DNA from: an uncultured Psychroserpens sp.
GTDB lineage: Bacteria > Bacteroidota > Bacteroidia > Flavobacteriales > Flavobacteriaceae
Assembly: GCF_947501425.1 (NCBI RefSeq)
Contig: NZ_CANMVN010000003.1
Span: 1-64,000, forward strand
DNA length: 64,000 nt
Direction of reading: 5' to 3'
The notes beneath the pieces are model-generated. The model was not told the origin of the DNA and searched no databases. It saw nothing but the letters and a program-made list of their open reading frames with translations. Below, in pieces: positions 1 to 64,000 of the stretch; the stretch's first letter is position 1, and every line of letters starts with the position of its first letter. The translations under genes and the position numbers were made by a program.

Positions 1-97
1 ATAAAACACCAAATATGGTATATTTAAAAACAGCGTAAATCAATTTTTAACCTGTAGCCATATTTCAGGACTAGACATTTAAATCAAACATTAGTCA

Positions 98-838
98 ATG
101 GCAAAAATCTTTAGAAAAATAAGACAGAATATGATTAAGGATAAAAAGGTCATTAATTATCTTCTTTATGCTATTGGAGAAATTATACTCGTCGTTATTG
201 GAATTTTAATTGCGTTAAGTATCAATAATTCAAATGAATTAAGAAAAACACAAGAGGCAGAGAAAGTCTATCTAAAAGAAATAAAGAGTGATCTAATTCA
301 AGATACCTTATTGTTGTCTCAAGTCATTCAAGATCACAAATGGCGAATTGCTCAATTAATGTCTCAAGACTCTACTATTGACTTCATTTTTGAAGAAATT
401 ATTGGTGAGCTTCCTAAAGTAGCAGGAGTATCTGAATTAGAATATATTTTTTTTACAGATAGAAAATTTCGACCAAAAATTGGAACTTATAATTCAATGA
501 TATCTGAAGGAAAATCAAACATTATAAGCAATCGGGAGCTATTTAATACTATTCAAAATATCTATGAATTAGAAGCCCAAAATATCATCAATATCGGAGA
601 GGATGTATTGGATCGTTCTAATGAATTACGAAATAAATATGCGTATGAAATAAAATATGGTGATTTTGGCTCACCAATTACAATTACTGACAAACGGATA
701 TTAGCCGATATTTATATTTCATCGAGACAACTTAATTATTATACAAGGCAATCAGTTTTATTAAAAAAGAGCATAACAGAATTAATCGAGCTAATAGATA
801 TTGAATACCAATCTTTAGAAAAGAATAACCAAAGTTAA
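98..838 (+). CDS. DUF6090-type membrane protein (copy 1 of 3)
   Basis: A 246-residue protein with a basic N-terminus, one hydrophobic segment at about residues 21-43 containing GEIILVVIGILIAL, and a long charged, mostly helical remainder. The N-terminal pattern FRKIRQN...AIGEI.LVVIGILIAL is the hallmark of the DUF6090 family, which is common in Flavobacteriaceae and has no known function. It should be anchored in the inner membrane. Two further copies lie at 5775 and 7516 in the same array. This copy has SINNSN where the other two have QINNWN. No clear recombination-type repeat is seen between it and the next gene. Confidence 0.8.
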   Translation: MAKIFRKIRQNMIKDKKVINYLLYAIGEIILVVIGILIALSINNSNELRKTQEAEKVYLKEIKSDLIQDTLLLSQVIQDHKWRIAQLMSQDSTIDFIFEEIIGELPKVAGVSELEYIFFTDRKFRPKIGTYNSMISEGKSNIISNRELFNTIQNIYELEAQNIINIGEDVLDRSNELRNKYAYEIKYGDFGSPITITDKRILADIYISSRQLNYYTRQSVLLKKSITELIELIDIEYQSLEKNNQS

Positions 839-929
839 CTTAAGACATATATATTTCTGTGCTTGTCATCACTTTTAGTAATTGTAACAAATTTGAAACT
901 TCCACGTCCTATTGTTCTAAACAATATAA

Positions 930-1523
930 ATGAAAAATCAAATTCTACTATTACTTGCATTAGTATTATTTAGTGCCTGTAACAACTCAACTAAATCGAA
1001 CACAACTAATCAGCCAACTCTAAATGATTATCAGCTTGGCGAGAAATGGGTCTGGAAATATAAAGGAGTGACTACTGAAGGAGAAGTACGCTCTGATGGT
1101 AAAGATACAAGAGAAATAGTAAGTTTTGACGGAGTCCTAGGTATGACTATTGGAAAAGATACTATTCCCGTTACCGAAATCGTTAAACCAGATGTAAGCG
1201 AAACACCCAAGTACTACTGGCCTCTTGAAGTAGGCAAAAAATGGAAATATGAAAACAGTTGGACAAGTCAAGACGGAACTACTGGGAACCAAAGTCAGAA
1301 TGCCGAAGTACTATCATACCAAGAAGAAACTGTAGAAGCAGGAACCTTTATGGCCTACACAATTAAATACACTGGAAAAACGACTAATTCCAGAGGATAT
1401 AACGCAAATGAAACAGAAGTTTGGTTATATGCACCTGCTGTAAAAAACTTCATTAAACTTACTCAAAATCAAGGTGATTTTCACTACGTGGAGGAATTAA
1501 TCGAATATTCAAAGCCACAATAA
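930..1523 (+). CDS. small lipoprotein, unknown function
   Basis: A 197-residue protein with a lipoprotein signal (hydrophobic stretch, then FSAC with Cys17). The rest is rich in aromatic and beta-type residues, with two similar stretches around GEKWVWKYKG and GKKWKYENSW that suggest a repeated beta fold. I do not recognise the family. It is the last gene before the first clear attC-like site, which starts 11 bases after the stop, as expected for the gene of a cassette. The left boundary of its cassette could not be found. Confidence 0.75.
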   Translation: MKNQILLLLALVLFSACNNSTKSNTTNQPTLNDYQLGEKWVWKYKGVTTEGEVRSDGKDTREIVSFDGVLGMTIGKDTIPVTEIVKPDVSETPKYYWPLEVGKKWKYENSWTSQDGTTGNQSQNAEVLSYQEETVEAGTFMAYTIKYTGKTTNSRGYNANETEVWLYAPAVKNFIKLTQNQGDFHYVEELIEYSKPQ

Positions 1524-1533
1524 ATAAACGAAA

Positions 1534-1664
1534 GCACAACAACGTGTATAGCTCATTGCGGCTGAATTCCTAATCGGAATTCATTGCAATTTGCTATCTT
1601 TCGGTTTCGGCGGAAAATCATAGCTGATTTTCCACAACGAGCCATACACAAAACCGTTGGCAAC
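1534..1664 (+). repeat. attC-like site S1
   Basis: A 131 bp imperfect inverted repeat. Left core GCACAAC followed by AACGTGTATAGCTCATTG; right arm ends CATACACAAAACCGTTGGCAAC. The outer arms pair (TATAGCTCATTG against the reverse complement TATGGCTCGTTG), with a few extra bases on the right arm only. Internal hairpins: GAATTCC/GGAATTC and GGAAAATCA/TGATTTTCC. Nearly identical to S5 except at the right boundary. Integron-like identity is inferred. Confidence 0.8.
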
Positions 1665-1707
1665 AATATTACGAAAAACTTGCATTTGATTCATATTTGG
1701 TGTAATT

Positions 1708-1722
1708 TTACATCAAATGTAA
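1708..1722. promoter_or_regulatory. candidate autoregulatory operator of the ParDE pair
   Basis: Perfect inverted repeat TTACAT-N3-ATGTAA ending four bases before the antitoxin start codon. It overlaps a second, imperfect inverted repeat (TTTGGTGTAA...TTACATCAAA). ParD antitoxins are ribbon-helix-helix repressors that bind such palindromes; binding here is inferred. Confidence 0.5.
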
Positions 1723-1726
1723 TATT

Positions 1727-1966
1727 ATGGTGAGACAAAGCATATCATTCACAAAACCCAATGATGAATGGCTGAAAAATCAAGTTGATAACAAAGAATA
1801 TTCGAGTAAAAGTGAATTAGTCAACGATTTAATAAGACAAGCAAGACATCAACAAATTCAAATTGATTGGATTAGAACAAAACTTGAAAGAGCTGAAAAA
1901 AGCGGATTTACTTCTGATAACAAAGCTCAAATTCTAAAACAATCAAAGGATTTACTAAATGGCTAA
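1727..1966 (+). CDS. parD: ParD-like antitoxin
   Basis: A 79-residue protein. Residues 3-45 read as a ribbon-helix-helix DNA-binding domain (QSISFTKPNDEWL...SKSELVNDLIRQA), and the C-terminal half is the toxin-binding helix seen in ParD/CopG-type antitoxins. It neutralises the toxin encoded immediately downstream and normally represses its own promoter. The reading frame overlaps the toxin gene by 8 bases, so translation is coupled. With the toxin it fills the whole cassette between attC-like sites S1 and S2, a common cargo in chromosomal integrons. Confidence 0.88.
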   Translation: MVRQSISFTKPNDEWLKNQVDNKEYSSKSELVNDLIRQARHQQIQIDWIRTKLERAEKSGFTSDNKAQILKQSKDLLNG

Positions 1967-2246
1967 TTTTAGAATAAGTAATACTGCTAAAGAAGATTTA
2001 ATAAGAATTCATCATTACGGAGTTAAAAAATTCGGAATTACTCAAGCGGATAAATATTTTGAATCTTTTTTTGAATATTTTGAGATCATTGCACAAAGAC
2101 CATATTCATTTGAATCTGTTGATTTTATTAAAAAAGGATATCGACGTTGTGTTTGTGGATCTGATAGCATTTTCTTTAAAGTAAATGAAGACATTATAGA
2201 TATTATGGCTATCGTCGGAAAACAAGACTTGAATAATATTCTTTAA
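1959..2246 (+). CDS. parE: ParE/RelE-superfamily toxin
   Basis: A 95-residue protein with the compact ParE fold signature: ISNTAKEDLIRIHHYG at the N-terminus and GYRRCVCGSDSIFFKV followed by IDIMAIVGKQD at the C-terminus. Characterised ParE toxins poison DNA gyrase; the exact target here cannot be read from sequence. It overlaps the antitoxin by 8 bases and ends 8 bases before the S2 repeat. Toxin-antitoxin pairs in cassette arrays are thought to stabilise the array against deletion. Confidence 0.88.
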   Translation: MANFRISNTAKEDLIRIHHYGVKKFGITQADKYFESFFEYFEIIAQRPYSFESVDFIKKGYRRCVCGSDSIFFKVNEDIIDIMAIVGKQDLNNIL

Positions 2247-2254
2247 AAAATACA

Positions 2255-2392
2255 GTTGCCAACAACGTGTATAATGCATTGCTTCTTCCCTAACCTTTCG
2301 GAATAATTTAGACAAACACTAAAGTTCACTTTTCTTTTACTAACTTTATCCTAACCAACGCAACGAAACCATAGCCAAACCCGTTGTAGCCA
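2255..2392 (+). repeat. attC-like site S2
   Basis: A 138 bp repeat beginning GTTGCCAAC-AACGTGTATAATGC and ending ATAGCCAAACCCGTTGTAGCCA. The left nine bases are the exact reverse complement of GTTGGCAAC at the start of the same (ParDE) cassette in S1. They match the right end of S2 only at GTTG. Confidence 0.8.
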
Positions 2393-2423
2393 ATTAGAAA
2401 ACCAAGGTTTATATAATATGCTC

Positions 2424-2431
2424 TACATTTG
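2424..2431 (+). promoter_or_regulatory. TAnnTTTG promoter box (TACATTTG)
   Basis: Bacteroidota -7 type box TACATTTG lying inside the cassette, 47 bases before the start codon at 2479. No convincing TTG element was seen at the usual upstream distance. Suggests the cassette carries its own promoter. Confidence 0.4.
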
Positions 2432-2478
2432 TAGAAATAAAATAAAAACTCTAAATTTATGGAGATTATTATATTTTT

Positions 2479-3384
2479 ATGAAAAAAATCTTACCTCTAT
2501 TAATTATTCTAATTGGATTAACTTCTTGTAAAGAAAATACAGAAAAACAAACCACATCAGATGAAACATCAAATTCTATTGATTATTCTGTAGAAATGAC
2601 AGAAGAGCAAAAGGATTTGAAAAAGAATGCGATACCCATTGAAAGCTTATCAAAATTGAGCAACAAGATATACGATGAAATTGCAAATTTTGAAATATTA
2701 ATGATTGGCGAAATGCACGGAACAAGTGAACCTGCTGAATTTGCTTATGGACTATGTGAACTGATTGCTAAACACGAAGGCAGTGTCATAATGGCTATGG
2801 AAATTCGTGCTTCACTTATGAATAACTTGTCAAACGAGATGTCAATTTCCGAGTTAAAAGAATTGGATTTCTTTCGTAATAAAAATTTTGACGGTAGAAA
2901 TGGCGTAGCATGGCTTGATTTAGTATACAAAAGCATTAAAAATGATGGAATTATTTTAAAATTCATTGATAATCCTTACCAATCTTCAACCAGAGACTCA
3001 TCCATGTACAGGGAAATACGCAACATCCATAATAAACATCCAAACACTAAAATAGTTACTCTAACTGGCAATGCACATAATTCTTTTATACCGCTTTTCA
3101 ACAAAGAGAGAATCGGAGGATACTTGTTAAAGGATACTGTTAATTTTGATTCTAAAAAAATCATATCCATTAATCATGCATTTAGTGAGGGAAATATGTT
3201 AAATAACGACCTTACCGGATTAAAAATGAGAACTATTGAAAGAAAGGAAAATATTTATAATACTACCTTATCTCATGAAATGTTTTTATATAGAAAATTG
3301 CCTCAAGAACTAAATCGATGTACACATATCTTATATACTGATAAAGTAACTGCTTCAGGAATAATTAAAAAAGATGATAGGTAA
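2479..3384 (+). CDS. ChaN/erythromycin-esterase-like lipoprotein
   Basis: A 301-residue lipoprotein (LTSC lipobox, Cys17). Around residues 74-82 it has ILMIGEMHGTSE, and later LTGNAHNSFIP. The GE-x-H-G-T-x-E pattern plus a late GNAH motif is shared by erythromycin esterase-like, ChaN-like and Tiki/TraB-type proteins, which use these Glu/His residues for metal, haem or hydrolysis chemistry. I cannot say which activity applies; antibiotic inactivation is possible but unproven. It is the only gene of the cassette between S2 and S3, and is preceded by a TACATTTG box. Confidence 0.65.
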   Translation: MKKILPLLIILIGLTSCKENTEKQTTSDETSNSIDYSVEMTEEQKDLKKNAIPIESLSKLSNKIYDEIANFEILMIGEMHGTSEPAEFAYGLCELIAKHEGSVIMAMEIRASLMNNLSNEMSISELKELDFFRNKNFDGRNGVAWLDLVYKSIKNDGIILKFIDNPYQSSTRDSSMYREIRNIHNKHPNTKIVTLTGNAHNSFIPLFNKERIGGYLLKDTVNFDSKKIISINHAFSEGNMLNNDLTGLKMRTIERKENIYNTTLSHEMFLYRKLPQELNRCTHILYTDKVTASGIIKKDDR

Positions 3385-3474
3385 TGATAGTATATATCTC
3401 TTTTACGGAAAAATCGACTTGGCAAAACGAACTCAAAAACATAGAACAACAAATAGAAAATCGAATAAAATAAC

Positions 3475-3693
3475 TGGCTACAACAACGTGTATAATTAAT
3501 TGCTAAGCTGTTTAAGTAAAGTAAAAATTCTTACTTTTATTACTAATCAAAAAATCTTGATTTAGATTGCAATAGCCTCGCTCCTGCCAACGCTGTTTTT
3601 GCCTACCTCCTTAAAGTCGGCTGATTCGGCAAAAGCTAAACCAAAGCAAGACTCTAAGATCGCAACTAAATCATACACAAACACGTTGGCAAT
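3475..3693 (+). repeat. attC-like site S3
   Basis: A 219 bp site, longer than its neighbours. It starts TGGCTACAAC-AACGTG, the exact reverse complement of GTTGTAGCCA that opens the same cassette in S2. It ends CATACACAAACACGTTGGCAAT. The outer arms pair (TATAATTAATTGC against TATGATTTAGTTGC), and an extra internal stem GTTTTTGCC/GGCAAAAGC is present. Reading frame 3599-3709 is contained in the site and should not be counted as protein. Confidence 0.78.
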
Positions 3694-3709
3694 AATTAAA
3701 AATCACAAT

Positions 3710-4867
3710 ATGAAGATAGTAAGTTTCAAATTATTAATGATTACTATCATTTTACCAATGTTCTTATTTTCTCAAAAGAACAGTTCAATGACTACAGAAG
3801 GCACTTTGCTTATCATGGGAGGCGACTGCACCAATGACTTCTTCATTTCGGAATTTGCAGGTTTGATTGGCAATATTGAAAGTAATATAGTTATAATTCC
3901 TACAGCTATAGAAGATAAATATATAGACTCTGACAATGACATTAACATGTTAAAAAAACCATTTACTGATATTGGTTTTAAAAACATTAGCATCGTTCAC
4001 ACTAGAGAAACCAAGGTTGCTAATAGTGATTCCTTAAATGATATATTGTTATCTGCAAATGGCGTTTGGATAACTGGTGGCAGACAATGGCGTTTGGCCA
4101 AAGCTTATAATGGCACAAAAATTCAAGGTTCACTTAAAACTCTATTAAATCAAGGAAAAGTAATTGCAGGCACTTCAGCTGGAGCTTCTATAATGGGAGA
4201 TGTTCTTGTTCGTGGCGATTCTAAAACCCATACAATTATGCTTGGTGATTATCAAAATGGATTTGGTTTTATTAGCAATTTCGCAATAGATCAACATCAC
4301 ATTGCTAGAAATAGACAATTTGATATGTTTGAATTAAAAAATAAAAAACCAGATGTTCTAGGTATTGGAATTGATGAAAATACGGGAATTATTGTAAACA
4401 AAAATAAATTCCGAGTTATAGGAAAAAGTTATGTTACAATTTATGACAACACAAGATGGTCAGAAGAAAGAGACACCATCTATCAATTAGAAAAAAATGA
4501 CAAGCAATTTTATACTCTCTCAAATGGTTATGAATACGACTTAACCAAAAGAAAAATAATTACTAAAAATGACAGGGAGATTTCGCCATATAACGAAGAG
4601 GTAATAAAAAAAATCACTGGCACGTATCAACAAATAGAAAGTTTAAAATATGGTCAGAATTTAAAAATAAAAGTAACTTTTGAAAACAATGATCTCTATT
4701 TTGAACAATCTTGGAATAATGCTAAATATAAGATTGAATATCACTATTTAACCACTTTTTTTAGACCTAATAGTATTTCAGCTTATCATTTTAATAGAGA
4801 TAAATCAGGTGCTATCAATTCATTTGATTTTTTTCAATTTGGTACAACTACTTGGATTCGGCAATAA
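3710..4867 (+). CDS. cyanophycinase-like serine peptidase (family S51), exported
   Basis: The start at 3710 gives a 385-residue protein with a signal peptide (MKIVSFKLLM...FSQ). Starting at 3599 would add 37 residues encoded by the repeat S3. The family S51 core includes LLIMGGD near the N-terminus, ITGG, the nucleophile motif GTSAGAS around residue 155, and IDQHH with GIGIDENTG. Cyanophycinases hydrolyse beta-linked Asp-Arg polymers and relatives cleave Asp dipeptides. The last ~90 residues form an extra beta-rich domain. Shares a cassette with the beta-lactamase, 18 bases apart, so probably co-transcribed. Confidence 0.8.
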   Translation: MKIVSFKLLMITIILPMFLFSQKNSSMTTEGTLLIMGGDCTNDFFISEFAGLIGNIESNIVIIPTAIEDKYIDSDNDINMLKKPFTDIGFKNISIVHTRETKVANSDSLNDILLSANGVWITGGRQWRLAKAYNGTKIQGSLKTLLNQGKVIAGTSAGASIMGDVLVRGDSKTHTIMLGDYQNGFGFISNFAIDQHHIARNRQFDMFELKNKKPDVLGIGIDENTGIIVNKNKFRVIGKSYVTIYDNTRWSEERDTIYQLEKNDKQFYTLSNGYEYDLTKRKIITKNDREISPYNEEVIKKITGTYQQIESLKYGQNLKIKVTFENNDLYFEQSWNNAKYKIEYHYLTTFFRPNSISAYHFNRDKSGAINSFDFFQFGTTTWIRQ

Positions 4868-4885
4868 AAAAACTAACTACTCATT

Positions 4886-5614
4886 ATGAAACAATCGCTT
4901 TATCTCATAATTTTCTTATTTATTTATACAAGTTGTAAATCTGATAAACTTGATTTAAAAAATTACGAATCTGAAATTTTAAAAATCGAAAAATTAAGTG
5001 ATAATGTTTTCAAGCATATTTCATATTTAGATACCGAGGATTACGGAAAAGTACCTTGTAACGGAATGATATTTGTCAACAATAATGAAGCTGTCATTTT
5101 TGATACACCAACCAATAATAAAGCATCAGAAACATTAATTAATTGGCTTGGTAAAACAAATATAGAGGCAGTTGTTATTTCGCATTTTCATGTAGATTGT
5201 TTAGGAGGCTTGCAAGCATTCCATGCAAATAGTATCAAATCATATTCTAATAAACTTACTATTGAATTAGCAAAACAAGACAATCAAATTTTACCAAAAA
5301 ATGGATTTGACAACAAAATTGAAATCAATGTTGGAGGTGTAAAAGTTTTTGCGGAATTTTTTGGAGAGGGACACACTAAAGATAACATTGTTGGTTATAT
5401 TCCAACCGCTAAAACATTGTTTGGAGGTTGCTTAATAAAAGCATTTGATTCTAGCAAAGGAAATCTTAATGATGCTAATACTTTGGAATGGAGTAAAACA
5501 GTAAGTCGAATAAAAAAAGAAATGTCTGAACTAGAAACAGTAATACCAGGACATGGCAAAAGTGGCGGAATAGAACTTTTAGAATATACAATAGAACTGT
5601 TTAATGAAAAATAA
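4886..5614 (+). CDS. subclass B1 metallo-beta-lactamase, lipoprotein
   Basis: A 242-residue protein with lipobox YTSC (Cys17). The complete B1 zinc ligand set is visible: H100-F-H102-V-D104 in SHFHVDCLGG, H163 in GEGHTKDNIVGY, C182 in FGGCLIKA and H223 in IPGHGKSGG, with Lys185 after the Cys. This is the arrangement of IMP/VIM/NDM-type enzymes, which hydrolyse penicillins, cephalosporins and carbapenems with two zinc ions in the periplasm. Lipid anchoring is also known for NDM. It is second in a two-gene cassette between S3 and S4. Substrate range cannot be read from sequence. Confidence 0.85.
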   Translation: MKQSLYLIIFLFIYTSCKSDKLDLKNYESEILKIEKLSDNVFKHISYLDTEDYGKVPCNGMIFVNNNEAVIFDTPTNNKASETLINWLGKTNIEAVVISHFHVDCLGGLQAFHANSIKSYSNKLTIELAKQDNQILPKNGFDNKIEINVGGVKVFAEFFGEGHTKDNIVGYIPTAKTLFGGCLIKAFDSSKGNLNDANTLEWSKTVSRIKKEMSELETVIPGHGKSGGIELLEYTIELFNEK

Positions 5615-5616
5615 CT

Positions 5617-5750
5617 ATTGCCAACAACGTGTATAGTTAATTATTGGTACAGCTTGCACTCGGAAAATCCTACGGATTTTCCTCTGGTTTGTTTTCTTTT
5701 GCTAACTTAGTTCTTGCCAACGCAACTAATCATACACAAACACGTTCTGT
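5617..5750 (+). repeat. attC-like site S4
   Basis: A 134 bp site. The left end ATTGCCAAC is the exact reverse complement of GTTGGCAAT opening the same cassette in S3. The outer arms pair (GTGTATAGTTAATT against GTGTATGATTAGTT) and an internal hairpin GGAAAATCC-TAC-GGATTTTCC is perfect. Right end ACACGTTCTGT. Confidence 0.8.
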
Positions 5751-5774
5751 TTTATTATGACAAACCGCTAACCA

Positions 5775-6573
5775 ATGATAAAATTATTTAGAAAAATCAG
5801 GCAAAATTTGCTTTCAGAAGGGAAAACTGGAAAGTATTTCAAATATGCAATTGGAGAAATTGTACTTGTTGTTATTGGAATTTTGATTGCACTACAGATC
5901 AATAATTGGAATCAAGATCTCCATGAACAAAAAATTGTAACTACATATTTGAAAGGAATCTATGAAGACCTCTCAACCCAAGCTTTATCCCTAGAAGAAA
6001 CCATCCCTTTAAATGAGAATGTGATTTTTACCATCAATGCTATTATCGATGATTACCAAAGACATGATGGCTTTAAGGCAAATGATAGTTTACTGTCACA
6101 AATCAATCAAGTTTTGAACACACCTGGCCCAATTGAGATTAAAACATCTTTTACAGAACTCTTGAATAGTGGAGATTTGGGATTAATGAATAACAATGAA
6201 TTAAGAAAGAATATTGTATTATTCTATCAAGATTTAGAGGATAGATTTCAAAGAAGCAAAATTAATATTATAAATATTTATCAGGCTCACTTGCTACCAG
6301 ATTTAGCTGCAAGAACAATAATAAGAAGTCCTGGCCAATATGCTCATATCAAGGGCAGTCTTAATGAGTATTTTAAAAAAAGGGAATATTCAGAACGTTT
6401 AAAAAATATTGCGTTCAGAAGAATAGAAAAACGAAGATACAGAGCTCGATTTATTGAACTCCTTGAATTTAAGGCTAGTTATAGAATCACTTGAATTAAA
6501 ACGTTCTCAAGACATCTTAGAAGAGTTATATGTGCTAAAGACAGAGATTGAAAAAGAAATTGAAAAGAATTAA
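5775..6573 (+). pseudogene. DUF6090-type membrane protein (copy 2), probable 3' frameshift
   Basis: The open frame runs 5775-6494 (239 residues): a DUF6090 N-terminus, MIKLFRKIRQNLLSEGKTGK, and a membrane segment at about 24-46 with EIVLVVIGILIALQINNWN. Near 6450 the frame appears to slip. A second frame across 6450-6573 encodes DLLNSLNLRLVIESLELK and a long helical tail that looks more like the C-terminus of the family than the basic tail of the open frame. That frame stops 5 bases before S5, where a cassette gene is expected to end. It may still give a membrane-anchored truncated product. A sequencing error is possible. Confidence 0.6.
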
Positions 6574-6578
6574 CGAAA

Positions 6579-6709
6579 GCACAACAACGTATATAGCTCA
6601 TTTCGGCTGAATTCCTATTCGGAATTCATTGTAATTTTGCTATCTTTCGATTACGGTGGAAAATCATAGCTGATTTTCCGCAACAAGCCATACACAAACA
6701 TGTTGCGTG
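6579..6709 (+). repeat. attC-like site S5
   Basis: A 131 bp site, the same length as S1 and nearly identical to it, including left core GCACAAC and both internal hairpins. It ends ACACAAACATGTTGCGTG instead of CCGTTGGCAAC. The divergence at the right core marks the junction with the next cassette. Confidence 0.8.
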
Positions 6710-6784
6710 TCATACTAAAAACAAAACTCAATATAAAATGGGATAGTCTAAACCCGACCAAGTAGTTACTAAACAAATAAAATT

Positions 6785-7303
6785 ATGAAAAAAACAACCG
6801 ACCGACTGACTTTTCTCACTGCGCTTTTTGTATTAACTTTTACTTTCCAAAGTTGTGAACAAAAACAAAAGAAAGAAACAAAAGAAGTTGAAAAAGAAGT
6901 AATAGTTAAATCCGAGAAACCTGAATATTTTCTCTTACGCCCAGAAGTGGAAAAAGCTTACGGATATTCTCATGCTGTAAAAATTGGAAATAATATTAAA
7001 ATTTCTGGAGCAGTAAGTATGGATGACGCAGGAAATCCAACTGCCATTGGAGATATAGAACAACAAATGAAAAACTGTTATGCAGATTTGGAAAAAATAT
7101 TAAATCACTTTGATTGTACATTTGATGATGTAGTAAAAGAGGACATTTTTACAACTGACATGGCGCAAATGCTCGAAAAATCAGCCTACCGAGCTGAAAT
7201 TTATAAAAACGGATTCCCAACTGGTTCTTGGCTTGAAGTAAAAGGATTGGCATTACCTGAATTTATGGTTGAAATAGAACTTGAAGTACATAAATCCGAA
7301 TAA
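6785..7303 (+). CDS. RidA/YjgF-family lipoprotein
   Basis: A 172-residue protein with a lipoprotein signal (TFQSC, Cys24), a charged linker of about 25 residues, and a RidA-like domain (NIKISGAVSMDDAGNP, then QMKNCYADLEKILNHFDCTFDDVVKEDIFTTDM). Cytosolic RidA deaminates reactive enamines using a conserved Arg before the EV motif. Here that region reads GSWLEVKGLALPE with no Arg, so classical deaminase activity is doubtful. An exported, lipid-anchored RidA-like protein is unusual but occurs in Bacteroidota. Its cassette starts at S5. Confidence 0.75.
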   Translation: MKKTTDRLTFLTALFVLTFTFQSCEQKQKKETKEVEKEVIVKSEKPEYFLLRPEVEKAYGYSHAVKIGNNIKISGAVSMDDAGNPTAIGDIEQQMKNCYADLEKILNHFDCTFDDVVKEDIFTTDMAQMLEKSAYRAEIYKNGFPTGSWLEVKGLALPEFMVEIELEVHKSE

Positions 7304-7320
7304 AAACACAAACTCAAAAT

Positions 7321-7445
7321 AGTAGTCATATGTAAATGTTGGTACTCACCTACTTCTGAGAACTTTCATGACTTTCTCTTTGGTAAGTACTTGCAAAAAT
7401 TAGATACTAACCCTCATAACCAACCATCTACAAATACATTATACA
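7321..7445 (+). repeat. degenerate attC-like site
   Basis: The stretch from ATATGTAAATG through TACTCACCTAC resembles the left half of S9, and the far end ATCTACAAATACATTATACAG recalls a decayed right arm. Neither core is intact. It would separate the RidA-like gene from the following DUF6090 gene. Confidence 0.35.
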
Positions 7446-7515
7446 GAGTAAAATCAAAAATCTAGTAGACCTTGGGTTGAGATATCTACTTGTGAAAAAA
7501 ATAGAAGTAAAAAAT

Positions 7516-8280
7516 ATGATTAAGTTCTTTAGACACATTCGAAAGCAATTACTTTCAGAAGGAAAAACTGGAAAGTATCTAAAATATGCTATTGGTGAAA
7601 TTATTCTTGTTGTAATCGGGATTTTGATTGCACTTCAAATTAATAATTGGAATGAAAATCGAAAGAACAAGAATACCGAAGCAGATTACTACTGTAGAAT
7701 TTTAGACGACTTTGAATTCAATGAAAAGTTAATAGATGAAACTACTAAAATCACTACTAACAAAATAAAACTATGCAAAGAGCTAATATTAGATTTAAAT
7801 AACTCTCCAAATGACAGGAGTAAAATACTGAATAAATTTGTAGTTGCTGTAAGACAAGATGTTTTTGTACCCAGTACTATTACTTTTGAAGATATAACAT
7901 CTTCGGGACAGTTAAAGCTGTTAAATGATTTAGAACTAAAAAACAGACTTATTCAGCATAGTACATTTTTAAACAATATTTTAAATCTACTTAAAGAAAA
8001 TCGGAATGTCATTATTAACAGAATGAGTGATTTTGAATTAATAAGTGAATTTGGATATCAAGATATTGATTATCTAAAGCAAGAGCTTAATAAAGAACAT
8101 ATTGCCCTTTTGCCAAAAAACAACTGGACAAATGACCCTACTCATCCAATATTCTTAAAGTTTCAGGACAATCTTTTGGTATACATAGCTATGCTGATTA
8201 GACAGAAACAGCATTTATCAAATTTAAAGCAAGAAATGCAAGAACCCTTAAAGCTATTAAAAGACAAAAAGTGTGAATAA
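7516..8280 (+). CDS. DUF6090-type membrane protein (copy 3)
   Basis: 254 residues from the start at 7516 (MIKFFRHIRKQLLSEGKTGK). An in-frame start 39 bases upstream adds an atypical leader and is not preferred, because the family begins with this motif. One membrane segment lies at about residues 24-46 (AIGEIILVVIGILIALQINNWN), followed by a long helical, charged domain. Function unknown. Intact, unlike copy 2. The gene ends just before a half-decayed repeat (S6). Confidence 0.8.
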   Translation: MIKFFRHIRKQLLSEGKTGKYLKYAIGEIILVVIGILIALQINNWNENRKNKNTEADYYCRILDDFEFNEKLIDETTKITTNKIKLCKELILDLNNSPNDRSKILNKFVVAVRQDVFVPSTITFEDITSSGQLKLLNDLELKNRLIQHSTFLNNILNLLKENRNVIINRMSDFELISEFGYQDIDYLKQELNKEHIALLPKNNWTNDPTHPIFLKFQDNLLVYIAMLIRQKQHLSNLKQEMQEPLKLLKDKKCE

Positions 8281-8283
8281 ACA

Positions 8284-8353
8284 AAGCTCAATGAGGTTTA
8301 TAGCTCATTAAAACTGAATTGCTAATCGGAACTTAAAATTTGCTATTTTTTGT
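8284..8353 (+). repeat. half attC-like site S6 (left half only)
   Basis: Starts AAGCTCAATGAGG and continues TTTATAGCTCATT, CTGAATTGCTAATCGGAA and TTTGCTATTTTT, matching the left half of S1 and S5 with substitutions. The right arm with the GTT core is missing, replaced by the promoter region of the ars operon. Confidence 0.6.
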
Positions 8354-8389
8354 TAAAACGAAAAAAATACTTTGAACATAACCATATTA

Positions 8390-8405
8390 ATCGTAATATT
8401 GCAAT
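8390..8405. promoter_or_regulatory. candidate ArsR operator 1
   Basis: Imperfect palindrome ATCGTAATATTGCAAT (12 of 16 positions symmetric), 20 bases before the arsR start. The same block with little change recurs before the second gene. Binding by ArsR is inferred from position and symmetry. Confidence 0.5.
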
Positions 8406-8424
8406 AAACAAATAAAGAATAGAA

Positions 8425-8757
8425 ATGGGATTAGCTAAAACCGAAATGTTTACAGATGAGCAAAATGAAATTTCGCTTTTTGCAAAAGTATTTGGACATC
8501 CTGCGCGAATAGCAATTTTACAACATTTATTTAAGATTAACTCATGTGTTTGCGGAGATTTGGTAGACGAAATTGGATTGGCTCAACCAACAATCTCACA
8601 ACATTTGAAAGAACTGAAACATTTAGGATTGATCAAAGGAAATGTAGAAGGAACAAGCGTTTGCTACTGTATTCATAAGGAAAATTGGACAGCAATGAAA
8701 ACTGTAATGAACGAATTTCTTAACCAAGACTTAACAGAAAAACAAGATTGCTGTTAA
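8425..8757 (+). CDS. arsR: ArsR-family arsenic-responsive repressor
   Basis: A 110-residue winged-helix repressor. FAKVFGHPARIAILQHL opens the DNA-binding domain. SCVCGDLVDEIGLAQPTISQHL holds the recognition helix together with the Cys pair that binds trivalent arsenic in ArsR proteins. LKHLGLIKGNVEG leads into the wing, and the protein ends in two cysteines. It should repress the ars operon until arsenite or antimonite is bound. It is first in an operon with DUF6428, ArsC-like and Acr3 genes, and near-identical operator-like blocks precede this gene and the next. Confidence 0.9.
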   Translation: MGLAKTEMFTDEQNEISLFAKVFGHPARIAILQHLFKINSCVCGDLVDEIGLAQPTISQHLKELKHLGLIKGNVEGTSVCYCIHKENWTAMKTVMNEFLNQDLTEKQDCC

Positions 8758-8774
8758 AAAATTTGAATTATTTA

Positions 8775-8790
8775 ATCGTATTATCGCAAT
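8775..8790. promoter_or_regulatory. candidate ArsR operator 2 (inside the operon)
   Basis: ATCGTATTATCGCAAT sits in a ~30 bp block (8772-8801) that repeats 8387-8416 with only two differences in the first 29 bases, ending AATAAACAAATAAAG. Half-sites ATCGTA and CGCAAT are retained, but the centre is less symmetric than operator 1. It may give a second regulated promoter for the downstream three genes. Confidence 0.45.
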
Positions 8791-8804
8791 AAACAAATAA
8801 AGTT

Positions 8805-9272
8805 ATGCAATTATCACAAGTAAAATCAGTATTAAAAGAATTGGAAACTATTAATTTTCAATTACCAAACGGAGAATTAGTGCCAAGTCACTTTCACGTA
8901 ACAGAAGTTGGTAAAATCACAAAACATTTCATCGATTGTGGCGGAACTGTGAGACATGAAGAAGTAGTAAACTTTCAACTTTGGAATGCAAATGATTATG
9001 ACCACAGGTTACATCCGGAAAAGTTATTAAACATCATCGAACTTTCTGAAAAAGTTTTAAAAATAGAAGATTTAGAAATTGAAGTAGAATATCAAGCAGA
9101 CACTATTGGAAAATTCGGTTTAGATTTCGACGGAAAAAACTTCTTGTTAACCAGCAAACAAACCGACTGTTTAGCAAAAGACAAATGTGGCATTCCAGTA
9201 GAAAAAAGTAAAGTAAACTTATTAGTCTTAAATGATGAACCTTGTTGTTCACCAGATGGCAACTGTTGCTAA
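8805..9272 (+). CDS. DUF6428 family protein of ars operons
   Basis: A 155-residue soluble protein containing SHFHVTEVGKITKHFIDCGG and ending with two cysteine clusters (PCCSPDGNCC), as does the neighbouring ArsR. The family is found next to arsR and acr3 in Bacteroidota; its biochemical role is not established. The C-terminal cysteines suggest arsenite binding or hand-over, which is inference. It sits 47 bases after arsR with its own operator-like block, and 22 bases before the phosphatase-like arsenate reductase. Confidence 0.75.
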   Translation: MQLSQVKSVLKELETINFQLPNGELVPSHFHVTEVGKITKHFIDCGGTVRHEEVVNFQLWNANDYDHRLHPEKLLNIIELSEKVLKIEDLEIEVEYQADTIGKFGLDFDGKNFLLTSKQTDCLAKDKCGIPVEKSKVNLLVLNDEPCCSPDGNCC

Positions 9273-9294
9273 AATCTAAATAAATTTCATAACA

Positions 9295-9927
9295 ATGACA
9301 TCAACAAAACCAACGCTCTTTTCAGAAATAGAAGATGTAATTAAGCAATTAAACCCTCAAACTATTTCAAGTGAACGCAAAGCCGTTTTACAACCGCTAA
9401 TTGATTTTATTCAGTCAAAGGTTTCGAAGCATAAAGAAATTCGTATCAACTTCATCTGTACTCATAATTCAAGAAGAAGTCATTTATCACAAGTTTGGGC
9501 TCAAACAATAGCAAATTACTTCAATATTAAAAATGTGTCTTGCTATTCGGGCGGAACAGAACGCACCGCACTTTTTCCAATGGTTGCAGAAACTTTACAA
9601 AATTCAGGGTTTCAAATACATACCATTTCAAACAACGACAATCCTGTTTACAGTATAAAATACGCTGACAATGAGCATCCTATAATTGGTTTTTCAAAAA
9701 CATTAGATGATAATTTTAATCCGAAATCTGAATTTGCAGCAATCATGACTTGTTCTCAAGCTGATGGTGGTTGTCCTTTTATTGCAGGTGCAGAAAAACG
9801 TATTCCTATAACTTTTGAAGACCCAAAAGTATTTGACAACACACCACAACAAGCAGAAAAATATCAAGAAAGAAGTCAGCAAATCGCAACTGAACTATTT
9901 TACGTTTTCTCTGAAATAAATTCATAA
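9295..9927 (+). CDS. arsC: low-molecular-weight phosphatase-type arsenate reductase
   Basis: A 210-residue protein. The P-loop CTHNSRR (a CX5R motif) after INFI, within about residues 52-60, is the active site of the low-molecular-weight tyrosine phosphatase fold, which thioredoxin-linked arsenate reductases use to reduce arsenate to arsenite. A second conserved region, TCSQADGGCPF, offers further cysteines for the reductase relay. It lies 3 bases before acr3, so the product arsenite can be exported by the next gene. A plain phosphatase is less likely in this context. Confidence 0.85.
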   Translation: MTSTKPTLFSEIEDVIKQLNPQTISSERKAVLQPLIDFIQSKVSKHKEIRINFICTHNSRRSHLSQVWAQTIANYFNIKNVSCYSGGTERTALFPMVAETLQNSGFQIHTISNNDNPVYSIKYADNEHPIIGFSKTLDDNFNPKSEFAAIMTCSQADGGCPFIAGAEKRIPITFEDPKVFDNTPQQAEKYQERSQQIATELFYVFSEINS

Positions 9928-9930
9928 AAC

Positions 9931-10980
9931 ATGGCCGCAAAAAAATTAAGTTTTCTTGACAGAAATCTAACACTTTGGATTTTTGTTGCAATGGCTTTTG
10001 GAGTTGGTCTTGGTTATTTTATACCAACATTCCCCAATATTATAAACTCTTTTAGTAGTGGAACAACAAATATTCCTATTGCAATCGGTTTGATTTTAAT
10101 GATGTATCCTCCTTTAGCAAAGGTCAATTATTCGTTATTACCAAAAGTTTTTAGAAACACAAAAATTCTTTCTATTTCACTCATTTTAAATTGGATCATT
10201 GGTCCTGTTTTAATGTTTGTTTTAGCCATTACATTTTTACGTGATTATCCAGAATATATGGTCGGACTGATTTTAATTGGTTTGGCACGTTGTATTGCAA
10301 TGGTTTTGGTTTGGAACGACCTTGCAGAAGGCAGTAGCGAATACGGAGCTGGCTTGGTGGCCTTAAATAGTATATTTCAAGTGTTTGCATACAGTTTCTA
10401 TGCTTGGATTTTTATAACTGTGCTTCCACCCTATTTTGGATTTGAAGGCGCAATTGTAGATATATCAATTGGTACCATTGCAGAAAGCGTTGCTATTTAT
10501 TTAGGTATTCCTTTTGTAATGGGGATTTTAAGCAGATTGATATTAGTCAAACTAAAAGGCGAAGATTGGTACACAACCAAATTTATTCCTGCAATTTCGC
10601 CAATAACTTTAATTGCGCTTTTATTTACAATTGTGATAATGTTCTCTCTAAAAGGAGAATTAATTGTAGAGATACCAATGGACGTTGTAATGATTGCAAT
10701 TCCATTGCTGATCTATTTTACACTAATGTTCATCATTGGATTTTTCTTTACTAAAGCAACAGGAGCTGAATATGATAAAACAGCTTCAGTTGCCTTTACA
10801 GCAGCAGGAAATAATTTTGAATTAGCGATTGCAGTTGCTATTGCCGTTTTCGGACTCAATTCTGGACAGGCATTTGCAGGAGTAATTGGTCCTTTAGTTG
10901 AAGTACCAGCATTGATTTTATTAGTTCGAGTTTCCTTTTGGTTACGAAATAAGTATTACAGAAAAGCCAAGCTGAATTAA
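9931..10980 (+). CDS. acr3: Acr3-family arsenite efflux permease
   Basis: A 349-residue, almost entirely hydrophobic protein with about ten membrane spans, of normal length for Acr3. Family signatures include [10 protein letters not shown] and [16 protein letters not shown], where the Cys is the conserved residue needed for arsenite transport, and later [16 protein letters not shown]. It should extrude arsenite across the inner membrane using the proton gradient. Last gene of the four-gene ars operon; repeat S7 begins 8 bases after the stop, so the operon may travel as one large cassette. Confidence 0.92.
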
Positions 10981-10988
10981 AAAAGCGA

Positions 10989-11120
10989 GTTGATAACAAT
11001 GTTTATAGTTTAGTGCAAGTGACTTTACTCTGGAAAGTCCTAGCACTTTTACTATATTTGATTAAAGCGTAAAATCTTCACCGATTTTACCACACCAAAC
11101 TATACACAAACACGTTACCA
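10989..11120 (+). repeat. attC-like site S7
   Basis: A 132 bp site from GTTGATAACAATGTTTATAG to TATACACAAACACGTTACCA. Arms pair as TATAGTTTAGTG against TATAGTTTGGTG, a different sequence from S1 or S3 but again self-complementary. Internal hairpins: GACTTT/AAAGTC and TAAAATC/GATTTTA. Confidence 0.75.
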
Positions 11121-11147
11121 GACACTTGAATTAAACACTGTAATGAT

Positions 11148-11657
11148 ATGAAAATAAAGTATTTAAACATCGTATTGATTCTCCTTTTTTTTAGTTGTAA
11201 CGAAAAAAAAGAAATTAGTTCTATAAACCCAGAAAATTGGTCAAAACGAGCAATAAACTTATCGACAAAAGATTCACTAGAGTTTGGAAAATCGTATCTA
11301 TCAGTTTACTCTCAAATCTATAGTAATACTGAACATAGAACTCATAACTTAACTGCAATGGTTAGCATGAGAAACACAAGTGAACTAGACTCAATTTATC
11401 TTTTGAAAGCAGAGTATTATGATACTCATGGAAAATCGGTTAGAAAATATTTTGATTCTCCAATCTTTTTGGCTCCTATGGAAACTACTGAGATTATAAT
11501 TGACGAAATTGACATTTCGGGAGGAACTGGTTCAAATTTTATTATCGAGTGGGAAATTCCTAAAAACTGTCCAGAACCGATATTTGAGGGAATAATGACT
11601 TCAACAATGGGTCAGCAAGGATTATCTTTTACAACTCAGGCGAAACGAATAGAATAA
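11148..11657 (+). CDS. DUF3124 family lipoprotein
   Basis: A 169-residue lipoprotein (FFSC lipobox, Cys17). The body matches the DUF3124 pattern: YLSVYSQIYS, NLTAMVSMRNTS, EYYDTHGKSVRKYFDSPIFL, PMETTEIIIDE and GGTGSNFIIEWE. The family is widespread in bacteria and of unknown function; the predicted beta sandwich would face the periplasm. It is alone behind site S7. Confidence 0.8.
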   Translation: MKIKYLNIVLILLFFSCNEKKEISSINPENWSKRAINLSTKDSLEFGKSYLSVYSQIYSNTEHRTHNLTAMVSMRNTSELDSIYLLKAEYYDTHGKSVRKYFDSPIFLAPMETTEIIIDEIDISGGTGSNFIIEWEIPKNCPEPIFEGIMTSTMGQQGLSFTTQAKRIE

Positions 11658-11670
11658 ATGGTTGAGATCT

Positions 11671-11967
11671 TAACAACAATATTTTTTGTTTTGCAGTTAT
11701 TCATCCAAACGGAACGATACCTGTTATCTCGAGGCAACAAAAGAATTTGATTAACGTCATATAAAGAAAATTGCATAAAGAGCATCAATAATAGCGTTTC
11801 TGATCCTTTACTTTTTATTATAATTGGACAACTTATTTTAGTCGGTCTCACATGCCTTATCCTTCTGTTGGCTGTACGCAAAATCTTTTCTTGCAATTCA
11901 CTATATTGTATTACGGAAAAACAATCGCTTACCTGTACGCAAATAACCGTACACGAGCACGTTAAGC
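11671..11967 (+). repeat. atypical long spacer with possible attC-like ends (S8)
   Basis: A 340 bp gene-free stretch (11658-11997). The left part TTAACAACAATAT could be a decayed left core. The right part CGTACACGAGCACGTTAAG is a plausible right arm, and GTACGCAAA occurs twice (in CTGTACGCAAAATC and CTGTACGCAAATAACC). At about 297 bp it is much longer than the other sites and the arms do not pair well. A minus-strand frame covers much of it but looks like noise. Confidence 0.35.
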
Positions 11968-11997
11968 AATATTTGAAAAACACCGATTAAATAAAAA

Positions 11998-12768
11998 ATG
12001 TCATTTGATAATTTAGAATATATAACAATAGAAAACCAAACAACTAGTTTTCCAAAACATTTTCACGAGACGTTTTGTATATCACTGATTCATAAAGGAG
12101 TTGAACAAATTGATTTTGAGAACCAAAGTCTATTTACTGAAGCTGGGAGCATATCAATTACCAATCCATATGAAGTACATTCAAATCCGCTTATTGATCA
12201 TGACTCATTTCTGAAATTTGATACCATTTACATTCCAAATGATATAATGAAATTTGCATTACATGGAAAAAACATCAAGTTTATTAACCGACAAATAAAC
12301 AGTAAGAAAGTTAACAAGCTATTCTTAGAGCTAAAAGCAGCTATAAACACTAAAGATGATAGCAAAATTGAACAAAGCTTATCCAATTTCGGTAACGCTT
12401 TATATAAATATTCACAAGAAAACGAAAGCGAATATTCAGGATTAAACTTCAACAACTATCATCAGATTAAAAGTTATATTGAAAACCACATTTACGATAA
12501 ATTTTCTCTTGAGGAATTATCAAAACTTGCTAACATCAACAAATTTGGGTTTTCTAAAAAATTTAAGCTTTTAACTGGCATGACACCAATGAACTATGTT
12601 TTAATGAGGAAAATATTTTCTAGTAAGGCATTAATCAAATCAAATTTAGAGCTTACAGAAGTAGCCTATCAATACAACTTTACAGATATTGCTCATTTTT
12701 CAAAAACCTTTAAGCGTTTTATTGGGATTTCACCAAAAAGATATCAAGAAAGCCTCCAATTAGAATGA
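11998..12768 (+). CDS. AraC-family transcriptional regulator
   Basis: A 256-residue protein: an N-terminal cupin-like sensor domain (FPKHFHETFCISLIHKG, residues ~17-34) and a C-terminal double helix-turn-helix at about 155-252 (KFSLEELSKLANINKFGFSKKF, then LELTEVAYQYNFTDIAHFSKTF and GISPKRY). The ligand is unknown. It lies 65 bases upstream of an S41 peptidase with no repeat between them, so the pair may be one cassette and the regulator may control the peptidase. Confidence 0.88.
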   Translation: MSFDNLEYITIENQTTSFPKHFHETFCISLIHKGVEQIDFENQSLFTEAGSISITNPYEVHSNPLIDHDSFLKFDTIYIPNDIMKFALHGKNIKFINRQINSKKVNKLFLELKAAINTKDDSKIEQSLSNFGNALYKYSQENESEYSGLNFNNYHQIKSYIENHIYDKFSLEELSKLANINKFGFSKKFKLLTGMTPMNYVLMRKIFSSKALIKSNLELTEVAYQYNFTDIAHFSKTFKRFIGISPKRYQESLQLE

Positions 12769-12808
12769 AATAGTCAATATTTTACAAGTCATTACCATCT
12801 TACACAAT

Positions 12809-12816
12809 TACATTTG
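12809..12816 (+). promoter_or_regulatory. TAnnTTTG promoter box (TACATTTG)
   Basis: TACATTTG 17 bases before the S41 peptidase start at 12834, identical to the boxes at 2424 and 22444. A usual -33 TTG was not found with confidence. Confidence 0.4.
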
Positions 12817-12833
12817 ACTAAAATAATAGTCAT

Positions 12834-14354
12834 ATGAACAAAGTAACTTATCTATCAATTTTCCTTTTAATAATATCTCAAATGATGTTTTCTCAATCAA
12901 TTGATGATAATTTATCACGTGAAAAGATGCTGAAGGATTTAAAAATATTTAAAAATATCCGTTTAAAAGCTAATTCCGGACTTTATAAATACAGAACAAA
13001 ACAACAAATAGACAGTATTTATAATTGGGCAGAAAAAGAAATTAATAAATCGTCAAGTTATCGCGATTTTTATAATATTATATCTCAATTGACTGATTTT
13101 GAAGGGAGTTTACACAATGACACCTATTTTCCCAAAAAACTAACCCAATCGTTTAAACATGAACAAGAAGGTTATTTTCCTTTACCATTGAAATGGGTAG
13201 ATAAAAAATGGGTAATCAATTTTGAAGAGGGAGAAATCCCTTTGGGAGCTGAAATCGTTAGTATCAATAACCAAAAAATTGATGATGTTGTAAAAAACCT
13301 ATATAAATATTATACTACAGATGGAGTAAACCTAACAGGAAAACGAATTGGCATAGAGCGAAGTTTCAGTAGATATTATCGCATTAATTATGGACGTATT
13401 GATCAATTTACTGTTACATATAAACTAAGAGATTCTAATGAAATTAAAAAGATAATACTAAATAGCATTTCTTATATAGATATCTACAAAAGGGTATTTA
13501 AGAGATATTCAAAACCTTTTGATGAAGTTAATTATAAAGATTGGAAAGAAAGTGACATCTATGATTATAAGGCTCTTGGCCACCATACTGGAATTTTAAC
13601 CCTAAATGATTTTGGTTTAGGAAATGAAAAAGACCCAAGGCATTTAAGATATGTGTCTTTTTTGGATAGTGTTTTCACTAGTATTAAACAAAGCAATATC
13701 AAAAACTTAATTGTTGATGTTCGCTACAATGGTGGTGGAACTGATCCGAACGATTTAGTGACTTACTCATACTTGACACAGAGAAACTTTCAAGAGAACA
13801 CTCAGGCTTGGATTAGCTTCAAAAAAATACCATACTTAAAATATGTTTATTCTAAAATCCCAAGATTTCTACGTCCTCTTGGTGTTGGAAAGTATAACAG
13901 AGAATTTCAAAAGGAATTTCCAGAAGAAAAAAATGGAAGGTTTTATCAAAACTCAACCAGCGCAGATCAAAACATATGGAAACCAAATGAAAATGCTTTT
14001 AACGGAACTGTGTATTTACTTGTTAGTCCAAGAGTTGCTTCTGCTGGTAGTTTATTTGCTGCAATGGTAGCAGGAAATGAAAACACCGTAGTTATTGGTG
14101 AAGAAACAATGGGTGGTTACTATGGACATAACGGACATACGCCTTTGGGTTATATATTACCCAAATCTAAAATTGAAATATTCTTTTCTGTTGTAAATTT
14201 AGAACAAGATGTTCCTGAAAAGTCAAATCAAGTCTATAATAGAGGTGTAATTCCTGATTATAATGTAACACAGACCTATGAGGATTATTTGAATCATAAA
14301 GACACACAAATGAATTTTGTGCTTGATTTGATAAAAAAGAATATGACGGAATAA
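12834..14354 (+). CDS. S41-family C-terminal-processing peptidase, exported
   Basis: A 506-residue protein with a signal peptide ending about FSQS. The S41 core is visible: NLIVDVRYNGGG, LVSPRVASAGSLFAA with the nucleophilic Ser of ASAGS near residue 403, and GEETMGGYYG. A PDZ-like part is suggested by GAEIVSINNQKIDDVV. Such enzymes cleave periplasmic proteins from their C-termini. The substrate is unknown, and AraC-type control from the upstream gene is possible. Repeat S9 follows within 10 bases. Confidence 0.82.
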   Translation: MNKVTYLSIFLLIISQMMFSQSIDDNLSREKMLKDLKIFKNIRLKANSGLYKYRTKQQIDSIYNWAEKEINKSSSYRDFYNIISQLTDFEGSLHNDTYFPKKLTQSFKHEQEGYFPLPLKWVDKKWVINFEEGEIPLGAEIVSINNQKIDDVVKNLYKYYTTDGVNLTGKRIGIERSFSRYYRINYGRIDQFTVTYKLRDSNEIKKIILNSISYIDIYKRVFKRYSKPFDEVNYKDWKESDIYDYKALGHHTGILTLNDFGLGNEKDPRHLRYVSFLDSVFTSIKQSNIKNLIVDVRYNGGGTDPNDLVTYSYLTQRNFQENTQAWISFKKIPYLKYVYSKIPRFLRPLGVGKYNREFQKEFPEEKNGRFYQNSTSADQNIWKPNENAFNGTVYLLVSPRVASAGSLFAAMVAGNENTVVIGEETMGGYYGHNGHTPLGYILPKSKIEIFFSVVNLEQDVPEKSNQVYNRGVIPDYNVTQTYEDYLNHKDTQMNFVLDLIKKNMTE

Positions 14355-14362
14355 AAAACGTT

Positions 14363-14497
14363 GCCTGACATCGTATGTAATTCATTGCTACTACTCACCT
14401 ACTTACTAAAACCCTTCAGATTTACCTCTGGTTCGTTTTCATTAAGCAACTTAACGTCCAACAAGCGTAACTAACAGAATACAAACACTTTGTGTGT
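14363..14497 (+). repeat. attC-like site S9
   Basis: Starts GCCTGACATCGTATGTAATT and ends AATACAAACACTTTGTGTG. The cores are altered (AAC to GAC, GTT to TTT). The left end agrees with the start of its own cassette (GTTAAGCAAT at 11961) with transition differences only over the first nine bases. Confidence 0.6.
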
Positions 14498-14553
14498 CAT
14501 TATTATACGAATAACAAATCAGTAAAATATTCGTTAGATTAAAAACCTTTCTA

Positions 14554-15876
14554 ATGAAACAACTAACAGTTTTACTTCTTTTCGTATCATTGAATCTAAC
14601 TTTTGGACAAATTCCAAATACATTATCAAACGAAGAGAAGGTCTTTGGACTTTCTAAATTCTGGCAAGAAGTTAATTATAGCTTTATCTATTTCAATAAA
14701 ATTAATCAAACTGAATGGAATGAATTATATAAAGAGTACATTGGTAAAGTTCAGAAAACAAAGAATGATTACGACTATTATCGTTTATTACAAAAATTTT
14801 GCGCCTATTTAAAAGATGGACATACAAATGTTTACTTTCCTAAAGAAATTCAAGATAGTATTTTCAATACGAATTTTGGAGTATACAGGTTATTCTTAAA
14901 GAATATTGATAGTAAGGCAATAATTATAAGAGTTAATGACAGTAAGAAAAAAGAAATTCCAATTGGAACAGAAATAGTTAGCGTTAATGGGACTGAAACC
15001 AAAAAGTATATTAACGAGTATGTGATGCCTTACATATCTTCATCAACTGATTATATACGTCAAGATTTAGCAGTTGCATATATGCTTGAAGGCTACGTTG
15101 GCACCAGATATGAGCTGGAGTTAAAACTTCCAAACGGAACCTTTAAATCGTTAACTGTTACACATTCAAAAACAATAGAAAAAAAAGTCTATCCCTCATT
15201 TGAAACGAATCAATTATTAGATCTAAAATGGCACGACGATATTGCGTATCTTTCCCTTAACTCATTTTCTGATTGGGAAATTTCTTCAATATTTAATGAG
15301 AAGTTACCAGAATTAAAAAAAGCTAAAGCCTTAATAGTTGATTTAAGAAAAAATGGTGGAGGAAATTCCAGAATTGGTAAAGTTATACTTCATCACTTAA
15401 CAAATGACACAATATTTTATGGTCCAAAAACACAAAGTCGTTTATACATCCCAACTTTAAAAGCATGGAATCAAGATAAGTATTACCACGATTTTCAATA
15501 TAAACCAGATACCTTAGGATTAGGAGACAGAAATTTGCTTAAAACAAGTAGAATTGTTGTTCCAACAGCTATATTAATTGGACACGGAACTGCTTCTGCA
15601 GCTGAGGATTTTTTAATCTATGCTGACAATCAAAAACACATGACCACAATTGGCGAATCCACTTATGGAAGTACTGGACAACCACTAATGTTTAATTTAC
15701 CAAATGGTGGAATTGCAAGAGTTTGTACCAAAAAAGACACCTATCCTGATGGCAGAGAATTTGTTGGCATTGGAATTCAACCTGATATTAAGATTACAAA
15801 AAAACTTTCAGATTATATTGAAAATAAAGACCCTGTCTTAGAAAAAGCAATTAAATATTTGAATACTAAAAAGTAA
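14554..15876 (+). CDS. second S41-family peptidase, exported
   Basis: A 440-residue protein with a signal peptide (ending TFGQ). S41 features: a PDZ-like segment (IPIGTEIVSVNGTETKKYINEY), ALIVDLRKNGGGNSRIG, and LIGHGTASAAEDF with the catalytic Ser near residue 348, followed by GESTYGSTGQPL and a C-terminal IGIQPD. It is related to the previous peptidase but not a close duplicate; S9 separates them. Substrate unknown. Confidence 0.82.
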   Translation: MKQLTVLLLFVSLNLTFGQIPNTLSNEEKVFGLSKFWQEVNYSFIYFNKINQTEWNELYKEYIGKVQKTKNDYDYYRLLQKFCAYLKDGHTNVYFPKEIQDSIFNTNFGVYRLFLKNIDSKAIIIRVNDSKKKEIPIGTEIVSVNGTETKKYINEYVMPYISSSTDYIRQDLAVAYMLEGYVGTRYELELKLPNGTFKSLTVTHSKTIEKKVYPSFETNQLLDLKWHDDIAYLSLNSFSDWEISSIFNEKLPELKKAKALIVDLRKNGGGNSRIGKVILHHLTNDTIFYGPKTQSRLYIPTLKAWNQDKYYHDFQYKPDTLGLGDRNLLKTSRIVVPTAILIGHGTASAAEDFLIYADNQKHMTTIGESTYGSTGQPLMFNLPNGGIARVCTKKDTYPDGREFVGIGIQPDIKITKKLSDYIENKDPVLEKAIKYLNTKK

Positions 15877-15878
15877 CT

Positions 15879-16104
15879 GCATACCACACCTTGTATGCAA
15901 TCACGTTAAACACATAAAGAAATCTTTAACGACGCAAATTTTAGTTGCAATTTTGAACGAAGAAAAAGTCTTACTTTTATTACTAATTAAAATTCTTGAT
16001 TTAGATGGTGATAGCCTTGCTCCTTTTGTAGTTTGATATGGTAAAAGACAAACTCAAACTATGCTCTAAGATTGCAACTACATCATACAAGAACACGCTG
16101 TACC
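15879..16104 (+). repeat. attC-like site S10
   Basis: About 226 bp, the same subtype as S3: shared stretches CTTACTTTTATTACTAAT, CTTGATTTAGAT, ATAGCCT and CTCTAAGAT...GCAACTA. The left core has decayed (GCATACCACACCTTGTATGC) and the right core reads ACACGCTGTACC. Confidence 0.6.
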
Positions 16105-16120
16105 TAATACAAAACGAAAT

Positions 16121-16804
16121 ATGAATAGAATATTATTAATAACCATCATCCTAATAAGTAGTCTAAGTCACAGTCAAAATGAATTTATAGAAATTGAAGT
16201 CAGAGATTCTATAAGACTCCAAACTCTTGAGTTTGAATATCATGTTGAAGTAACTGAATCTGTAGAAATCTTTGATATGGGATCTGACGGAATGACTTAT
16301 GATCCATACATTAAAAAAGAAAATAGAAAAAGAAAACTATCACAACTAAAAGATTTTTTAAGTCGTAATAACTATGATTTTAAAGCTCTTAATGAAGAAA
16401 GTTATAGCATAAACAATAGTCCTTATGCTTATTCAAGCGGCTATGGGGTAACTTTAAAAAACATAAGTGAGGTTGAAACACTAGTCAATCAACTTAAAGA
16501 ATTGGATTATGTAGATGGTAGAATTGGAGATATTAAATATGATGATAATCCAGATTATGAAAAAAGACTATTTGAAAAATTAATACTCAAAGCTAAACAA
16601 AAAGCTAAAATGATTGCAGAACTATCCGGACAGAAGCTTGGAAAGATTATTGAATTTACCGAAGTTAAAGAAGTTGATGACTTTACTTTTAACCTAATGG
16701 ACATTTACTTTACATCTAAAAAATCTCAAAGTTGGAGTATGTTTGACAATCAATTTTTCGGAGAGAAATTTAAAACGATAATTGTCAAATTTAGAACAGA
16801 GTAA
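16121..16804 (+). CDS. SIMPL-domain (DUF541) exported protein
   Basis: A 227-residue protein with a signal peptide (MNRILLITIILISSLSHSQ). The SIMPL pattern is clear in the second half: RLFEKLILKAKQKAKMIAELSGQKLGKIIEFTEV. SIMPL proteins fold into BP26-like assemblies in the envelope; their role is unclear. The gene runs into the next repeat, whose left core seems to have been lost at the stop codon. Confidence 0.75.
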   Translation: MNRILLITIILISSLSHSQNEFIEIEVRDSIRLQTLEFEYHVEVTESVEIFDMGSDGMTYDPYIKKENRKRKLSQLKDFLSRNNYDFKALNEESYSINNSPYAYSSGYGVTLKNISEVETLVNQLKELDYVDGRIGDIKYDDNPDYEKRLFEKLILKAKQKAKMIAELSGQKLGKIIEFTEVKEVDDFTFNLMDIYFTSKKSQSWSMFDNQFFGEKFKTIIVKFRTE

Positions 16805-16936
16805 GCTGTTTAAGCGAAAAAAATTATTACTAATTTGAAAACTTGATTTAACTGTCAACTGCCTAGCTCTATTTATCGCTTGATCTGGTAAAAGTTGAAC
16901 CTAAGAATTATATTTAAATCATTCACGAACACACAA
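16804..16936 (+). repeat. attC-like site S11, left core missing
   Basis: Begins AAGCTGTTTAAG, an internal segment of the S3 subtype, directly at the stop codon. It continues ATTACTAATTTG and CTTGATTTAACTG, and ends AAATCATTCACGAACACACAATAG. The right core has no GTT. Confidence 0.5.
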
Positions 16937-16956
16937 TAGAACATATCAAATAATTG

Positions 16957-17583
16957 ATGAATCATCGGAATTTAAAAATTGTAAAACTTTATACAATTAG
17001 TCTACTGTGCACTGTCTTATATTTCTTATTGGATAATTCTACTATAATACCTGAACTCGTTCGGAAATCAGATACAGGTCGTTATGGTGACTTCCCTGTA
17101 TTCATTATAACTGGATTATTCAAATATGGACTAATAGTAGTTGGAATAGGACTTTTTATAATTCTTACTTTCCTATTAATCCAAGAAAAATTTGTCCGAT
17201 ACTCAGATACAAAATCAACTAAAAAGACACTTGATCGTGGAAAAAAACAAACCGAAAATCGAGATTTTATATTGGTTGTCTTTCGTAATTTCGGTCAAGA
17301 TGAACATATAATATCAAACAAAACAACACCTGAAATAATAAAGAGTACAATGAGATCAATCAATTGGAATGAATTTCATATTGTACAACTTGTAGATAAA
17401 AATGATAATGCATTAGATGTAAGCGGAAGTCTGAACGATGACGGTTTAGCTTCCGGATTTATGAAAAACGACAGCCTTATCCTGATGGTAAAACCAATTA
17501 AAACAGTCGAACAAATGACACAAATACTGCTTGATTTTTTAAAAGGTGAAGATTTTTGGAACAACAAATACAAGTATGAATAA
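16957..17583 (+). CDS. membrane protein of unknown function
   Basis: Taken from ATG 16957 (a TTG one codon upstream is less likely), 208 residues. Two hydrophobic segments, about residues 10-30 and 47-72, are followed by a soluble domain of ~130 residues containing FILVVFRNFGQDEHI and DDGLASGFMKNDSLILMVKPI. I do not recognise the family. It stands alone between sites S11 and S12. Confidence 0.65.
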   Translation: MNHRNLKIVKLYTISLLCTVLYFLLDNSTIIPELVRKSDTGRYGDFPVFIITGLFKYGLIVVGIGLFIILTFLLIQEKFVRYSDTKSTKKTLDRGKKQTENRDFILVVFRNFGQDEHIISNKTTPEIIKSTMRSINWNEFHIVQLVDKNDNALDVSGSLNDDGLASGFMKNDSLILMVKPIKTVEQMTQILLDFLKGEDFWNNKYKYE

Positions 17584-17593
17584 CTTAATAATT

Positions 17594-17720
17594 TTCAACA
17601 ACTTATATAATACATTATTACTTCACTAACCTTTCAGAAAACATGGAGGCACACTTAAGTTCTGGTTTGTTTTACTAAATTTAGCAAAATACTAGATAAG
17701 CATATACAAACATCTTGGTA
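17594..17720 (+). repeat. attC-like site S12
   Basis: 127 bp, S2 subtype: TTCAACAACTTATATAATAC, CTTCACTAACCTTTCAG and TTTTACTAAATTTAGC, ending CATATACAAACATCTTGGTA. Cores are partly decayed (CTT for GTT). Confidence 0.6.
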
Positions 17721-17748
17721 TTAATTAAAAAACATCAAAACCAATACA

Positions 17749-18681
17749 ATGATGACTATTCCTCAAAAATTAGAAAAGATAAGTGAATGGACTTTCAATA
17801 ATTATATATTTCCAAGCGAGAAATTAAGCAAAACACTTAATAAGGAGCTGCTCTCTTCAATAGAAAACCTACTTGAAGAAGAAATTCCAGAAGAATTTAT
17901 CGAGTTGTATTCACACTTTAATGGTGATGAAGAAGGAGAAGGTACTGGAAGTCTACTAGGACTCCAATTCATGGATTTAAAAAGAGTTATTTCAGACTTG
18001 GAGTTTTCAAGAACATTGATAAAACCGAAAGGCAAAAAACTCGAAGAGAGTCAAACAACTAAACATCTAATTTCTAAGATAGTTGAATACTTTTTATCTA
18101 CAATACCTAAAGATAAAAATTGGATAAGGTTAGAATTAGAGTGTTCTCCACATTCTCTAGGTGGACCTTATTTATATTTAGAAGACAATGAGGAGAGAAT
18201 TATATTAAAATTTTTAGAGGATAGTGACATCGTTTTCGAGCTCTGTAATAAACTTCATCAGTTGGAAAAGGATTTCATAAATTGGGATAAACTAGAATTT
18301 GTAATATATCCTTCAGGTCTTTACGATATGAAAAGAATAGAGACAAATTGGGATGAAATAATGGATTTAAAATCATTTCCTGATAAATCTGTCAAATTAA
18401 AATACTTTCACTATAAATGGTTGCCAATTTTCACTGATGGTGGTGGTAATTTTATTGGTATGGACTTAGACCCAGATGAAAATGGAAAAAAAGGACAAAT
18501 CATAATATTTGGTAGAGATGAAAGGACACTCGCTGTAATTTCAAATGACTTAAATTCATTTCTTGATTTTGTGTTGCATACTATTGACAAAAAGCCTGAA
18601 ATATTTTTAACTGAAAATCACATTCACGAAATTTTCAAACATCTAGTTGGAGCACCACATGAATTGCTTGAAGAAAACTAA
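17749..18681 (+). CDS. SMI1/KNR4 (SUKH) family protein
   Basis: A 310-residue soluble acidic protein (a second ATG is at codon 2). Features of the SUKH fold: IPEEFIELYSHFNGDEEGEGTG early, then WLPIFTDGGGNFIGMDLDP and GQIIIFGRDERTLAVISNDLNSFLDF near the end. SUKH proteins often act as immunity proteins to nuclease or other polymorphic toxins. No toxin is adjacent, so it may be an orphan immunity gene or have another role. Confidence 0.8.
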   Translation: MMTIPQKLEKISEWTFNNYIFPSEKLSKTLNKELLSSIENLLEEEIPEEFIELYSHFNGDEEGEGTGSLLGLQFMDLKRVISDLEFSRTLIKPKGKKLEESQTTKHLISKIVEYFLSTIPKDKNWIRLELECSPHSLGGPYLYLEDNEERIILKFLEDSDIVFELCNKLHQLEKDFINWDKLEFVIYPSGLYDMKRIETNWDEIMDLKSFPDKSVKLKYFHYKWLPIFTDGGGNFIGMDLDPDENGKKGQIIIFGRDERTLAVISNDLNSFLDFVLHTIDKKPEIFLTENHIHEIFKHLVGAPHELLEEN

Positions 18682-18682
18682 C

Positions 18683-18825
18683 GTCTACAACACGCATAAT
18701 TAATTAGCATAATAGGTTAAACAAAGATAAAATACTTACTTTTATTACGAATTGAAACATTTAATTTAGATGGTAATTGTCTGGTTCCTGTCTTAGCAGT
18801 CTTTACCATTAGTACTAATCAAAAC
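18683..18825 (+). repeat. attC-like site S13, right core lost
   Basis: Left GTCTACAACACGCATAATTAATTAG, S3-type interior (CTTACTTTTATTACGAATTG, ATTTAGATGGTAATTG). The right end has no recognisable ACACGTT core. Confidence 0.5.
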
Positions 18826-18840
18826 CAAATAAAAAAGAAA

Positions 18841-19224
18841 ATGAAAGTTACAGCCGAAAAAAATGAAAAGGTTGCTAATATGATATTTGCAACCATTTAT
18901 CCACTTTACCTGAATAGGCTAGAGAAAAATGGTAGAACAAAAGAAGAGCTCAACCAAGTAATCGAATGGTTTACTGGTTTTGATCATGATACGTTACAAG
19001 CACTTATTGATGAAAAAGTAACTTTTAGAACATTTTTTGAAAAAGCCAAAATAAATCCAAACGAACATTTGATTAAAGGAGTTGTTTGTGGATATCGAAT
19101 TGAAGAAATAGAGGATGAATTTGAACTATATAAACAATGCAGGCAAATGGAGAAACTGATAGATGAATTGGCAAAAGGTCGTAAAATGGAGAAAATTTTA
19201 CGTGAAGAAAAAAATAAAAACTGA
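18841..19224 (+). CDS. DUF2200 family protein
   Basis: A 127-residue soluble protein. NEKVANMIFATIYPLYLNRLE, then VIEWFTGFDHDTLQ, and KINPNEHLIKGVVCGYRIEEIED are characteristic of DUF2200, a small family of unknown function spread across Bacteroidota and Firmicutes and often in accessory regions. Length is normal. The stop overlaps the beginning of S14. Confidence 0.78.
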   Translation: MKVTAEKNEKVANMIFATIYPLYLNRLEKNGRTKEELNQVIEWFTGFDHDTLQALIDEKVTFRTFFEKAKINPNEHLIKGVVCGYRIEEIEDEFELYKQCRQMEKLIDELAKGRKMEKILREEKNKN

Positions 19225-19225
19225 A

Positions 19226-19356
19226 GCTAACAAGATGAATATTTAATTGCTGCTTCCCTAGCCTTTCAGAATAAATTAGAGACATAATACAATTCTGGTT
19301 TCTTTTGCTAACTTAAACCTAATTTGCACAACTAACCTATACAACTCGTTAGCAAC
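19226..19356 (+). repeat. attC-like site S14
   Basis: 131 bp, S2 subtype (TTAATTGCTGCTTCCCTAGC, TTTTGCTAACTTAAACC). Left GCTAACAAGATG; right TATACAACTCGTTAGCAAC with the GTT core kept. Confidence 0.6.
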
Positions 19357-19433
19357 TATATCTTTAAATAATCTAAATTACTGATTTACAATACAGTACT
19401 AAAACCAACTACAATATTAATTTCCTGAAAACT

Positions 19434-19892
19434 GTGGAATCAAATTATAAAATAAGAAACGTTGAAAAAGAAGATCTCACCCAAATTTTTCAACTTGAAG
19501 AGGAAGCTTTTAAACCATCCCATTATCCATTATTTGTTCTTAGACAATTCTATGACATCTTATCTGATCTCTTTTTCGTTGCGGTAAACGAACACAACCA
19601 AATAAAAGGCTATTGCTTTGGAGGAATTGATCATAATAGTAAAACGGGTTGGGTCTTCGCTTTAGCAGTTACAAAACCTGAACAAAAGAGAAAAATTGGT
19701 CAACGTATAACCATTAAGTTATTAGAGGCGTTAAAAAACAGAGATATCAATACAATCCAGTTAACGACAACTCCCGATAATAGTTCGGCAATCAATTTGT
19801 ATGAAAAATTGGGATTTGAAAAAGTAACAGAAACTGCTGATTACTATTTTGACAATGTTCCGAGAATAATTATGAGGTTAAAAATCAAATAA
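19434..19892 (+). CDS. GNAT-family N-acetyltransferase
   Basis: A 152-residue protein with a GTG start. The acetyl-CoA binding region is VFALAVTKPEQKRKIGQRITIKLLEAL (motif A, here K-R-K-I-G-Q instead of the common RGxG). It is followed by IQLTTTPDNSSAINLYEKLGFEKV (motif B), the typical RimI-like end. It transfers an acetyl group to an unknown amine; such genes are common integron cargo. Confidence 0.82.
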   Translation: MESNYKIRNVEKEDLTQIFQLEEEAFKPSHYPLFVLRQFYDILSDLFFVAVNEHNQIKGYCFGGIDHNSKTGWVFALAVTKPEQKRKIGQRITIKLLEALKNRDINTIQLTTTPDNSSAINLYEKLGFEKVTETADYYFDNVPRIIMRLKIK

Positions 19893-19898
19893 AACCTT

Positions 19899-20036
19899 GC
19901 ATCAACAACAGGGATAGCTAATTGCTGGTTCAATGTGGACTTAGAAACTCTACAGATGTCCCTCTATTTAGTTTTCTATTTACTAACTTAGTTCTAGACA
20001 ATTCAACAAAATCAAACACATATACCTTACTACACC
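19899..20036 (+). repeat. attC-like site S15
   Basis: 138 bp. Left GCATCAACAACAGGGATAGC, interior as S4 (TGCTGGTTCAATGTGGAC, TTTACTAACTTAGTTCTAG), right CACATATACCTTACTACACC. Cores partly decayed. Confidence 0.55.
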
Positions 20037-20042
20037 TTTAAT

Positions 20043-20864
20043 ATGAATATTTGTAAGCATACTTTAATTCTAGTCCTGATATTTAGTTTATCATCTTGCA
20101 GGAATGAGAAGAATGATATTAAAACTGATACTATTGCATCTGATTTACAAGTTGATCATTTTAATATTTGGGTAAAAAATCCAAAAAAAGTAAAAGAACG
20201 ACTAACCGATATTGGTTTTACTGCAGTCCCAGATTCATTATCTAAAATTCATCACGGACAAGGAACTACAGGAAGATATTTTTATTTTTTAAATAGCTAC
20301 CTCGAACTGATTTTTGTTTACGACAACAACGAATTTGATACAAACAATCAATTAAATAATACTTTGGATTTTGCAGAGAGAGCCAACTTTGAAAAAAATG
20401 GAGCTTCACCTTTTAGTATTGCCTTAAAACTAGAAGACTATGATATTAAAAAAATTCCTTTTGAGAAGATCAAATATCACCAAGATTGGATGGAAGAAAA
20501 ATCAAGTATTTATTCTGCCAAAAACTCAAAAACACATCTTAAAGAGCCTTCTGTTTTTGTCGTTTATCCAGAAATTGAATCTAATACTTTTGAAACCCTT
20601 TCTGACCTAAATGATATAGAAGAAAAATATGCATTTGTAAGAGAATGGTATAAGCACAAAAACGGAGCAAAAAGAATCACAAATATCGTTATCACATCAA
20701 CAAGTTTAGACTTAAAAACAAAAACAATTAAAGTATTAAACGGAATTGAAAACCTAACTATTAAAGGAGGAAAAGAACATTTAATGGAACTCTATTTTGA
20801 TCATAATGTACAAGGAGAAGTATTTGATTTAAGACCTGAATTGCCACTAATTGTGTATTTGTAA
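20043..20864 (+). CDS. VOC/glyoxalase-like lipoprotein
   Basis: A 273-residue lipoprotein (LSSC lipobox, Cys19). The body begins with a VOC-type module, QVDHFNIWVKNPKKVKERL, then HHGQGTTGRYFYFLNSYLELIFVY, as in the glyoxalase-like domain family that has two linked VOC modules. His and Glu residues at the expected metal positions (VDHFN, SYLELI) are present. Export to the periplasm is unusual for this superfamily. Substrate unknown. Confidence 0.7.
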   Translation: MNICKHTLILVLIFSLSSCRNEKNDIKTDTIASDLQVDHFNIWVKNPKKVKERLTDIGFTAVPDSLSKIHHGQGTTGRYFYFLNSYLELIFVYDNNEFDTNNQLNNTLDFAERANFEKNGASPFSIALKLEDYDIKKIPFEKIKYHQDWMEEKSSIYSAKNSKTHLKEPSVFVVYPEIESNTFETLSDLNDIEEKYAFVREWYKHKNGAKRITNIVITSTSLDLKTKTIKVLNGIENLTIKGGKEHLMELYFDHNVQGEVFDLRPELPLIVYL

Positions 20865-20872
20865 CGAAAAAA

Positions 20873-20966
20873 TGTGTGGCAAAACACGTATGATAATGGT
20901 AAAAGCTAACTCCTGTTCTTTTAATGCATTCCGTTCTAGCCTATATAACAAAATCGCTACTAAATA
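20873..20966 (+). repeat. short attC-like site S16
   Basis: About 94 bp: TGTGTGGCAAAACACGTATG on the left and GCCTATATAACAAAATCGCTAC on the right. The left end is partly complementary to the start of its own cassette (CTTACTACACCTTT), again cassette-wise. Confidence 0.45.
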
Positions 20967-20980
20967 TTAAAGATAACGCT

Positions 20981-21448
20981 ATGAAAAGATGGAACTTCAA
21001 AGTAGATGACAATCCTAATGAAATCAGTAAGAAATTAGAATCAGCTCTTGGAACAATTCAAGGAACTGTTTTTAATTTAAGTCGTGATAAAAATAGTGTA
21101 GTAACATTTAAAGTGCGTAAACGAGTTCTTTATGCTTGGTATATGGTATTCCAGAATTGGACAATTGTTAATGGTAAATTATTAAAAACAGATAATGATA
21201 ACAAGACCAATGTGGAAATTAATTTCACCCAGCACTTTTTAATAGTATTGATAATTTTCACTCATATACTTTTAGGTTTAAGTTTTCTAATTGCAATTAT
21301 ATCAGGAAAAAGTAACGGAACTTCCACCTATGTAATAGGAGGAATATTATTAGTTATTGGTATTATATTATGGATTGCCATCCAGAAAAAATTTGAGAAG
21401 GATATTAAAAATTATAAGACATTAATTTCTGAAATATTAGAGACTTAG
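20981..21448 (+). CDS. two-span membrane protein, unknown
   Basis: Start chosen at ATG 20981 (MKRWNFKVDDNP), because the frame upstream to 20924 lies in the repeat S16. 155 residues: a soluble N-terminal half, then two membrane segments at about 79-102 and 113-134 and a short charged tail. The first part (TFKVRKRVLYAWYMVFQNWTIVNGKL) resembles a small lipid-facing or pleckstrin-like fold, but I do not recognise the family. Confidence 0.6.
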   Translation: MKRWNFKVDDNPNEISKKLESALGTIQGTVFNLSRDKNSVVTFKVRKRVLYAWYMVFQNWTIVNGKLLKTDNDNKTNVEINFTQHFLIVLIIFTHILLGLSFLIAIISGKSNGTSTYVIGGILLVIGIILWIAIQKKFEKDIKNYKTLISEILET

Positions 21449-21509
21449 AAAAGATTAATATTGACTAATAAAGGGTAACCACATCATTCATAAAGCCATT
21501 ACCTAAAAT

Positions 21510-22295
21510 ATGAAAAACACATTCCGAATAAAAAAGATTGAAATTCTAATACTAATTATTGGATTAGTGTTAAATGCATGTGATTCAAACAAAAAGAAAA
21601 ACGAAAAGCAAACCCTTGCAAATGAAACAGAAAATAGTAAATTATTTCAACTTGAAATCAGACTGCCTTTTGAATCCTCAATTGATAACTACCGACTAAA
21701 ATCTAATTTCAAATTACTCAGTAATCAAGATAAAATTATCAAATCTCAATTTGATACCGTAACTAAAACTGGTGGCTTTATAAAGTATTTGCTTAAAAAG
21801 GGTACTTATAAGTATTCAATTACTACACCATTTAACGAAACCATTACTAAAGACATAGTATTTGAAAAAGATACCTCTTATCATTTTTATGACTCTTGCT
21901 ATGAAAAAGTTGAGGCGTTTTCAAAAGAAGATTTAAATAATGCTCAAAAAATTAATGTATCAGTTACTTATGAATTTAGCGAACCCAAAAACGATGAAAT
22001 TCAAATTGTGAAAAAAAATGGTGTTTATGCAGTTAGATTTAAGAAGGATTATAATTGGTTAGATGAAGTGATTACTAATAATCCACAAATCATTGGCATG
22101 ATAAACAAATTTGAAAATAATATCATTCGCTTAAGAAAAAATAAAATGATAGGAACCGAAGAATTTAGCTATCTAACAGCTTCACAGGTTTTTTTGAAAT
22201 ACGACAATAAACTAATTGAAATTCACAACCTAAAAAACGATTCACTTTATAAAATAACAAATGAATTAAAACAAAACTTAAATAAAATACTTTAG
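21510..22295 (+). CDS. lipoprotein of unknown function
   Basis: A 261-residue lipoprotein (LNAC lipobox, Cys24). The N-terminal half looks like a beta domain (LFQLEIRLPFESSIDNYRLKSNFKLL) and the C-terminal half is helical and charged. No family recognised. No clear repeat separates it from the gene at 20981, so the two may share a cassette; site S17 follows its stop at once. Confidence 0.65.
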   Translation: MKNTFRIKKIEILILIIGLVLNACDSNKKKNEKQTLANETENSKLFQLEIRLPFESSIDNYRLKSNFKLLSNQDKIIKSQFDTVTKTGGFIKYLLKKGTYKYSITTPFNETITKDIVFEKDTSYHFYDSCYEKVEAFSKEDLNNAQKINVSVTYEFSEPKNDEIQIVKKNGVYAVRFKKDYNWLDEVITNNPQIIGMINKFENNIIRLRKNKMIGTEEFSYLTASQVFLKYDNKLIEIHNLKNDSLYKITNELKQNLNKIL

Positions 22296-22400
22296 GCAAT
22301 ACATTTGTATAGTGCATTGCTGCTTCCCTAACCATTCGGAATAAATTAGAGATACACTAGAATTCTATTTTTTTACTTACAAATATCATAAAGCTACACT
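22294..22400 (+). repeat. attC-like site S17, right half lost
   Basis: AGGCAATACATTTGTATAGTG at the left, then TGCATTGCTGCTTCCCTAAC and ATTCGGAATAAATTAGAGAT as in S2. The right arm fades after TTTTTTTACTTAC. Confidence 0.5.
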
Positions 22401-22401
22401 G

Positions 22402-22425
22402 AAAATACCCTCTATCAGGTATTTT
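22402..22425. terminator. hairpin, possible terminator
   Basis: Perfect 8 bp stem AAAATACC / GGTATTTT with an 8-base loop. No strong T-run follows, so termination is uncertain; it could be part of the eroded repeat. Confidence 0.35.
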
Positions 22426-22443
22426 GAAAAATACTGAGCATAT

Positions 22444-22451
22444 TACATTTG
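22444..22451 (+). promoter_or_regulatory. TAnnTTTG promoter box (TACATTTG)
   Basis: TACATTTG 28 bases before the start of the lipoprotein gene at 22480; third identical copy of this box in the array. Confidence 0.4.
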
Positions 22452-22479
22452 AAATAGTTATTAACTAAATTCAAAAATC

Positions 22480-23184
22480 ATGGAAAAATTAACTTTCAAA
22501 TTAATCGTGCTAAATATTTTGTTAATGACTTCTTGTGCCGAAAACAGTAAAAAAGAAGTCATATCATCGTCTCTTGGAGAATATACAACATCTAAGAATT
22601 CTGAAGAAAACAATAGCATTACTTATGATGCCTCAGAAGACATGCAAAATTATACTTTGAACACACCTAAGGAAATTGTAGGTGATGACTTTGAAAACTC
22701 ATTTACTTATAAAGATGAAATTGATGACGACATTGAAGATATTCAAAATGAATTATACTTGTTCAACACCAATGAATTAGAAGCAGATAAAAGTTCAAAT
22801 GTTAAATTCAATATTCCTGAGAATTGTAATAGAATAAGTGGCAAATCTTGGAGGTGCTGCGGTAAAGTTATTGTTAATTGGGATGGTTCTATGTCATCAC
22901 AAATTCACACTTCTTCAAACAGATGGCAAGGCTTTACTGGTGCAATTAGAATAATATTTTATGATTCTAATCAAAACGCAATTTATGAAGTCCATACACC
23001 ATCCTATGGTGTAAACGGAGAAAGTAGCAGATGGGCTAGTTGGAATGCCCAAGTGGATGATTGGGTTATTCAAACAAGTCAATATGCATCTGCTGAAGGA
23101 ATTCATAAGAGTTCAAATCGTACAGGATATTTTATTTATGATCTGGGAAAAAAGTACTTAGAGCAATATATTAGCAGTCAATAA
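22480..23184 (+). CDS. lipoprotein with a conserved-looking C-terminal domain, unknown
   Basis: A 234-residue lipoprotein (MTSC, Cys19). An acidic linker (about 30-105) leads to a compact C-terminal domain starting SGKSWRCCGKVIVNWDG and rich in Ser, Trp and aromatic residues, with two adjacent cysteines. No family recognised. A good terminator follows. Confidence 0.65.
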   Translation: MEKLTFKLIVLNILLMTSCAENSKKEVISSSLGEYTTSKNSEENNSITYDASEDMQNYTLNTPKEIVGDDFENSFTYKDEIDDDIEDIQNELYLFNTNELEADKSSNVKFNIPENCNRISGKSWRCCGKVIVNWDGSMSSQIHTSSNRWQGFTGAIRIIFYDSNQNAIYEVHTPSYGVNGESSRWASWNAQVDDWVIQTSQYASAEGIHKSSNRTGYFIYDLGKKYLEQYISSQ

Positions 23185-23219
23185 TAACTGGTTACAGCAG
23201 TTTACAACCAATAGTGTTA

Positions 23220-23269
23220 AAAAAGGGCTCAAGAATTTCTACCGAATTTCTGAGTCCTTTGTTCTTTTT
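23220..23269 (+). terminator. rho-independent terminator
   Basis: AAAGGGCTCA...GAATTTC pairs with GAATTTC-TGAGTCCTTT (one mismatch, one bulge) around a short TACC loop. It is followed by TGTTCTTTTT. It ends the unit of the lipoprotein gene at 22480. Confidence 0.65.
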
Positions 23270-23334
23270 ACTAAATTGCTACGCTAACAATGCTGTCACG
23301 TTCAAATGTGTTAGTTTAATCTTTAACAATTACT

Positions 23335-23865
23335 ATGCTTGGGTATTTAATGCGAGAAATATTTTTTAAAGAGCTGTCTAATAAGATAACTGATATTGAG
23401 CTGACTAAAAGTGGTTTTATCATAAACAAACCTTTTGGAGCGAAACCTCAAAATATTGAATGGAAACAACTAAGATCAATTCGGTTTTCAGATAATGACA
23501 AAGTTATAATCATAAAAACAGTTGAAAAAGATATTATTTTAAATGATAACCAGATTGGTTGGTATGAATTTATTCAAAGTATACCTAAAATATTTAAGCA
23601 ATTTGACTTCAAAAAAGCTAATTCTATTATGGACTCTCTAAAATCCTGCGACGTATGTGGAATTATAGCAGTTAGAGATAATATTTGTAAAATTTGTGAA
23701 TCAGAGCCTTGGCACCAAAAGTCAAAAAAGGATAAATCGGAATATCTAAAAGACAAACAGCTTGAACACTTTGAATATGAGTTAAAAAACAAAATAAAAA
23801 TTAAAGCATTCGCTGAACCACAACATGGATTTAAAGCTGATGAAAATTGGAAATTACACCTCTGA
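23335..23865 (+). CDS. small protein with zinc-ribbon-like cysteines, unknown
   Basis: 176 residues from 23335; an alternative ATG at 23350 is equally plausible. The first ~90 residues look like a PH-like beta domain (FIINKPFGAKPQNIEWKQLR, VEKDIILNDNQIGWYEFI). Residues 105-122 hold CDVCG...CKICE, a four-cysteine zinc-binding pattern. The C-terminus is charged. No known family. Repeat remnants occur on both sides but neither site is complete. Confidence 0.6.
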   Translation: MLGYLMREIFFKELSNKITDIELTKSGFIINKPFGAKPQNIEWKQLRSIRFSDNDKVIIIKTVEKDIILNDNQIGWYEFIQSIPKIFKQFDFKKANSIMDSLKSCDVCGIIAVRDNICKICESEPWHQKSKKDKSEYLKDKQLEHFEYELKNKIKIKAFAEPQHGFKADENWKLHL

Positions 23866-23875
23866 AAATAAAACG

Positions 23876-23945
23876 ACTTACTTTACCTAAGCAATAAAGT
23901 ATTTAAAACTCTAATGTTTTGGTCGCTTTTACTAACTTAGTCAAA
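23876..23945 (+). repeat. attC-like remnant
   Basis: Only internal segments remain (TTACTTTACC, GGTCGCTTTTACTAAC and TTAGTC, as in the right half of S2 or S4). Cores are gone. Confidence 0.35.
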
Positions 23946-23966
23946 ACCTTGATTATTTATTTAAAA

Positions 23967-24419
23967 ATGAATAGACTTCAAATAAAAATACAAGAAGTTC
24001 AAGTAAATGAATTAAATCAATTTGTAACAAAGATTCTCATAGATGGAACTGACTTAATTGTATTACTATCTGAATTTGAAAAGCCATTTGCAAAAAAAGA
24101 AGGATGCCCTGATATTGCCGGACAATACGGAGGACTTAATCCAAGAACCTTATATAAAAATCTATTAAACCTAACTGATAACTCAAACTCTAATAACAAT
24201 AAATCTGATATACTCGATTGCGATTGTGGAGTTTGGGGATGTTGGGCTTTTATGACTAAAATCGAAAACGTTAATAATAAAATTATTTGGACTGATTTTG
24301 AGCAACTTCATAGAGGAAAAGACAGTCATAATCATTGGAACTATTCCAAATTTGGTCCATTTGAATTCAACAAATCAGAATACAATTCTGAATTAGAAAA
24401 ACTAAGAAACCAACTTTAA
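23967..24419 (+). CDS. hypothetical protein with CxC...C motif
   Basis: Start set at ATG 23967 (MNRLQIKIQEVQVN); the upstream frame lies in the repeat remnant. 150 residues, soluble. Distinctive motif ILDCDCGVWGCWAFMTKI and later WTDFEQLHRGKDSHNHWNYS, which recur in small bacterial proteins of unknown function. No membrane segment or signal. Confidence 0.6.
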   Translation: MNRLQIKIQEVQVNELNQFVTKILIDGTDLIVLLSEFEKPFAKKEGCPDIAGQYGGLNPRTLYKNLLNLTDNSNSNNNKSDILDCDCGVWGCWAFMTKIENVNNKIIWTDFEQLHRGKDSHNHWNYSKFGPFEFNKSEYNSELEKLRNQL

Positions 24420-24429
24420 ATGTTAAGAT

Positions 24430-24510
24430 ACTTCGATTGTTGTTACTAATTTTCTCTGGTTCTACTTCTATTTACTAACTTAGTCCTATGCAATTCAATA
24501 AACCAAAACT
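24430..24510 (+). repeat. attC-like remnant
   Basis: TTTCTCTGGTTCTACTTC and TTTACTAACTTAGTCCTATG match the right half of S4-type sites. The right core ACGTCTAG is decayed. Confidence 0.4.
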
Positions 24511-24523
24511 AACGTCTAGATAA

Positions 24524-24907
24524 ATGTTTACGTTTTCATTCAATCATATAGCTCTTGCGGTAAAAGATGTCAACAAATCTATTGAGTTTTACAAAAAGAC
24601 ACTACAACTTGAAGACATTGAGAATACTGCCTCAAACTCAAAAACAAGATGGCTATCGCTAGGGCAAGGAAAACAACTTCATCTTATCCCTCGTCCCAAT
24701 TCTGAAATAAAAATTAATAAGGCTGTCCATTTTGCATTAGCAACATCTGATTTGAATTCATTTGTAAAACATCTTGAAGAATTAAAAGTGGAATACTCAG
24801 ATTGGAAGGATACACCTAATAAAAATTACATACGAAAAGACGGAATCAAACAGATTTACTTTCAAGATCCAAATGGCTATTGGATTGAAATAAATGATGA
24901 TATTTAA
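24524..24907 (+). CDS. VOC-family metalloprotein (FosA/glyoxalase-like)
   Basis: A 127-residue single VOC unit: FNHIALAVKDVNKSIEFYKKTL (metal-ligand His8), AVHFALATSDLNSFVKHLEEL (second His) and IYFQDPNGYWIEIND (Glu ligand). These three ligands fit fosfomycin-thiol transferase, glyoxalase or dioxygenase relatives; the length is that of dimeric single-domain members. Substrate cannot be told. The next gene is another VOC protein. Confidence 0.78.
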   Translation: MFTFSFNHIALAVKDVNKSIEFYKKTLQLEDIENTASNSKTRWLSLGQGKQLHLIPRPNSEIKINKAVHFALATSDLNSFVKHLEELKVEYSDWKDTPNKNYIRKDGIKQIYFQDPNGYWIEINDDI

Positions 24908-24935
24908 AAACATTAGTAACAACTCATATAATCAA
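24908..24935 (+). repeat. attC-like left-core remnant
   Basis: AGTAACAACTCATATAATC matches the left end of a site (AAC-AACGTGTATAATT) with changes. No interior or right half remains, so two VOC genes now lie 57 bases apart. Confidence 0.35.
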
Positions 24936-24964
24936 CATTTTTGATTTATAACACAATTAAAAAA

Positions 24965-25390
24965 ATGAAACTAACAACATTTCTAACCTTTGTAGGTGAT
25001 CAGTGCGGAAAGGCTGAAGAGGCTATCAATTTCTATACGTCTATCTTTCCAAATTCAGAAATTAAAAGCTTAGTAAAATACGCAAAAGGAGAACCTGGTG
25101 GAACACCAGAACTTATCAAATATGGTGAATTTACACTAAATGGTGAAGCATATATGGTATCTGAAAGTAATTATAATCACGCATGGTCATTTACACCAGG
25201 TGTTTCATTGTTTGTTACTTGTAACTCTGAAAATGAAATAGACACTTTATTTGAAAAACTTTCTTCTGATGGAGGTCAGATAATGGTTCCTCTGGACAAC
25301 TACGACTCTGGAGATTATGGCTTTGGTAAAAAATTTGGATGGTGTGCCGATAAATATGGCATTTCTTGGCAATTCAATCTTTCAGAATAA
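24965..25390 (+). CDS. PhnB-type VOC protein
   Basis: From ATG 24965, 141 residues (an upstream in-frame ATG at 24941 adds eight residues and is less likely). Typical of the PhnB/3-demethylubiquinone-methyltransferase-like VOC family: LTTFLTFVGDQCGKAEEAINFY, GEFTLNGEAYMVSES, FTPGVSLFVTC, and ending FGWCADKYGISWQFN. Usually described as glyoxalase-like, function not established. Confidence 0.8.
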   Translation: MKLTTFLTFVGDQCGKAEEAINFYTSIFPNSEIKSLVKYAKGEPGGTPELIKYGEFTLNGEAYMVSESNYNHAWSFTPGVSLFVTCNSENEIDTLFEKLSSDGGQIMVPLDNYDSGDYGFGKKFGWCADKYGISWQFNLSE

Positions 25391-25450
25391 CACCATTTTA
25401 ATCTATACTATCCATCGTAAGGTACACACATAATTAGTCGAACAATAACT

Positions 25451-26047
25451 ATGGGATTCTTCAAAAACATATTTGGGAATAAGAAAAAAGTAAACGGTAC
25501 TCCTCAACATAATACAGAAAGAGGATTCGATGATATTGAAGACGAACCTTATGGGATTGATAAAGATTACGCTCACGAAAGAGCAATTGAATTAGTACCT
25601 GAAGAATTCTTCTGGTCGTGCATAGATGAATTAGGGCCATTTGGGTCAGATGAAGGCGATATGGCGTTATCAGAATTCAGAGATTGGAAAAAAGATAATC
25701 CAAACACGGAAAGTTATGAATGCCTAAAATGGACAATTGAAGGAGTGTCAGAGCAAAGTTTGGCTAATTACAACGAAAGTATACTCGACAAAACATTAGT
25801 TCAAACACAAATAGACGATGACAATTTTGACGATCATCAATATATTTTCACAGTAGATATTTCAGTAATTGCAACAGGATTTGGCCAATTAGTCGATGAA
25901 GGGAAAATTGACAAAAAAAATAAACCTTTGATACAATTGGCAATTGACCGTCAAAAAATCTGGGCAGAACTGGCAACACATTGGGAACATAGCTCAGAAT
26001 ATATTAGAAACTTGAACGTACTGGACAGAGTATTAAAATCAGCATAG
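25451..26047 (+). CDS. hypothetical protein, possibly YfeS-like
   Basis: A 198-residue soluble acidic protein. After a basic start (MGFFKNIFGNKKK) comes AHERAIELVPEEFFWSCIDELGPFGSD and DMALSEFRDWKKDNP, a pattern I associate with YfeS-like proteins; that assignment is tentative. The second half has VIATGFGQLVDEGKID and IDRQKIWAEL. No function can be given. Confidence 0.55.
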   Translation: MGFFKNIFGNKKKVNGTPQHNTERGFDDIEDEPYGIDKDYAHERAIELVPEEFFWSCIDELGPFGSDEGDMALSEFRDWKKDNPNTESYECLKWTIEGVSEQSLANYNESILDKTLVQTQIDDDNFDDHQYIFTVDISVIATGFGQLVDEGKIDKKNKPLIQLAIDRQKIWAELATHWEHSSEYIRNLNVLDRVLKSA

Positions 26048-26064
26048 AAAAGTACACTCCGTAA

Positions 26065-26240
26065 TATAATGGTTATAGCATACAATACATTACTACTTCC
26101 CTAACCCTTAAGATTAATTTAGAGATACGCTTATATTCTAGTTTGTTTTACTAACTTTAACCTAAACAGCCTGTTTTCTGGTAGAATAATTTAATACGCT
26201 AGCTAAGCAAACAAACTCAGGCTAATCACAAACACCCAAT
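26065..26240 (+). repeat. attC-like site S22, decayed
   Basis: ATGGTTATAGCATACAATAC, then TTACTACTTCCCTAACCC and TTTGTTTTACTAACTTTAAC as in S2; ends AATCACAAACACCCAATAC. Both cores are changed. About 40 extra bases interrupt the right half. Confidence 0.5.
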
Positions 26241-26261
26241 ACATAATTATAAAAAACATTT

Positions 26262-27116
26262 ATGAAATTAATTGTAAGCTTATTTATTTTGATCTCAAGT
26301 ATAGGATTTTCACAGTCTGATACCACAGAACTCCAATTTGAAACCAAATACTTTAATGCTGTTGACAAGTGGGTGGCTTTTCCTAAAAAAGAAGTGGATA
26401 CATCTTATACTTTCGGATTTATTTATATTGACGAACAAGCTGGGTTTACTTTTGATTATCATTCTAACTTTATCAACACTGAAAACGGTCTTAAAATCAT
26501 ACCTAGAACCTTTGAAGCTGGACTTAAATCAAGACTCTCTCCTAATACCATGGATGTTGCTGTACTAACTGATAAGCAAGTTTCAGAACTTGAACTTGAA
26601 ACTGAACCAGATTGGCTAGCTATTTACAAAAGAAACTCAGAAGAAACCGAATACTTAAAAAATATTGGCTTTCATTATAACGCAGTTGGAGCGAGTAATT
26701 TAGCACTCGAACCCTTAAAAAAAGCGTATAGTCAGGATCCGCATTTTATCGGACTCGAATTTGAACTTGCTTATGCTTATAATGCTCTGGGTAAATACAA
26801 CGAAGCGATTGAAGTTTTAGATAAGGCTATTGAGAATGATCCGGAAATTTTCTGGTTTTACAGAGAATTAGGGTTTTCTTATAAAAATATTGGGCAAATC
26901 GAAAAAGCTGAAACCATATACAAGCAAGGAATAAAACTGACAGACGACAATGCTCAAAAAGCTGAAATGGCAATTAATATGGCTCAGGCTTACTACCTAC
27001 AAAAAAACAAGGAAAAATTTGATGAATGGGCAAAATTAACAAGGAAATTTACTGATGAAAGCTCAATATTCAACCAGTATATAGACACCTGGGAAGAAAA
27101 ACTCAACAATGAATAG
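26262..27116 (+). CDS. TPR-repeat exported protein
   Basis: A 284-residue protein with a signal peptide (LISSIGFSQS). The N-terminal ~115 residues form an unrecognised domain. From about 120 there are at least three tetratricopeptide repeats (YLKNIGFHYNAVGASNLALE, EFELAYAYNALGKYNEAIEV, YRELGFSYKNIGQIEKAETI). It overlaps the following methyltransferase gene by 8 bases, so the two are translated together. Confidence 0.72.
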   Translation: MKLIVSLFILISSIGFSQSDTTELQFETKYFNAVDKWVAFPKKEVDTSYTFGFIYIDEQAGFTFDYHSNFINTENGLKIIPRTFEAGLKSRLSPNTMDVAVLTDKQVSELELETEPDWLAIYKRNSEETEYLKNIGFHYNAVGASNLALEPLKKAYSQDPHFIGLEFELAYAYNALGKYNEAIEVLDKAIENDPEIFWFYRELGFSYKNIGQIEKAETIYKQGIKLTDDNAQKAEMAINMAQAYYLQKNKEKFDEWAKLTRKFTDESSIFNQYIDTWEEKLNNE

Positions 27117-27861
27117 CAATTATAAAGTTGGCGATTTAGTATATGATGCAGATATTTATGATGGTATGAATACCAATATGAATGATTTGCAATTTTACAA
27201 ACGATGGCTACCTAAAAACAAAGATTCACATATACTCGAACTATGCTGTGGCACTGGGAGACTTACCCTTCCAATAGCTAAAGACGGCTATAACATAACT
27301 GGTGTTGATTACACGTCTTCAATGCTCAATCAAGCAAAAACAAGAGCTTCCGAAGAAGGCTTAGATATTGAATTTATTGAAGCCGATATGAGAACTTTAG
27401 ATGTGTCAGAAAAATTTGATCTCATTTTTATTCCGTTTAATTCAATCCACCATCTATACAAAAATGAAGATTTATTTAGCACATTTAATGTTGTTAAAAA
27501 TCATCTCAAAAAGGAAGGTATATTTATCTTAGATTGCTTTAATCCAAATATGCAATTTATTGTTAAAGGCGAAAAAGAACAAAAAGAAATAGCTAATTAC
27601 ACTACCAACGATGGAAGACATATACTGATTAAGGAAATCATGCGATATGAGGCTAAAACTCAAATAAACCGTGTAGAATGGCATTATTATATAAATGGTA
27701 AGTTTAATTCGATTCAAAATTTAGACATGAGACTGTTTTTCCCTCAAGAGTTAGATTCGTACCTAAAATGGAATGGTTTTAAAATCATTCATAAGTTTGG
27801 GAATTTTGAAGAAGATGCCTTTGATAACCAATCAGATAAGCAGATTTTTATTTGTCAATAA
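27109..27861 (+). CDS. class I SAM-dependent methyltransferase
   Basis: A 250-residue protein. Motif I is ILELCCGTGRLTLPIA (about residues 41-56), followed by the acidic ITGVDYTSSML, then EADMRTLDV and FDLIFIPFNSIHHL. This is a standard Rossmann methyltransferase with a C-terminal beta extension. The acceptor is unknown. Translationally coupled to the upstream TPR gene. Confidence 0.85.
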   Translation: MNSNYKVGDLVYDADIYDGMNTNMNDLQFYKRWLPKNKDSHILELCCGTGRLTLPIAKDGYNITGVDYTSSMLNQAKTRASEEGLDIEFIEADMRTLDVSEKFDLIFIPFNSIHHLYKNEDLFSTFNVVKNHLKKEGIFILDCFNPNMQFIVKGEKEQKEIANYTTNDGRHILIKEIMRYEAKTQINRVEWHYYINGKFNSIQNLDMRLFFPQELDSYLKWNGFKIIHKFGNFEEDAFDNQSDKQIFICQ

Positions 27862-27930
27862 GACGTTTGTATTGGCTGAGGCATTGCATTAAATTACAGA
27901 TTTTGAAGATATAATATTTCCGTATAAAAC

Positions 27931-28053
27931 ATAGCTATTGCAATAGTATGCTAAATGCATTGGTTGGTGCTCTCCTACTCTGAAAATTCGATAGATTTTT
28001 ATAATGGTCCATTTTCTTTCACTATTTTTAACATAACTAACACAACTACCTAT
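27931..28053 (+). repeat. attC-like site S23, last recognised
   Basis: GCTATTGCAATAGTATGC on the left, S4-like interior (ATTGGTTGGTGCTC, CTGAAAATTCGATAGATTTT), right part TAACACAACTACCTAT with no GTT core. The frame 27955-28053 is repeat, not protein. Confidence 0.5.
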
Positions 28054-28596
28054 ATGAAAAGCCACTTATTGATCTTTGCCTTAATTTTCACGATGTCATC
28101 CTGCAAAAAAAAAGAAAACAACACCAATACAGTACCTAGTAAAGATTCTGCTGAAAAAAGATTTGAAGGCGAGTTTTTTAGTTTTAATTATCCTGAAGAT
28201 TGGGAAATCACTGATAACGAGGAAATAGAAAAAGGAGTGTATTATCTTTCTGTTGAAAAGACTGGTTTTGATTCTAGCGGATTAATGACTATAGTGTCAT
28301 TTAATGAAATGATAGACTTAGATGATTTAGTATTGATGAATATTGAAGAACTTCAGAATAACCCAGTTATAATGAATCTTAAGTTTGAATCGATAAGCAA
28401 TAATGTATTTAATAATATCGAATCCAGAGCTTCAAATTTTAAATTCAGCACACTCGGACTCAAGCATGAGGGTTTGATTTCTGCATTTCAAGGAACTAAA
28501 AATTCTTATGTGATTTTAAAACAAGAAGCCTTAGAGGATACAATTAAAAACGCTAATGGTTTTTCTACAATTGAGCGTAGTTTCGAAACAAAATAA
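28054..28596 (+). CDS. small lipoprotein, PsbP-like shape
   Basis: Start set at ATG 28054 (lipoprotein signal MKSHLLIFALIFTMSSC, Cys17), since the frame upstream belongs to S23. 180 residues. FEGEFFSFNYPEDWEI followed by ITDNEEIEKG is the opening seen in PsbP-like lipoproteins of Bacteroidota. Function unknown. Confidence 0.65.
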   Translation: MKSHLLIFALIFTMSSCKKKENNTNTVPSKDSAEKRFEGEFFSFNYPEDWEITDNEEIEKGVYYLSVEKTGFDSSGLMTIVSFNEMIDLDDLVLMNIEELQNNPVIMNLKFESISNNVFNNIESRASNFKFSTLGLKHEGLISAFQGTKNSYVILKQEALEDTIKNANGFSTIERSFETK

Positions 28597-28646
28597 CACT
28601 ACTTAGCAACTTAATACAACCTTAAACAAAACCGCTCCCCTCAATT

Positions 28647-29486
28647 ATGAAAAAACTTCTTATACCCATATTCTGTGTAGTACTCACAGCATGTGCCCAG
28701 CAGAATAATACCATAGATTTGAAATGGAACATATCAGACACCTTAACTTATAAAACGGTTATGAAAGATATGATAGTTTCTAAAGAAGAAATTGAAAAAG
28801 ATACTGATACGACCTTTGGTAGAAAAGCCAGTGATTTTTTAAAAAAAATGCAAGAGCAGACAGCCAATTTAGAGTATATCACAAAACTTTTTCCAGATAA
28901 GAAAAGCAATATTGATATAGCGATGATGGTCAAAGAAAACAAATCAGATACAACTGAAACTCTTTTCTCTGGAATGGCGAGAATGAACGGAAACGTTGTT
29001 TTAAGAGGTAAGCTAAGCCCTGAAGGAGAAATACTAAGCTTTTATTATAAAAGCGCTCAAACCAATCTGATTTCAATTTTATTTGAGCTTCCAAAAGCAC
29101 CAGTTAAAGTTGGAGACCAATGGAGTATAAAAATGGATTTTATTGCAATGGACCAAAATTTTATAGCCGATACTTTGAATAAGAAAAACAACGTGCGATT
29201 AGAAGAAATAAAAGATCTAGGCAATGACAAAGTCGCAGTAATTAAGTACGACATTAAAGAATATGTTTCTGGTTATTTTGGAAACGGACTCCTGACGATG
29301 TTCAATGCAGACAGTGATGAAAGAACCTTTATGAAAATGACCTATGAGGCAACTGGTCTTTTCTCAATAAAAAAGGGAATATGGATTGACTATGAAGGAT
29401 TTATGGAAGTTGATTCAAACTTTTCAATGTTTGGAATGGGTGGAACAAAAAGAACCCAGTTTAAACTTACACCTGAAGACAACTAA
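28647..29486 (+). CDS. lipoprotein, DUF6263-like, unknown
   Basis: A 279-residue lipoprotein (LTAC lipobox, Cys16). The body is beta-rich and repeats the theme of a soluble polymer-binding barrel: NTIDLKWNISDTLTYKTVM, GKLSPEGEILSFYYKS, APVKVGDQWSIKMDF. It resembles DUF6263-type lipoproteins, with low certainty. 50 bases after the previous gene, no repeat between. Confidence 0.6.
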   Translation: MKKLLIPIFCVVLTACAQQNNTIDLKWNISDTLTYKTVMKDMIVSKEEIEKDTDTTFGRKASDFLKKMQEQTANLEYITKLFPDKKSNIDIAMMVKENKSDTTETLFSGMARMNGNVVLRGKLSPEGEILSFYYKSAQTNLISILFELPKAPVKVGDQWSIKMDFIAMDQNFIADTLNKKNNVRLEEIKDLGNDKVAVIKYDIKEYVSGYFGNGLLTMFNADSDERTFMKMTYEATGLFSIKKGIWIDYEGFMEVDSNFSMFGMGGTKRTQFKLTPEDN

Positions 29487-29691
29487 AGTTACCAATACCA
29501 AAACTTTATAACTGCTATCAACATTGGTAATGAATCATTCTCAAAACTGATGAAGCCAAAGAAAAATTCCTATCTTTATTAACTAACAAACTGCTAATAC
29601 ATTCAATCGTATCAATTATAGGCTAAACACTTATATTTCATTATGATAAATGATCAACCAATGATGTAATTCTGTTAAAAATCAACAAAAT

Positions 29692-30372
29692 ATGAAATAT
29701 CTTATCATAGCAATGGCCTTTACAGGGTTATTGATGTCTTGTAATTCTACAGACAAAACGAAAAATGAAACACAGGAATCTTCCAAAACCGAAACTAAGG
29801 CAGATAGTTCGTCAATGTATGAAAAGAAAGAAATGAAAGCCATTGACTCCAATGAAGCTCTAATTGCAACTGCATTAATGGCTGCTCCTGAAAAAAGTAG
29901 AGCTAATTGTAAAGTTATTGGATACAATATGGCTGGTGAATTCGTAACGCTTAGAGAAGGTAATAATGAATTTATTGTGCTGGCAGACAATCCTAATCAA
30001 GATGGATTTAACGCGGCATGCTATCACAAAGATCTTGAACCTTTTATGGCCAGAGGAAGAGCTCTGAGAGCTGAAGGAAAAACTGGACAAGAAATTTTTG
30101 CCATTCGTGAAGCAGAAATGAAATCGGGTCAGATTAAAATAGCTCCAGGGTCAACCTTGCATATTTATTATGGTTCTAAAACAATGTACGACCCAGAAAC
30201 CTCAAAAGTAGAAGGAGCTCAACTGCGTTATGTTGTCTACCTGCCATGGGCTACATCTGAATCTACTGGTTTGCCAGAAATTCCAATGGCTACAAATCAT
30301 CCATGGATTATGAATCCTGGAACACATAGAGCACACATCATGATTTCACCCTTACCAGAAGGTACAGAGTAA
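29692..30372 (+). CDS. lipoprotein of unknown function
   Basis: A 226-residue lipoprotein (LMSC lipobox, Cys17) with a low-complexity charged linker. The folded part has REGNNEFIVLADNPNQDGF, CYHKDLEPFMARGRALRAEGK and MATNHPWIMNPGTHRAHIM, with several His and one Cys that could bind metal. I have seen similar proteins only as hypothetical. The 205 bp upstream shows no intact repeat. Confidence 0.6.
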   Translation: MKYLIIAMAFTGLLMSCNSTDKTKNETQESSKTETKADSSSMYEKKEMKAIDSNEALIATALMAAPEKSRANCKVIGYNMAGEFVTLREGNNEFIVLADNPNQDGFNAACYHKDLEPFMARGRALRAEGKTGQEIFAIREAEMKSGQIKIAPGSTLHIYYGSKTMYDPETSKVEGAQLRYVVYLPWATSESTGLPEIPMATNHPWIMNPGTHRAHIMISPLPEGTE

Positions 30373-30448
30373 AAGAAATGTGATATTAAATAACCATTTC
30401 AAATAAAAACTAAGGAATACAAAGAGACTATAAACAAGCCTGAAGCAG

Positions 30449-30976
30449 ATGTTTAATCCAACTATCAGAACAATTTTAATCTTTATAAGTCTAATTGCTG
30501 GTATATTCTACTTTATGAAAGAGGACTATCTGAATATGACATTTATGCTTGCTGCCGCTGGACTATTCATTTATGGACATTATAAATATGGAACTGTTTA
30601 CATTGCTTTTCAGGAATTGAAAAAAGGAAAGTATAAAAAAGCAGAAAAGTTAATTTCAAAAGTTAAAAATCCAGAAAAGCTGAGTAAAGGACAAAAAGGC
30701 TATTATCATTTTATACAAGGTGCAATAGCCTCTGATAACGAAGATTGGGAAAAAAGTTATTCCGAATGGAATGAAGCTTTAAAGATTGGACTAAGGACCG
30801 AAAACGATACCTCAATAGCATTTCTAAATTTAGCTAATATAGAACTCGAACGTAAGAACTTTGAAAAAGCTAATGAGTATATTAAAAAGACCAAAGCGCT
30901 TAATTTAAAGCCATTAATTGCATCGGAAGCTGATCGAATTCAAAATGAAATAAATACTGCTCAACAACTCAGTTAA
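30449..30976 (+). CDS. membrane-anchored TPR protein
   Basis: A 175-residue protein with two close N-terminal membrane segments (about 6-22 and 28-48). Two TPR-like repeats follow (KGKYKKAEKLISKVKNP, YYHFIQGAIASDNEDWEKSY, AFLNLANIELERKNFEKANEY). Likely a scaffold at the inner membrane; partner unknown. Confidence 0.65.
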   Translation: MFNPTIRTILIFISLIAGIFYFMKEDYLNMTFMLAAAGLFIYGHYKYGTVYIAFQELKKGKYKKAEKLISKVKNPEKLSKGQKGYYHFIQGAIASDNEDWEKSYSEWNEALKIGLRTENDTSIAFLNLANIELERKNFEKANEYIKKTKALNLKPLIASEADRIQNEINTAQQLS

Positions 30977-31048
30977 TACACAGTTTATCAATCACTTATA
31001 TTAAATATCATAAGACCTACAAAAATCTGAAAACACAATTTAAAGACC

Positions 31049-31591
31049 ATGAAACACATCCTGATACTAGCAACAATTATATTATGTACTTCGGTATCAT
31101 CTCCGCTTTGTGCACAAGAGGATAATTTTATTAAAGACTATTTAGAGCGATTAGAAAATTCTCGTAAGTATTTAATCTTGGTTGCAGAAATGATGCCTGA
31201 AGACAAATATAATTTTAAAGCATCTCCAGAATCATTGAGTTTTGCCGAAAATTTAATGCACATAGGATATGCAATAGACTGGCATAGTCAGTCATTATTA
31301 GGTGATCGAGAGTCCAGAAATTGGAACACCGATACTATTTTTAAGGTGGCCAATAAATCTAAGGAAGACATGATTTCTACAATAAACAAGACATTTGATG
31401 AAACAGTAAAATCAATTGAGAAATTTGATACTAATACATTTAATGATAAACTAGACTATTTTGGATTGGTTAGAACCAAACGACAAATTTTCATGCTACT
31501 TGCTGATCACATAACACATCATAGAGGACAAATGCTTGTTTATATGAGACTCAACGGACTTATACCTCCTCGATATGTTTTGTTTCAATAA
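31049..31591 (+). CDS. DinB-like exported protein
   Basis: A 180-residue protein with a signal peptide (ending LCAQE). Four-helix DinB/YfiT-type pattern: PEDKYNFKASPESLSFAENLMHIGYAIDWH and the closing ADHITHHRGQMLVYMRLNGL, whose three His residues form the usual metal site. DinB relatives include thiol transferases; most are uncharacterised. Export of such a protein is a common Bacteroidota variant. Confidence 0.78.
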   Translation: MKHILILATIILCTSVSSPLCAQEDNFIKDYLERLENSRKYLILVAEMMPEDKYNFKASPESLSFAENLMHIGYAIDWHSQSLLGDRESRNWNTDTIFKVANKSKEDMISTINKTFDETVKSIEKFDTNTFNDKLDYFGLVRTKRQIFMLLADHITHHRGQMLVYMRLNGLIPPRYVLFQ

Positions 31592-31619
31592 ATTAAACAC
31601 CTAACTGAAGTCGCAATAC

Positions 31620-32090
31620 ATGGAAGATAAATCTATCATTAAAAAAACAGCTGACACTATAACCAAAAGTACCAATCAAGAATGGAAAGGATCGTTTACA
31701 TATCTGGAAGGATACGAAACTATTCAACAGTATATAGACGTAGAATTTACGTTGGAGATTGACATTACCAATAACTCGTTTATTGGAATATCATCAGACT
31801 CAGAATCAAAGGATTTATTTGATAAGCCTGCAACCGTTAAGGGTTTTATTGATGAGAATAAGATAAGTTTTGTCATGAATTATCCTTGCCTGTATTATAA
31901 AGATGAGACTGGAACTATGAGACTGGATCAATCATCAGAGCATCCAGATATACATTACCTTGGTTTCTTTAATGATGACAAAACACAGGTTAATGGCAAT
32001 TGGGAAATGACACTACGTGAAGAAAAATATATGGATGGTTATCTTGAAAATATTGCGAATGGAGAATTTGAAATGAGAAGAATAAACTAA
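31620..32090 (+). CDS. hypothetical cytoplasmic protein
   Basis: 156 residues, no signal or membrane segment. Predicted beta structure with TLEIDITNNSFIGISSDSES and IHYLGFFNDDKTQVNGNWEM, a lipocalin-like rhythm. Family not recognised. It lies 28 bases after the DinB-like gene and may be co-transcribed. Confidence 0.55.
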   Translation: MEDKSIIKKTADTITKSTNQEWKGSFTYLEGYETIQQYIDVEFTLEIDITNNSFIGISSDSESKDLFDKPATVKGFIDENKISFVMNYPCLYYKDETGTMRLDQSSEHPDIHYLGFFNDDKTQVNGNWEMTLREEKYMDGYLENIANGEFEMRRIN

Positions 32091-32135
32091 ACATAATTGT
32101 TCATCCATTTTTATAACTTAGAGTATTCTTAAAAT

Positions 32136-33467
32136 ATGACATCAACTATAAAGTTTTTACCAATATTTTCGATTTTATTGCTAGTGTTAAGCTGCAATAA
32201 AGATGTAACAACAGATGCAGCACTGCTTGAAAAAGACAAAAAAGCCTTAGTTGAAAGCTTAGATTCCTATAAAGTGTCAAGCTATAAATTTGGTAAAATT
32301 CTCATCAGAGCATCTGTTGAAAAAGATACTATCTCTCCTGAATTTAAGGCGTTTAGAACTGATCTCAATAGAATTTTTAATACAGTCATGAAATATGACC
32401 TTAATACACCTGAAGAACTATCAGTGCTTGACTATATTTCCATATATCGTGATTATAAAAAAATGGAAGATTTCATCATGGAAACCGACGAAGACATCTT
32501 TCCAACACTTACTGATGCGATCAATATCCACTATGCAGATTCTTTACAAACCAATTACACATATTTAACTGGCGAAGATAAATTATACACTCAAAACATA
32601 GAACATGCTATCTTAAGTGCTATTGTTGTTCTCAGTAAAGATTTGGGAAAAGAAGTATCTCTGTACGAATGCTCCAAAACCAAACCAGAGTTACTTCCTG
32701 ACTCTGAAATTAAAACATTATTACAGTTCTTTAGAGGGTTTTTATTTTTTGAGAAGCAGTTGTTCTATTTATCTGAAAATGAACTCTCAAGAAATATTAT
32801 ATGGCTAGAGAACAATAGAGATATTGACCTGCCTTACACTAGAGCAATGTTTCAATGGGGCGATTTAAACAATCAAAGTACTCATACCGCATTTCATGGT
32901 TTAAACCACTTATTTAGAGGTTTTGACAGGTTAATGATGGAAAGAGATATCGACCAGAAAAGAGCCTTAGAAGATTTTGAGCAATTCTTAAAAGATGCTG
33001 AAGATATAGGTATTGAAAATGAGATCATATGGTCTGTTGAAACATTTTTGTATTTAAAAAACGAAGAAAACAACAAAGCAATTGCGTCGCTAAAAAAACT
33101 AAAAACCAGCAACTTACTGTCATCAAAAGATAAAAAAAGCATTGACGAATCAATTGTTTACTTAAAGGATAGAAAAGCTGGAGAAGCACTAAACAGTTAT
33201 TATGACAAGTACTTTTTGAGCAAAATAGCTACAAAATATATTTTCCGTTTATTGTCTGAAATAGACTGGAAAACAATACTTGAAGAACAAAATGTGCCTC
33301 ACACTAATGAAATTTTTAAAACCATCGAAAAGTTTAAAGCGTTAATGGATAACTTAGAGACATATACAAACAGTGATGTATTAGAAGATGCTGGAGAGAA
33401 TATCAAGAACAAAAGTAAAGAGTTTTGGAATAAAACAAAGGGTATATTAGAAGATGATGAAAATTGA
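32136..33467 (+). CDS. large helical lipoprotein, unknown
   Basis: A 443-residue lipoprotein (VLSC lipobox, Cys20), almost entirely helical and charged. It holds TPR-like stretches (ALEDFEQFLKDAEDIGIENE, FLYLKNEENNKAIASLKKL) and a long C-terminal helix. No catalytic motif. 45 bases after the previous gene. Confidence 0.6.
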   Translation: MTSTIKFLPIFSILLLVLSCNKDVTTDAALLEKDKKALVESLDSYKVSSYKFGKILIRASVEKDTISPEFKAFRTDLNRIFNTVMKYDLNTPEELSVLDYISIYRDYKKMEDFIMETDEDIFPTLTDAINIHYADSLQTNYTYLTGEDKLYTQNIEHAILSAIVVLSKDLGKEVSLYECSKTKPELLPDSEIKTLLQFFRGFLFFEKQLFYLSENELSRNIIWLENNRDIDLPYTRAMFQWGDLNNQSTHTAFHGLNHLFRGFDRLMMERDIDQKRALEDFEQFLKDAEDIGIENEIIWSVETFLYLKNEENNKAIASLKKLKTSNLLSSKDKKSIDESIVYLKDRKAGEALNSYYDKYFLSKIATKYIFRLLSEIDWKTILEEQNVPHTNEIFKTIEKFKALMDNLETYTNSDVLEDAGENIKNKSKEFWNKTKGILEDDEN

Positions 33468-33528
33468 ATCCTCTTTGATCTCGTAACAATACAACCTCTG
33501 TCTCGTCCTAAGTGTAGGTAATGAATAT

Positions 33529-34410
33529 ATGCAAAAATTAGTTCTATTATTAATAAGCCTACTCCTCTTCTCTTCGTCTAAAAGCACATTGAGAGAAGAG
33601 CAAGAATCAATAATTTCTATCTTAAGCGGAAATACACCTCTACCTAATGGTGAAATCATAACAAATAGAAGCTCAAAACACAATAGAGAACTAACGAGAA
33701 CCTACTTGTCAGACTTGATTAGTGATCTTAATTTAACTCCAGAAATTCAAAATTACAAAATGCCTAATCTCAATCCATTGATAGATTTATTATTTAATCC
33801 GTTTAGTGGTGCTAATGTATATACCATCTTACCTTCAACTACCAAAAGTGACGAATACATCATATTAGGTGCTCATTTTGATACTGAGCGTAATTGTCCT
33901 GGAGCCATTGACAATGCCACAGGTGTCGCGTTGATCTACAGCGTTTTACATCAATTGACTACATTAGAGAAACGTGATAAAAATGTGATTGTGATCTTTT
34001 TTGATCAAGAAGAAGAAGATTTAATAGGAAGTCAGGCTTTTGCTAAATACTGCAAAAAAGAAGCATTAAACATCCACTCTGTTCATACTTTTGATACCAT
34101 GGGTTGGGATCGTGATAATGATAAAGCAGTCGAATTGGAGCTTCCCTCAGAATCTTTAGAATCATTATATTCCAGTCATGCTAACGCACTAGATATTCCT
34201 TTTCATATCACTAAAGTTAATTCAACAGATCATCAGTCGTTCAGAGCTCTAGGATATAATGCCATAGGACTAACAGATGAATATGCTAATGGTGATTATG
34301 CGCCTTATAAAGATACTGAAAATGATACTTATGACACCGTCAATTTTGAGTATCTGGAGTCTTGTACCAATTTAGTATACTCTGCTATTAAAGACCTTGT
34401 AACGCAATGA
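33529..34410 (+). CDS. M28-family zinc metallopeptidase, exported
   Basis: A 293-residue protein with a short signal peptide. The M28 dizinc ligands are visible: GAHFDTE (His, Asp), GAIDNATGVAL (Asp), FFDQEEEDLIGSQAF (catalytic Glu and Glu ligand), TFDTMGWD and a late STDHQSF (His). Typical M28 enzymes are aminopeptidases. The Glu-rich DQEEED replaces the common DAEExG. The gene overlaps the next by 4 bases (ATGA). Confidence 0.85.
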   Translation: MQKLVLLLISLLLFSSSKSTLREEQESIISILSGNTPLPNGEIITNRSSKHNRELTRTYLSDLISDLNLTPEIQNYKMPNLNPLIDLLFNPFSGANVYTILPSTTKSDEYIILGAHFDTERNCPGAIDNATGVALIYSVLHQLTTLEKRDKNVIVIFFDQEEEDLIGSQAFAKYCKKEALNIHSVHTFDTMGWDRDNDKAVELELPSESLESLYSSHANALDIPFHITKVNSTDHQSFRALGYNAIGLTDEYANGDYAPYKDTENDTYDTVNFEYLESCTNLVYSAIKDLVTQ

Positions 34411-34802
34411 TGACGAAACAACTTCTCATTACTAATAAACACTTTTTTATCGCACTCGCTTTGAGTTTGAGTTTATTTGTATTCAAAGGAATTCAATATG
34501 CAATTATTGGAAGTTTTGTGCCTATGATTTTTATCTTAAGTATTCTACTGTTGTTCTTTTTTACTTTTAAAAGATCAATTAAAAGTGCTTTAAAAGCTAT
34601 CAAATTCTGGGCAATACTTTTGATATTTTGGGCAATTGCAAGACTAACAATTCAAATTCTTTTCTACGTTACTCCTAATATAACTGAAACGCATATCAGA
34701 GATCAATTTACCTTGATTCAAAATATCATTTCAATTTTTGTCATTTTACTTGGAATTTATTTGATCAAAAACCGTTCAAATTTAGTTAATAACTCTGCAT
34801 AA
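34407..34802 (+). CDS. four-span membrane protein, unknown
   Basis: A 131-residue hydrophobic protein with about four membrane helices, no polar loops of note and no recognised family. The start codon overlaps the stop of the M28 peptidase (ATGA), so the two are translated together and may act together. Confidence 0.6.
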   Translation: MMTKQLLITNKHFFIALALSLSLFVFKGIQYAIIGSFVPMIFILSILLLFFFTFKRSIKSALKAIKFWAILLIFWAIARLTIQILFYVTPNITETHIRDQFTLIQNIISIFVILLGIYLIKNRSNLVNNSA

Positions 34803-34872
34803 ATCCCTTTTAATAAACAACAACATTTTCCTATTTTGCAGTGCTAATTAGAACTCAAATTCCTATTAAAAA

Positions 34873-37185
34873 GTGAAAGTTTGTATTGCTGAAAAACCTA
34901 GTGTGGCTCGTGAAATCGCGCAAGTTCTTGGTGCCAACTCCAAGCGTGATGGTTACTACGAAGGTAATGGCTATGCAGTAACCTATACCTTTGGTCATCT
35001 ATGCACACTTATGGAACCAAACGACTACAAACCGTATTGGAAAAGTTGGGACCTCAATAATTTACCAATGCTTCCCGAAAAGTTTAAAACCAAAGTGGTT
35101 AGTAATTCAGGAATCGAAAAACAATTCAATATTGTAAAATCGTTGTTCGATAAAGCCGAAGTAGTCATCAATTGTGGTGATGCTGGACAGGAAGGAGAAC
35201 TCATCCAACGTTGGGTTTTAGACCAGGCAAATTACAAAGGAAAAGTACAACGTTTGTGGATATCATCTTTAACTACAGAAGCCATCAAAGAAGGTTTTGA
35301 AAATCTCAAAAACTCTGAGGCCTATGACAACCTTTACTATGCAGGATTTTCACGTGCTATTGGAGATTGGTTATTGGGTATGAATGCCACACGACTATAT
35401 ACTGTGAAACATGGTGGATATAAACAAGTGCTTTCTGTAGGCCGTGTACAAACACCAACATTAGCAATGGTTGTTAATCGTTTTGAAGAGATTGAGAATT
35501 TCAAGCCTCAGCCCTATTGGGAATTGCAAACACAGTATCGTAAGACACTCTTTGCTTATGAGGAAGGCCGTTTTCTAAATATGAAAGATGGAGAACTATT
35601 GGCAAAAAAAGTAAAAGAACATGAGTTTGAGATTGTATCTGTAGCAAAAAAGAAAGGTAAAGAATATGCTCCGAAATTGTTTGACCTTACTGGATTACAA
35701 GTGTATTGCAATACAAAATTTGGATTCTCTGCTGACGATACCCTAAAGATTGTTCAAAAATTATATGAGCAAAAAGTAGTGACCTATCCCAGAGTAGATA
35801 CTACATTTTTACCTACAGATATATATCCCAAAGTTCACGGTATACTTCAAAAGTTGACTAATTATTCTAAATTGACACAACCGCTTTTAGATAAAAAGAT
35901 CAAGAAATCAACAAAAGTATTCAACGATAAAAAAGTTACCGATCACCATGCTATAATTCCAACGGGAATTCAGATCAATTTACAGTACAACCAGCAACAG
36001 GTGTATGATATCATAGTTAAACGCTTTATAGCTGTGTTCTATCCAGATTGTGAGGTTTCAAATACTACTGTGATTGGAAAAGCCGCTGATGTAAATTTTA
36101 AAACCACAGGTAAAGAAATTCTTAAAGATGGATGGAAAATTGTATTTAAATTCGGAAAAGAGCCAACTTCAAGCGCTTCAGAAAAAGAAACTTTACCAAC
36201 ATTTATCGAAGGTGAGAAAGGACCTCACGAGCCTTCGTTTCTAGAAAAGCAAACCAAACCACCAAATCAATTCACCGAAGCCTCTCTCCTACGCGCTATG
36301 GAGACTGCAGGAAAACAAGTTGACGATGATGAACTTCGGGATTTAATGAAAGAAAATGGTATTGGAAGACCATCAACACGAGCTAATATCATTGAAACGC
36401 TATTCAAAAGACAATATATTAAACGAAATAAAAAGCAAATACTACCAACTGTTACTGGTATAGCTTTGATCAATATTATTCAGAATGAACTATTGAAATC
36501 TGCTGAACTCACTGGCCTTTGGGAAAAACAGCTTAAAGACATAGAAAAGGGTCAATACAGTGCAAGTCTCTTCATAAAGAACATGAAGCACATGGTTGAT
36601 GAGTTGGTATATGAAGTAAGAAGTGAAACCAAACGTGCTAATATTTCGCAAGCAACAGTTATAGATCAAAGGCAAGCTAAAGCCAAACAGAAAAAAACAG
36701 CTGGAATCTCTTCAATTACTTGTCCGAAATGTAAAAAGGGTAACTTACTCAAAGGCAAATCTGCCTATGGCTGTAGTCAATTTAAATCTGGCTGTGATTT
36801 GGTACTTCCGTTTAAAGTCTTCGGTAAGAAGGTTTCAGAAAAACAATTCATTCGTTTATTGACAAAAGGCTCAACGGTCAACCTTAAAGGCTTTACATCT
36901 TCAGCTGGAAAAACAGAAGGTTTACTGCGGTTCGATGAGGGTTTCAAAATGGTTTTAGAGGCAAAAAAAGGAGATGCTAAAATATCGAAAGAAAAAAAAT
37001 CTAACGATGTCAATTGTCCTAAATGTCAAACAGGCACTATCATTAAAGGCAAAACTGCTTATGGTTGTAGTAATTATAAGTCAGGTTGCGACTTTAGAAT
37101 GTCCTTTGATGCCATTCGCACAAAAGCTAAAGATAAGGAACTCACAAAAGACCTTGTTTATTCAATATTAAAAGGAGATATTTAA
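34873..37185 (+). CDS. topB: type IA DNA topoisomerase (topoisomerase III-like)
   Basis: A 770-residue protein with a GTG start (VCIAEKPSVAREIAQVLG, Toprim domain). The Toprim acidic motif reads CGDAGQEGELI where classical enzymes have DxDxE-G-E, so the second Asp is Gly. The active-site tyrosine is in TYPRVDTTFLP, and GRPSTRANIIETL is conserved. Two C-terminal zinc-ribbon-like modules (CPKCKKGN...YGCSQFKSGC and CPKCQTGT...YGCSNYKSGC) bind single-stranded DNA. It relaxes or decatenates DNA by single-strand passage. The next gene starts one base after the stop. Confidence 0.88.
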   Translation: MKVCIAEKPSVAREIAQVLGANSKRDGYYEGNGYAVTYTFGHLCTLMEPNDYKPYWKSWDLNNLPMLPEKFKTKVVSNSGIEKQFNIVKSLFDKAEVVINCGDAGQEGELIQRWVLDQANYKGKVQRLWISSLTTEAIKEGFENLKNSEAYDNLYYAGFSRAIGDWLLGMNATRLYTVKHGGYKQVLSVGRVQTPTLAMVVNRFEEIENFKPQPYWELQTQYRKTLFAYEEGRFLNMKDGELLAKKVKEHEFEIVSVAKKKGKEYAPKLFDLTGLQVYCNTKFGFSADDTLKIVQKLYEQKVVTYPRVDTTFLPTDIYPKVHGILQKLTNYSKLTQPLLDKKIKKSTKVFNDKKVTDHHAIIPTGIQINLQYNQQQVYDIIVKRFIAVFYPDCEVSNTTVIGKAADVNFKTTGKEILKDGWKIVFKFGKEPTSSASEKETLPTFIEGEKGPHEPSFLEKQTKPPNQFTEASLLRAMETAGKQVDDDELRDLMKENGIGRPSTRANIIETLFKRQYIKRNKKQILPTVTGIALINIIQNELLKSAELTGLWEKQLKDIEKGQYSASLFIKNMKHMVDELVYEVRSETKRANISQATVIDQRQAKAKQKKTAGISSITCPKCKKGNLLKGKSAYGCSQFKSGCDLVLPFKVFGKKVSEKQFIRLLTKGSTVNLKGFTSSAGKTEGLLRFDEGFKMVLEAKKGDAKISKEKKSNDVNCPKCQTGTIIKGKTAYGCSNYKSGCDFRMSFDAIRTKAKDKELTKDLVYSILKGDI

Positions 37186-37186
37186 A

Positions 37187-37762
37187 ATGGAACATCACCA
37201 CTTTAAACTCTTTAAGCCCTATGGTTATTTAAGTCAATTCCAAACCAATGCTAAACACGAACGCAACAAAAAATTCTTAGGTGAATTATTTGATTTTCCT
37301 GAAGGGACAATGGCTATTGGAAGACTTGATAAAGACTCAGAAGGCCTACTACTACTAACTACAGATGGAAAAGTAAGTTTTGAGATTACGAGCTCTAAAA
37401 TCGATAAAGAATACTATGTGCAAGTAGATGGAGAGATTACCAATAAGGCCTTAGAGCAATTACAACAAGGTGTAGAAATTACACATAAAAATGAAACATA
37501 CACAACCAAACCATGCAAAGCCTACCAATTAGAACTTATCCCAAATTTTCCTCAACGAGCTAAAAAAATTCGTGATGAAAGACATGGAAAAACATCATGG
37601 ATATCACTTACTATAAACGAAGGCAAATTTAGACAAGTACGCAAAATGACAGCACAGGTCGGATTTCCCACACTGAGGTTGGTTAGAGTTCGTGTGGGAC
37701 TTATTAATTTGGATGGTTTAAAAATGGGAGAAGCTAAAGAAGTATTTAGTCTTTTATCTTAA
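37187..37762 (+). CDS. rluE: RluE-type pseudouridine synthase
   Basis: A 191-residue protein without an S4 domain. The catalytic motif GRLDKDSEGLLLLT holds the Asp nucleophile, and KIRDERHGKTSWISLTINEGKFRQVRKM is the RsuA/RluB/E-type C-terminal signature. It isomerises a uridine in 23S rRNA, probably position 2457 if orthologous to RluE. It is one base downstream of the topoisomerase gene and converges with the next gene, overlapping it by 17 bases. Confidence 0.85.
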   Translation: MEHHHFKLFKPYGYLSQFQTNAKHERNKKFLGELFDFPEGTMAIGRLDKDSEGLLLLTTDGKVSFEITSSKIDKEYYVQVDGEITNKALEQLQQGVEITHKNETYTTKPCKAYQLELIPNFPQRAKKIRDERHGKTSWISLTINEGKFRQVRKMTAQVGFPTLRLVRVRVGLINLDGLKMGEAKEVFSLLS

Positions 37763-38129
37763 TCATCTCTTGACGTTGGGTAAGTTGGCCGTTTACAACT
37801 TTCTGACAAACAATAGTATCACCTTTGATTTCAACGATTTTAATAGTGTATTTGGTTCCTAATAATGATTCATATTTTGGGTCATTGAACTTGTAATACT
37901 CAAATTCGTATGAACAATCAGATAACCATTTCACACGACTTGTTCCCTGAAAGTTCATAGGAGCTGGATAAGAATCTATTTGTGTAGAATCTGTTCTAAT
38001 GGTCATTAAATCTTTATAATCCTTGTCAAGATACCTAAATTGTCCTGTTCTAAATTTAGAACAGTCTGTGTCTTGAGCATAACACCATACAGAACACAAT
38101 AAGATGGTTATGATAATACTGTTTTTCAA
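37746..38129 (-). CDS. small exported protein, unknown
   Basis: A 127-residue protein with a signal peptide ending CYAQ. The rest is beta-rich (FRTGQFRYLDKD, GTSRVKWLSDCSYEFEYYKF, TKYTIKIVEIKGDTIVCQKV). Similar short proteins are frequent in Flavobacteriia as hypothetical. It is 4 bases downstream of the cold-shock gene on the same strand. Confidence 0.65.
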   Translation of the reverse strand: MKNSIIITILLCSVWCYAQDTDCSKFRTGQFRYLDKDYKDLMTIRTDSTQIDSYPAPMNFQGTSRVKWLSDCSYEFEYYKFNDPKYESLLGTKYTIKIVEIKGDTIVCQKVVNGQLTQRQEMIKIKD

Positions 38130-38133
38130 AAAT

Positions 38134-38595
38134 TTAAACTAGCTTTACACGAACCGCATTCATACCACGATTTCCTTTTTCTAATTCAAACTGCACTTTG
38201 TCATTTTCTTGAATTTCATCAATTAAACCACTCACGTGACAGAAATATTTCTCTTGGTCTTCGGTATCGATAATAAATCCAAAACCTTTAGAATGATCAA
38301 AGAAAGATACTTTTCCCTTTCTAATTGGATCGTATTCTTCTTCTTCCATATCCTCTTTTTTAGGCACACCTAATACGATGTTTTTTGCCTTTACTTTAAT
38401 TTTATCAGCTGGATTAGGTGGTGTATCGGTAAGATTCCCAAACTGATCTACGTAAGCAAATGGAATACTCTCTGCTCCTCCATTTTCTTCTTTCTCAAGC
38501 TTACGCGCTTCCATTTTTTTGCGCTTTTCTTCGCGCTTTTTTAAACGTTTTTTTTCTTTTTCACTTTTGTTAAATGTCTGTTGCGACTTTGCCAT
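38134..38595 (-). CDS. cold-shock-domain protein with charged N-terminal extension
   Basis: A 153-residue protein. Residues 1-45 are a highly charged Lys/Glu-rich segment. Residues ~90-152 are a cold-shock domain with RNP1 KGFGFI and RNP2-like YFCHVS, which binds single-stranded RNA or DNA. The extended form is usual in Bacteroidota; it may act as an RNA chaperone. Divergent from the TetR gene across a 167 bp AT-rich region. Confidence 0.85.
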   Translation of the reverse strand: MAKSQQTFNKSEKEKKRLKKREEKRKKMEARKLEKEENGGAESIPFAYVDQFGNLTDTPPNPADKIKVKAKNIVLGVPKKEDMEEEEYDPIRKGKVSFFDHSKGFGFIIDTEDQEKYFCHVSGLIDEIQENDKVQFELEKGNRGMNAVRVKLV

Positions 38596-38721
38596 TCTTT
38601 ATTTTAAGATGTTTTAATTACTCCAATGCATATTGCATCAGTTATTGTAAATATAGCTGTAATATTTGAATTTACTCAGTAATATCACAATAAGTTAATC
38701 AAAAGTTAAAAATATTACATT

Positions 38722-38738
38722 TAATAGTATTACTATTA
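38722..38738. promoter_or_regulatory. candidate TetR operator (17 bp perfect palindrome)
   Basis: TAATAGTA-T-TACTATTA, overlapping the first bases of the TATATTTG promoter box at 38737 and 24 bases before the TetR start. Position and symmetry suggest autorepression. Confidence 0.6.
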
Positions 38739-38744
38739 TATTTG
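38737..38744 (+). promoter_or_regulatory. TAnnTTTG promoter box (TATATTTG)
   Basis: Perfect match to the Bacteroidota -7 box, 18 bases before the start at 38763. It overlaps the palindrome at 38722-38738. A clear -33 TTG is lacking. Confidence 0.5.
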
Positions 38745-38762
38745 CGTGCAAATAAATTTAAC

Positions 38763-39449
38763 ATGAAATCATTACTTTCAAATTTAAGAATTGATATCAA
38801 CGAAAAGATCTATTTAAAAGATCCGCAATCGTCAGATCTAGGTAAGCGTATTATTGAGCATAGTATCAAACTTATTGATGAAATTGGTTTCGATAGCTTT
38901 ACCTTCAAAAAACTAGGAGCTATTATAGGATCTAATGAAAGTTCCATTTACAGATATTTTGATAGTAAACATAAACTCCTACTCTATTTAACTTCGTGGT
39001 ATTGGGCTTGGTTGGAGTATCAACTGGTATTCTCAACAACTAATATATCTGACGCTAATGAAAAATTAGAAAAAGCAATTAATATTATGACTAGGACTAT
39101 AGAGGCCGATTCTACTTTTGCTCATATAGACGAAATAGCATTAAGCCGAGTGGTGATCAACGAATATTCAAAATCATACTTGACCAAAGAAGTTGACGAA
39201 GAAAATAAAGAGGGTTATTTTGCCATATACAAACGCTTAATAACCAGATTACATAACATGATCACTGAAGTTAATAGTGATTATAAATATCCACATAGTT
39301 TAGCTAGTACTGTAATAGAAGGTGCATTATATCAGCATTTTCTAAAAGATCACTTTCAATCACTTACAGACTGCGATAACAAAATACAACCTTCCGATTA
39401 TTTTACTCATTTAGTTTTTAATGCATTAAACATAACTAAAAATGACTAA
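38763..39449 (+). CDS. TetR-family transcriptional regulator
   Basis: 228 residues from ATG 38763; a TTG 21 bases upstream lies in the promoter box. The helix-turn-helix is at about 34-60 (GFDSFTFKKLGAIIGSNESSIYRYFDSK), and the rest is the ligand domain. It overlaps the following ABC exporter gene by 8 bases and heads the ABC-HlyD-TolC operon, so it most likely represses its own export operon through the palindrome at 38722. Confidence 0.85.
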   Translation: MKSLLSNLRIDINEKIYLKDPQSSDLGKRIIEHSIKLIDEIGFDSFTFKKLGAIIGSNESSIYRYFDSKHKLLLYLTSWYWAWLEYQLVFSTTNISDANEKLEKAINIMTRTIEADSTFAHIDEIALSRVVINEYSKSYLTKEVDEENKEGYFAIYKRLITRLHNMITEVNSDYKYPHSLASTVIEGALYQHFLKDHFQSLTDCDNKIQPSDYFTHLVFNALNITKND

Positions 39450-41109
39450 AACCATTTTATCCTCTTGGCAACGCTTGATTGGCCTTCTAAAATTAGACAG
39501 GAAAGATATTAAGCAGATTTTTTACTATGCCATATTCGCAGGTATTGTTAACCTCTCACTTCCCTTGGGAATACAAGCCATCATTAACTTAATTCAAGGT
39601 GCTCAAATAAGCAGCTCATGGATTGTACTTGTTGTGTTGGTTACTATTGGCGTTGCATTTGTTGGAATTCTTCAACTTATGCAAATGCGAATCATTGAGA
39701 ATGTACAACAAAAAATATTTACCAGATCATCTTTTGAATTTGCTTACCGCTTTCCGAAGATGAAAATGAGTGAATTACGTAATTTTTACCCGCCAGAATT
39801 AGCCAATCGTTTTTTTGATACATTAACTGTACAAAAAGGTTTATCTAAGATATTAATTGATTTTCCTGCTGCGATTCTCCAAATTATTTTTGGCTTGATG
39901 CTACTCTCATTCTATCATCCATTTTTTATCATCTATGGTATCCTACTCATACTGCTTGTTTATGTAGTTTTTAAATTTTCTGCCCAACGTGGTTTAGATA
40001 CTAGTTTGAGTGAATCTAAATCAAAATATAAAGTAGCACATTGGTTACAAGAAATTGCACGTTCTGTATTGAGCTTTAAGTTATCAGGGAAAACAAGTCT
40101 TGCCTTAAATAAAAATGACCAACTTACTTCAGATTATTTAGAGGATAGAGAAAGTCACTTTAAAGTATTAGTACAACAGTTTATTAAACTTATTGGATTT
40201 AAAGTGCTTGTAACTGCTGGTTTATTAATCATTGGCGGATTTCTCGTATTGAATCAACAAATGAATATAGGTCAGTTTGTAGCCGCAGAGATCATTATTC
40301 TTTTAGTAATTAGTTCTGTTGAAAAATTAATACTCGGATTGGAGTCTTTCTACGATGTGTTAACATCTATAGAAAAATTAGCACAGGTTGTAGATCGCGA
40401 TCTTGAAGCACAAGAGGGTGATGCTATAACAAGTGATGACTCGGAGTTTAAGGTTGAATTAGAGCATGTATGTTATTCAGTTCCTGATAGAATGGATCCA
40501 TTACTATCGGATATCTCAATGATTATTCAGCCAAAAGATCGAATTATGATTTATGGGTCTAACGGTTCTGGAAAAACAACACTTCTCAAATTGATTGCAG
40601 GAATTATAGAACCGTCTAAGGGTTCTATATATATCAATGATATTGACCTCAAAGGAATGAAACTCAACGACTATAGAGCTCGTATAGGTCAAATGCTTCC
40701 TGAAGAGTCTCCTTTTGAAGGTACTATAAGAGAAAACTTAACCTTTGGTGATGAGTCCATAACTCAAGATGAAATCAATTGGGTTCTCGAAAAGACAGGT
40801 TTAGTCAATTTTGTAAAATCTCAGCCACAAGGTTTGAGAACCATGTTATATCCTGAAGGAAAAAAATTATCACTAACAGCCTCTAAAAAGATTGTATTGG
40901 CTAGAAGTATTCTTAAAAAGCCTAAAATATTGATGCTAAAAGATCCTTTGGAGCAATTTGAAAAAACAGAAGCAAAACGTATTATGGAGTTCTTAACCGA
41001 TCCTGTAAATCCTTGGGCACTTATTGTGGTAAGTTACGATATGGATTGGAAGACCAAATGCACAAGAACTATTAAACTTGAAAACGGTAAAATTGAATTA
41101 AATCAGTAA
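39442..41109 (+). CDS. ABC exporter half-transporter with degenerate ATPase motifs
   Basis: A 555-residue protein: an N-terminal membrane domain (~20-305) and a nucleotide-binding domain (~330-555). Walker A is intact (YGSNGSGKTTLLKL, ~372). The signature reads LSLTASKKIVLARS instead of LSGGQ. Walker B reads ILMLKDPLEQ instead of LLLDEAT, without the catalytic Glu. The H-loop reads VVSYDMDW with Tyr for His. With HlyD and TolC partners it forms a one-operon tripartite exporter. Weak hydrolysis or an unknown partner ATPase must be considered. Confidence 0.82.
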   Translation: MTKTILSSWQRLIGLLKLDRKDIKQIFYYAIFAGIVNLSLPLGIQAIINLIQGAQISSSWIVLVVLVTIGVAFVGILQLMQMRIIENVQQKIFTRSSFEFAYRFPKMKMSELRNFYPPELANRFFDTLTVQKGLSKILIDFPAAILQIIFGLMLLSFYHPFFIIYGILLILLVYVVFKFSAQRGLDTSLSESKSKYKVAHWLQEIARSVLSFKLSGKTSLALNKNDQLTSDYLEDRESHFKVLVQQFIKLIGFKVLVTAGLLIIGGFLVLNQQMNIGQFVAAEIIILLVISSVEKLILGLESFYDVLTSIEKLAQVVDRDLEAQEGDAITSDDSEFKVELEHVCYSVPDRMDPLLSDISMIIQPKDRIMIYGSNGSGKTTLLKLIAGIIEPSKGSIYINDIDLKGMKLNDYRARIGQMLPEESPFEGTIRENLTFGDESITQDEINWVLEKTGLVNFVKSQPQGLRTMLYPEGKKLSLTASKKIVLARSILKKPKILMLKDPLEQFEKTEAKRIMEFLTDPVNPWALIVVSYDMDWKTKCTRTIKLENGKIELNQ

Positions 41110-41112
41110 AAA

Positions 41113-42468
41113 ATGCTAAATATTTCACATAATCAGCTTAATAAAAAGGTAGATCTTACACAGTATGAGTCTGGTAAAAAAGTGTTTCATAAAAGGCATT
41201 TTAAACACTTCAATCGCTTTTTATTTGCCTTTGCCATTGTTGGAATCATCATTATGTTTTTGCCATGGACGCAAAATATTAATAGTCGTGGTAGTGTCAC
41301 TACGTTAACACCAGATCAAAGACCACAAACCATTCAATCACCAATTCCAGGACGTATCGAAAAGTGGTATGTTAGAGAGGGCGACTTTGTACAGAAAGGA
41401 GATACGATTTTGTTTATTTCAGAAGTAAAAAATGAATATTTTGATCCTAATCTTGTGAATAGAACTGGCAAGCAAATCAAAGCTAAGGAAGCATCTGTGG
41501 TGTCTTATGGCTCAAAAGTTTCAGCATTGAACAATCAAATTGGAGCGTTATCAAAAGAGCGAACATTAAAATTGGAGCAAGCCCAAAATAAACTACTTCA
41601 GGCAAAACTTAAAGTACAAAATGACAGTATAGATCTTGAAGCTGTAAAAATTAATTTAGGAATTGCCGAAAGACAAATTGGAGCCTTAGAAAAACTATAC
41701 GAAGAAGGGCTTAAATCGCTGACACAACTGGAAGAAAAGCGTTCAAAATTTCAGGAAGCTCAGGCGAAATTGATTTCACAGGAAAACAAATTAATTGCAG
41801 CCAAAAATGAAGTGATCAATGCAAAAATTGATATTAATCGTGTTCAGGCTGAATATGCCGAAAAAATCTCTAAAGCACAAAGTGATAAATTCACAGCTGA
41901 GTCAAATCAGTTTGATGCTGAAGCTCAGGTTACAAAGCTAGAAAGTGATTTTACAAGCTATGAAATTAGAAATGATCTTTATTACATCAAAGCACCTCAA
42001 GATGGATTTATCAACAAAGCCATTAAAGGTGGTATTGGTGAAACTTTTAAAGAAGGTGAGCAACTTGTAGGTATCATGCCTGCAAATTACGATCTGGCTG
42101 TAGAGACCTTTGTAGACCCTATAGATCTGCCGCTAATTCATATTGGAGAGGAAGTTCGTGTGCAATTTGATGGATGGCCAGCTATTATATTTAGTGGATG
42201 GCCAAATATTTCCTACGGAACTTATGGTGCCAAAGTAGTGGCTATAGAAAATTTCATTAGCGATAATGGAAAATTTAGAATTCTACTTGCTCCTGATGAG
42301 TCAGATCATCAATGGCCTGATGCTATTAGAGTAGGTTCTGGAGCAATGACCATAGCACTTTTAGAAGATGTCCCAATTTGGTTTGAATTATGGCGAAAGC
42401 TAAATGGCTTCCCTCCTAATTACTATCAACCAGAAGGTGCTACAAAAACCAAAACCGACAAAAAATAA
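41113..42468 (+). CDS. HlyD-family membrane fusion protein
   Basis: A 451-residue protein with one N-terminal membrane segment (about 33-53), and a lipoyl-like domain split in two (IQSPIPGRIEKWYVREGDFV and YIKAPQDGFINKAIKGGIGE). A long coiled-coil hairpin (~125-290) lies between them. It bridges the inner-membrane ABC transporter and TolC across the periplasm. It starts 3 bases after the ABC gene. Confidence 0.88.
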   Translation: MLNISHNQLNKKVDLTQYESGKKVFHKRHFKHFNRFLFAFAIVGIIIMFLPWTQNINSRGSVTTLTPDQRPQTIQSPIPGRIEKWYVREGDFVQKGDTILFISEVKNEYFDPNLVNRTGKQIKAKEASVVSYGSKVSALNNQIGALSKERTLKLEQAQNKLLQAKLKVQNDSIDLEAVKINLGIAERQIGALEKLYEEGLKSLTQLEEKRSKFQEAQAKLISQENKLIAAKNEVINAKIDINRVQAEYAEKISKAQSDKFTAESNQFDAEAQVTKLESDFTSYEIRNDLYYIKAPQDGFINKAIKGGIGETFKEGEQLVGIMPANYDLAVETFVDPIDLPLIHIGEEVRVQFDGWPAIIFSGWPNISYGTYGAKVVAIENFISDNGKFRILLAPDESDHQWPDAIRVGSGAMTIALLEDVPIWFELWRKLNGFPPNYYQPEGATKTKTDKK

Positions 42469-42476
42469 AGGCAATC

Positions 42477-43880
42477 ATGAATAAGTATCTAAGTATATTA
42501 TTCGTTCTCATAAGTTATTCATCAACAGCACAAGTACAAGATTCTATTGTATTGAGTTTTAGTGAATACTTAGGCTATGTAAAGAAGTTTCATCCTATAG
42601 CGAAACAAGCCGAATTGACTTTGCAAATAGGTCAGGCAAATTTAATGAAAGCCAGAGGTGGTTTTGACCCAAAAGTTGAAGTTGATAATGATCGGAAAAA
42701 ATTCAAAAATATTGAGTATTTCGACCAATTGAATGCGACTTTTAAAATACCAACCTGGTATGGAATAGAACTGAAAGGAAATTTTGAACAAAATACTGGT
42801 GATTTTCTAAATCCTCAATCTTTCGTCCCAGACGATGGCTTGTACAGCGCAGGTATTTCAGCGTCACTAGGTCAGGGTTTATTTATTAATGAAAGAATGG
42901 CAGACCTGAAAAAAGCTAAGTTCTTTAGAGAACAAACCACTGCAGATCGAGAGATACTCATCAACCAAATATTGTTTGATGCATCATTAGCTTACTTCAA
43001 TTGGTTGCAAGCCTACAACGAAACGCAAATTTATAAGCAGTTTTTAGAAAATGCCAGAATACGGTTTAATGGTGTAAAACGCAGTGCTGAAAATGGAGAT
43101 AAAGCACCTATAGACTCCGTAGAAGCTGGAATTACAGTAAAAAACAGAACTTTAGGATTAGAGCAAGCTAAAGTAAAGTTAATGAAAGCATCTCTAAAAC
43201 TTTCTACGTTTTTATGGCTTAATGACAACATACCTGTGGAACTACAACCTAATGTAATTCCAGATGAATTTATTGAAGATAACATTGATGATGTTCTAGA
43301 AATTTCTGGATTACCTCTTACCGATTTTGTATTAGAGAATCATCCAAAATTACGCTCTTTAGGTTTTAAATACGATGGTTTAGAAGTAGACAAACGTCTA
43401 AAAGCTAACAAACTATTACCTAAAATTGATGTACAATATAATTTTTTAACTGAAACAGCTGATATTGCAAGATCGTTCAATACCAATCAGTATAAAGGAG
43501 GTTTTAGTATTGCCTTCCCGCTATTTCTACGAAAGGAACGTGGAGACCTGAGATTAGCTAAATTTAAGCTTCAAGACTTACAGTTTGAAATTGATAATGC
43601 TAAGATTAGTATTCAAAATAAAGTATTAGCTATTTATAGAGAGTTAGAATCTTTTGAGACGCAAAATCAACTTATAGATGACATAGTAACAGATTACACA
43701 ACAATGTTAAGTGCTGAAGAACGTAAGTTTAGTTTTGGTGAAAGTTCTTTATTTCTGATCAATTCGCGAGAAAAAAGTTTGATTGATTCACAGTTGAAAG
43801 CCATTGAACTTCAGAATAAGTATTTAAAGGCAAAAGCTAAGTTATTCAATAGCTTATCTCGTGATCTGGAAAACCTGTAA
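42477..43880 (+). CDS. TolC-family outer membrane efflux protein
   Basis: A 467-residue protein with a signal peptide (SYSSTAQ). Two similar helical halves are typical of TolC (YLGYVKKFHPIAKQAELTLQ and later ENHPKLRSLGFKYDGLEVDK, then the EERKFSFGESSLFLINSREK segment near the end). It forms the outer membrane channel of the exporter. It ends base-to-base with the convergent gene that follows. Confidence 0.88.
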   Translation: MNKYLSILFVLISYSSTAQVQDSIVLSFSEYLGYVKKFHPIAKQAELTLQIGQANLMKARGGFDPKVEVDNDRKKFKNIEYFDQLNATFKIPTWYGIELKGNFEQNTGDFLNPQSFVPDDGLYSAGISASLGQGLFINERMADLKKAKFFREQTTADREILINQILFDASLAYFNWLQAYNETQIYKQFLENARIRFNGVKRSAENGDKAPIDSVEAGITVKNRTLGLEQAKVKLMKASLKLSTFLWLNDNIPVELQPNVIPDEFIEDNIDDVLEISGLPLTDFVLENHPKLRSLGFKYDGLEVDKRLKANKLLPKIDVQYNFLTETADIARSFNTNQYKGGFSIAFPLFLRKERGDLRLAKFKLQDLQFEIDNAKISIQNKVLAIYRELESFETQNQLIDDIVTDYTTMLSAEERKFSFGESSLFLINSREKSLIDSQLKAIELQNKYLKAKAKLFNSLSRDLENL

Positions 43881-44585
43881 TTAGTTTTCTTTTCTTGTAA
43901 TAGGATTTTTTTGTTTGATAACATTTACTGTGGCTTTAACACCTGTGAGTAAATTCCATTTTTTAGAAGACACCAAATTACCTTGATCGTCATACACGAT
44001 AAATTCAGCTGTATTTGGTCCAGAATCGCCTTGGTTAAGGGCAAGAAAATCAATTTTATTAACACCTGGGTTCAAGGTCACATTAAACCCTTTATATCCT
44101 GAGGTTAGCACCATACTTGGTACGATGATATCATCATTGACGAGTACACGAATTAAATCTCCATCAGGAAATTCATGATCCCGACATACAATCTTAACAA
44201 AGGCACCATTGCTCTTAATATCACCAAGAAAGACGTCGGCCATAGTTTCAATTTTTAAGCCTTGTTCAACAGCAACCTTATTAAAACGCTGTTCAAATAA
44301 CTCACCAGGATTTCTAAGTCCGTTGTCGTCTATCATTGAAAATTCCTTCTTATTCTTTTCAATTTTTTTTCTTGTTTCAATGGGAATGCCACCAATATTC
44401 TTTTTAGTTTTAGTGAGACCAATGTTAGATTTTGGTTTAATCACCAACTTATCAGGTGTAGAATCTTTCTTTTTAGTTTCTATTGCAGGTATTCTAATAG
44501 AATTCTTCTTCTCTGTATCTGGCTGAGCAAATAGAGACGATATGCACATAGAAAAAAGAAAAAAAATAAGGTGTTTCTTCATCAC
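43881..44585 (-). CDS. exported protein, unknown
   Basis: 234 residues (or 233 from the second ATG) with a signal peptide ending LFAQ. A basic linker rich in Lys is followed by a beta-sandwich-like domain (GAFVKIVCRDHEFPDGDLIRVLVND, TLNPGVNKIDFLALNQGDSGPNTAEF). Possibly a carbohydrate- or matrix-associated protein; family not recognised. Confidence 0.65.
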   Translation of the reverse strand: MMKKHLIFFLFSMCISSLFAQPDTEKKNSIRIPAIETKKKDSTPDKLVIKPKSNIGLTKTKKNIGGIPIETRKKIEKNKKEFSMIDDNGLRNPGELFEQRFNKVAVEQGLKIETMADVFLGDIKSNGAFVKIVCRDHEFPDGDLIRVLVNDDIIVPSMVLTSGYKGFNVTLNPGVNKIDFLALNQGDSGPNTAEFIVYDDQGNLVSSKKWNLLTGVKATVNVIKQKNPITRKEN

Positions 44586-44667
44586 AATTTATTTAGTATA
44601 GTCGTTTCAAAAACCATACCTAACATTAAAAGTAACGACTTTAGAGCATAAAGATTTTAATTTTACG

Positions 44668-46182
44668 TTAAAACTTTCCGTTAAAGCTTAATCGCAATTT
44701 ACGAGTATATTCTTCTAATAACCAGTCTTTATAATTTTTTGTACTATTCATAATACAATAGCAGTACTGCTTGATACGATAGCAAATATCGTCATGAAGT
44801 AATTTGGCCAATTCTCTAGCCTCAAACACATCTTCACTATTAGCAATAACTAAGGCTGAGTGTTGTGCAATACTATTTTCAATAGCCTTCATCGATTTGT
44901 GTCCTGCTCTGGTCACCTTTTTATACTCTTCTTTAATATCAAAATCATCCTTTGGATTTTTCTTAAATCGTTTTCTCAAAGATTCTGGCATTTTGTAAAC
45001 AAACTCACGCTCTATATCTTCATCGTTACGAAGGTTCTCTAAATAAAAATCTGGGTTTTTAAAGATGTGTTGCCAATCTACAGGTTGACTCCATGGACCA
45101 AAACGCACCGCATTATTCCCAAGATCTATAACTGTAAAATTAGTCTTATTACCATGAATTCTAGATCCTCTACCAATCATTTGAAAATAGAGTGTTAACG
45201 AACGTGTTGCTCTATTTAGAATTATAGATTCTACTGAAGGTTCATCAAAACCAGTTGTAAGAATACTTACCGAGGTTAAAATTCCATTAGGTGTATTTTT
45301 AAACCATTTTAATATATCCTTTCTGTCCTGCTTACTAGATGTATTATCCAAATGTCTAATGTCGTAACCAGCTCGTTTAAAGGTGTAATAGACTTCTTTT
45401 GAAGTGTTGATACCATTATTGAATATAAGTGTCTTCTTTCCTTTAGATAATTCTTCGTAAGCAAATAATAATTTACCTTGCATTGCTGCGTTGGTATATA
45501 GTGCTTCAGAAGATTTTACCGTATAATCCCCATTGATTCCTATTTTCAGAGAATTAAGAGAAACATCATAATTATAGATTTCAGCTGAGGCTAAAAACCC
45601 ATTTTTAATTAATGTTGAAATGTTATCACCAACGATTAACTCTTTGTAGTTATCCTTCATAGGCAACTTAATATTACTACTCAAAGGCGTTGCTGTAACA
45701 CCAAGGATAAAACAATTATCAAAGAACTTGAATAATTTTCTAAAGGAATTATAGTGAGCCTCATCAATAATAACCAATCCGATATCTTCAAGATTCAGCT
45801 TTCCGTCGTTAAGTCGGTTATTAAGCGTTTCAACCATGGCTACAAAGCATTCGTACTGATCCTGATCTGGTAACTCTTTTACTTTACTGTTAATGATCTT
45901 ATTGTTTACACCAAAACCGTGAAGTACCTTAGACGTTTGTTTACATAGCTCGATACGATGCGTAAGGATAACAACTTTCTTTTTATGTTTCTTAATGTAT
46001 TGTCTTACAATTTCTGAGAAAATAACAGTCTTCCCTCCTCCAGTTGGCAATTGGTACAATAAATTGTAATTGTCTGGTGCAGATTCAAAGACTTCAAATA
46101 TGCGTTTTAGATCAGCAATTTGATAATCGTAGAGTCTTTTCTTAGTTTCTTTAGTATCTGTTATTTGAAGGGTGTCGGACAT
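44668..46182 (-). CDS. DEAD/DEAH-box superfamily 2 helicase
   Basis: A 504-residue protein. Motif I is LPTGGGKTVIFSEI (~46-60), motif II VIIDEAH, motif III GVTATPL, motif VI QMIGRGSRIHG, and TLIFNNGINTSKEVYYTF opens the second RecA lobe. It is a DNA or RNA helicase of the type III restriction/SSL2-like class without methylase or nuclease partners nearby, hence probably a housekeeping DNA repair or RNA helicase. Confidence 0.85.
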   Translation of the reverse strand: MSDTLQITDTKETKKRLYDYQIADLKRIFEVFESAPDNYNLLYQLPTGGGKTVIFSEIVRQYIKKHKKKVVILTHRIELCKQTSKVLHGFGVNNKIINSKVKELPDQDQYECFVAMVETLNNRLNDGKLNLEDIGLVIIDEAHYNSFRKLFKFFDNCFILGVTATPLSSNIKLPMKDNYKELIVGDNISTLIKNGFLASAEIYNYDVSLNSLKIGINGDYTVKSSEALYTNAAMQGKLLFAYEELSKGKKTLIFNNGINTSKEVYYTFKRAGYDIRHLDNTSSKQDRKDILKWFKNTPNGILTSVSILTTGFDEPSVESIILNRATRSLTLYFQMIGRGSRIHGNKTNFTVIDLGNNAVRFGPWSQPVDWQHIFKNPDFYLENLRNDEDIEREFVYKMPESLRKRFKKNPKDDFDIKEEYKKVTRAGHKSMKAIENSIAQHSALVIANSEDVFEARELAKLLHDDICYRIKQYCYCIMNSTKNYKDWLLEEYTRKLRLSFNGKF

Positions 46183-46389
46183 ATAATTAATAGCAATTGA
46201 AAAAAAAATTCTTACAAAATTAACCTTTTATAAGGTTATTGTGGCATTTTGTTAAAAAGAATTGAAAAGTAATTCCTACCCTTTTACGTTAAAAACTGTT
46301 AAAATACTACTATGTTATGCAAAGTACTGTAACATTTTTGATTGGGTGTCGTCTCTTTAGTATAACATCAATCATTTAAAACAATTATT

Positions 46390-46476
46390 ATGAGAACTTT
46401 AAACAACAATCAATTATCAAGTACAACAACAGAAACAAAAATGTTTACTTGGAATCAAAAAAGACTTTATAGATAA
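46390..46476 (+). CDS. micropeptide 1 of a tandem pair (28 residues)
   Basis: A 28-residue frame opening MRTLNNNQLSS and ending TWNQKRLYR, with the stop just before a palindrome AATAGATCTATT. It is repeated 128 bases downstream with eight codon changes, three of them synonymous, which points to a translated peptide. Function unknown; a signalling peptide, leader peptide or antitoxin are all open. Basic, no signal peptide. Confidence 0.5.
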   Translation: MRTLNNNQLSSTTTETKMFTWNQKRLYR

Positions 46477-46517
46477 ATAGATCTATTGCAATTAATCAAT
46501 AAAAAAAATCAATTATC

Positions 46518-46604
46518 ATGAGAACTTTAAACAATAATCAATTATCGAGTACGAGTATAGAAACAAAAATCTACACTTGGAATCAAAAAAGACGTTATAG
46601 ATAA
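46518..46604 (+). CDS. micropeptide 2 of a tandem pair (28 residues)
   Basis: Copy of the frame at 46390: opening MRTLNNNQLSS and ending TWNQKRRYR, same length and spacing. Substitutions are Thr to Ser, Thr to Ile, Met to Ile, Phe to Tyr and Leu to Arg. The flanking DNA (AATCAATTAT before, a TAGATA/TATCTA hairpin around the stop) is duplicated too. Confidence 0.5.
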   Translation: MRTLNNNQLSSTSIETKIYTWNQKRRYR

Positions 46605-46676
46605 GTATATCTATTTCAATTCATCAATCACATCCGTCTTCGCTAAGGCAATGATGGATACAAAAATCAATCTACC

Positions 46677-46745
46677 ATGAAAGCTTTAACTAAAATTATC
46701 AACACATCGCACACAACAAACGACGATCTTGAAACGTTACGTTAG
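46677..46745 (+). CDS. third micro-ORF of the group (22 residues)
   Basis: A 22-residue frame opening MKALTKIINTSHTTND and ending LETLR. Not similar to the first two beyond the M-x-x-L start and Thr/Asn richness. It is placed before the shared terminator at 46819, so probably in the same transcript. Weakest of the three. Confidence 0.3.
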   Translation: MKALTKIINTSHTTNDDLETLR

Positions 46746-46818
46746 TAGTGATGATTAAAACATTTATTCATCAATCAAAATACTATTGAAGTAATATTTC
46801 AATAGCAAATCCAGAAAG

Positions 46819-46855
46819 ACCAGCATACTTTTAGTGTGTTGGTTTTTTTGTTTTC
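46819..46855 (+). terminator. rho-independent terminator of the micropeptide unit
   Basis: ACCAGCATAC / GTGTGTTGGT stem (with two G-U type pairs), TTTTA loop, then TTTTTTTGTTTT. It isolates the micropeptide group from the exbD gene. Confidence 0.75.
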
Positions 46856-46908
46856 ATGGAAGTGGTATCGTTTTTGAGGCTAATTATAACATCTAAAACT
46901 ATTATATT

Positions 46909-47475
46909 ATGAGAACATCAAGACGACAATTCCCTCAAGTTAATGCAGGATCTATGGCAGATATTGCATTTTTACTGCTTATTTTCTTTTTAGTTACCGC
47001 AGTGATACCTAAAGAAGATCAAGGATTTAACAGAAAACTTCCTCCACCATGTCCACCAAATTCAGATTGCCTTGGGGAAATACCTCAAAGGAATACCCTC
47101 GAAATTCGAGTCAATTCTAAAGATGAATTATTTGTTGAGAATGACATTGTTAATATTGATGAATTAAAACAGCTAACCAAAGCTTTCGTGGATAATAACG
47201 GAGATACTTCATGTAATTACTGTAACGGATTGCAAACAACCAATGCTTCAGACAATCCCAAAAAAGCAGTCATTTCACTCACTAATGATAATATGACCTC
47301 TTACAATTTTTATATTAAGGTACAGGATGAAATCACAAAAGCTTATTATGAACTCCGAAGTGATTATGCACAAACGGTTTTAAAAAAATCACCTGATGAG
47401 CTGACAAAAGAAGAACTTCATAAGGTTAGAGATGCTTACCCATTTATTCTATCAGAAGCTCATATAAAAAATTAA
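46909..47475 (+). CDS. exbD: ExbD/TolR-family biopolymer transport protein
   Basis: A 188-residue protein with one membrane segment (about 18-36; SMADIAFLLLIFFLVTAVI) carrying the conserved Asp that takes part in proton use. PPPCPPNSDC and CNYCNG give two extra Cys pairs in the periplasmic domain. ExbD works with ExbB/TolQ to energise TonB or the envelope; no ExbB is adjacent here, so it must pair with one elsewhere. It ends in a 4-base overlap with the convergent gene. Confidence 0.85.
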   Translation: MRTSRRQFPQVNAGSMADIAFLLLIFFLVTAVIPKEDQGFNRKLPPPCPPNSDCLGEIPQRNTLEIRVNSKDELFVENDIVNIDELKQLTKAFVDNNGDTSCNYCNGLQTTNASDNPKKAVISLTNDNMTSYNFYIKVQDEITKAYYELRSDYAQTVLKKSPDELTKEELHKVRDAYPFILSEAHIKN

Positions 47476-47906
47476 TCAGAGTCTAAAGTATCTTTTAAAA
47501 CCTCAACTCTATAGCTGATGTTAATGTTGCGCCTTCCCCATTGTCGTGCAGCCTTAACATCAGTTCCCATATATACATCTATTCGATTTCGCCATCGTCG
47601 ATTCATTTTATCTTTCACTAAATACGTACCCTCAAGGCCTTCAATTTTCACCAAAGTGTTGTGAGATAAGCCCTTTTTTAGTAAATCTCGGGATACAGCA
47701 ATGTATCGCAACCCTGGTTTTAGGCTATCGCCAAAAGCAGTAATATGGGGATTTGAACTGGTTTGATAAGCTAAAGAATTATAGGCTGTGGCAGTTACCT
47801 CCATAGTTTTCCACTCATAAGGCGTATGCACTTCTTCCTTGCATGACAAACCAGACAAGACACTAATTGTGATTACAAAATAGATGTAGACCGTTTTAAA
47901 ACGCAT
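47472..47906 (-). CDS. 3D-domain lipoprotein
   Basis: A 144-residue lipoprotein (SGLSC, Cys22). The domain TATAYNS...HITAFGDSLKPGLRYIAVS and KDKMNRRWRNRIDVYMG is the 3D/RlpA-like double-psi barrel, whose Asp residues give the name. Homologues act on or bind peptidoglycan (lytic transglycosylase-like). The catalytic role here is not shown. Confidence 0.75.
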   Translation of the reverse strand: MRFKTVYIYFVITISVLSGLSCKEEVHTPYEWKTMEVTATAYNSLAYQTSSNPHITAFGDSLKPGLRYIAVSRDLLKKGLSHNTLVKIEGLEGTYLVKDKMNRRWRNRIDVYMGTDVKAARQWGRRNINISYRVEVLKDTLDSD

Positions 47907-47957
47907 AATTAAATATAAGATTTTGTAACTTCACAATCGAAACGAAATCTAAATTTT

Positions 47958-49271
47958 ATGAAATTCTTGTATATTTCCATATGCCTTTTATTTATTGTGT
48001 CTTCATGTAAAAATGATACGAAATCTACCAAAACAGAATCAAATAAAAATGACTCAATAACTTTAATAGAAAAAGCCAAAGGTATTCACAGTCGTGTGAT
48101 TACACTTGATACACACTGTGATATTAACGTTAAGAATTTTACAGACTCTATCAATTACACGCAAGATCTTGACACACAGATCACGCTTCCAAAAATGAAG
48201 CAAGGAGGCTTAGACGTAGCTTGGTTTATTGTTTACACTGGACAAGATACACTAACAGATGAAGGTTACAATAAAGCCTATGATAATGCAATGTCAAAAT
48301 TTCATGCCATACATAAACTAACTAAGGAAATTGCTCCAGACCAAATTGAACTGGCATTAAATTCTGCAGATGTTAAGCGTATTTCTAAATCTGGTAAAAA
48401 AGTAGCAATGATAGGTATAGAGAACGGATATCCTATTGGTACAGATATTTCAAATGTTGAAAAATTCTATAACCTTGGCGCCAGATACATGTCTTTATCA
48501 CACAACGGTCATAGTCAGCTATGCGATAGTAATACAGGAGAAAAGAACGATGTTTGGCTTCATAATGGCTTAAGCAATTTAGGAAAAGAAGTTATTACAG
48601 AAATGAATCGTTTAGGTATGATGATAGATGTATCGCATCCTTCTAAAGAATCTATGCGTCAAATGATTGAACTTAGTAAAGCGCCAATAATAGCCTCTCA
48701 TTCTTCAGCCAGAGCATTATGTGATCACAGCAGAAACCTTGATGATGAACAACTCGAATGGTTAAAACAAAATGGTGGAGTTGTGCAAACAGTTGCATTT
48801 CAGGCTTATACTAATACTGAAAAAAATGATGCTAGAAATGAAGCTGTAAAAGAGCTTCGCCAAAACATTGCAGACTCTCTAGGCACAAAATGGTATTCTC
48901 GGAGCGAAGTTAGAGCCATGGACGATACCGAAAAAGAAGGTTATTATCAACTGAGAAGACATATTATAAAACTTGCAGATGAAAAAGCCAGTGATATTAA
49001 AGACTTTCCTCCTAAGGTTAATGTCTCCGATTTTGTGGACCACATTGATTATCTGGTTGAAAAAATTGGTCTGGAGCATGTAGGTATTAGTAGCGACTTT
49101 GATGGTGGTGGCGGTGTTGAAGGTTGGAGTGACGCTTCAGAAACCTTTAACGTCACACTTGAACTCGTAAAAAGAGGATATTCCGAAGAACAAATTGAAA
49201 TGCTGTGGAGTGGTAATTTGTTACGTGTTTTAGATGAAGTTGAAGCTGTGGCGAAATCAATAAATTCGTAA
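47958..49271 (+). CDS. membrane (renal-type) dipeptidase, family M19, lipoprotein
   Basis: A 437-residue lipoprotein (VSSC, Cys17). M19 zinc site: THCDINV (His-x-Asp), the YMSLSHNGHSQLCDS region, IDVSHPS, ASHSSARALC and the late SDFDGGGGVEG. It hydrolyses dipeptides, including D-amino-acid-containing ones, in the periplasm. Full length. Confidence 0.9.
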   Translation: MKFLYISICLLFIVSSCKNDTKSTKTESNKNDSITLIEKAKGIHSRVITLDTHCDINVKNFTDSINYTQDLDTQITLPKMKQGGLDVAWFIVYTGQDTLTDEGYNKAYDNAMSKFHAIHKLTKEIAPDQIELALNSADVKRISKSGKKVAMIGIENGYPIGTDISNVEKFYNLGARYMSLSHNGHSQLCDSNTGEKNDVWLHNGLSNLGKEVITEMNRLGMMIDVSHPSKESMRQMIELSKAPIIASHSSARALCDHSRNLDDEQLEWLKQNGGVVQTVAFQAYTNTEKNDARNEAVKELRQNIADSLGTKWYSRSEVRAMDDTEKEGYYQLRRHIIKLADEKASDIKDFPPKVNVSDFVDHIDYLVEKIGLEHVGISSDFDGGGGVEGWSDASETFNVTLELVKRGYSEEQIEMLWSGNLLRVLDEVEAVAKSINS

Positions 49272-49306
49272 GGTTAACACAACAAACCTAAACACAATGT
49301 AATGAC

Positions 49307-49624
49307 TTAAGAGAATGAATTCGAGAAATCAATAGCATTTACAATCGTTGTAATAACAAATAACACTATAAGTATTGCATTTACAACTATACCTATTGTC
49401 TTTTTCATTGAGTTTGGATCCTTAAGACCTCTAATAGAAAAGAAAAAACCTATTAACGAGGCTATTACAACTAAAATCATTAGAAAACCTCCTCCATAAG
49501 TATAAGTGTCTATTGAAATTATTTCACGTGCGGCCAAAACTTTAAACAATAAAAACAACATAAAGCATACAACAGCAATAATTGCATATTTGAATCCTTT
49601 TTCAGAGTGTGATGGTGTATTCAT
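49307..49624 (-). CDS. three-span membrane protein, unknown
   Basis: A 105-residue protein with membrane segments at about 11-31, 43-64 and 77-98. GLKDPNSMKKT before the last helix is reminiscent of DUF4190-like small proteins. It is 7 bases downstream of the E1 dehydrogenase gene on the same strand, so co-transcribed. Confidence 0.6.
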   Translation of the reverse strand: MNTPSHSEKGFKYAIIAVVCFMLFLLFKVLAAREIISIDTYTYGGGFLMILVVIASLIGFFFSIRGLKDPNSMKKTIGIVVNAILIVLFVITTIVNAIDFSNSFS

Positions 49625-49631
49625 AATAAAT

Positions 49632-51632
49632 TTAGTATGCTATTAACTTCAATAATGCCTCTTCAAATCGTCCTTTAGCCATATACTGATCTTCAAGTTG
49701 ATTAATAAATGGTATCGGTGTTTCTATACTTGCAACACGCTTTACAGGAGCATCTAAATCTTCGAAACAATGCTCCATAATCAATGCTGAGATATCACTT
49801 GCTATTCCTCCAAATAAAGAGTCTTCTTGTAAAATTATAGCTTTCCCTGTTTTCTTTACTGAAGCATAAATACTTTCTGTATCCAGAGGCTGTAAACATC
49901 TTAAATCAATAACATCTGCATTGATAGTTTCATTGTTATCCAATGTTTCTAGAGCCCAATGTACTCCTGCGCCATAGGTTATAATTGTAACATCATTCCC
50001 TTCTCGTAAAACAGATGCTTTTCCTAACGGAAGCGTGTAATAATCTGTTGGAACCTCCTGACGAATACTTCTATACAATGCTTTATGCTCAAAGAACAAT
50101 ACAGGATTTGGGTCCTCAATTGCAGTTGCTAATAACCCCTTAGCATCATATGGAAATGCTGGATATACAACTTTTAAGCCTGGTGTTTTTGTAAACCATG
50201 CTTCATTGGTTTGAGAGTGAAACGGACCAGCAGCAACACCTCCACCACATGGCATTCTTAGTACAACATCAGCTTGTTGATTCCATCGGTAATGCGACTT
50301 GGCTAAATAATTTACAACTGGATTAAATCCGGATGAGACAAAATCGGCAAACTGCATTTCTACAACAGCTTTCATTCCTGCAATAGATAATCCCATGGCA
50401 ACTTCAACAATAGCCGATTCACAGATAGGAGTATTTCTTACGCGCTCTTTTCCAAAGGCTTCAACAAAACCTTCAGTAATTTTGAACACACCACCATACT
50501 CTGCAATATCCTGTCCCATAATCACCAAATCATTATGCTTTTGCATAGATTGTTTCAATCCTTCGGAAATAGCATCAATAAGTCTTATCTCCTCTGTTTT
50601 AGATTTTGGCTTGATCTCTTTATAATTAAATGATTTGTAGACATCATTTAATTCTGTGGTCATGTCTGGAACAATGGGTGCTTCATTAAAAGCCATTTCA
50701 AGATGATCATGAATCTCATGCATAATAGCTTCTTTAATAGCAACCTCTTGCTTTTCAGTTAATATCTTTTGATCTTTCAAATAGGCTTGAAAATTTTCTA
50801 AAGGATCCTTCTTAGCCCATTGCTCCATGAGAGCTTTGGGTACATATTTCGTTCCGCTAGCCTCCTCATGACCACGCATTCTAAAAGTTTTAAATTCTAT
50901 CAATATTGGTCTTGGACGCTTTCGGATACTCGCTGCCAATTTCTGCATTTTAGAATAGACTTCAATAACATTATTACCATCAAGCACAAAGGATTCCATG
51001 CCATAACCTTTACCTCTATCTGCTATATCCTTACATCTGTATTGCTCATTAGTAGGTGTTGATAATCCATAACCATTATTTTCAACACAAAACAAAACAG
51101 GCAATTGCCAAACCGAAGCCACATTTAAAGCCTCATGGAAATCACCTTCACTCGTACCTCCTTCTCCTGTAAAAACAGCTGTAATCTGATTATTTTTTTT
51201 CAATAAGTTTGCAAGAGCAATACCATCGGCAACACCTAACTGAGGTCCCAAATGCGAAATCATTCCAACAATATTGAACTCTTGTGTTCCGAAGTGAAAC
51301 GATCTATCTCGCCCTTTAGTGAATCCATTAGCTTTTCCTTGCCACTGACTAAAGAGCCTATGTAATGGAATCTCACGAGTAGTAAACACACCTAAATTAC
51401 GATGCATTGGCAGGATATATTCCTCTTTTTGCAATGCCATTGTTACACCTACAGAAATGGCTTCCTGTCCAATACCTGAAAACCATTTAGAGATCTTCCC
51501 TTGTCGCAATAGAATAAGCATTTTCTCTTCTATCATGCGAGGTTTAAGCATGTTTTTATAGAGTCTTAAGAGTGTTTTATCATCCAGATTTTTTTTATCA
51601 TAGGTAATTACACTCTTGGTTGAGGTCAACAT
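49632..51632 (-). CDS. fused E1 alpha-beta 2-oxo acid dehydrogenase
   Basis: 666 residues. Residues ~1-330 are the alpha part with the thiamine diphosphate motif (GEGGTSEGDFHEALN...NNGYGLSTP). Residues ~345-666 are the beta part (GQDIAEYGGVFKITEGF, TPICESAIVEVAMG, and a C-terminal transketolase domain). This single-chain arrangement is frequent in Bacteroidota and catalyses decarboxylation of branched-chain 2-oxo acids or pyruvate; the substrate is not decided by sequence alone. No E2 or E3 gene is nearby. Confidence 0.88.
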   Translation of the reverse strand: MLTSTKSVITYDKKNLDDKTLLRLYKNMLKPRMIEEKMLILLRQGKISKWFSGIGQEAISVGVTMALQKEEYILPMHRNLGVFTTREIPLHRLFSQWQGKANGFTKGRDRSFHFGTQEFNIVGMISHLGPQLGVADGIALANLLKKNNQITAVFTGEGGTSEGDFHEALNVASVWQLPVLFCVENNGYGLSTPTNEQYRCKDIADRGKGYGMESFVLDGNNVIEVYSKMQKLAASIRKRPRPILIEFKTFRMRGHEEASGTKYVPKALMEQWAKKDPLENFQAYLKDQKILTEKQEVAIKEAIMHEIHDHLEMAFNEAPIVPDMTTELNDVYKSFNYKEIKPKSKTEEIRLIDAISEGLKQSMQKHNDLVIMGQDIAEYGGVFKITEGFVEAFGKERVRNTPICESAIVEVAMGLSIAGMKAVVEMQFADFVSSGFNPVVNYLAKSHYRWNQQADVVLRMPCGGGVAAGPFHSQTNEAWFTKTPGLKVVYPAFPYDAKGLLATAIEDPNPVLFFEHKALYRSIRQEVPTDYYTLPLGKASVLREGNDVTIITYGAGVHWALETLDNNETINADVIDLRCLQPLDTESIYASVKKTGKAIILQEDSLFGGIASDISALIMEHCFEDLDAPVKRVASIETPIPFINQLEDQYMAKGRFEEALLKLIAY

Positions 51633-51748
51633 TTTTTGATATATTACGTTAGTAAATCAAATGTAAATAAAAATTGATTGACAAGCTTAACTTCATTTAG
51701 TTATTTTTCAAGCTAAAGTTTGACCTGTGATTATATCAATGTTTTCTT

Positions 51749-51756
51749 TATTTTTG
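51749..51756 (+). promoter_or_regulatory. TAnnTTTG box (TATTTTTG)
   Basis: TATTTTTG 33 bases before the oxygenase gene. The nearest TTG (51720) is 26 bases upstream, wider than usual. Confidence 0.35.
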
Positions 51757-51789
51757 TAGTATTGTAGACGAATTAAATACTTTATCAAA

Positions 51790-52737
51790 ATGAATATCAT
51801 ACCTAGCGTTAATCTTCAGGATTTTATTTCTGGAGATCCTGATAGAAAACAAAAATTTATTGATGAGATTGGAAAAGCATACCAGGAAATTGGTTTTGTT
51901 GCACTAAAAGGACATTTTCTAGATGATCAACTCGTAGATAACCTTTATAAAGAGGTGAAAAACTTTTTTGATTTGCCATTAGAAACCAAAAGAAGTTACG
52001 AAATAGAGGGTATTGCTGGGCAACGTGGTTATATCTCATTTGGTAAAGAAAGTGCGAAAGGAAAAAAAGAAGGAGACCTAAAAGAATTCTGGCATTTTGG
52101 TCAATATGTTGAGGATGATCCAGAACGCGCTAAAGAATATCCAGCAAACGTTGAAGTAAAAGAGCTTCCTGAGTTTAATAACATAGGGAAAGAAACTTAC
52201 AGAATGCTGGAAAAAACGGCTAAGTATGTATTGCGTGCATTAGCATTATTTTTAGAATTAGAAGAAACATATTTTGATAAATATATTCACAACGGAAATT
52301 CAATTTTAAGACCTATCCACTATCCGCCTATTCTTGAAGAACCAGAAAATGCTGTTCGTGCGGCTGCTCATGGAGACATCAATTTGATTACGCTGCTCAT
52401 GGGAGCTCAAGGTCGTGGATTACAAGTTCAAAATCATAAAGGTGAATGGATTGATGCCATAGCTGATCCGGATGAGTTAATGATCAACGTTGGTGATATG
52501 CTATCCAGACACACTAATAACAAATTGAAATCTACCATACATAGAGTTGTAAATCCGCCAAGAGAGTTATGGGGAACCTCAAGATACTCTATCCCATTTT
52601 TTATGCATCCAATTAGTGAAATGAAATTAGATGTCCTGGATAGTTGTATTGACGAAAACAATCCTAAACAATTTGACGACATTACTGCTGGGGAATTTTT
52701 AAACGAACGCTTAATTGAACTTGGACTTAAAAAATAA
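51790..52737 (+). CDS. 2-oxoglutarate/Fe(II) oxygenase, isopenicillin-N-synthase family
   Basis: A 315-residue protein. The non-haem iron site is HGDINLITLL (His-x-Asp) and the distal His in STIHRV, with RYSIPFF as the R-x-S co-substrate motif. The N-terminal domain (FGKESAKGKKEGDLKEFWHFG) is characteristic of the family. It hydroxylates or otherwise oxidises an unknown small molecule. It is followed by an eIF1-like gene after 52 bases. Confidence 0.88.
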   Translation: MNIIPSVNLQDFISGDPDRKQKFIDEIGKAYQEIGFVALKGHFLDDQLVDNLYKEVKNFFDLPLETKRSYEIEGIAGQRGYISFGKESAKGKKEGDLKEFWHFGQYVEDDPERAKEYPANVEVKELPEFNNIGKETYRMLEKTAKYVLRALALFLELEETYFDKYIHNGNSILRPIHYPPILEEPENAVRAAAHGDINLITLLMGAQGRGLQVQNHKGEWIDAIADPDELMINVGDMLSRHTNNKLKSTIHRVVNPPRELWGTSRYSIPFFMHPISEMKLDVLDSCIDENNPKQFDDITAGEFLNERLIELGLKK

Positions 52738-52789
52738 TAGTTTAGTGATTGTAAATTTTACAATACACTAGATATTAAATACCCTATCT

Positions 52790-53122
52790 ATGGATTTACA
52801 AGACCAATTAAAGAATTTGTTTCCAGATCATGTGTCTGAGAACGTTTCCGAAGAGAACAACCTGAAAGACAGAGGCATCTGGTTACAAGACGATCCAATT
52901 ATCTGTAAATACGAAAAGCGTAAAGGCAAGCCCATAACTATTCTTGAGGGTTACACTGGAGCCACTGAAGATTTTAAAAAATTAGCCAAAGAACTTAAGC
53001 AAAAACTTAGTGTTGGTGGAAGTTTTAAAGATGACACGATTATTATTCAGGGAGATTACAGAGATAAAATTATGCAGATTTTGAAGGATAAGGGGTTTAA
53101 TGTAAAACGTGTTGGTGGTTAA
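52790..53122 (+). CDS. SUI1/eIF1-like translation factor
   Basis: A 110-residue protein. The SUI1 domain is ICKYEKRKGKPITILEGYTG...KKLAKELKQKLSVGGSFKDDTIIIQGDYRDKIMQIL, as in YciH and archaeal aIF1. Bacterial members are thought to influence start-codon choice. Full length, and directly adjacent to the next gene. Confidence 0.88.
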   Translation: MDLQDQLKNLFPDHVSENVSEENNLKDRGIWLQDDPIICKYEKRKGKPITILEGYTGATEDFKKLAKELKQKLSVGGSFKDDTIIIQGDYRDKIMQILKDKGFNVKRVGG

Positions 53123-54070
53123 ATGAAATCAAATGCCTTACATATTACCAATGGTACAAGTTTGACTAACTATTTAATTAAGTTAGATCTTGCCACTGAA
53201 GAAAACATAGTCACTTGGCAAGAAGCTTTATGTGTTGGTCCAACGATAGAAGATCTCACGTCTGATGAATTTATAAAAATCCGAAAAGCATTTTTTAAAT
53301 CGTTTTATGACATTACTTTAAGTACAAAGGAAATGACCAGTGAATTAAAAAAACTGGATACTATCATAAATTTTACTGAAGTTATCTTATGGTTTGAATA
53401 TGATTTATTTTGCCACATCAATATGGTTGCTGTAATTAGCCTGTTAGAGCAAAAAGGCATCTTTCTTCCTATATACTTAGTATGTAGTGGTCGTGTTGAA
53501 GGTGAGAAAGGTCTCAAAGCACTACCAGAATTAAATCCGAATCAACTTCAATCACATTACGATAATCGCGTCAAACTCAATGTCGATGATATTGCCCTTA
53601 CCAGAAAGATATGGAGAATTTACTGCGGAAAAGATCACAATCAACTTTTACCATTAGTTCTAAGAACATCTTCTTTTGAATACATGAGTAATTGTTTGAA
53701 AGCACATATCAAACGGTTTCCAGATACACGAAGTGGGATAAGTACTTTAGAGTATAATATTTTAAAACTCGTCAAAGAAAATACCATTACATCAAAACAC
53801 CATTTAGTGGGCTACACCTTACATTATCAGGGCTACTATGGCTATGGCGATTTACAAATAGCTCGTGTTGTAGAATTACTATCTATTTTCTTTATTGAAG
53901 AAGAAGGGTCATTAAAACTCAACAGAAAAGGACATCTAGCGCTCGAGCACCAACATAATTATCAAAAAGAAGTCAATAACACAATTTACTTTGGTGGAGT
54001 TAGTAGTCTTGATTATAAATTCGACAAGAAGCAAAATAAATTAATAAAAACAATAGTTCATGCCAATTAA
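53123..54070 (+). CDS. DUF1835 (and DUF3658-like) protein
   Basis: A 315-residue soluble protein opening LHITNGTSLTNYLIKLDL...WQEALCVGP, the DUF1835 signature. The C-terminal half matches the DUF3658 partner domain in order. Found widely as a standalone gene, function unknown. It overlaps the nucleoside phosphorylase gene by 11 bases, so it may belong to the same unit. Confidence 0.75.
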   Translation: MKSNALHITNGTSLTNYLIKLDLATEENIVTWQEALCVGPTIEDLTSDEFIKIRKAFFKSFYDITLSTKEMTSELKKLDTIINFTEVILWFEYDLFCHINMVAVISLLEQKGIFLPIYLVCSGRVEGEKGLKALPELNPNQLQSHYDNRVKLNVDDIALTRKIWRIYCGKDHNQLLPLVLRTSSFEYMSNCLKAHIKRFPDTRSGISTLEYNILKLVKENTITSKHHLVGYTLHYQGYYGYGDLQIARVVELLSIFFIEEEGSLKLNRKGHLALEHQHNYQKEVNNTIYFGGVSSLDYKFDKKQNKLIKTIVHAN

Positions 54071-54932
54071 AGCATCAGAATTAATTTTAAATCCTGATGG
54101 TAGCGTTTACCACCTGAATTTAAAACCTGAAGACATCTCAGACACCATCATTTTTGTTGGTGATCAAGATCGTGTAGAAAAAATAACTAAGCATTTTGAC
54201 AGTATTGAATTCAGTACTCAGAAACGAGAATTCAAAACTCAAACCGGATATTATAAAGACAAGCGAATCACTGTAATATCAACTGGGATTGGACCAGATA
54301 ATATAGACATTGTCTTAAATGAATTAGATGCCTTAGTCAATATTGATCTGGAGACAAGGAAGCCAAAATCTGATCTGGTAAGTCTAAACATCATAAGAAT
54401 AGGAACTTCTGGTTCGCTTCAAAAAGACATCCCTGTAGACTCCTTTGTAATCAGCACACACGGATTAGACATTAATGGCATGCTCCATTTTTATCAAATC
54501 GATGGTATCAGTAATCCAGATATTGAAAATGCGTTTATAGCTCACACCAATTGGGATAAAAATAAAGCCAGACCTATTGTGATAAATAATAGTCAATATT
54601 TGGAAAACTATTTTGATAGCGATAAAGTCTTCAAAGGTATTACTGGTACTGCTGGTGGTTTCTATGGCCCACAAGGTCGCGTATTAAGATTACCTTTACA
54701 GGATGCAACATTAAATTCTAAACTTGATTCATTTTCATACAAAGACTACAGAATTTCTAATTTCGAGATGGAAACTTCTGTAATTTATGGACTATCTAAA
54801 TTATTAGGTCATGAGGCGCTATCTTTAAATGCTATTATTGCCAATCGGCCAAATGGTAGCTTTAGTAAAGACCCAAAACAAACAGTTGAAAATTTAATTC
54901 TTTACGCTCTTGAGCGCATTGTAAATGTCTAA
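54060..54932 (+). CDS. nucleoside phosphorylase (uridine phosphorylase-like)
   Basis: A 290-residue protein of the PNP/UDP superfamily: FVGDQDRVEKI, GTSGSLQKDIPVDSFV, and FEMETSVIYGLSKLLG with the purine/pyrimidine-binding Glu. It cleaves nucleosides with phosphate. Uridine is likely from the overall pattern but not proven. Overlaps the upstream gene. Confidence 0.85.
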   Translation: MPIKASELILNPDGSVYHLNLKPEDISDTIIFVGDQDRVEKITKHFDSIEFSTQKREFKTQTGYYKDKRITVISTGIGPDNIDIVLNELDALVNIDLETRKPKSDLVSLNIIRIGTSGSLQKDIPVDSFVISTHGLDINGMLHFYQIDGISNPDIENAFIAHTNWDKNKARPIVINNSQYLENYFDSDKVFKGITGTAGGFYGPQGRVLRLPLQDATLNSKLDSFSYKDYRISNFEMETSVIYGLSKLLGHEALSLNAIIANRPNGSFSKDPKQTVENLILYALERIVNV

Positions 54933-54964
54933 GATTTCTAGACTTCATCTACGGAAAAGCAACT

Positions 54965-55819
54965 ATGAAAAAAATAAATATTGGAGGTGTTCCTGAGCAT
55001 TTTAATCTGGCTTGGTACTTAACATTAAAAAACGGTGAGTATAAAGCAAAAGACATCAATCTACGATGGAAAGATTTTTTTGGAGGAACTGGAGCAATGA
55101 ATAAAGCGCTCAGAGATGGTGAAATTGATATGGCTGTCATACTTACAGAAGGTGTGATTAAAGATATCATTGATGGAAATCCGAGTAAAATTGTACAAAC
55201 ATTTGTTCAATCACCACTAATTTGGGGAATTCATGTAGCACATGATTCAAATTTTAAAACCATTGAAGACATCAAAGGAACTCGCGCTGCTATTAGCAGA
55301 TATGGCTCAGGCTCTCACTTAATGGCATATATTAACGCCGAAAATAACAATTGGAACCTTGATAAAGATCTTGATTTTAAAGTGATAAGAAATCTTGATG
55401 GTGCTGTTGAAGGTCTTACCAAAGGTGATGCAGATTATTTTATGTGGGAAAAATTTACCACTAAACCTATTGTTGATAGCGGTGTATTTAGACGTATTGG
55501 AAACTGTCCAACACCATGGCCATGCTTTGTTATTGCTGTTAGAGAAGACTTTCTAAAAACAAACTTAGAGGATGTTAAAACGATATTAGATATTATAAAT
55601 AATACTACACAAGAGTTTAAATTAATTCCAAGCATAGATAAAACTATAGCTAACAGGTACGACCAAAAACTCGAAGACGTTCAAGAATGGTTATCACTTA
55701 CCGAATGGTCGCAGGATGTTATTAATGAAAAGACTGTAGAGACAATTCAACAAAAATTATTTGAATTAGATATCATTCCAAATAAAGTCCCTTACGAAAA
55801 TCTTGTAAGACCATTATAA
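54965..55819 (+). CDS. periplasmic-binding-protein-like protein without signal peptide
   Basis: A 284-residue protein with an NMT1/THI5-type fold: WYLTLKNGEYKAKDINLRWKD, GAMNKALRDGEIDMAVILTEG, GTRAAISRYGSGSHLM. These proteins usually bind thiamine precursors or sulfonates in the periplasm. No signal peptide is visible here, so it may act in the cytosol or be a cofactor-chaperone type. No transporter genes lie beside it. Confidence 0.75.
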   Translation: MKKINIGGVPEHFNLAWYLTLKNGEYKAKDINLRWKDFFGGTGAMNKALRDGEIDMAVILTEGVIKDIIDGNPSKIVQTFVQSPLIWGIHVAHDSNFKTIEDIKGTRAAISRYGSGSHLMAYINAENNNWNLDKDLDFKVIRNLDGAVEGLTKGDADYFMWEKFTTKPIVDSGVFRRIGNCPTPWPCFVIAVREDFLKTNLEDVKTILDIINNTTQEFKLIPSIDKTIANRYDQKLEDVQEWLSLTEWSQDVINEKTVETIQQKLFELDIIPNKVPYENLVRPL

Positions 55820-55879
55820 ACCCAATTTTTATAGTTAGGAAAAATACTATTGAGGTTGTTATATAAAAAAGACGTTTAA

Positions 55880-55911
55880 CCAAAAAACAGGTCTTTCTAC
55901 GTGTTTTTTGG
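55880..55911. terminator. hairpin downstream of the binding-protein-like gene
   Basis: Perfect 10 bp stem CCAAAAAACA / TGTTTTTTGG with a 12-base loop. An upstream segment AAAGAC (55868-55873) can instead pair with GTCTTT (55891-55896) inside that loop. Likely a terminator. Confidence 0.5.
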
Positions 55912-55991
55912 TGTTAACTTTCTATTTATCAAAATTTTAATTACTTTTATCAAACCAAATCTATGTGCTTACTTGACTAAATCTTTAAAAT

Positions 55992-56177
55992 ATGATTATA
56001 ACAATTACTCTTGTACTATCTTCTTTAGTTGTAATAAACTTTTTGTTATTAATATTTAGTTGTAATAAAACAACCAAAAAAGTTGCTTCTGAAAAACCTG
56101 GCTTTATCAAACCATTATCATCAGAAAATACAACAAAACAACTTCAAACAAATCAATTAGCTGCTACTGGAAGCTAA
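55992..56177 (+). CDS. small single-span membrane protein
   Basis: A 61-residue protein: one hydrophobic segment at about 3-23 followed by SCNKTTKKVASEKPGF and a Gln/Thr-rich tail. May be a small lipoprotein or membrane peptide (Cys at 24). No family recognised. Confidence 0.45.
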   Translation: MIITITLVLSSLVVINFLLLIFSCNKTTKKVASEKPGFIKPLSSENTTKQLQTNQLAATGS

Positions 56178-56179
56178 AT

Positions 56180-56848
56180 TTATTCCCAGTTAATCCTTAC
56201 ATTCTTTTTTAATCTTAAGACTTCATTAGTTTTACTGAAATGCTTATTTCCAAACCAATAGCCTCTGTTTGCACTCAATGGTGAAGGGTGACCTGAAGTT
56301 AAAATGGTGTGCTTATCATGGTTGATTAATTTGGCTTTCTTCTTTGCAAAACCTCCCCAAAGTAAAAAAATCACATCTTTTTTTTCTCGACTCACAAGAT
56401 CAATAACTTTATCTGTAAACTCCTCCCAGCCTTTATTTTGGTGACTTCCAGCCTGATGAGCTCTAACGGTTAAAGTCGCATTTAAAAGTAATATTCCCTG
56501 TTTAGCCCAACGCTCCAGATTACCAGATGCTGGATAAGGAATTTCAAGATCTGTTTCAATCTCTTTAAAAATATTGATTAATGATGGTGGATGAGTAATA
56601 CCATCTGCTACCGAAAAACATAATCCGTTAGCCTGACCGTCACCATGGTAAGGATCTTGTCCTATAATTACAACCTTAAGCTGATCAAATGGACACAAAT
56701 CAAAAGCAGAAAAGATTTGAGCACCTGGAGGAAAGCATTTATGCGTCTTGTATTCATCTTTTACAAAACTGACTAAATTTTTAAAATATGGCTTATCAAA
56801 TTCGTCTAATAACTTATCTTTCCAGCTGTTGTGAATGTTTACGTTCAT
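56180..56848 (-). CDS. ung: uracil-DNA glycosylase
   Basis: A 222-residue protein of normal length. Motif A is VVIIGQDPYHGDGQANGLCFSV (catalytic Asp, water-activating), and motif B is GHPSPLSANRGYWFG (His). It removes uracil from DNA at the start of base excision repair. Convergent with the small gene upstream, 2 bases between the stops. Confidence 0.95.
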   Translation of the reverse strand: MNVNIHNSWKDKLLDEFDKPYFKNLVSFVKDEYKTHKCFPPGAQIFSAFDLCPFDQLKVVIIGQDPYHGDGQANGLCFSVADGITHPPSLINIFKEIETDLEIPYPASGNLERWAKQGILLLNATLTVRAHQAGSHQNKGWEEFTDKVIDLVSREKKDVIFLLWGGFAKKKAKLINHDKHTILTSGHPSPLSANRGYWFGNKHFSKTNEVLRLKKNVRINWE

Positions 56849-56945
56849 TTTATCTAAAAAACTATCCTATTGTCTAAAACATGAGCATTGTCATGTGTTG
56901 ATTATAGCAAATATAGTATATTCGTTCGTGTAAAATTTATACGTC

Positions 56946-57818
56946 ATGGAAAAAGCCATATTAGAAAGAGTACAGAATATACTCAATACTGACCTCAAAG
57001 AAATCAACACTATTGAGACTATTTCACATGATGATTTCTATAAAAAACACATAAAGACCAACACACCAGTTAAAATGACACAAATGATGTCTCATTGGAA
57101 AGCTATGGAGTTATGGTCTCTAGATTACTTTGAAAAAATAGGTAAAGACAAAGAAACCTATATGTACAAAGGTAATATTAGACAAAATGATACTAACTGG
57201 CAGTTTGGAGCATTTCAGGAGTATTTAAATGAGATAAGGGGTGAGAATACAGAAACCTATTTGGGCAATATGCCTATAGCTAAAATGTTCCCTGAACTTC
57301 TTGAACATGTTGATTTTTCTTTAATATCCAATAATACCATACGTAATTCAACTTCATTATGGATTGGCCCTCCTGGAACTATAACAGGCTGGCATACAGA
57401 TAGACTAGCTAATAATATTCTCGCACTTATTGAAGGAAGAAAACTAGTCTTTTTAGTGAGTCCTAAAGAAGTTGACAAAATGTATCCAAGTGATAAATAC
57501 GAACCAGGATCTCGCTTAAGCGATGTCAACATGGAGGATTTTGATGAAAAGAGTCATCCAAAATTTAAAGATGCTAATGTGCAATACACCATCATCCATC
57601 CAGGAGAAATGCTTTTTATACCTCAAACTTGGTGGCACGTTGTTTACGGTTTAGATGTATCTATAAGTTCAAATAATTTTGGATTTACGCCTATGGATAA
57701 TATTAAAATGAAATCAGCCGAATTTGTAAAACGTAAACTTCATAGTGCAGGTTTATACAGCCCGAAAAACTGTGTTTGTCATTACGTAAACGAAAGTGGA
57801 AAACGCGTAAAACGTTAG
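56946..57818 (+). CDS. JmjC-like cupin oxygenase
   Basis: A 290-residue protein. The Fe(II) site is GWHTDRLANNILALIEGRKLVFL (His-x-Asp) and QTWWHVVYGLDVSISSNNFG (distal His), the arrangement of JmjC/FIH-type hydroxylases. The C-terminus ends in a Cys-x-Cys (KNCVCHYVN). Substrate, protein or RNA, unknown. Divergent from ung. Confidence 0.8.
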   Translation: MEKAILERVQNILNTDLKEINTIETISHDDFYKKHIKTNTPVKMTQMMSHWKAMELWSLDYFEKIGKDKETYMYKGNIRQNDTNWQFGAFQEYLNEIRGENTETYLGNMPIAKMFPELLEHVDFSLISNNTIRNSTSLWIGPPGTITGWHTDRLANNILALIEGRKLVFLVSPKEVDKMYPSDKYEPGSRLSDVNMEDFDEKSHPKFKDANVQYTIIHPGEMLFIPQTWWHVVYGLDVSISSNNFGFTPMDNIKMKSAEFVKRKLHSAGLYSPKNCVCHYVNESGKRVKR

Positions 57819-57862
57819 GCTACAATTAACTACAAACATTTTATTTGTAAACCATTAATAAG

Positions 57863-57870
57863 TACCTTTG
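57863..57870 (+). promoter_or_regulatory. TAnnTTTG box (TACCTTTG)
   Basis: TACCTTTG 30 bases before the mutS2 start; a TTTG occurs at 57844 but is 15 bases away, shorter than the usual spacing. Confidence 0.4.
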
Positions 57871-57900
57871 CATTCCTTAACTGCTATAGGTTAACTATTA

Positions 57901-60069
57901 ATGATTAATATTCACGAAAAGACATTACAAGACATTGAGTTTCATGCGGTTTTACAACAAATTGCAGAGCTTTGTATTACTGATCTGGGTAGAATTGAAG
58001 TTTTAGAAATAAAACCTTTTACTACCAAAGAGTTGGTTGTACAGTCGTTACAATACACCAATGAATATGTCTCTTCATTTTATAATGACAATAGAATTCC
58101 AAATCATGGATTTGAACCCATAACTAAAGAAGTCAAGCTTTTAAAAATCGAAAATTCGTATTTAGAGACTAAAAGCTTTAAAAAGATTGCTTCAATAACA
58201 TTGACCATAAGTGATATCCTCAAATTCTTGAAAAAATTTGAAGAATATTATCCTTCCTTGCACAAATTATCAATGTCTCTGGAAGTAGTTACGCATCTCG
58301 TTACTGAAATTGATGCCATTATTGATAGATTTGGAGATGTAAAAGATAACGCTTCAGACACCCTTTATCAATTACGAAAAGCTATAAACTCTGTTAGAGG
58401 AAAAATTAATCAAAGCTTCGCCTCTGCTTTAAATACCTATCACAATTTAGATTATCTGGATGATATTAGAGAATCTGTTGTAGAAAACAAACGTGTACTT
58501 GCTGTAAAAGCCATGTATCGACGTAAGGTCAAAGGTAGTATTATGGGAAGTAGCAAAACAGGTAGTATTGTCTACATACAACCAGAGCAAACCTTTCAAT
58601 ATGCTAGAGAACTCAATAATTTAGAATTTGATGAGAGCGAAGAAGTTGATAAAATTCTTAGAAATCTCACTGAATATGTCAGGCCATACACCTCGTTATT
58701 GGAGCAATACCAATTCTTTCTAGTCAGACTGGATGTCATTTATGCCAAAGCAAAGTATGCGCAATCTATTAATGCTATTCTTCCTCAAATTAACGATGAA
58801 AAAATCTATGAAGCTAAAGACGCCTATCATCCGTTGCTCTTTGTTTCAAACAAAGCTGAAGGCAAGAAAACGTTCCCTCAATCCATATATTTAAATCCAG
58901 AAAACAGAATCATTGTTATTTCTGGACCTAATGCTGGTGGTAAAAGTATTACTCTTAAAACCATAGGGTTATTACAAGTGATGCTACAAAGCGGTATGCT
59001 GGTTCCTGTTCATGAAAAAAGTAACATTTGCTTATTTGATAGGATTATCAGTGATATTGGAGACAATCAATCTATTGAAAACCATCTAAGTACTTATAGC
59101 TACCGATTAAAACAAATGAATTATTTTCTTCGGAAATGCAACAAGAACACCTTATTTCTTATTGACGAATTTGGTACTGGTAGTGATCCCGAACTTGGTG
59201 GAGCACTTGCTGAAACATTTTTAGAAGAATTTTATCATCGTGAAGCTTTCGGAATTATAACTACCCACTACTCTAACTTAAAGGTCTTAGCCAATGAGCT
59301 GCCATACATGCAAAATGCCAACATGATGTTTGACGAAAAGAGTCTAGAACCTATGTTCAAACTCATTTTAGGTCAAGCTGGAAGTTCGTTCACTTTTGAA
59401 GTAGCTCAAAAGAATGGTATTCCGTATAGCCTTATTAATCGTGCAAAAAAGAAAATTGAACGCGGTAAAGTTCGCTTTGATGCAACTATTGCTAAACTTC
59501 AGAAAGAACGTAGTAAATTAGAAAAGACAGAACGTTCATTAAAAGAAAACGAAAAGAAGAAACAATCTGAAGCAGACAAGCTTGAAGAAATAAATGCTAA
59601 GGTTCAAAAAAAGCTAGAAAATTATCAGGAACTGTATGACAGTAACCAACGCCTGATCTATCTTGGACAGAAATTCAATGATGTTTCTGAAAAATACTTT
59701 GAGAACAAGCGAAAACGTGAGTTAATGGCTGAGTTGTTCAAACTCGTACAAATTGAAAACTCAAAACGTAAAAAAGTTTCAGCTAAACAAAAAAGAGCTG
59801 AAAAAGCTAAAGAGCAACAAGTAAAGAAAGAAGCTGAAAAGAAAGTCGCAGTAATCCGACAAAAAAAGAAAGCAGCTAAGAAGAAACAGATAAAAGTCGA
59901 AAAACCAAAACCTATCTTAAAAGTTGGTGATCGCGTTAGAATGCATGATGGACGAGCTGTTGGTAGTATAGATAGTATTGAAAAAGGAAAAGCCATAGTA
60001 AACTATGGCATTTTCACAACTAACGTAAACTTAGATTTGTTAGAGTTGGTTGAAACAAAAAAAAACTAG
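57901..60069 (+). CDS. mutS2: MutS2-type ATPase lacking the Smr domain
   Basis: A 722-residue protein. Walker A is ISGPNAGGKSITLKTIGLLQ, Walker B LFLIDEFGTGSDPELGG, with the core and coiled-coil lever domains of MutS2 and a basic Lys/Glu-rich linker (~530-670). It ends in a KOW-like LKVGDRVRMHDGRAVGSIDSI. The C-terminal Smr nuclease domain of Bacillus MutS2 (LDLRG motif) is absent. Related proteins act on recombination intermediates or rescue stalled ribosomes. It overlaps the convergent CDC-like gene by 4 bases. Confidence 0.88.
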   Translation: MINIHEKTLQDIEFHAVLQQIAELCITDLGRIEVLEIKPFTTKELVVQSLQYTNEYVSSFYNDNRIPNHGFEPITKEVKLLKIENSYLETKSFKKIASITLTISDILKFLKKFEEYYPSLHKLSMSLEVVTHLVTEIDAIIDRFGDVKDNASDTLYQLRKAINSVRGKINQSFASALNTYHNLDYLDDIRESVVENKRVLAVKAMYRRKVKGSIMGSSKTGSIVYIQPEQTFQYARELNNLEFDESEEVDKILRNLTEYVRPYTSLLEQYQFFLVRLDVIYAKAKYAQSINAILPQINDEKIYEAKDAYHPLLFVSNKAEGKKTFPQSIYLNPENRIIVISGPNAGGKSITLKTIGLLQVMLQSGMLVPVHEKSNICLFDRIISDIGDNQSIENHLSTYSYRLKQMNYFLRKCNKNTLFLIDEFGTGSDPELGGALAETFLEEFYHREAFGIITTHYSNLKVLANELPYMQNANMMFDEKSLEPMFKLILGQAGSSFTFEVAQKNGIPYSLINRAKKKIERGKVRFDATIAKLQKERSKLEKTERSLKENEKKKQSEADKLEEINAKVQKKLENYQELYDSNQRLIYLGQKFNDVSEKYFENKRKRELMAELFKLVQIENSKRKKVSAKQKRAEKAKEQQVKKEAEKKVAVIRQKKKAAKKKQIKVEKPKPILKVGDRVRMHDGRAVGSIDSIEKGKAIVNYGIFTTNVNLDLLELVETKKN

Positions 60070-61652
60070 TTACAACTCTCTGGAACTATTGAAGATGCTT
60101 GTCCCCAAATATTACCACCTGTAAATTTGTAACATCTTTCAGAATAGAGGTAATTAACGTACTCGGTGTCACTATCAGTAATGTAAATTGTATTCCATCC
60201 ACCAGCTCCATATTGATATTGAAAATTTATACTTATATCATGCGAACCATTGGGCGGAGCTATACTCATCACATCGCCTTGATTTAGCTCATAATATTGA
60301 GTATACTCCATTTGATTTGTATTTTCATTTTGAGGCTTATATGCGAATCGAAATCTCGTATCGTGGAACGAATCATTTTCCACGGTAATTTCTTGATGAA
60401 TAAATGGTCCGTTCATATCACAGTCGCTAACTGTATAATTTGATGTGTAACCTGCTTTTACTAAAGTATCATCCTTTAAATATCGAGCTTGAAAAGCTAT
60501 TGGTATGCCTTGGTTATTCACACTATATACAGCATTTTCTCCTGTGAAAATATAGCTTAAAGAACCTGGTCCTGCTTCAAGGTTGTTTGTATAAATAGCT
60601 TCCGTCGAAATTTCTGCATTTTCTCCAACAGTTATAAGATCAATAGATGACGTGTCAATAATTTCTTCTATTTCATCATTAACACCATCAATATCACCAA
60701 CTCCAGTAGCATACTCTAATACGACATCTAAATCAACATCTGGATTAGAATAATTTATAATTCTTAGCATAAGTATTTGTCCATAATCTACTGAACTGAT
60801 ATATGCAGGAGGATTATCTTCATCCATTAAGTTTTGAACTTCTTCAAGAGTTACGTCATCAGAAAAATAACCAGATGGATTTGTAGGATTGTTAACATCT
60901 ACACTATAAAACACTTGCTTAATGAGCATATAAGCTACTTTTCTATCAGATGTAGTTTCAAACTCTAACTCATCAGAGAAGCTATCATTAGACCAATCTT
61001 CATGAGCTCCTAAACTTTGCCCAACTTGCTGAGAAGTATATGAATTAGCTACAGAAAAAGTTGATTTGAAAGTATTTGTATAACCGTCTTGATAGGCATT
61101 ATTATTCCACCATGAGACAGCATTAGCAATGCCTTCTTGAACATTATTTTCAAATTTAGGATCCTCTATAATGATTGTTCCATTAGATCCCATATTAGGT
61201 AAATCTAAAGTTAAATTTACCGGTTTTCTAGCGATATCTATAGAATTAGGTGCTGCACTCTCCAGCAATTCTTGATTTATATTTACCAATGCTCCTGGAT
61301 ATATGATTTCATTCGTTGGCTTTAATATGGCTATTTTATCAAAATTTGAAGCCAGTTCATATTCACTATCATCACATGTAACTGTATTACCCAAATATGG
61401 CCATCCTCCATATTCTGTTTGACTTACAATAGTTAATGCACTTGATTCATTTCCTATTGGTTGCACATTAAGCATATTTGTTGAGTCATATATTAGTCCT
61501 TGAATATAATCATCAATGCTAGATGCTTCTGGATTTCCAGATGGATCATCACTATCATCAGTCTTACTACAATTTAGGACTACTAATCCCAATGCAAATA
61601 GAATAATGAATTTTAAATAGAAATGCTTTCTATTCTGTTTTAAATGTTTCAT
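60066..61652 (-). CDS. cholesterol-dependent-cytolysin-like (thiol-activated cytolysin family) lipoprotein
   Basis: 528 residues. A lipoprotein-like signal (VVLNC, Cys28) is followed by CDC hallmarks in order: IYPGALVNINQELLE (117-131), ARKPVNLTLDLPN (141-153), YMLIKQVFYSVDVNNP (241-256), AYISSVDYGQ (283-292), PIAFQARYLKDDTL (384-397) and NIWG in the last domain. The undecapeptide ECTGLAWEWWR is not found, so binding to cholesterol in the classical way is unlikely. CDC-like proteins that form pores after cleavage are known in Bacteroidota. Downstream partner of the lipoprotein at 61678. Confidence 0.85.
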   Translation of the reverse strand: MKHLKQNRKHFYLKFIILFALGLVVLNCSKTDDSDDPSGNPEASSIDDYIQGLIYDSTNMLNVQPIGNESSALTIVSQTEYGGWPYLGNTVTCDDSEYELASNFDKIAILKPTNEIIYPGALVNINQELLESAAPNSIDIARKPVNLTLDLPNMGSNGTIIIEDPKFENNVQEGIANAVSWWNNNAYQDGYTNTFKSTFSVANSYTSQQVGQSLGAHEDWSNDSFSDELEFETTSDRKVAYMLIKQVFYSVDVNNPTNPSGYFSDDVTLEEVQNLMDEDNPPAYISSVDYGQILMLRIINYSNPDVDLDVVLEYATGVGDIDGVNDEIEEIIDTSSIDLITVGENAEISTEAIYTNNLEAGPGSLSYIFTGENAVYSVNNQGIPIAFQARYLKDDTLVKAGYTSNYTVSDCDMNGPFIHQEITVENDSFHDTRFRFAYKPQNENTNQMEYTQYYELNQGDVMSIAPPNGSHDISINFQYQYGAGGWNTIYITDSDTEYVNYLYSERCYKFTGGNIWGQASSIVPESCN

Positions 61653-61677
61653 GATTTTGTTTTTGAATTGAAAATAT

Positions 61678-62616
61678 TTAATCCCATTGCTTTAAAGAGG
61701 TACTCAAACCCTGTTGAAGTAATACTTTACCCAAAACAGTATCATCTAAAGTAGCGGTGTTTCCGTCGCCGTAATTGTAATTACTAGAGTTATCATTTTT
61801 AGCTCCAATTTTTAATGATGCATATAAACCTAGATAAGATTCTGAACTAGTTTTTGTGTTTGCGCCTTTTAAAACAAAATGATTGTATCCATCGTCGTGT
61901 TGAGGCAATATCTCTCCTACACTAGAGAAAGATGATTCTGCAGATGTTTCTGATAATTTCACACGATTATTTCCTGCATTGCTTGACCAAGAATAATATT
62001 TAAATGCAAAGAAATACTGATCAACTGACATGCTATCGCCATCGGCATTAGCAAAAGTCTTATCACCTTGTACTTGTTGTACAGCATTATTACTAAACAA
62101 TTGAGTATCTGAAGCGCCACTTTTTGTAGTTTCAGCTAAATAATTAAATAGATCGTTGTATTGAGCTTCAGTAATCCATACCCATTCACCTGGTGAAGCA
62201 TCTTCATAAGCAGTTCTTGTATTTCCATTTAAAAACGCCCAGATATCGTCAACATCTTGAATGGCTATTCTGTATTCTAAAAGCTCAGTTTCTGCACCAT
62301 TACTTACTTCAATATTAATGTAAAGGAATTCATTCGTTTCAAAATCAAAAGCCAACCAATCACCTACACGAAGTTCATTTTCATTTATAATAATGGCTTG
62401 TGAAATGGTTTGCAATGTGATAGTATAAGTTAAAGTCCCTTCTAGACTAGAGTTGATTTCAGTAATAAAATCTCCACTTGAAGGGTATTCGGCAATATTA
62501 ACCGTAATTAAATTGTCTGTTGGGTCGTTTGAATCTCTGTCATCTTCTGTACTACACGATACGATAAGTGTGATACAGAAAAAGAAGATCAGTTTTAAAA
62601 AAAGATTTGTTTTCAT
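61678..62616 (-). CDS. lipoprotein upstream of the CDC-like gene, unknown
   Basis: Start at 62616 (MKTNLFLKLIFFF...IVSC, Cys21), 312 residues; a longer frame to 62730 has no signal peptide and is less likely. The N-terminal part is beta-rich (TYTITLQTISQAIIINENEL), then a helical stretch (WVWITEAQYNDLFNYLAETT) and a C-terminal domain with YNHFVLKGANTKTSSESYLG. No family recognised. It is 25 bases before the CDC-like gene, hence co-transcribed; a partner or immunity role is possible. Confidence 0.65.
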   Translation of the reverse strand: MKTNLFLKLIFFFCITLIVSCSTEDDRDSNDPTDNLITVNIAEYPSSGDFITEINSSLEGTLTYTITLQTISQAIIINENELRVGDWLAFDFETNEFLYINIEVSNGAETELLEYRIAIQDVDDIWAFLNGNTRTAYEDASPGEWVWITEAQYNDLFNYLAETTKSGASDTQLFSNNAVQQVQGDKTFANADGDSMSVDQYFFAFKYYSWSSNAGNNRVKLSETSAESSFSSVGEILPQHDDGYNHFVLKGANTKTSSESYLGLYASLKIGAKNDNSSNYNYGDGNTATLDDTVLGKVLLQQGLSTSLKQWD

Positions 62617-62772
62617 TATTATAAAAATTTTGTGGTTATGATTTTTGTAGCGACTTACAACTGGAAAAGTCTGCAGCCATTCCAGCGCAAGACACCACAA
62701 AATATTTATGTCATCAATTATTAATGACAATTCAAAACTAAGGTGAGATCAAACTGAAATCTAATTTTTGGC

Positions 62773-62791
62773 ATGGACAAAGTATGGACAA
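62773..62791. promoter_or_regulatory. tandem ATGGACAA repeats in the divergent region
   Basis: ATGGACAA occurs at 62773 and 62784, exactly 11 bases apart, and again at 62894. The region 62617-62987 (371 bp) has no gene. A second pair of similar blocks, ATTTATGTC...ATTATTAAT, lies at about 62703 and 62942. The pattern suggests a regulator-binding site controlling the cytolysin pair or the TPR gene. Confidence 0.4.
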
Positions 62792-62987
62792 GGCACAATT
62801 AATTATATATATTCTTAATAGAATCCGATACAGCGATTAAATTGTATTTAATTGACAATCAATTTTTTATAAGACTAAAGCAATATAACTTTCATGGACA
62901 AACTCTAGACTACAAAAATTGTAGTAAGGATTAATCAAGTCATTTATGTCGATTATTAATTATCTTAGTATTTTCAAAATTGACATT

Positions 62988-64000
62988 ATGAAACATCATT
63001 TGATTGCTATTTTTTTTATGGTCTTTGTTAACGGATTCTTACATGCGCAAGATCCTATTTATATACTACCAAATGAACAACGAGAATTAATTGACAACGC
63101 AATTAAATGCTTAAAAGAACAACAAATTGATTGTAACTCATATTTTGAAAAAGCTTTAAGTATCTCTAATGAAACTCAAAACGATTCTATTCTAGCGCAA
63201 ACGTATTTTGAAATATGTAATGCTTTAGATTTTTCAGGAAGCAGTAAGGACCATATTATTTATGCAAAGCGCGGACTTAAATTAGATGGCAAGAACCATC
63301 CCTTAGTAACCAATAGATTATTAAGAGAATTGGGGTATGCCTTTTCAAAGTCAGGAAAAATAGACAGTCTTATACCTATTTATGAAACAGCAATTTATTG
63401 GGCAGAGTATGCAAATGACAGTAGTGAAATTGCAATCAGTAGAATTAGACTAGCTAGCTCTTACAGACGATTGGGTAATATTAAGAAATCAATTGAATTG
63501 TTATTAGATACTCGGGTTTTTGTTAAAGCAAGTAATGATGTTCATCGAGAAAGTGGTTTGCTTTTTACACTGGCCAACGCCTATAGTGCTAATAAAGATG
63601 ATGAGTTAGCAATTTCAAATTATGAAGAAGCTGCTGAAGGGTTTCTAAAAGCTGATGATGAACGAATGTATGCAGCGAGTTTGATTAACTTATGTATTGT
63701 TGCTAATGATATTGGGAAACATAAATTATCGCTTGAAAAACTTCCAATAGCCATTGATATATTTAAAGAAAGCGAACCTAATAGTGCTCTTTACGGGAAA
63801 ACGCATTTAGGTAGAGCTCATTACCTAAATGGAGATTTCGAAACCTCAATCAGTATGTTCGAAGACTGTCTTAAGGAATCTATCAGAGTTGATAATAAAA
63901 TTTTGGAAAACCTTAATAGAAAATTTTTAGCTCAGGGTTATTTAGAAACTAATCAACATCTATTAGCGTTACCACAAACAAGAATTGTTTATCAAGATGA
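62988..64000 (+). CDS. TPR-repeat exported protein, incomplete at window end
   Basis: Open reading frame from ATG 62988 that runs past base 64000. A signal peptide (VFVNGFLHAQ) is followed by at least seven tetratricopeptide-like repeats (NRLLRELGYAFSKSGKIDSL, AISRIRLASSYRRLGNIKKS, LLFTLANAYSANKDDELAIS and others). This architecture in Bacteroidota is normally the N-terminal sensor of a membrane-bound regulator with a LuxR, LytTR or histidine-kinase C-terminus, which would lie outside the window. Confidence 0.75.
   Translation, partial: MKHHLIAIFFMVFVNGFLHAQDPIYILPNEQRELIDNAIKCLKEQQIDCNSYFEKALSISNETQNDSILAQTYFEICNALDFSGSSKDHIIYAKRGLKLDGKNHPLVTNRLLRELGYAFSKSGKIDSLIPIYETAIYWAEYANDSSEIAISRIRLASSYRRLGNIKKSIELLLDTRVFVKASNDVHRESGLLFTLANAYSANKDDELAISNYEEAAEGFLKADDERMYAASLINLCIVANDIGKHKLSLEKLPIAIDIFKESEPNSALYGKTHLGRAHYLNGDFETSISMFEDCLKESIRVDNKILENLNRKFLAQGYLETNQHLLALPQTRIVYQD

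Follow-up and report, generated by a model that had tools for sequence, protein, structure and literature searches.

The 64,000-nt stretch analysed here (the window) opens with a run of plus-strand genes separated by imperfect inverted repeats, which raises the question of whether these genes are integron cassettes and, if so, which enzyme moves them. Two profile models, trained on sites from other contigs of the same genome and from other genomes with the window's contig excluded, detected 14 sites (E ≤ 0.01) spanning 1533–28054, all on the plus strand, and two sub-threshold plus-strand matches (16805–16902, E 0.32; 22306–22357, E 0.28); the minus strand of the window and 28055–64000 gave no match up to E = 1. 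Together with the ORF list, these sites confirm the one-direction plus-strand cassette array of the original prediction, whose repeats are present, with its count of about 20 recognisable ones slightly high at this threshold. The features of the window are as follows:

1..77, +, right end of an IS copy that breaks the assembly; shared with both ends of C14 and with C15
98..838, +, DUF6090 gene, cassette cargo (family match)
1533..1667, +, attC-like site, core G^TT at 1656 (E 6e-20)
1727..2246, +, ParD/ParE-like toxin-antitoxin cassette, start TTGGCAAC pairing with the end GTTGCCAA of the same cassette
2252..2394, +, attC-like site, core G at 2383 (E 7e-17)
2479..3384, +, cargo gene without Pfam match, lipoprotein-like start (coupling 7/8)
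3473..3697, +, long attC-like site (about 204-nt form), core G at 3685 (E 1.1e-53)
3599..5614, +, two-gene cassette, peptidase S51-like and metallo-beta-lactamase-fold proteins (coupling 7/8)
5614..5746, +, attC-like site, core G at 5744 (E 1.4e-28)
5775..6494, +, DUF6090 cassette cargo (family match)
6577..6713, +, attC-like site, core G at 6702 (E 2.3e-16)
6785..7303, +, Ribonuc_L-PSP (RidA-like) protein, cassette cargo (family match)
7338..7442, +, attC-like site, weak and decayed (E 0.0016)
8425..10980, +, arsenic-type block: ArsR-family HTH, DUF6428, LMWPc-like (below cut-off), SBF-family transporter
10988..11124, +, attC-like site, core G at 11114 (E 8.9e-10)
11148..11657, +, DUF3124 gene, cassette cargo (family match)
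11913..11968, +, decayed attC-like site, right half (E 0.0016)
11998..14354, +, AraC-family regulator and S41 peptidase (family matches)
14358..14500, +, attC-like site (E 1.3e-11)
14554..15876, +, S41 peptidase, cassette cargo (family match)
15958..16108, +, attC-like site, long form, partly decayed (E 2.5e-13)
16805..16902, +, possible decayed site, weak (E 0.32)
17749..18681, +, SUKH (SMI1/KNR4) gene, cassette cargo (family match)
18688..18807, +, decayed attC-like site (E 0.0055)
19220..19355, +, attC-like site (E 9e-07)
19434..19892, +, GNAT acetyltransferase, cassette cargo (family match)
19903..20022, +, attC-like site (E 3.8e-09)
22306..22357, +, possible decayed site (E 0.28); DNA repeat family D2
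24524..25390, +, two VOC-fold (glyoxalase-like) proteins (family matches)
27109..27861, +, methyltransferase, cassette cargo (family match)
27954..28054, +, last recognisable site, decayed; distal end of the array in the window (E 1e-4)

The listed TTG start at 3599 of the peptidase S51-like/metallo-beta-lactamase-fold cassette overlaps the preceding long site. A stricter, coupling-based scan found four clean cassettes within 1656–6583 and none on the minus strand of 1–32000, in 32001–64000 or in 10 block shuffles. The sites are therefore intact over about the first 6.6 kb and degenerate further right, and the window is the distal, partly decayed portion of a one-direction cassette array. An Rfam scan of the window matched no family.

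The window corresponds to C3:1–64000 and begins at the contig end inside the IS copy; its left edge is therefore an assembly break and not the end of the array. Contigs C6, C14 and C15 terminate in the same IS, which we take to be IS3-like from an OrfA-like start on C6. The 3.70-Mb genome contains 11 exact copies of the motif CAACAACGTGTATA: 4 lie in the window, 6 on C6, C14 and C15, and 1 on C4. The array thus probably continues leftward from the window on other contigs. Isolated single sites occur elsewhere in the genome, on C2 and C4.

Recombinase and attI-like site

The window encodes no integrase, as had been noted, and the tyrosine recombinase that was to be sought at the head of the array is encoded on contig C6 of the same genome (386 aa; C6:2679–3839, minus strand). 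Because IS copies break the assembly, we infer the physical link between C3 and C6 across these gaps. An attI-like core, ATATAACTA-G^TT (G at C6:2645), lies 33 nt past the recombinase stop and is followed by co-oriented cassettes. The motif ATATAACNNGTT is found 3' of the recombinase gene in 62 of 73 related loci, compared with 42 of 3041 control windows; attI in this position is clade-specific. The 73 loci are those remaining from 80 after removal of 7, of which 4 were too short and 3 had no recombinase picked. At 25 of 43 loci, the 10-mer after the recombinase was foretold at 9/10 or better by the end of the first cassette; it was missing at the other 18, in many of which the first detectable site is far off.

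Six residues (R235, K260, H324, R327, H350, and Y359), which we take to be catalytic, are invariant in 35 recombinases. Apparent in-frame stops in many group B matches were discounted, being the normal terminal stop in the two checked (L044 and L049). An AlphaFold model of the L052 recombinase had a mean pLDDT of 84.2 and a pTM of 0.60, and no conclusion rests on it. The two genes beside the C6 recombinase, presumably aroB-like and proline-dehydrogenase-like, lie near the recombinase in just 1 of 80 loci; a conserved chromosomal location was therefore rejected.

Relationship of the recombinase to IntI and Xer proteins

The flavobacterial recombinases consist of SAM_4 and Phage_integrase domains. 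The best model is NCBIfam NF040815 (XerA; 217.6 bits for the Psychroserpens protein and 235 bits for L052, cut-off 220), which is titled "site-specific tyrosine recombinase/integron integrase"; matches to TIGR02224 and TIGR02225 are far under their cut-offs. Against the IntI model TIGR02249 the Psychroserpens protein scored 209 bits (cut-off 265) in two stretches, and residues 198–246 of IntI4 have no counterpart in it. All 28 IntI rows of the alignment carry the IntI-specific insertion (approximately 45–50 residues before HxLRH); the picking rule yielded no row for three of 30 IntI loci. The insertion is absent from all 31 flavobacterial rows, which comprise 30 flavobacterial recombinases and the Chryseobacterium one. 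A HARP-like N-terminal domain replacing the IntI domain was considered and rejected: it scored 16.3 bits in the Psychroserpens protein, below its cut-off, and was unmatched among 35 relatives at E ≤ 0.01, and some array-heading recombinases (L113, 310 aa as called) are without the N-terminal part.

The IntI-specific domain is reportedly, by the title of a reference, necessary for integrase activity. It is treated as a hallmark of integron integrases and used to call IntI (PMC9668308, PMC9024848). For Bacteroidetes proper, PMC9024848 cites integrases standing alone from an earlier study and, after that, a single complete integron, that of Salinibacter ruber.

The flavobacterial recombinases form the sister clade of IntI. 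In a tree with six Xer rows and long branches they do not fall inside the Xer clade; a 99/95 branch unites them with IntI against XerA and XerC/D. Archaeal and bacterial XerA, XerC, and XerD have the same domain make-up and likewise no IntI-specific insertion; the flavobacterial enzymes differ from them in this grouping with IntI, in their place at the head of cassette arrays and in having an attI.

The system looks like a separate, overlooked branch of integrons, because its recombinase lacks the IntI domain and most of its sites lack protruding bases. We lean towards a second integron branch that would have split off before the IntI-specific domain arose, recombining single-stranded hairpins with G·T wobbles choosing the strand, and widespread in Flavobacteriaceae. 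That IntI secondarily lost its domain in flavobacteria, making this a derived IntI integron and no separate branch, is unlikely. Such a loss would agree with the 99/95 branch, with the attI, attC-like sites and cassette logic common to both, and with the sample of 296 genomes from the phylum, 84 of which have an IntI protein above the cut-off of that family. It agrees poorly with the absence of the domain from all 31 proteins aligned and with the trees (among them one of 62 rows, with one over-long IntI row omitted), where a long branch leads to a 100/100 IntI clade that excludes the flavobacterial rows. Furthermore, TIGR02249 at E ≤ 1e-50 matched 86 genomes, none in the family Flavobacteriaceae and one in the class, a threshold that the Psychroserpens recombinase itself fails because its match falls in two separate stretches.

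Linkage and distribution in flavobacteria

The association between sites and recombinase in related genomes supports an integron-like array headed by this recombinase. Of 80 related loci, 33 contained sites, and 100 of 100 paired sites lie downstream of the recombinase on its strand, with none on the minus strand and none upstream (the coupling analysis described below, with other motif cut-offs, counted 102 sites in the same loci). In G002, a genome in one contig, 268 sites extend over 262 kb, 268 on the plus strand and none on the minus strand; in G003, also a single contig with the recombinase, 80 kb hold 1 site. Among 249 sampled genomes of the family, 103 have strict sites. The recombinase is present in 59 of 69 genomes with at least two strict sites versus 90 of 180 others (Fisher p 1.3e-7, genomes counted without regard to kinship). 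Gene-collecting systems built on the plan of an integron are carried by many flavobacteria. Fewer than two strict sites were found in 90 of 149 recombinase-positive genomes, and 11 of 35 loci with at least 3 kb after the recombinase showed no paired site by the search motif; therefore, either some sites escape the strict pattern or many platforms hold no cassettes.

At least two sites but no recombinase at E ≤ 1e-75 were found in ten genomes of the family, and these, like the single sites on C2 and C4, would be expected if another enzyme (XerC/D, a REP-associated transposase or a phage integrase) moved the sites and the recombinase stood beside the array by chance. This is very improbable given the uniform downstream, co-oriented position of the paired sites and the clade-specific attI, and the 8-kb stretches around the two other PF00589 genes of the Psychroserpens genome contain no site.

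The strict sites in these genomes point to a large stock of mobile genes, in a common group of marine bacteria, that goes unrecognised as such by tools asking for the IntI domain. If the second-branch reading is right, Flavobacteriaceae have a widespread cassette economy that finders requiring this domain miss by design, and a cassette platform without it would make the origin of integrons testable with respect to the minimal enzyme and site and the choice of strand.

Cassette ends, site architecture and strand asymmetry

Each cassette begins with a sequence complementary to the end of that same cassette; the opposite half of the repeat in which this start lies is not its partner. For 16 adjacent site pairs in the Psychroserpens genome, the two ends of a cassette match at 5.6/8 positions, compared with 2.5/8 within a repeat and 2.7/8 at random; for 68 pairs from the relatives (80 loci, 33 with sites), the values are 5.3, 2.5, and 2.7, and in both sets 0 of 2000 permutations reached the coupled value. 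In G002, 245 of 267 pairs match at 5/7 or better across the cassette versus 37 of 268 within one repeat. From 245 sites, 126 cassettes were picked by matches of at least 6/7 at R-box positions 4–10; pairing at these positions is therefore not independent evidence, and R-box positions 11–13 and the arms are independent of the selection. R-stem positions 12 and 13, which played no part in it, pair in 111 and 120 of the 126 cassettes, respectively.

The cassette boundaries lie at the GTT core, as had been proposed: for 42 of 71 homologous segments, homology stops in both copies no more than 15 nt from G^TT, where 1.1 such segments were expected, and the other 29 end away from it. On C14, a cassette is present twice at 100% identity, the duplicated stretch starting one base ahead of G^TT and running up to the next CGTTG. 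The repeats are imperfectly inverted and fairly constant in size (115–129 nt in 109 of 126 sites), but the idea that they are ordinary MITEs or other dispersed palindromes without cassette function is contradicted, because their variable complementarity links neighbouring repeats across a gene and not the arms of one repeat, and together with their uniform orientation and the end of homology at G^TT this makes its probability negligible.

The sites have an attC-type layout of AAC/GTT R boxes, L boxes, an unpaired central spacer and a variable terminal structure. The L box reads GTGTATA in 109 of 126 sites and the 5' spacer AAC or ACC in 121, letters that the search motif favoured while requiring AAC/GTT. 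The core consensus GTTRRRY fits 8 of 126 cassette starts, in line with the poor fit noted beforehand. Arm alignments were scored symmetrically and identically for these sites and for 11 classical sites from an array in the same phylum (G120). An extra base on the R''-L'' arm is present in 14 of 126 flavobacterial sites versus 11 of 11 classical sites, 6 of which also have one on the other arm; most flavobacterial sites thus lack the classical extrahelical bases. Their arm differences are G·T wobbles that pair on the bottom strand only (355 bottom-only versus 5 top-only in the 126 sites; 760 versus 7 in G002). As the classical controls wobble too (5 bottom-only, 0 top-only) and some flavobacterial sites do have the extra base, the contrast is one of degree. 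The predicted bottom-strand fold is more stable in 95% of 60 sites.

The array geometry, attI, boundaries, complementarity, strand polarity, recombinase-site linkage and absence of the IntI domain were computed directly, and the locus is, with high probability, a chromosomal integron-like cassette array headed by the genome's own recombinase, with bottom-strand hairpins as sites. The proposal of a divergent integron lineage or another cassette-recombination system is supported by the attI-like site, the recombinase, the complementary cassette ends and the G^TT boundaries. Judged from sequence, the system appears integron-like in its working, yet falls outside the membership tests for IntI and attC.

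In the mechanism that we propose, the recombinase most likely inserts circular gene cassettes at the attI 3' of its own gene and would shuffle them between attC-like sites; the cassettes would presumably be expressed. The catalytic reaction would use a folded single strand, the recombining form of each site being a bottom-strand hairpin. Its R stem, consisting of GTT and at most 10 further nt with G·T at one fixed position, would arise from the two ends of the cassette itself and be followed by a spacer, nearly all A and C on the top strand, and the conserved L box GTGTATA/TATACAC; in the inner arm, mismatches of the top strand would turn into G·T wobbles on the bottom strand. This wobble asymmetry, together with the asymmetric 3/6-nt spacer, may choose the strand instead of extrahelical bases, on which strand choice mainly depends in classical integrons (PMC2727003).

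Like the flavobacterial system, IntI sedentary chromosomal integrons (superintegrons) have a recombinase gene at the array head, an adjoining attI, one-direction cassettes and a G^TT boundary, and also AAC...GTT R boxes with extended self-complementarity (9–11 nt in classical attC; PMC2727003), L box, spacer and variable terminal stem. Their arrays are likewise large, with about 180 cassettes in V. cholerae and 217 in V. vulnificus (PMC8946536); if our reading is right, at least one flavobacterial array (G002, 268 sites) would exceed the superintegrons quoted in that source. The flavobacterial system differs in that (i) its recombinase is without the IntI-specific domain; (ii) few of its cassette starts have GTTRRRY; (iii) its sites mostly have no extrahelical bases and frequent bottom-strand wobbles; and (iv) its recombinase gene is transcribed in the cassette direction. 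Co-directional recombinase genes also occur in a few IntI integrons, e.g., that of Treponema denticola.

Sites of the present type also occur on a phage. The available text of PMC9892861 treats the sites of Polaribacter phage P12002L as attC clusters without an integrase (CALIN), its description giving no host platform, and reports recombination with IntI1 in E. coli for one of two attC sites of this phage, top-strand recombinants being absent. In P12002L we found one strict match at 39123–39244, which may or may not be the site recombined in that study, and further profile matches near 31.1 and 39.5–40.2 kb.

The cassette array and its probable recombinase in the own genome

The own genome is a draft assembly of 3.70 Mb in 40 contigs, placed in the Flavobacteriaceae on the basis of its relatives. 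The window corresponds to C3:1–64000, and its left edge is a contig end. From the IS end located there to ~28 kb, genes on the plus strand are separated by imperfect palindromes. The window's contig was withheld from the training of the profile models, which drew on sites from the remaining contigs and from other genomes. These models placed 14 sites (E ≤ 0.01), plus two weaker ones, between 1533 and 28054, with every site on the plus strand, and matched nothing in the window to the right of 28054 up to E = 1. The scan of 30 proteins revealed a mixed cargo.

Features of the window
1–77: right end of an IS; the same IS caps contigs C14 (both ends) and C15
Cargo: ParD/ParE-like pair
Cargo: S51 and S41 peptidases
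Cargo: metallo-beta-lactamase fold
Cargo: RidA-like protein
Cargo: arsenic-type block
Cargo: AraC regulator
Cargo: SUKH, GNAT and VOC-fold proteins
Cargo: methyltransferase and DUFs

Three DUF6090 genes are present in this one array (98–838, 5775–6494, and 7477–8280), two of which share a 145-nt stretch that is 81% alike; the DUF6090 genes are a cargo family captured repeatedly.

The own genome has 3 PF00589 genes, one of which is the recombinase gene on contig C6 (2679–3839, minus strand; L012). An attI-like sequence, ...gatataactaG^TTACCTGTA, is located on the recombinase's strand 33 nt past its stop, and its core is followed by a 228-aa gene and then by a site whose left end, TACAGGTAAC, complements the start of its cassette. 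After one more cassette, C6 terminates inside the IS that also begins the window. Further cassettes, bounded by IS copies, are located on C15, C14, and C3 (no order is implied). IS copies occur within the array in both orientations (window 1–77 and the ends of C14, C15, and C6), and we take the element to be IS3-like from the look of an OrfA-like start on C6. The assembly is broken because copies of one IS lie inside the array; in several other genomes (G002, G006, G011, and G022), recombinase and array are on one stretch. In addition, residues 21–61 of the own recombinase gave a weak, sub-threshold HARP-like N-terminal match, which was found in none of 35 relatives.

Cassette boundaries

The start of an integron cassette completes its own attC; therefore, the start and end of one cassette should match, and the outer ends of one repeat need not. 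The 16 adjacent pairs of the own genome had a mean match of 5.6/8, versus 2.5 within a single repeat and 2.7 by chance, and 68 pairs from relatives (33 of 80 loci) had 5.3, versus 2.5 and 2.7; none of 2,000 permutations reached 5.6 (own genome) or 5.3 (relatives). The comparison genome G002 carries 268 sites in 262 kb of a single contig (C1:1838279–2100649), all 268 on the plus strand and 0 on the minus strand, with a match of at least 5/7 in 245 of 267 cassette pairs versus 37 of 268 within a repeat. The start–end matching predicted for integron cassettes is thus what is seen here. With 268 sites, the G002 array exceeds the largest integron quoted in a review, a Vibrio integron of up to 217 cassettes (PMC8946536).

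Among homologous segments between or within arrays (at least 300 nt, at least 80% identity, both copies inside arrays), 42 of 71 ended within 15 nt of the boundary core G^TT in both copies; 1.1 were expected when the ends were slid randomly. A duplicate of 100% identity on C14 (L013; 1558–2107 and 5992–6541), with unlike flanks, begins one base ahead of G^TT and runs for 550 nt counted from the G, where it ends at the next CGTTG. It contains no complete ATG ORF longer than 53 aa and is perhaps a cassette for a non-coding RNA, a promoter, or a very small protein. One C14 cassette is common to G002 (82.6% identity).

attI, attC, and strand marking

The attI motif ATATAACNNGTT, searched with one mismatch permitted, was found 3′ of the recombinase gene at 62 of 73 loci versus 42 of 3,041 control windows, at a distance of 14–51 nt in 55 of the 62, and also in 20/20 further close relatives (L021–L040, own among them). 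It was found at 0 of 10 loci of group B, a second recombinase clade. Seven group B stretches had a site detected downstream; in six of them (L044, L046, L047, L143, L145, and L147), DNA 3′ of the gene matched the sequence predicted from the end of the first cassette at 9 or 10 of 10 positions, and in L048 at 8 of 10. The recombinase clades therefore seem to have separate attI sites and a common attC type.

In classical attC sites, the bottom strand is selected through extrahelical bases on the R″-L″ arm (PMC2727003). Under one symmetric scoring, such bases were present in 11/11 sites of G120, a classical IntI array of the same phylum (6 also had one on the other arm). By contrast, among 126 flavobacterial sites (at least 6/7 matches at R-box positions 4–10), an extra base was on R″-L″ in 14, on the other arm in 61, and on neither arm in 54, and the arm differences were mainly A/G or C/T in one sense. 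In the flavobacterial sites, 355 positions instead form G·T wobbles that pair on the bottom strand only (versus 5 top-only; 5 versus 0 in the 11 classical sites; 760 versus 7 in G002). Such a wobble occupies R-stem position 11 in 109/126 sites, and positions 12 and 13 are paired in 111 and 120. On the top strand, A and C make up most of the spacer letters (371/378 on the 5′ side, 707/756 on the 3′ side), and the bottom strand had the more stable predicted fold in 95% of 60 sites. We read the wobble polarity, spacers, and folds as selection for a bottom-strand hairpin, which the recombinase would use.

Relation to IntI, distribution, and phages

An insertion of ~45–50 residues before HxLRH aligned in 28/28 IntI rows (IntI1 plus 27 sequences taken from the phylum's genomes) and in 0/31 flavobacterial rows. 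The own recombinase scored 209 with TIGR02249 (cut-off 265) and, judged by its sequence, fails the usual IntI test; the best NCBIfam model was XerA (NF040815), with the own protein just under the cut-off and a relative's (L052) over it. In a tree with only six Xer rows, for which the tool gave a long-branch warning, IntI formed one clade (100/100) with the flavobacterial rows outside, and the two together were separated from XerA and XerC/D (99/95). Primitive absence of the insertion fits best; its loss by the flavobacterial recombinases ranks below primitive absence. Of 296 genomes drawn from the phylum, 84 had an IntI match above the cut-off (counted by integrase match; the array was examined in G120). 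Matches at E ≤ 1e-50 came from 86 genomes, one of which was in the class and none in the family.

The flavobacterial recombinase was present in 31/57 genomes (own counted) at E ≤ 1e-60 and, by profile at E ≤ 1e-75, in 149/249 family genomes. The strict site pattern, whose thresholds are biased toward intact sites, matched 103/249 family genomes (reversed control, 0), with fewer than two sites in 90 of the 149 recombinase-positive genomes; beside this survey, a class-wide sample of 396 genomes gave 7 matches, 3 outside the family. Ten genomes had sites without the recombinase. Sites and recombinase were associated across the family genomes (recombinase in 59 of 69 genomes with at least two strict sites versus 90 of 180 others; Fisher p = 1.3e-7, uncorrected for kinship). 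At 80 related loci, 100/100 paired sites (from 33 loci) were downstream of the recombinase on the same strand; none was on the minus strand or within the 720,906 bases upstream. A site was present at 24 of the 35 loci with at least 3 kb beyond the gene.

A literature search, covering few subscription journals and no preprints, found no description of this flavobacterial cassette platform. Polaribacter phage P12002L was reported to have two attC sites, one of which was recombined by IntI1 with no top-strand recombinants (PMC9892861). Since P12002L (L249) holds sites of flavobacterial type, near 31.1 and 39–40 kb, one such site may already have been tested experimentally with the platform going unrecognised. 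These sites are close to methyltransferase and Mom-like genes, and the strict site also occurred in 45 viral-contig stretches (L196–L240); phages may therefore carry flavobacterial cassettes. Solitary attC-like sites are located off the array in the own genome (C2:91553, C2:433301–435506, and C4:147623; L017–L019), as if cassettes had inserted elsewhere.
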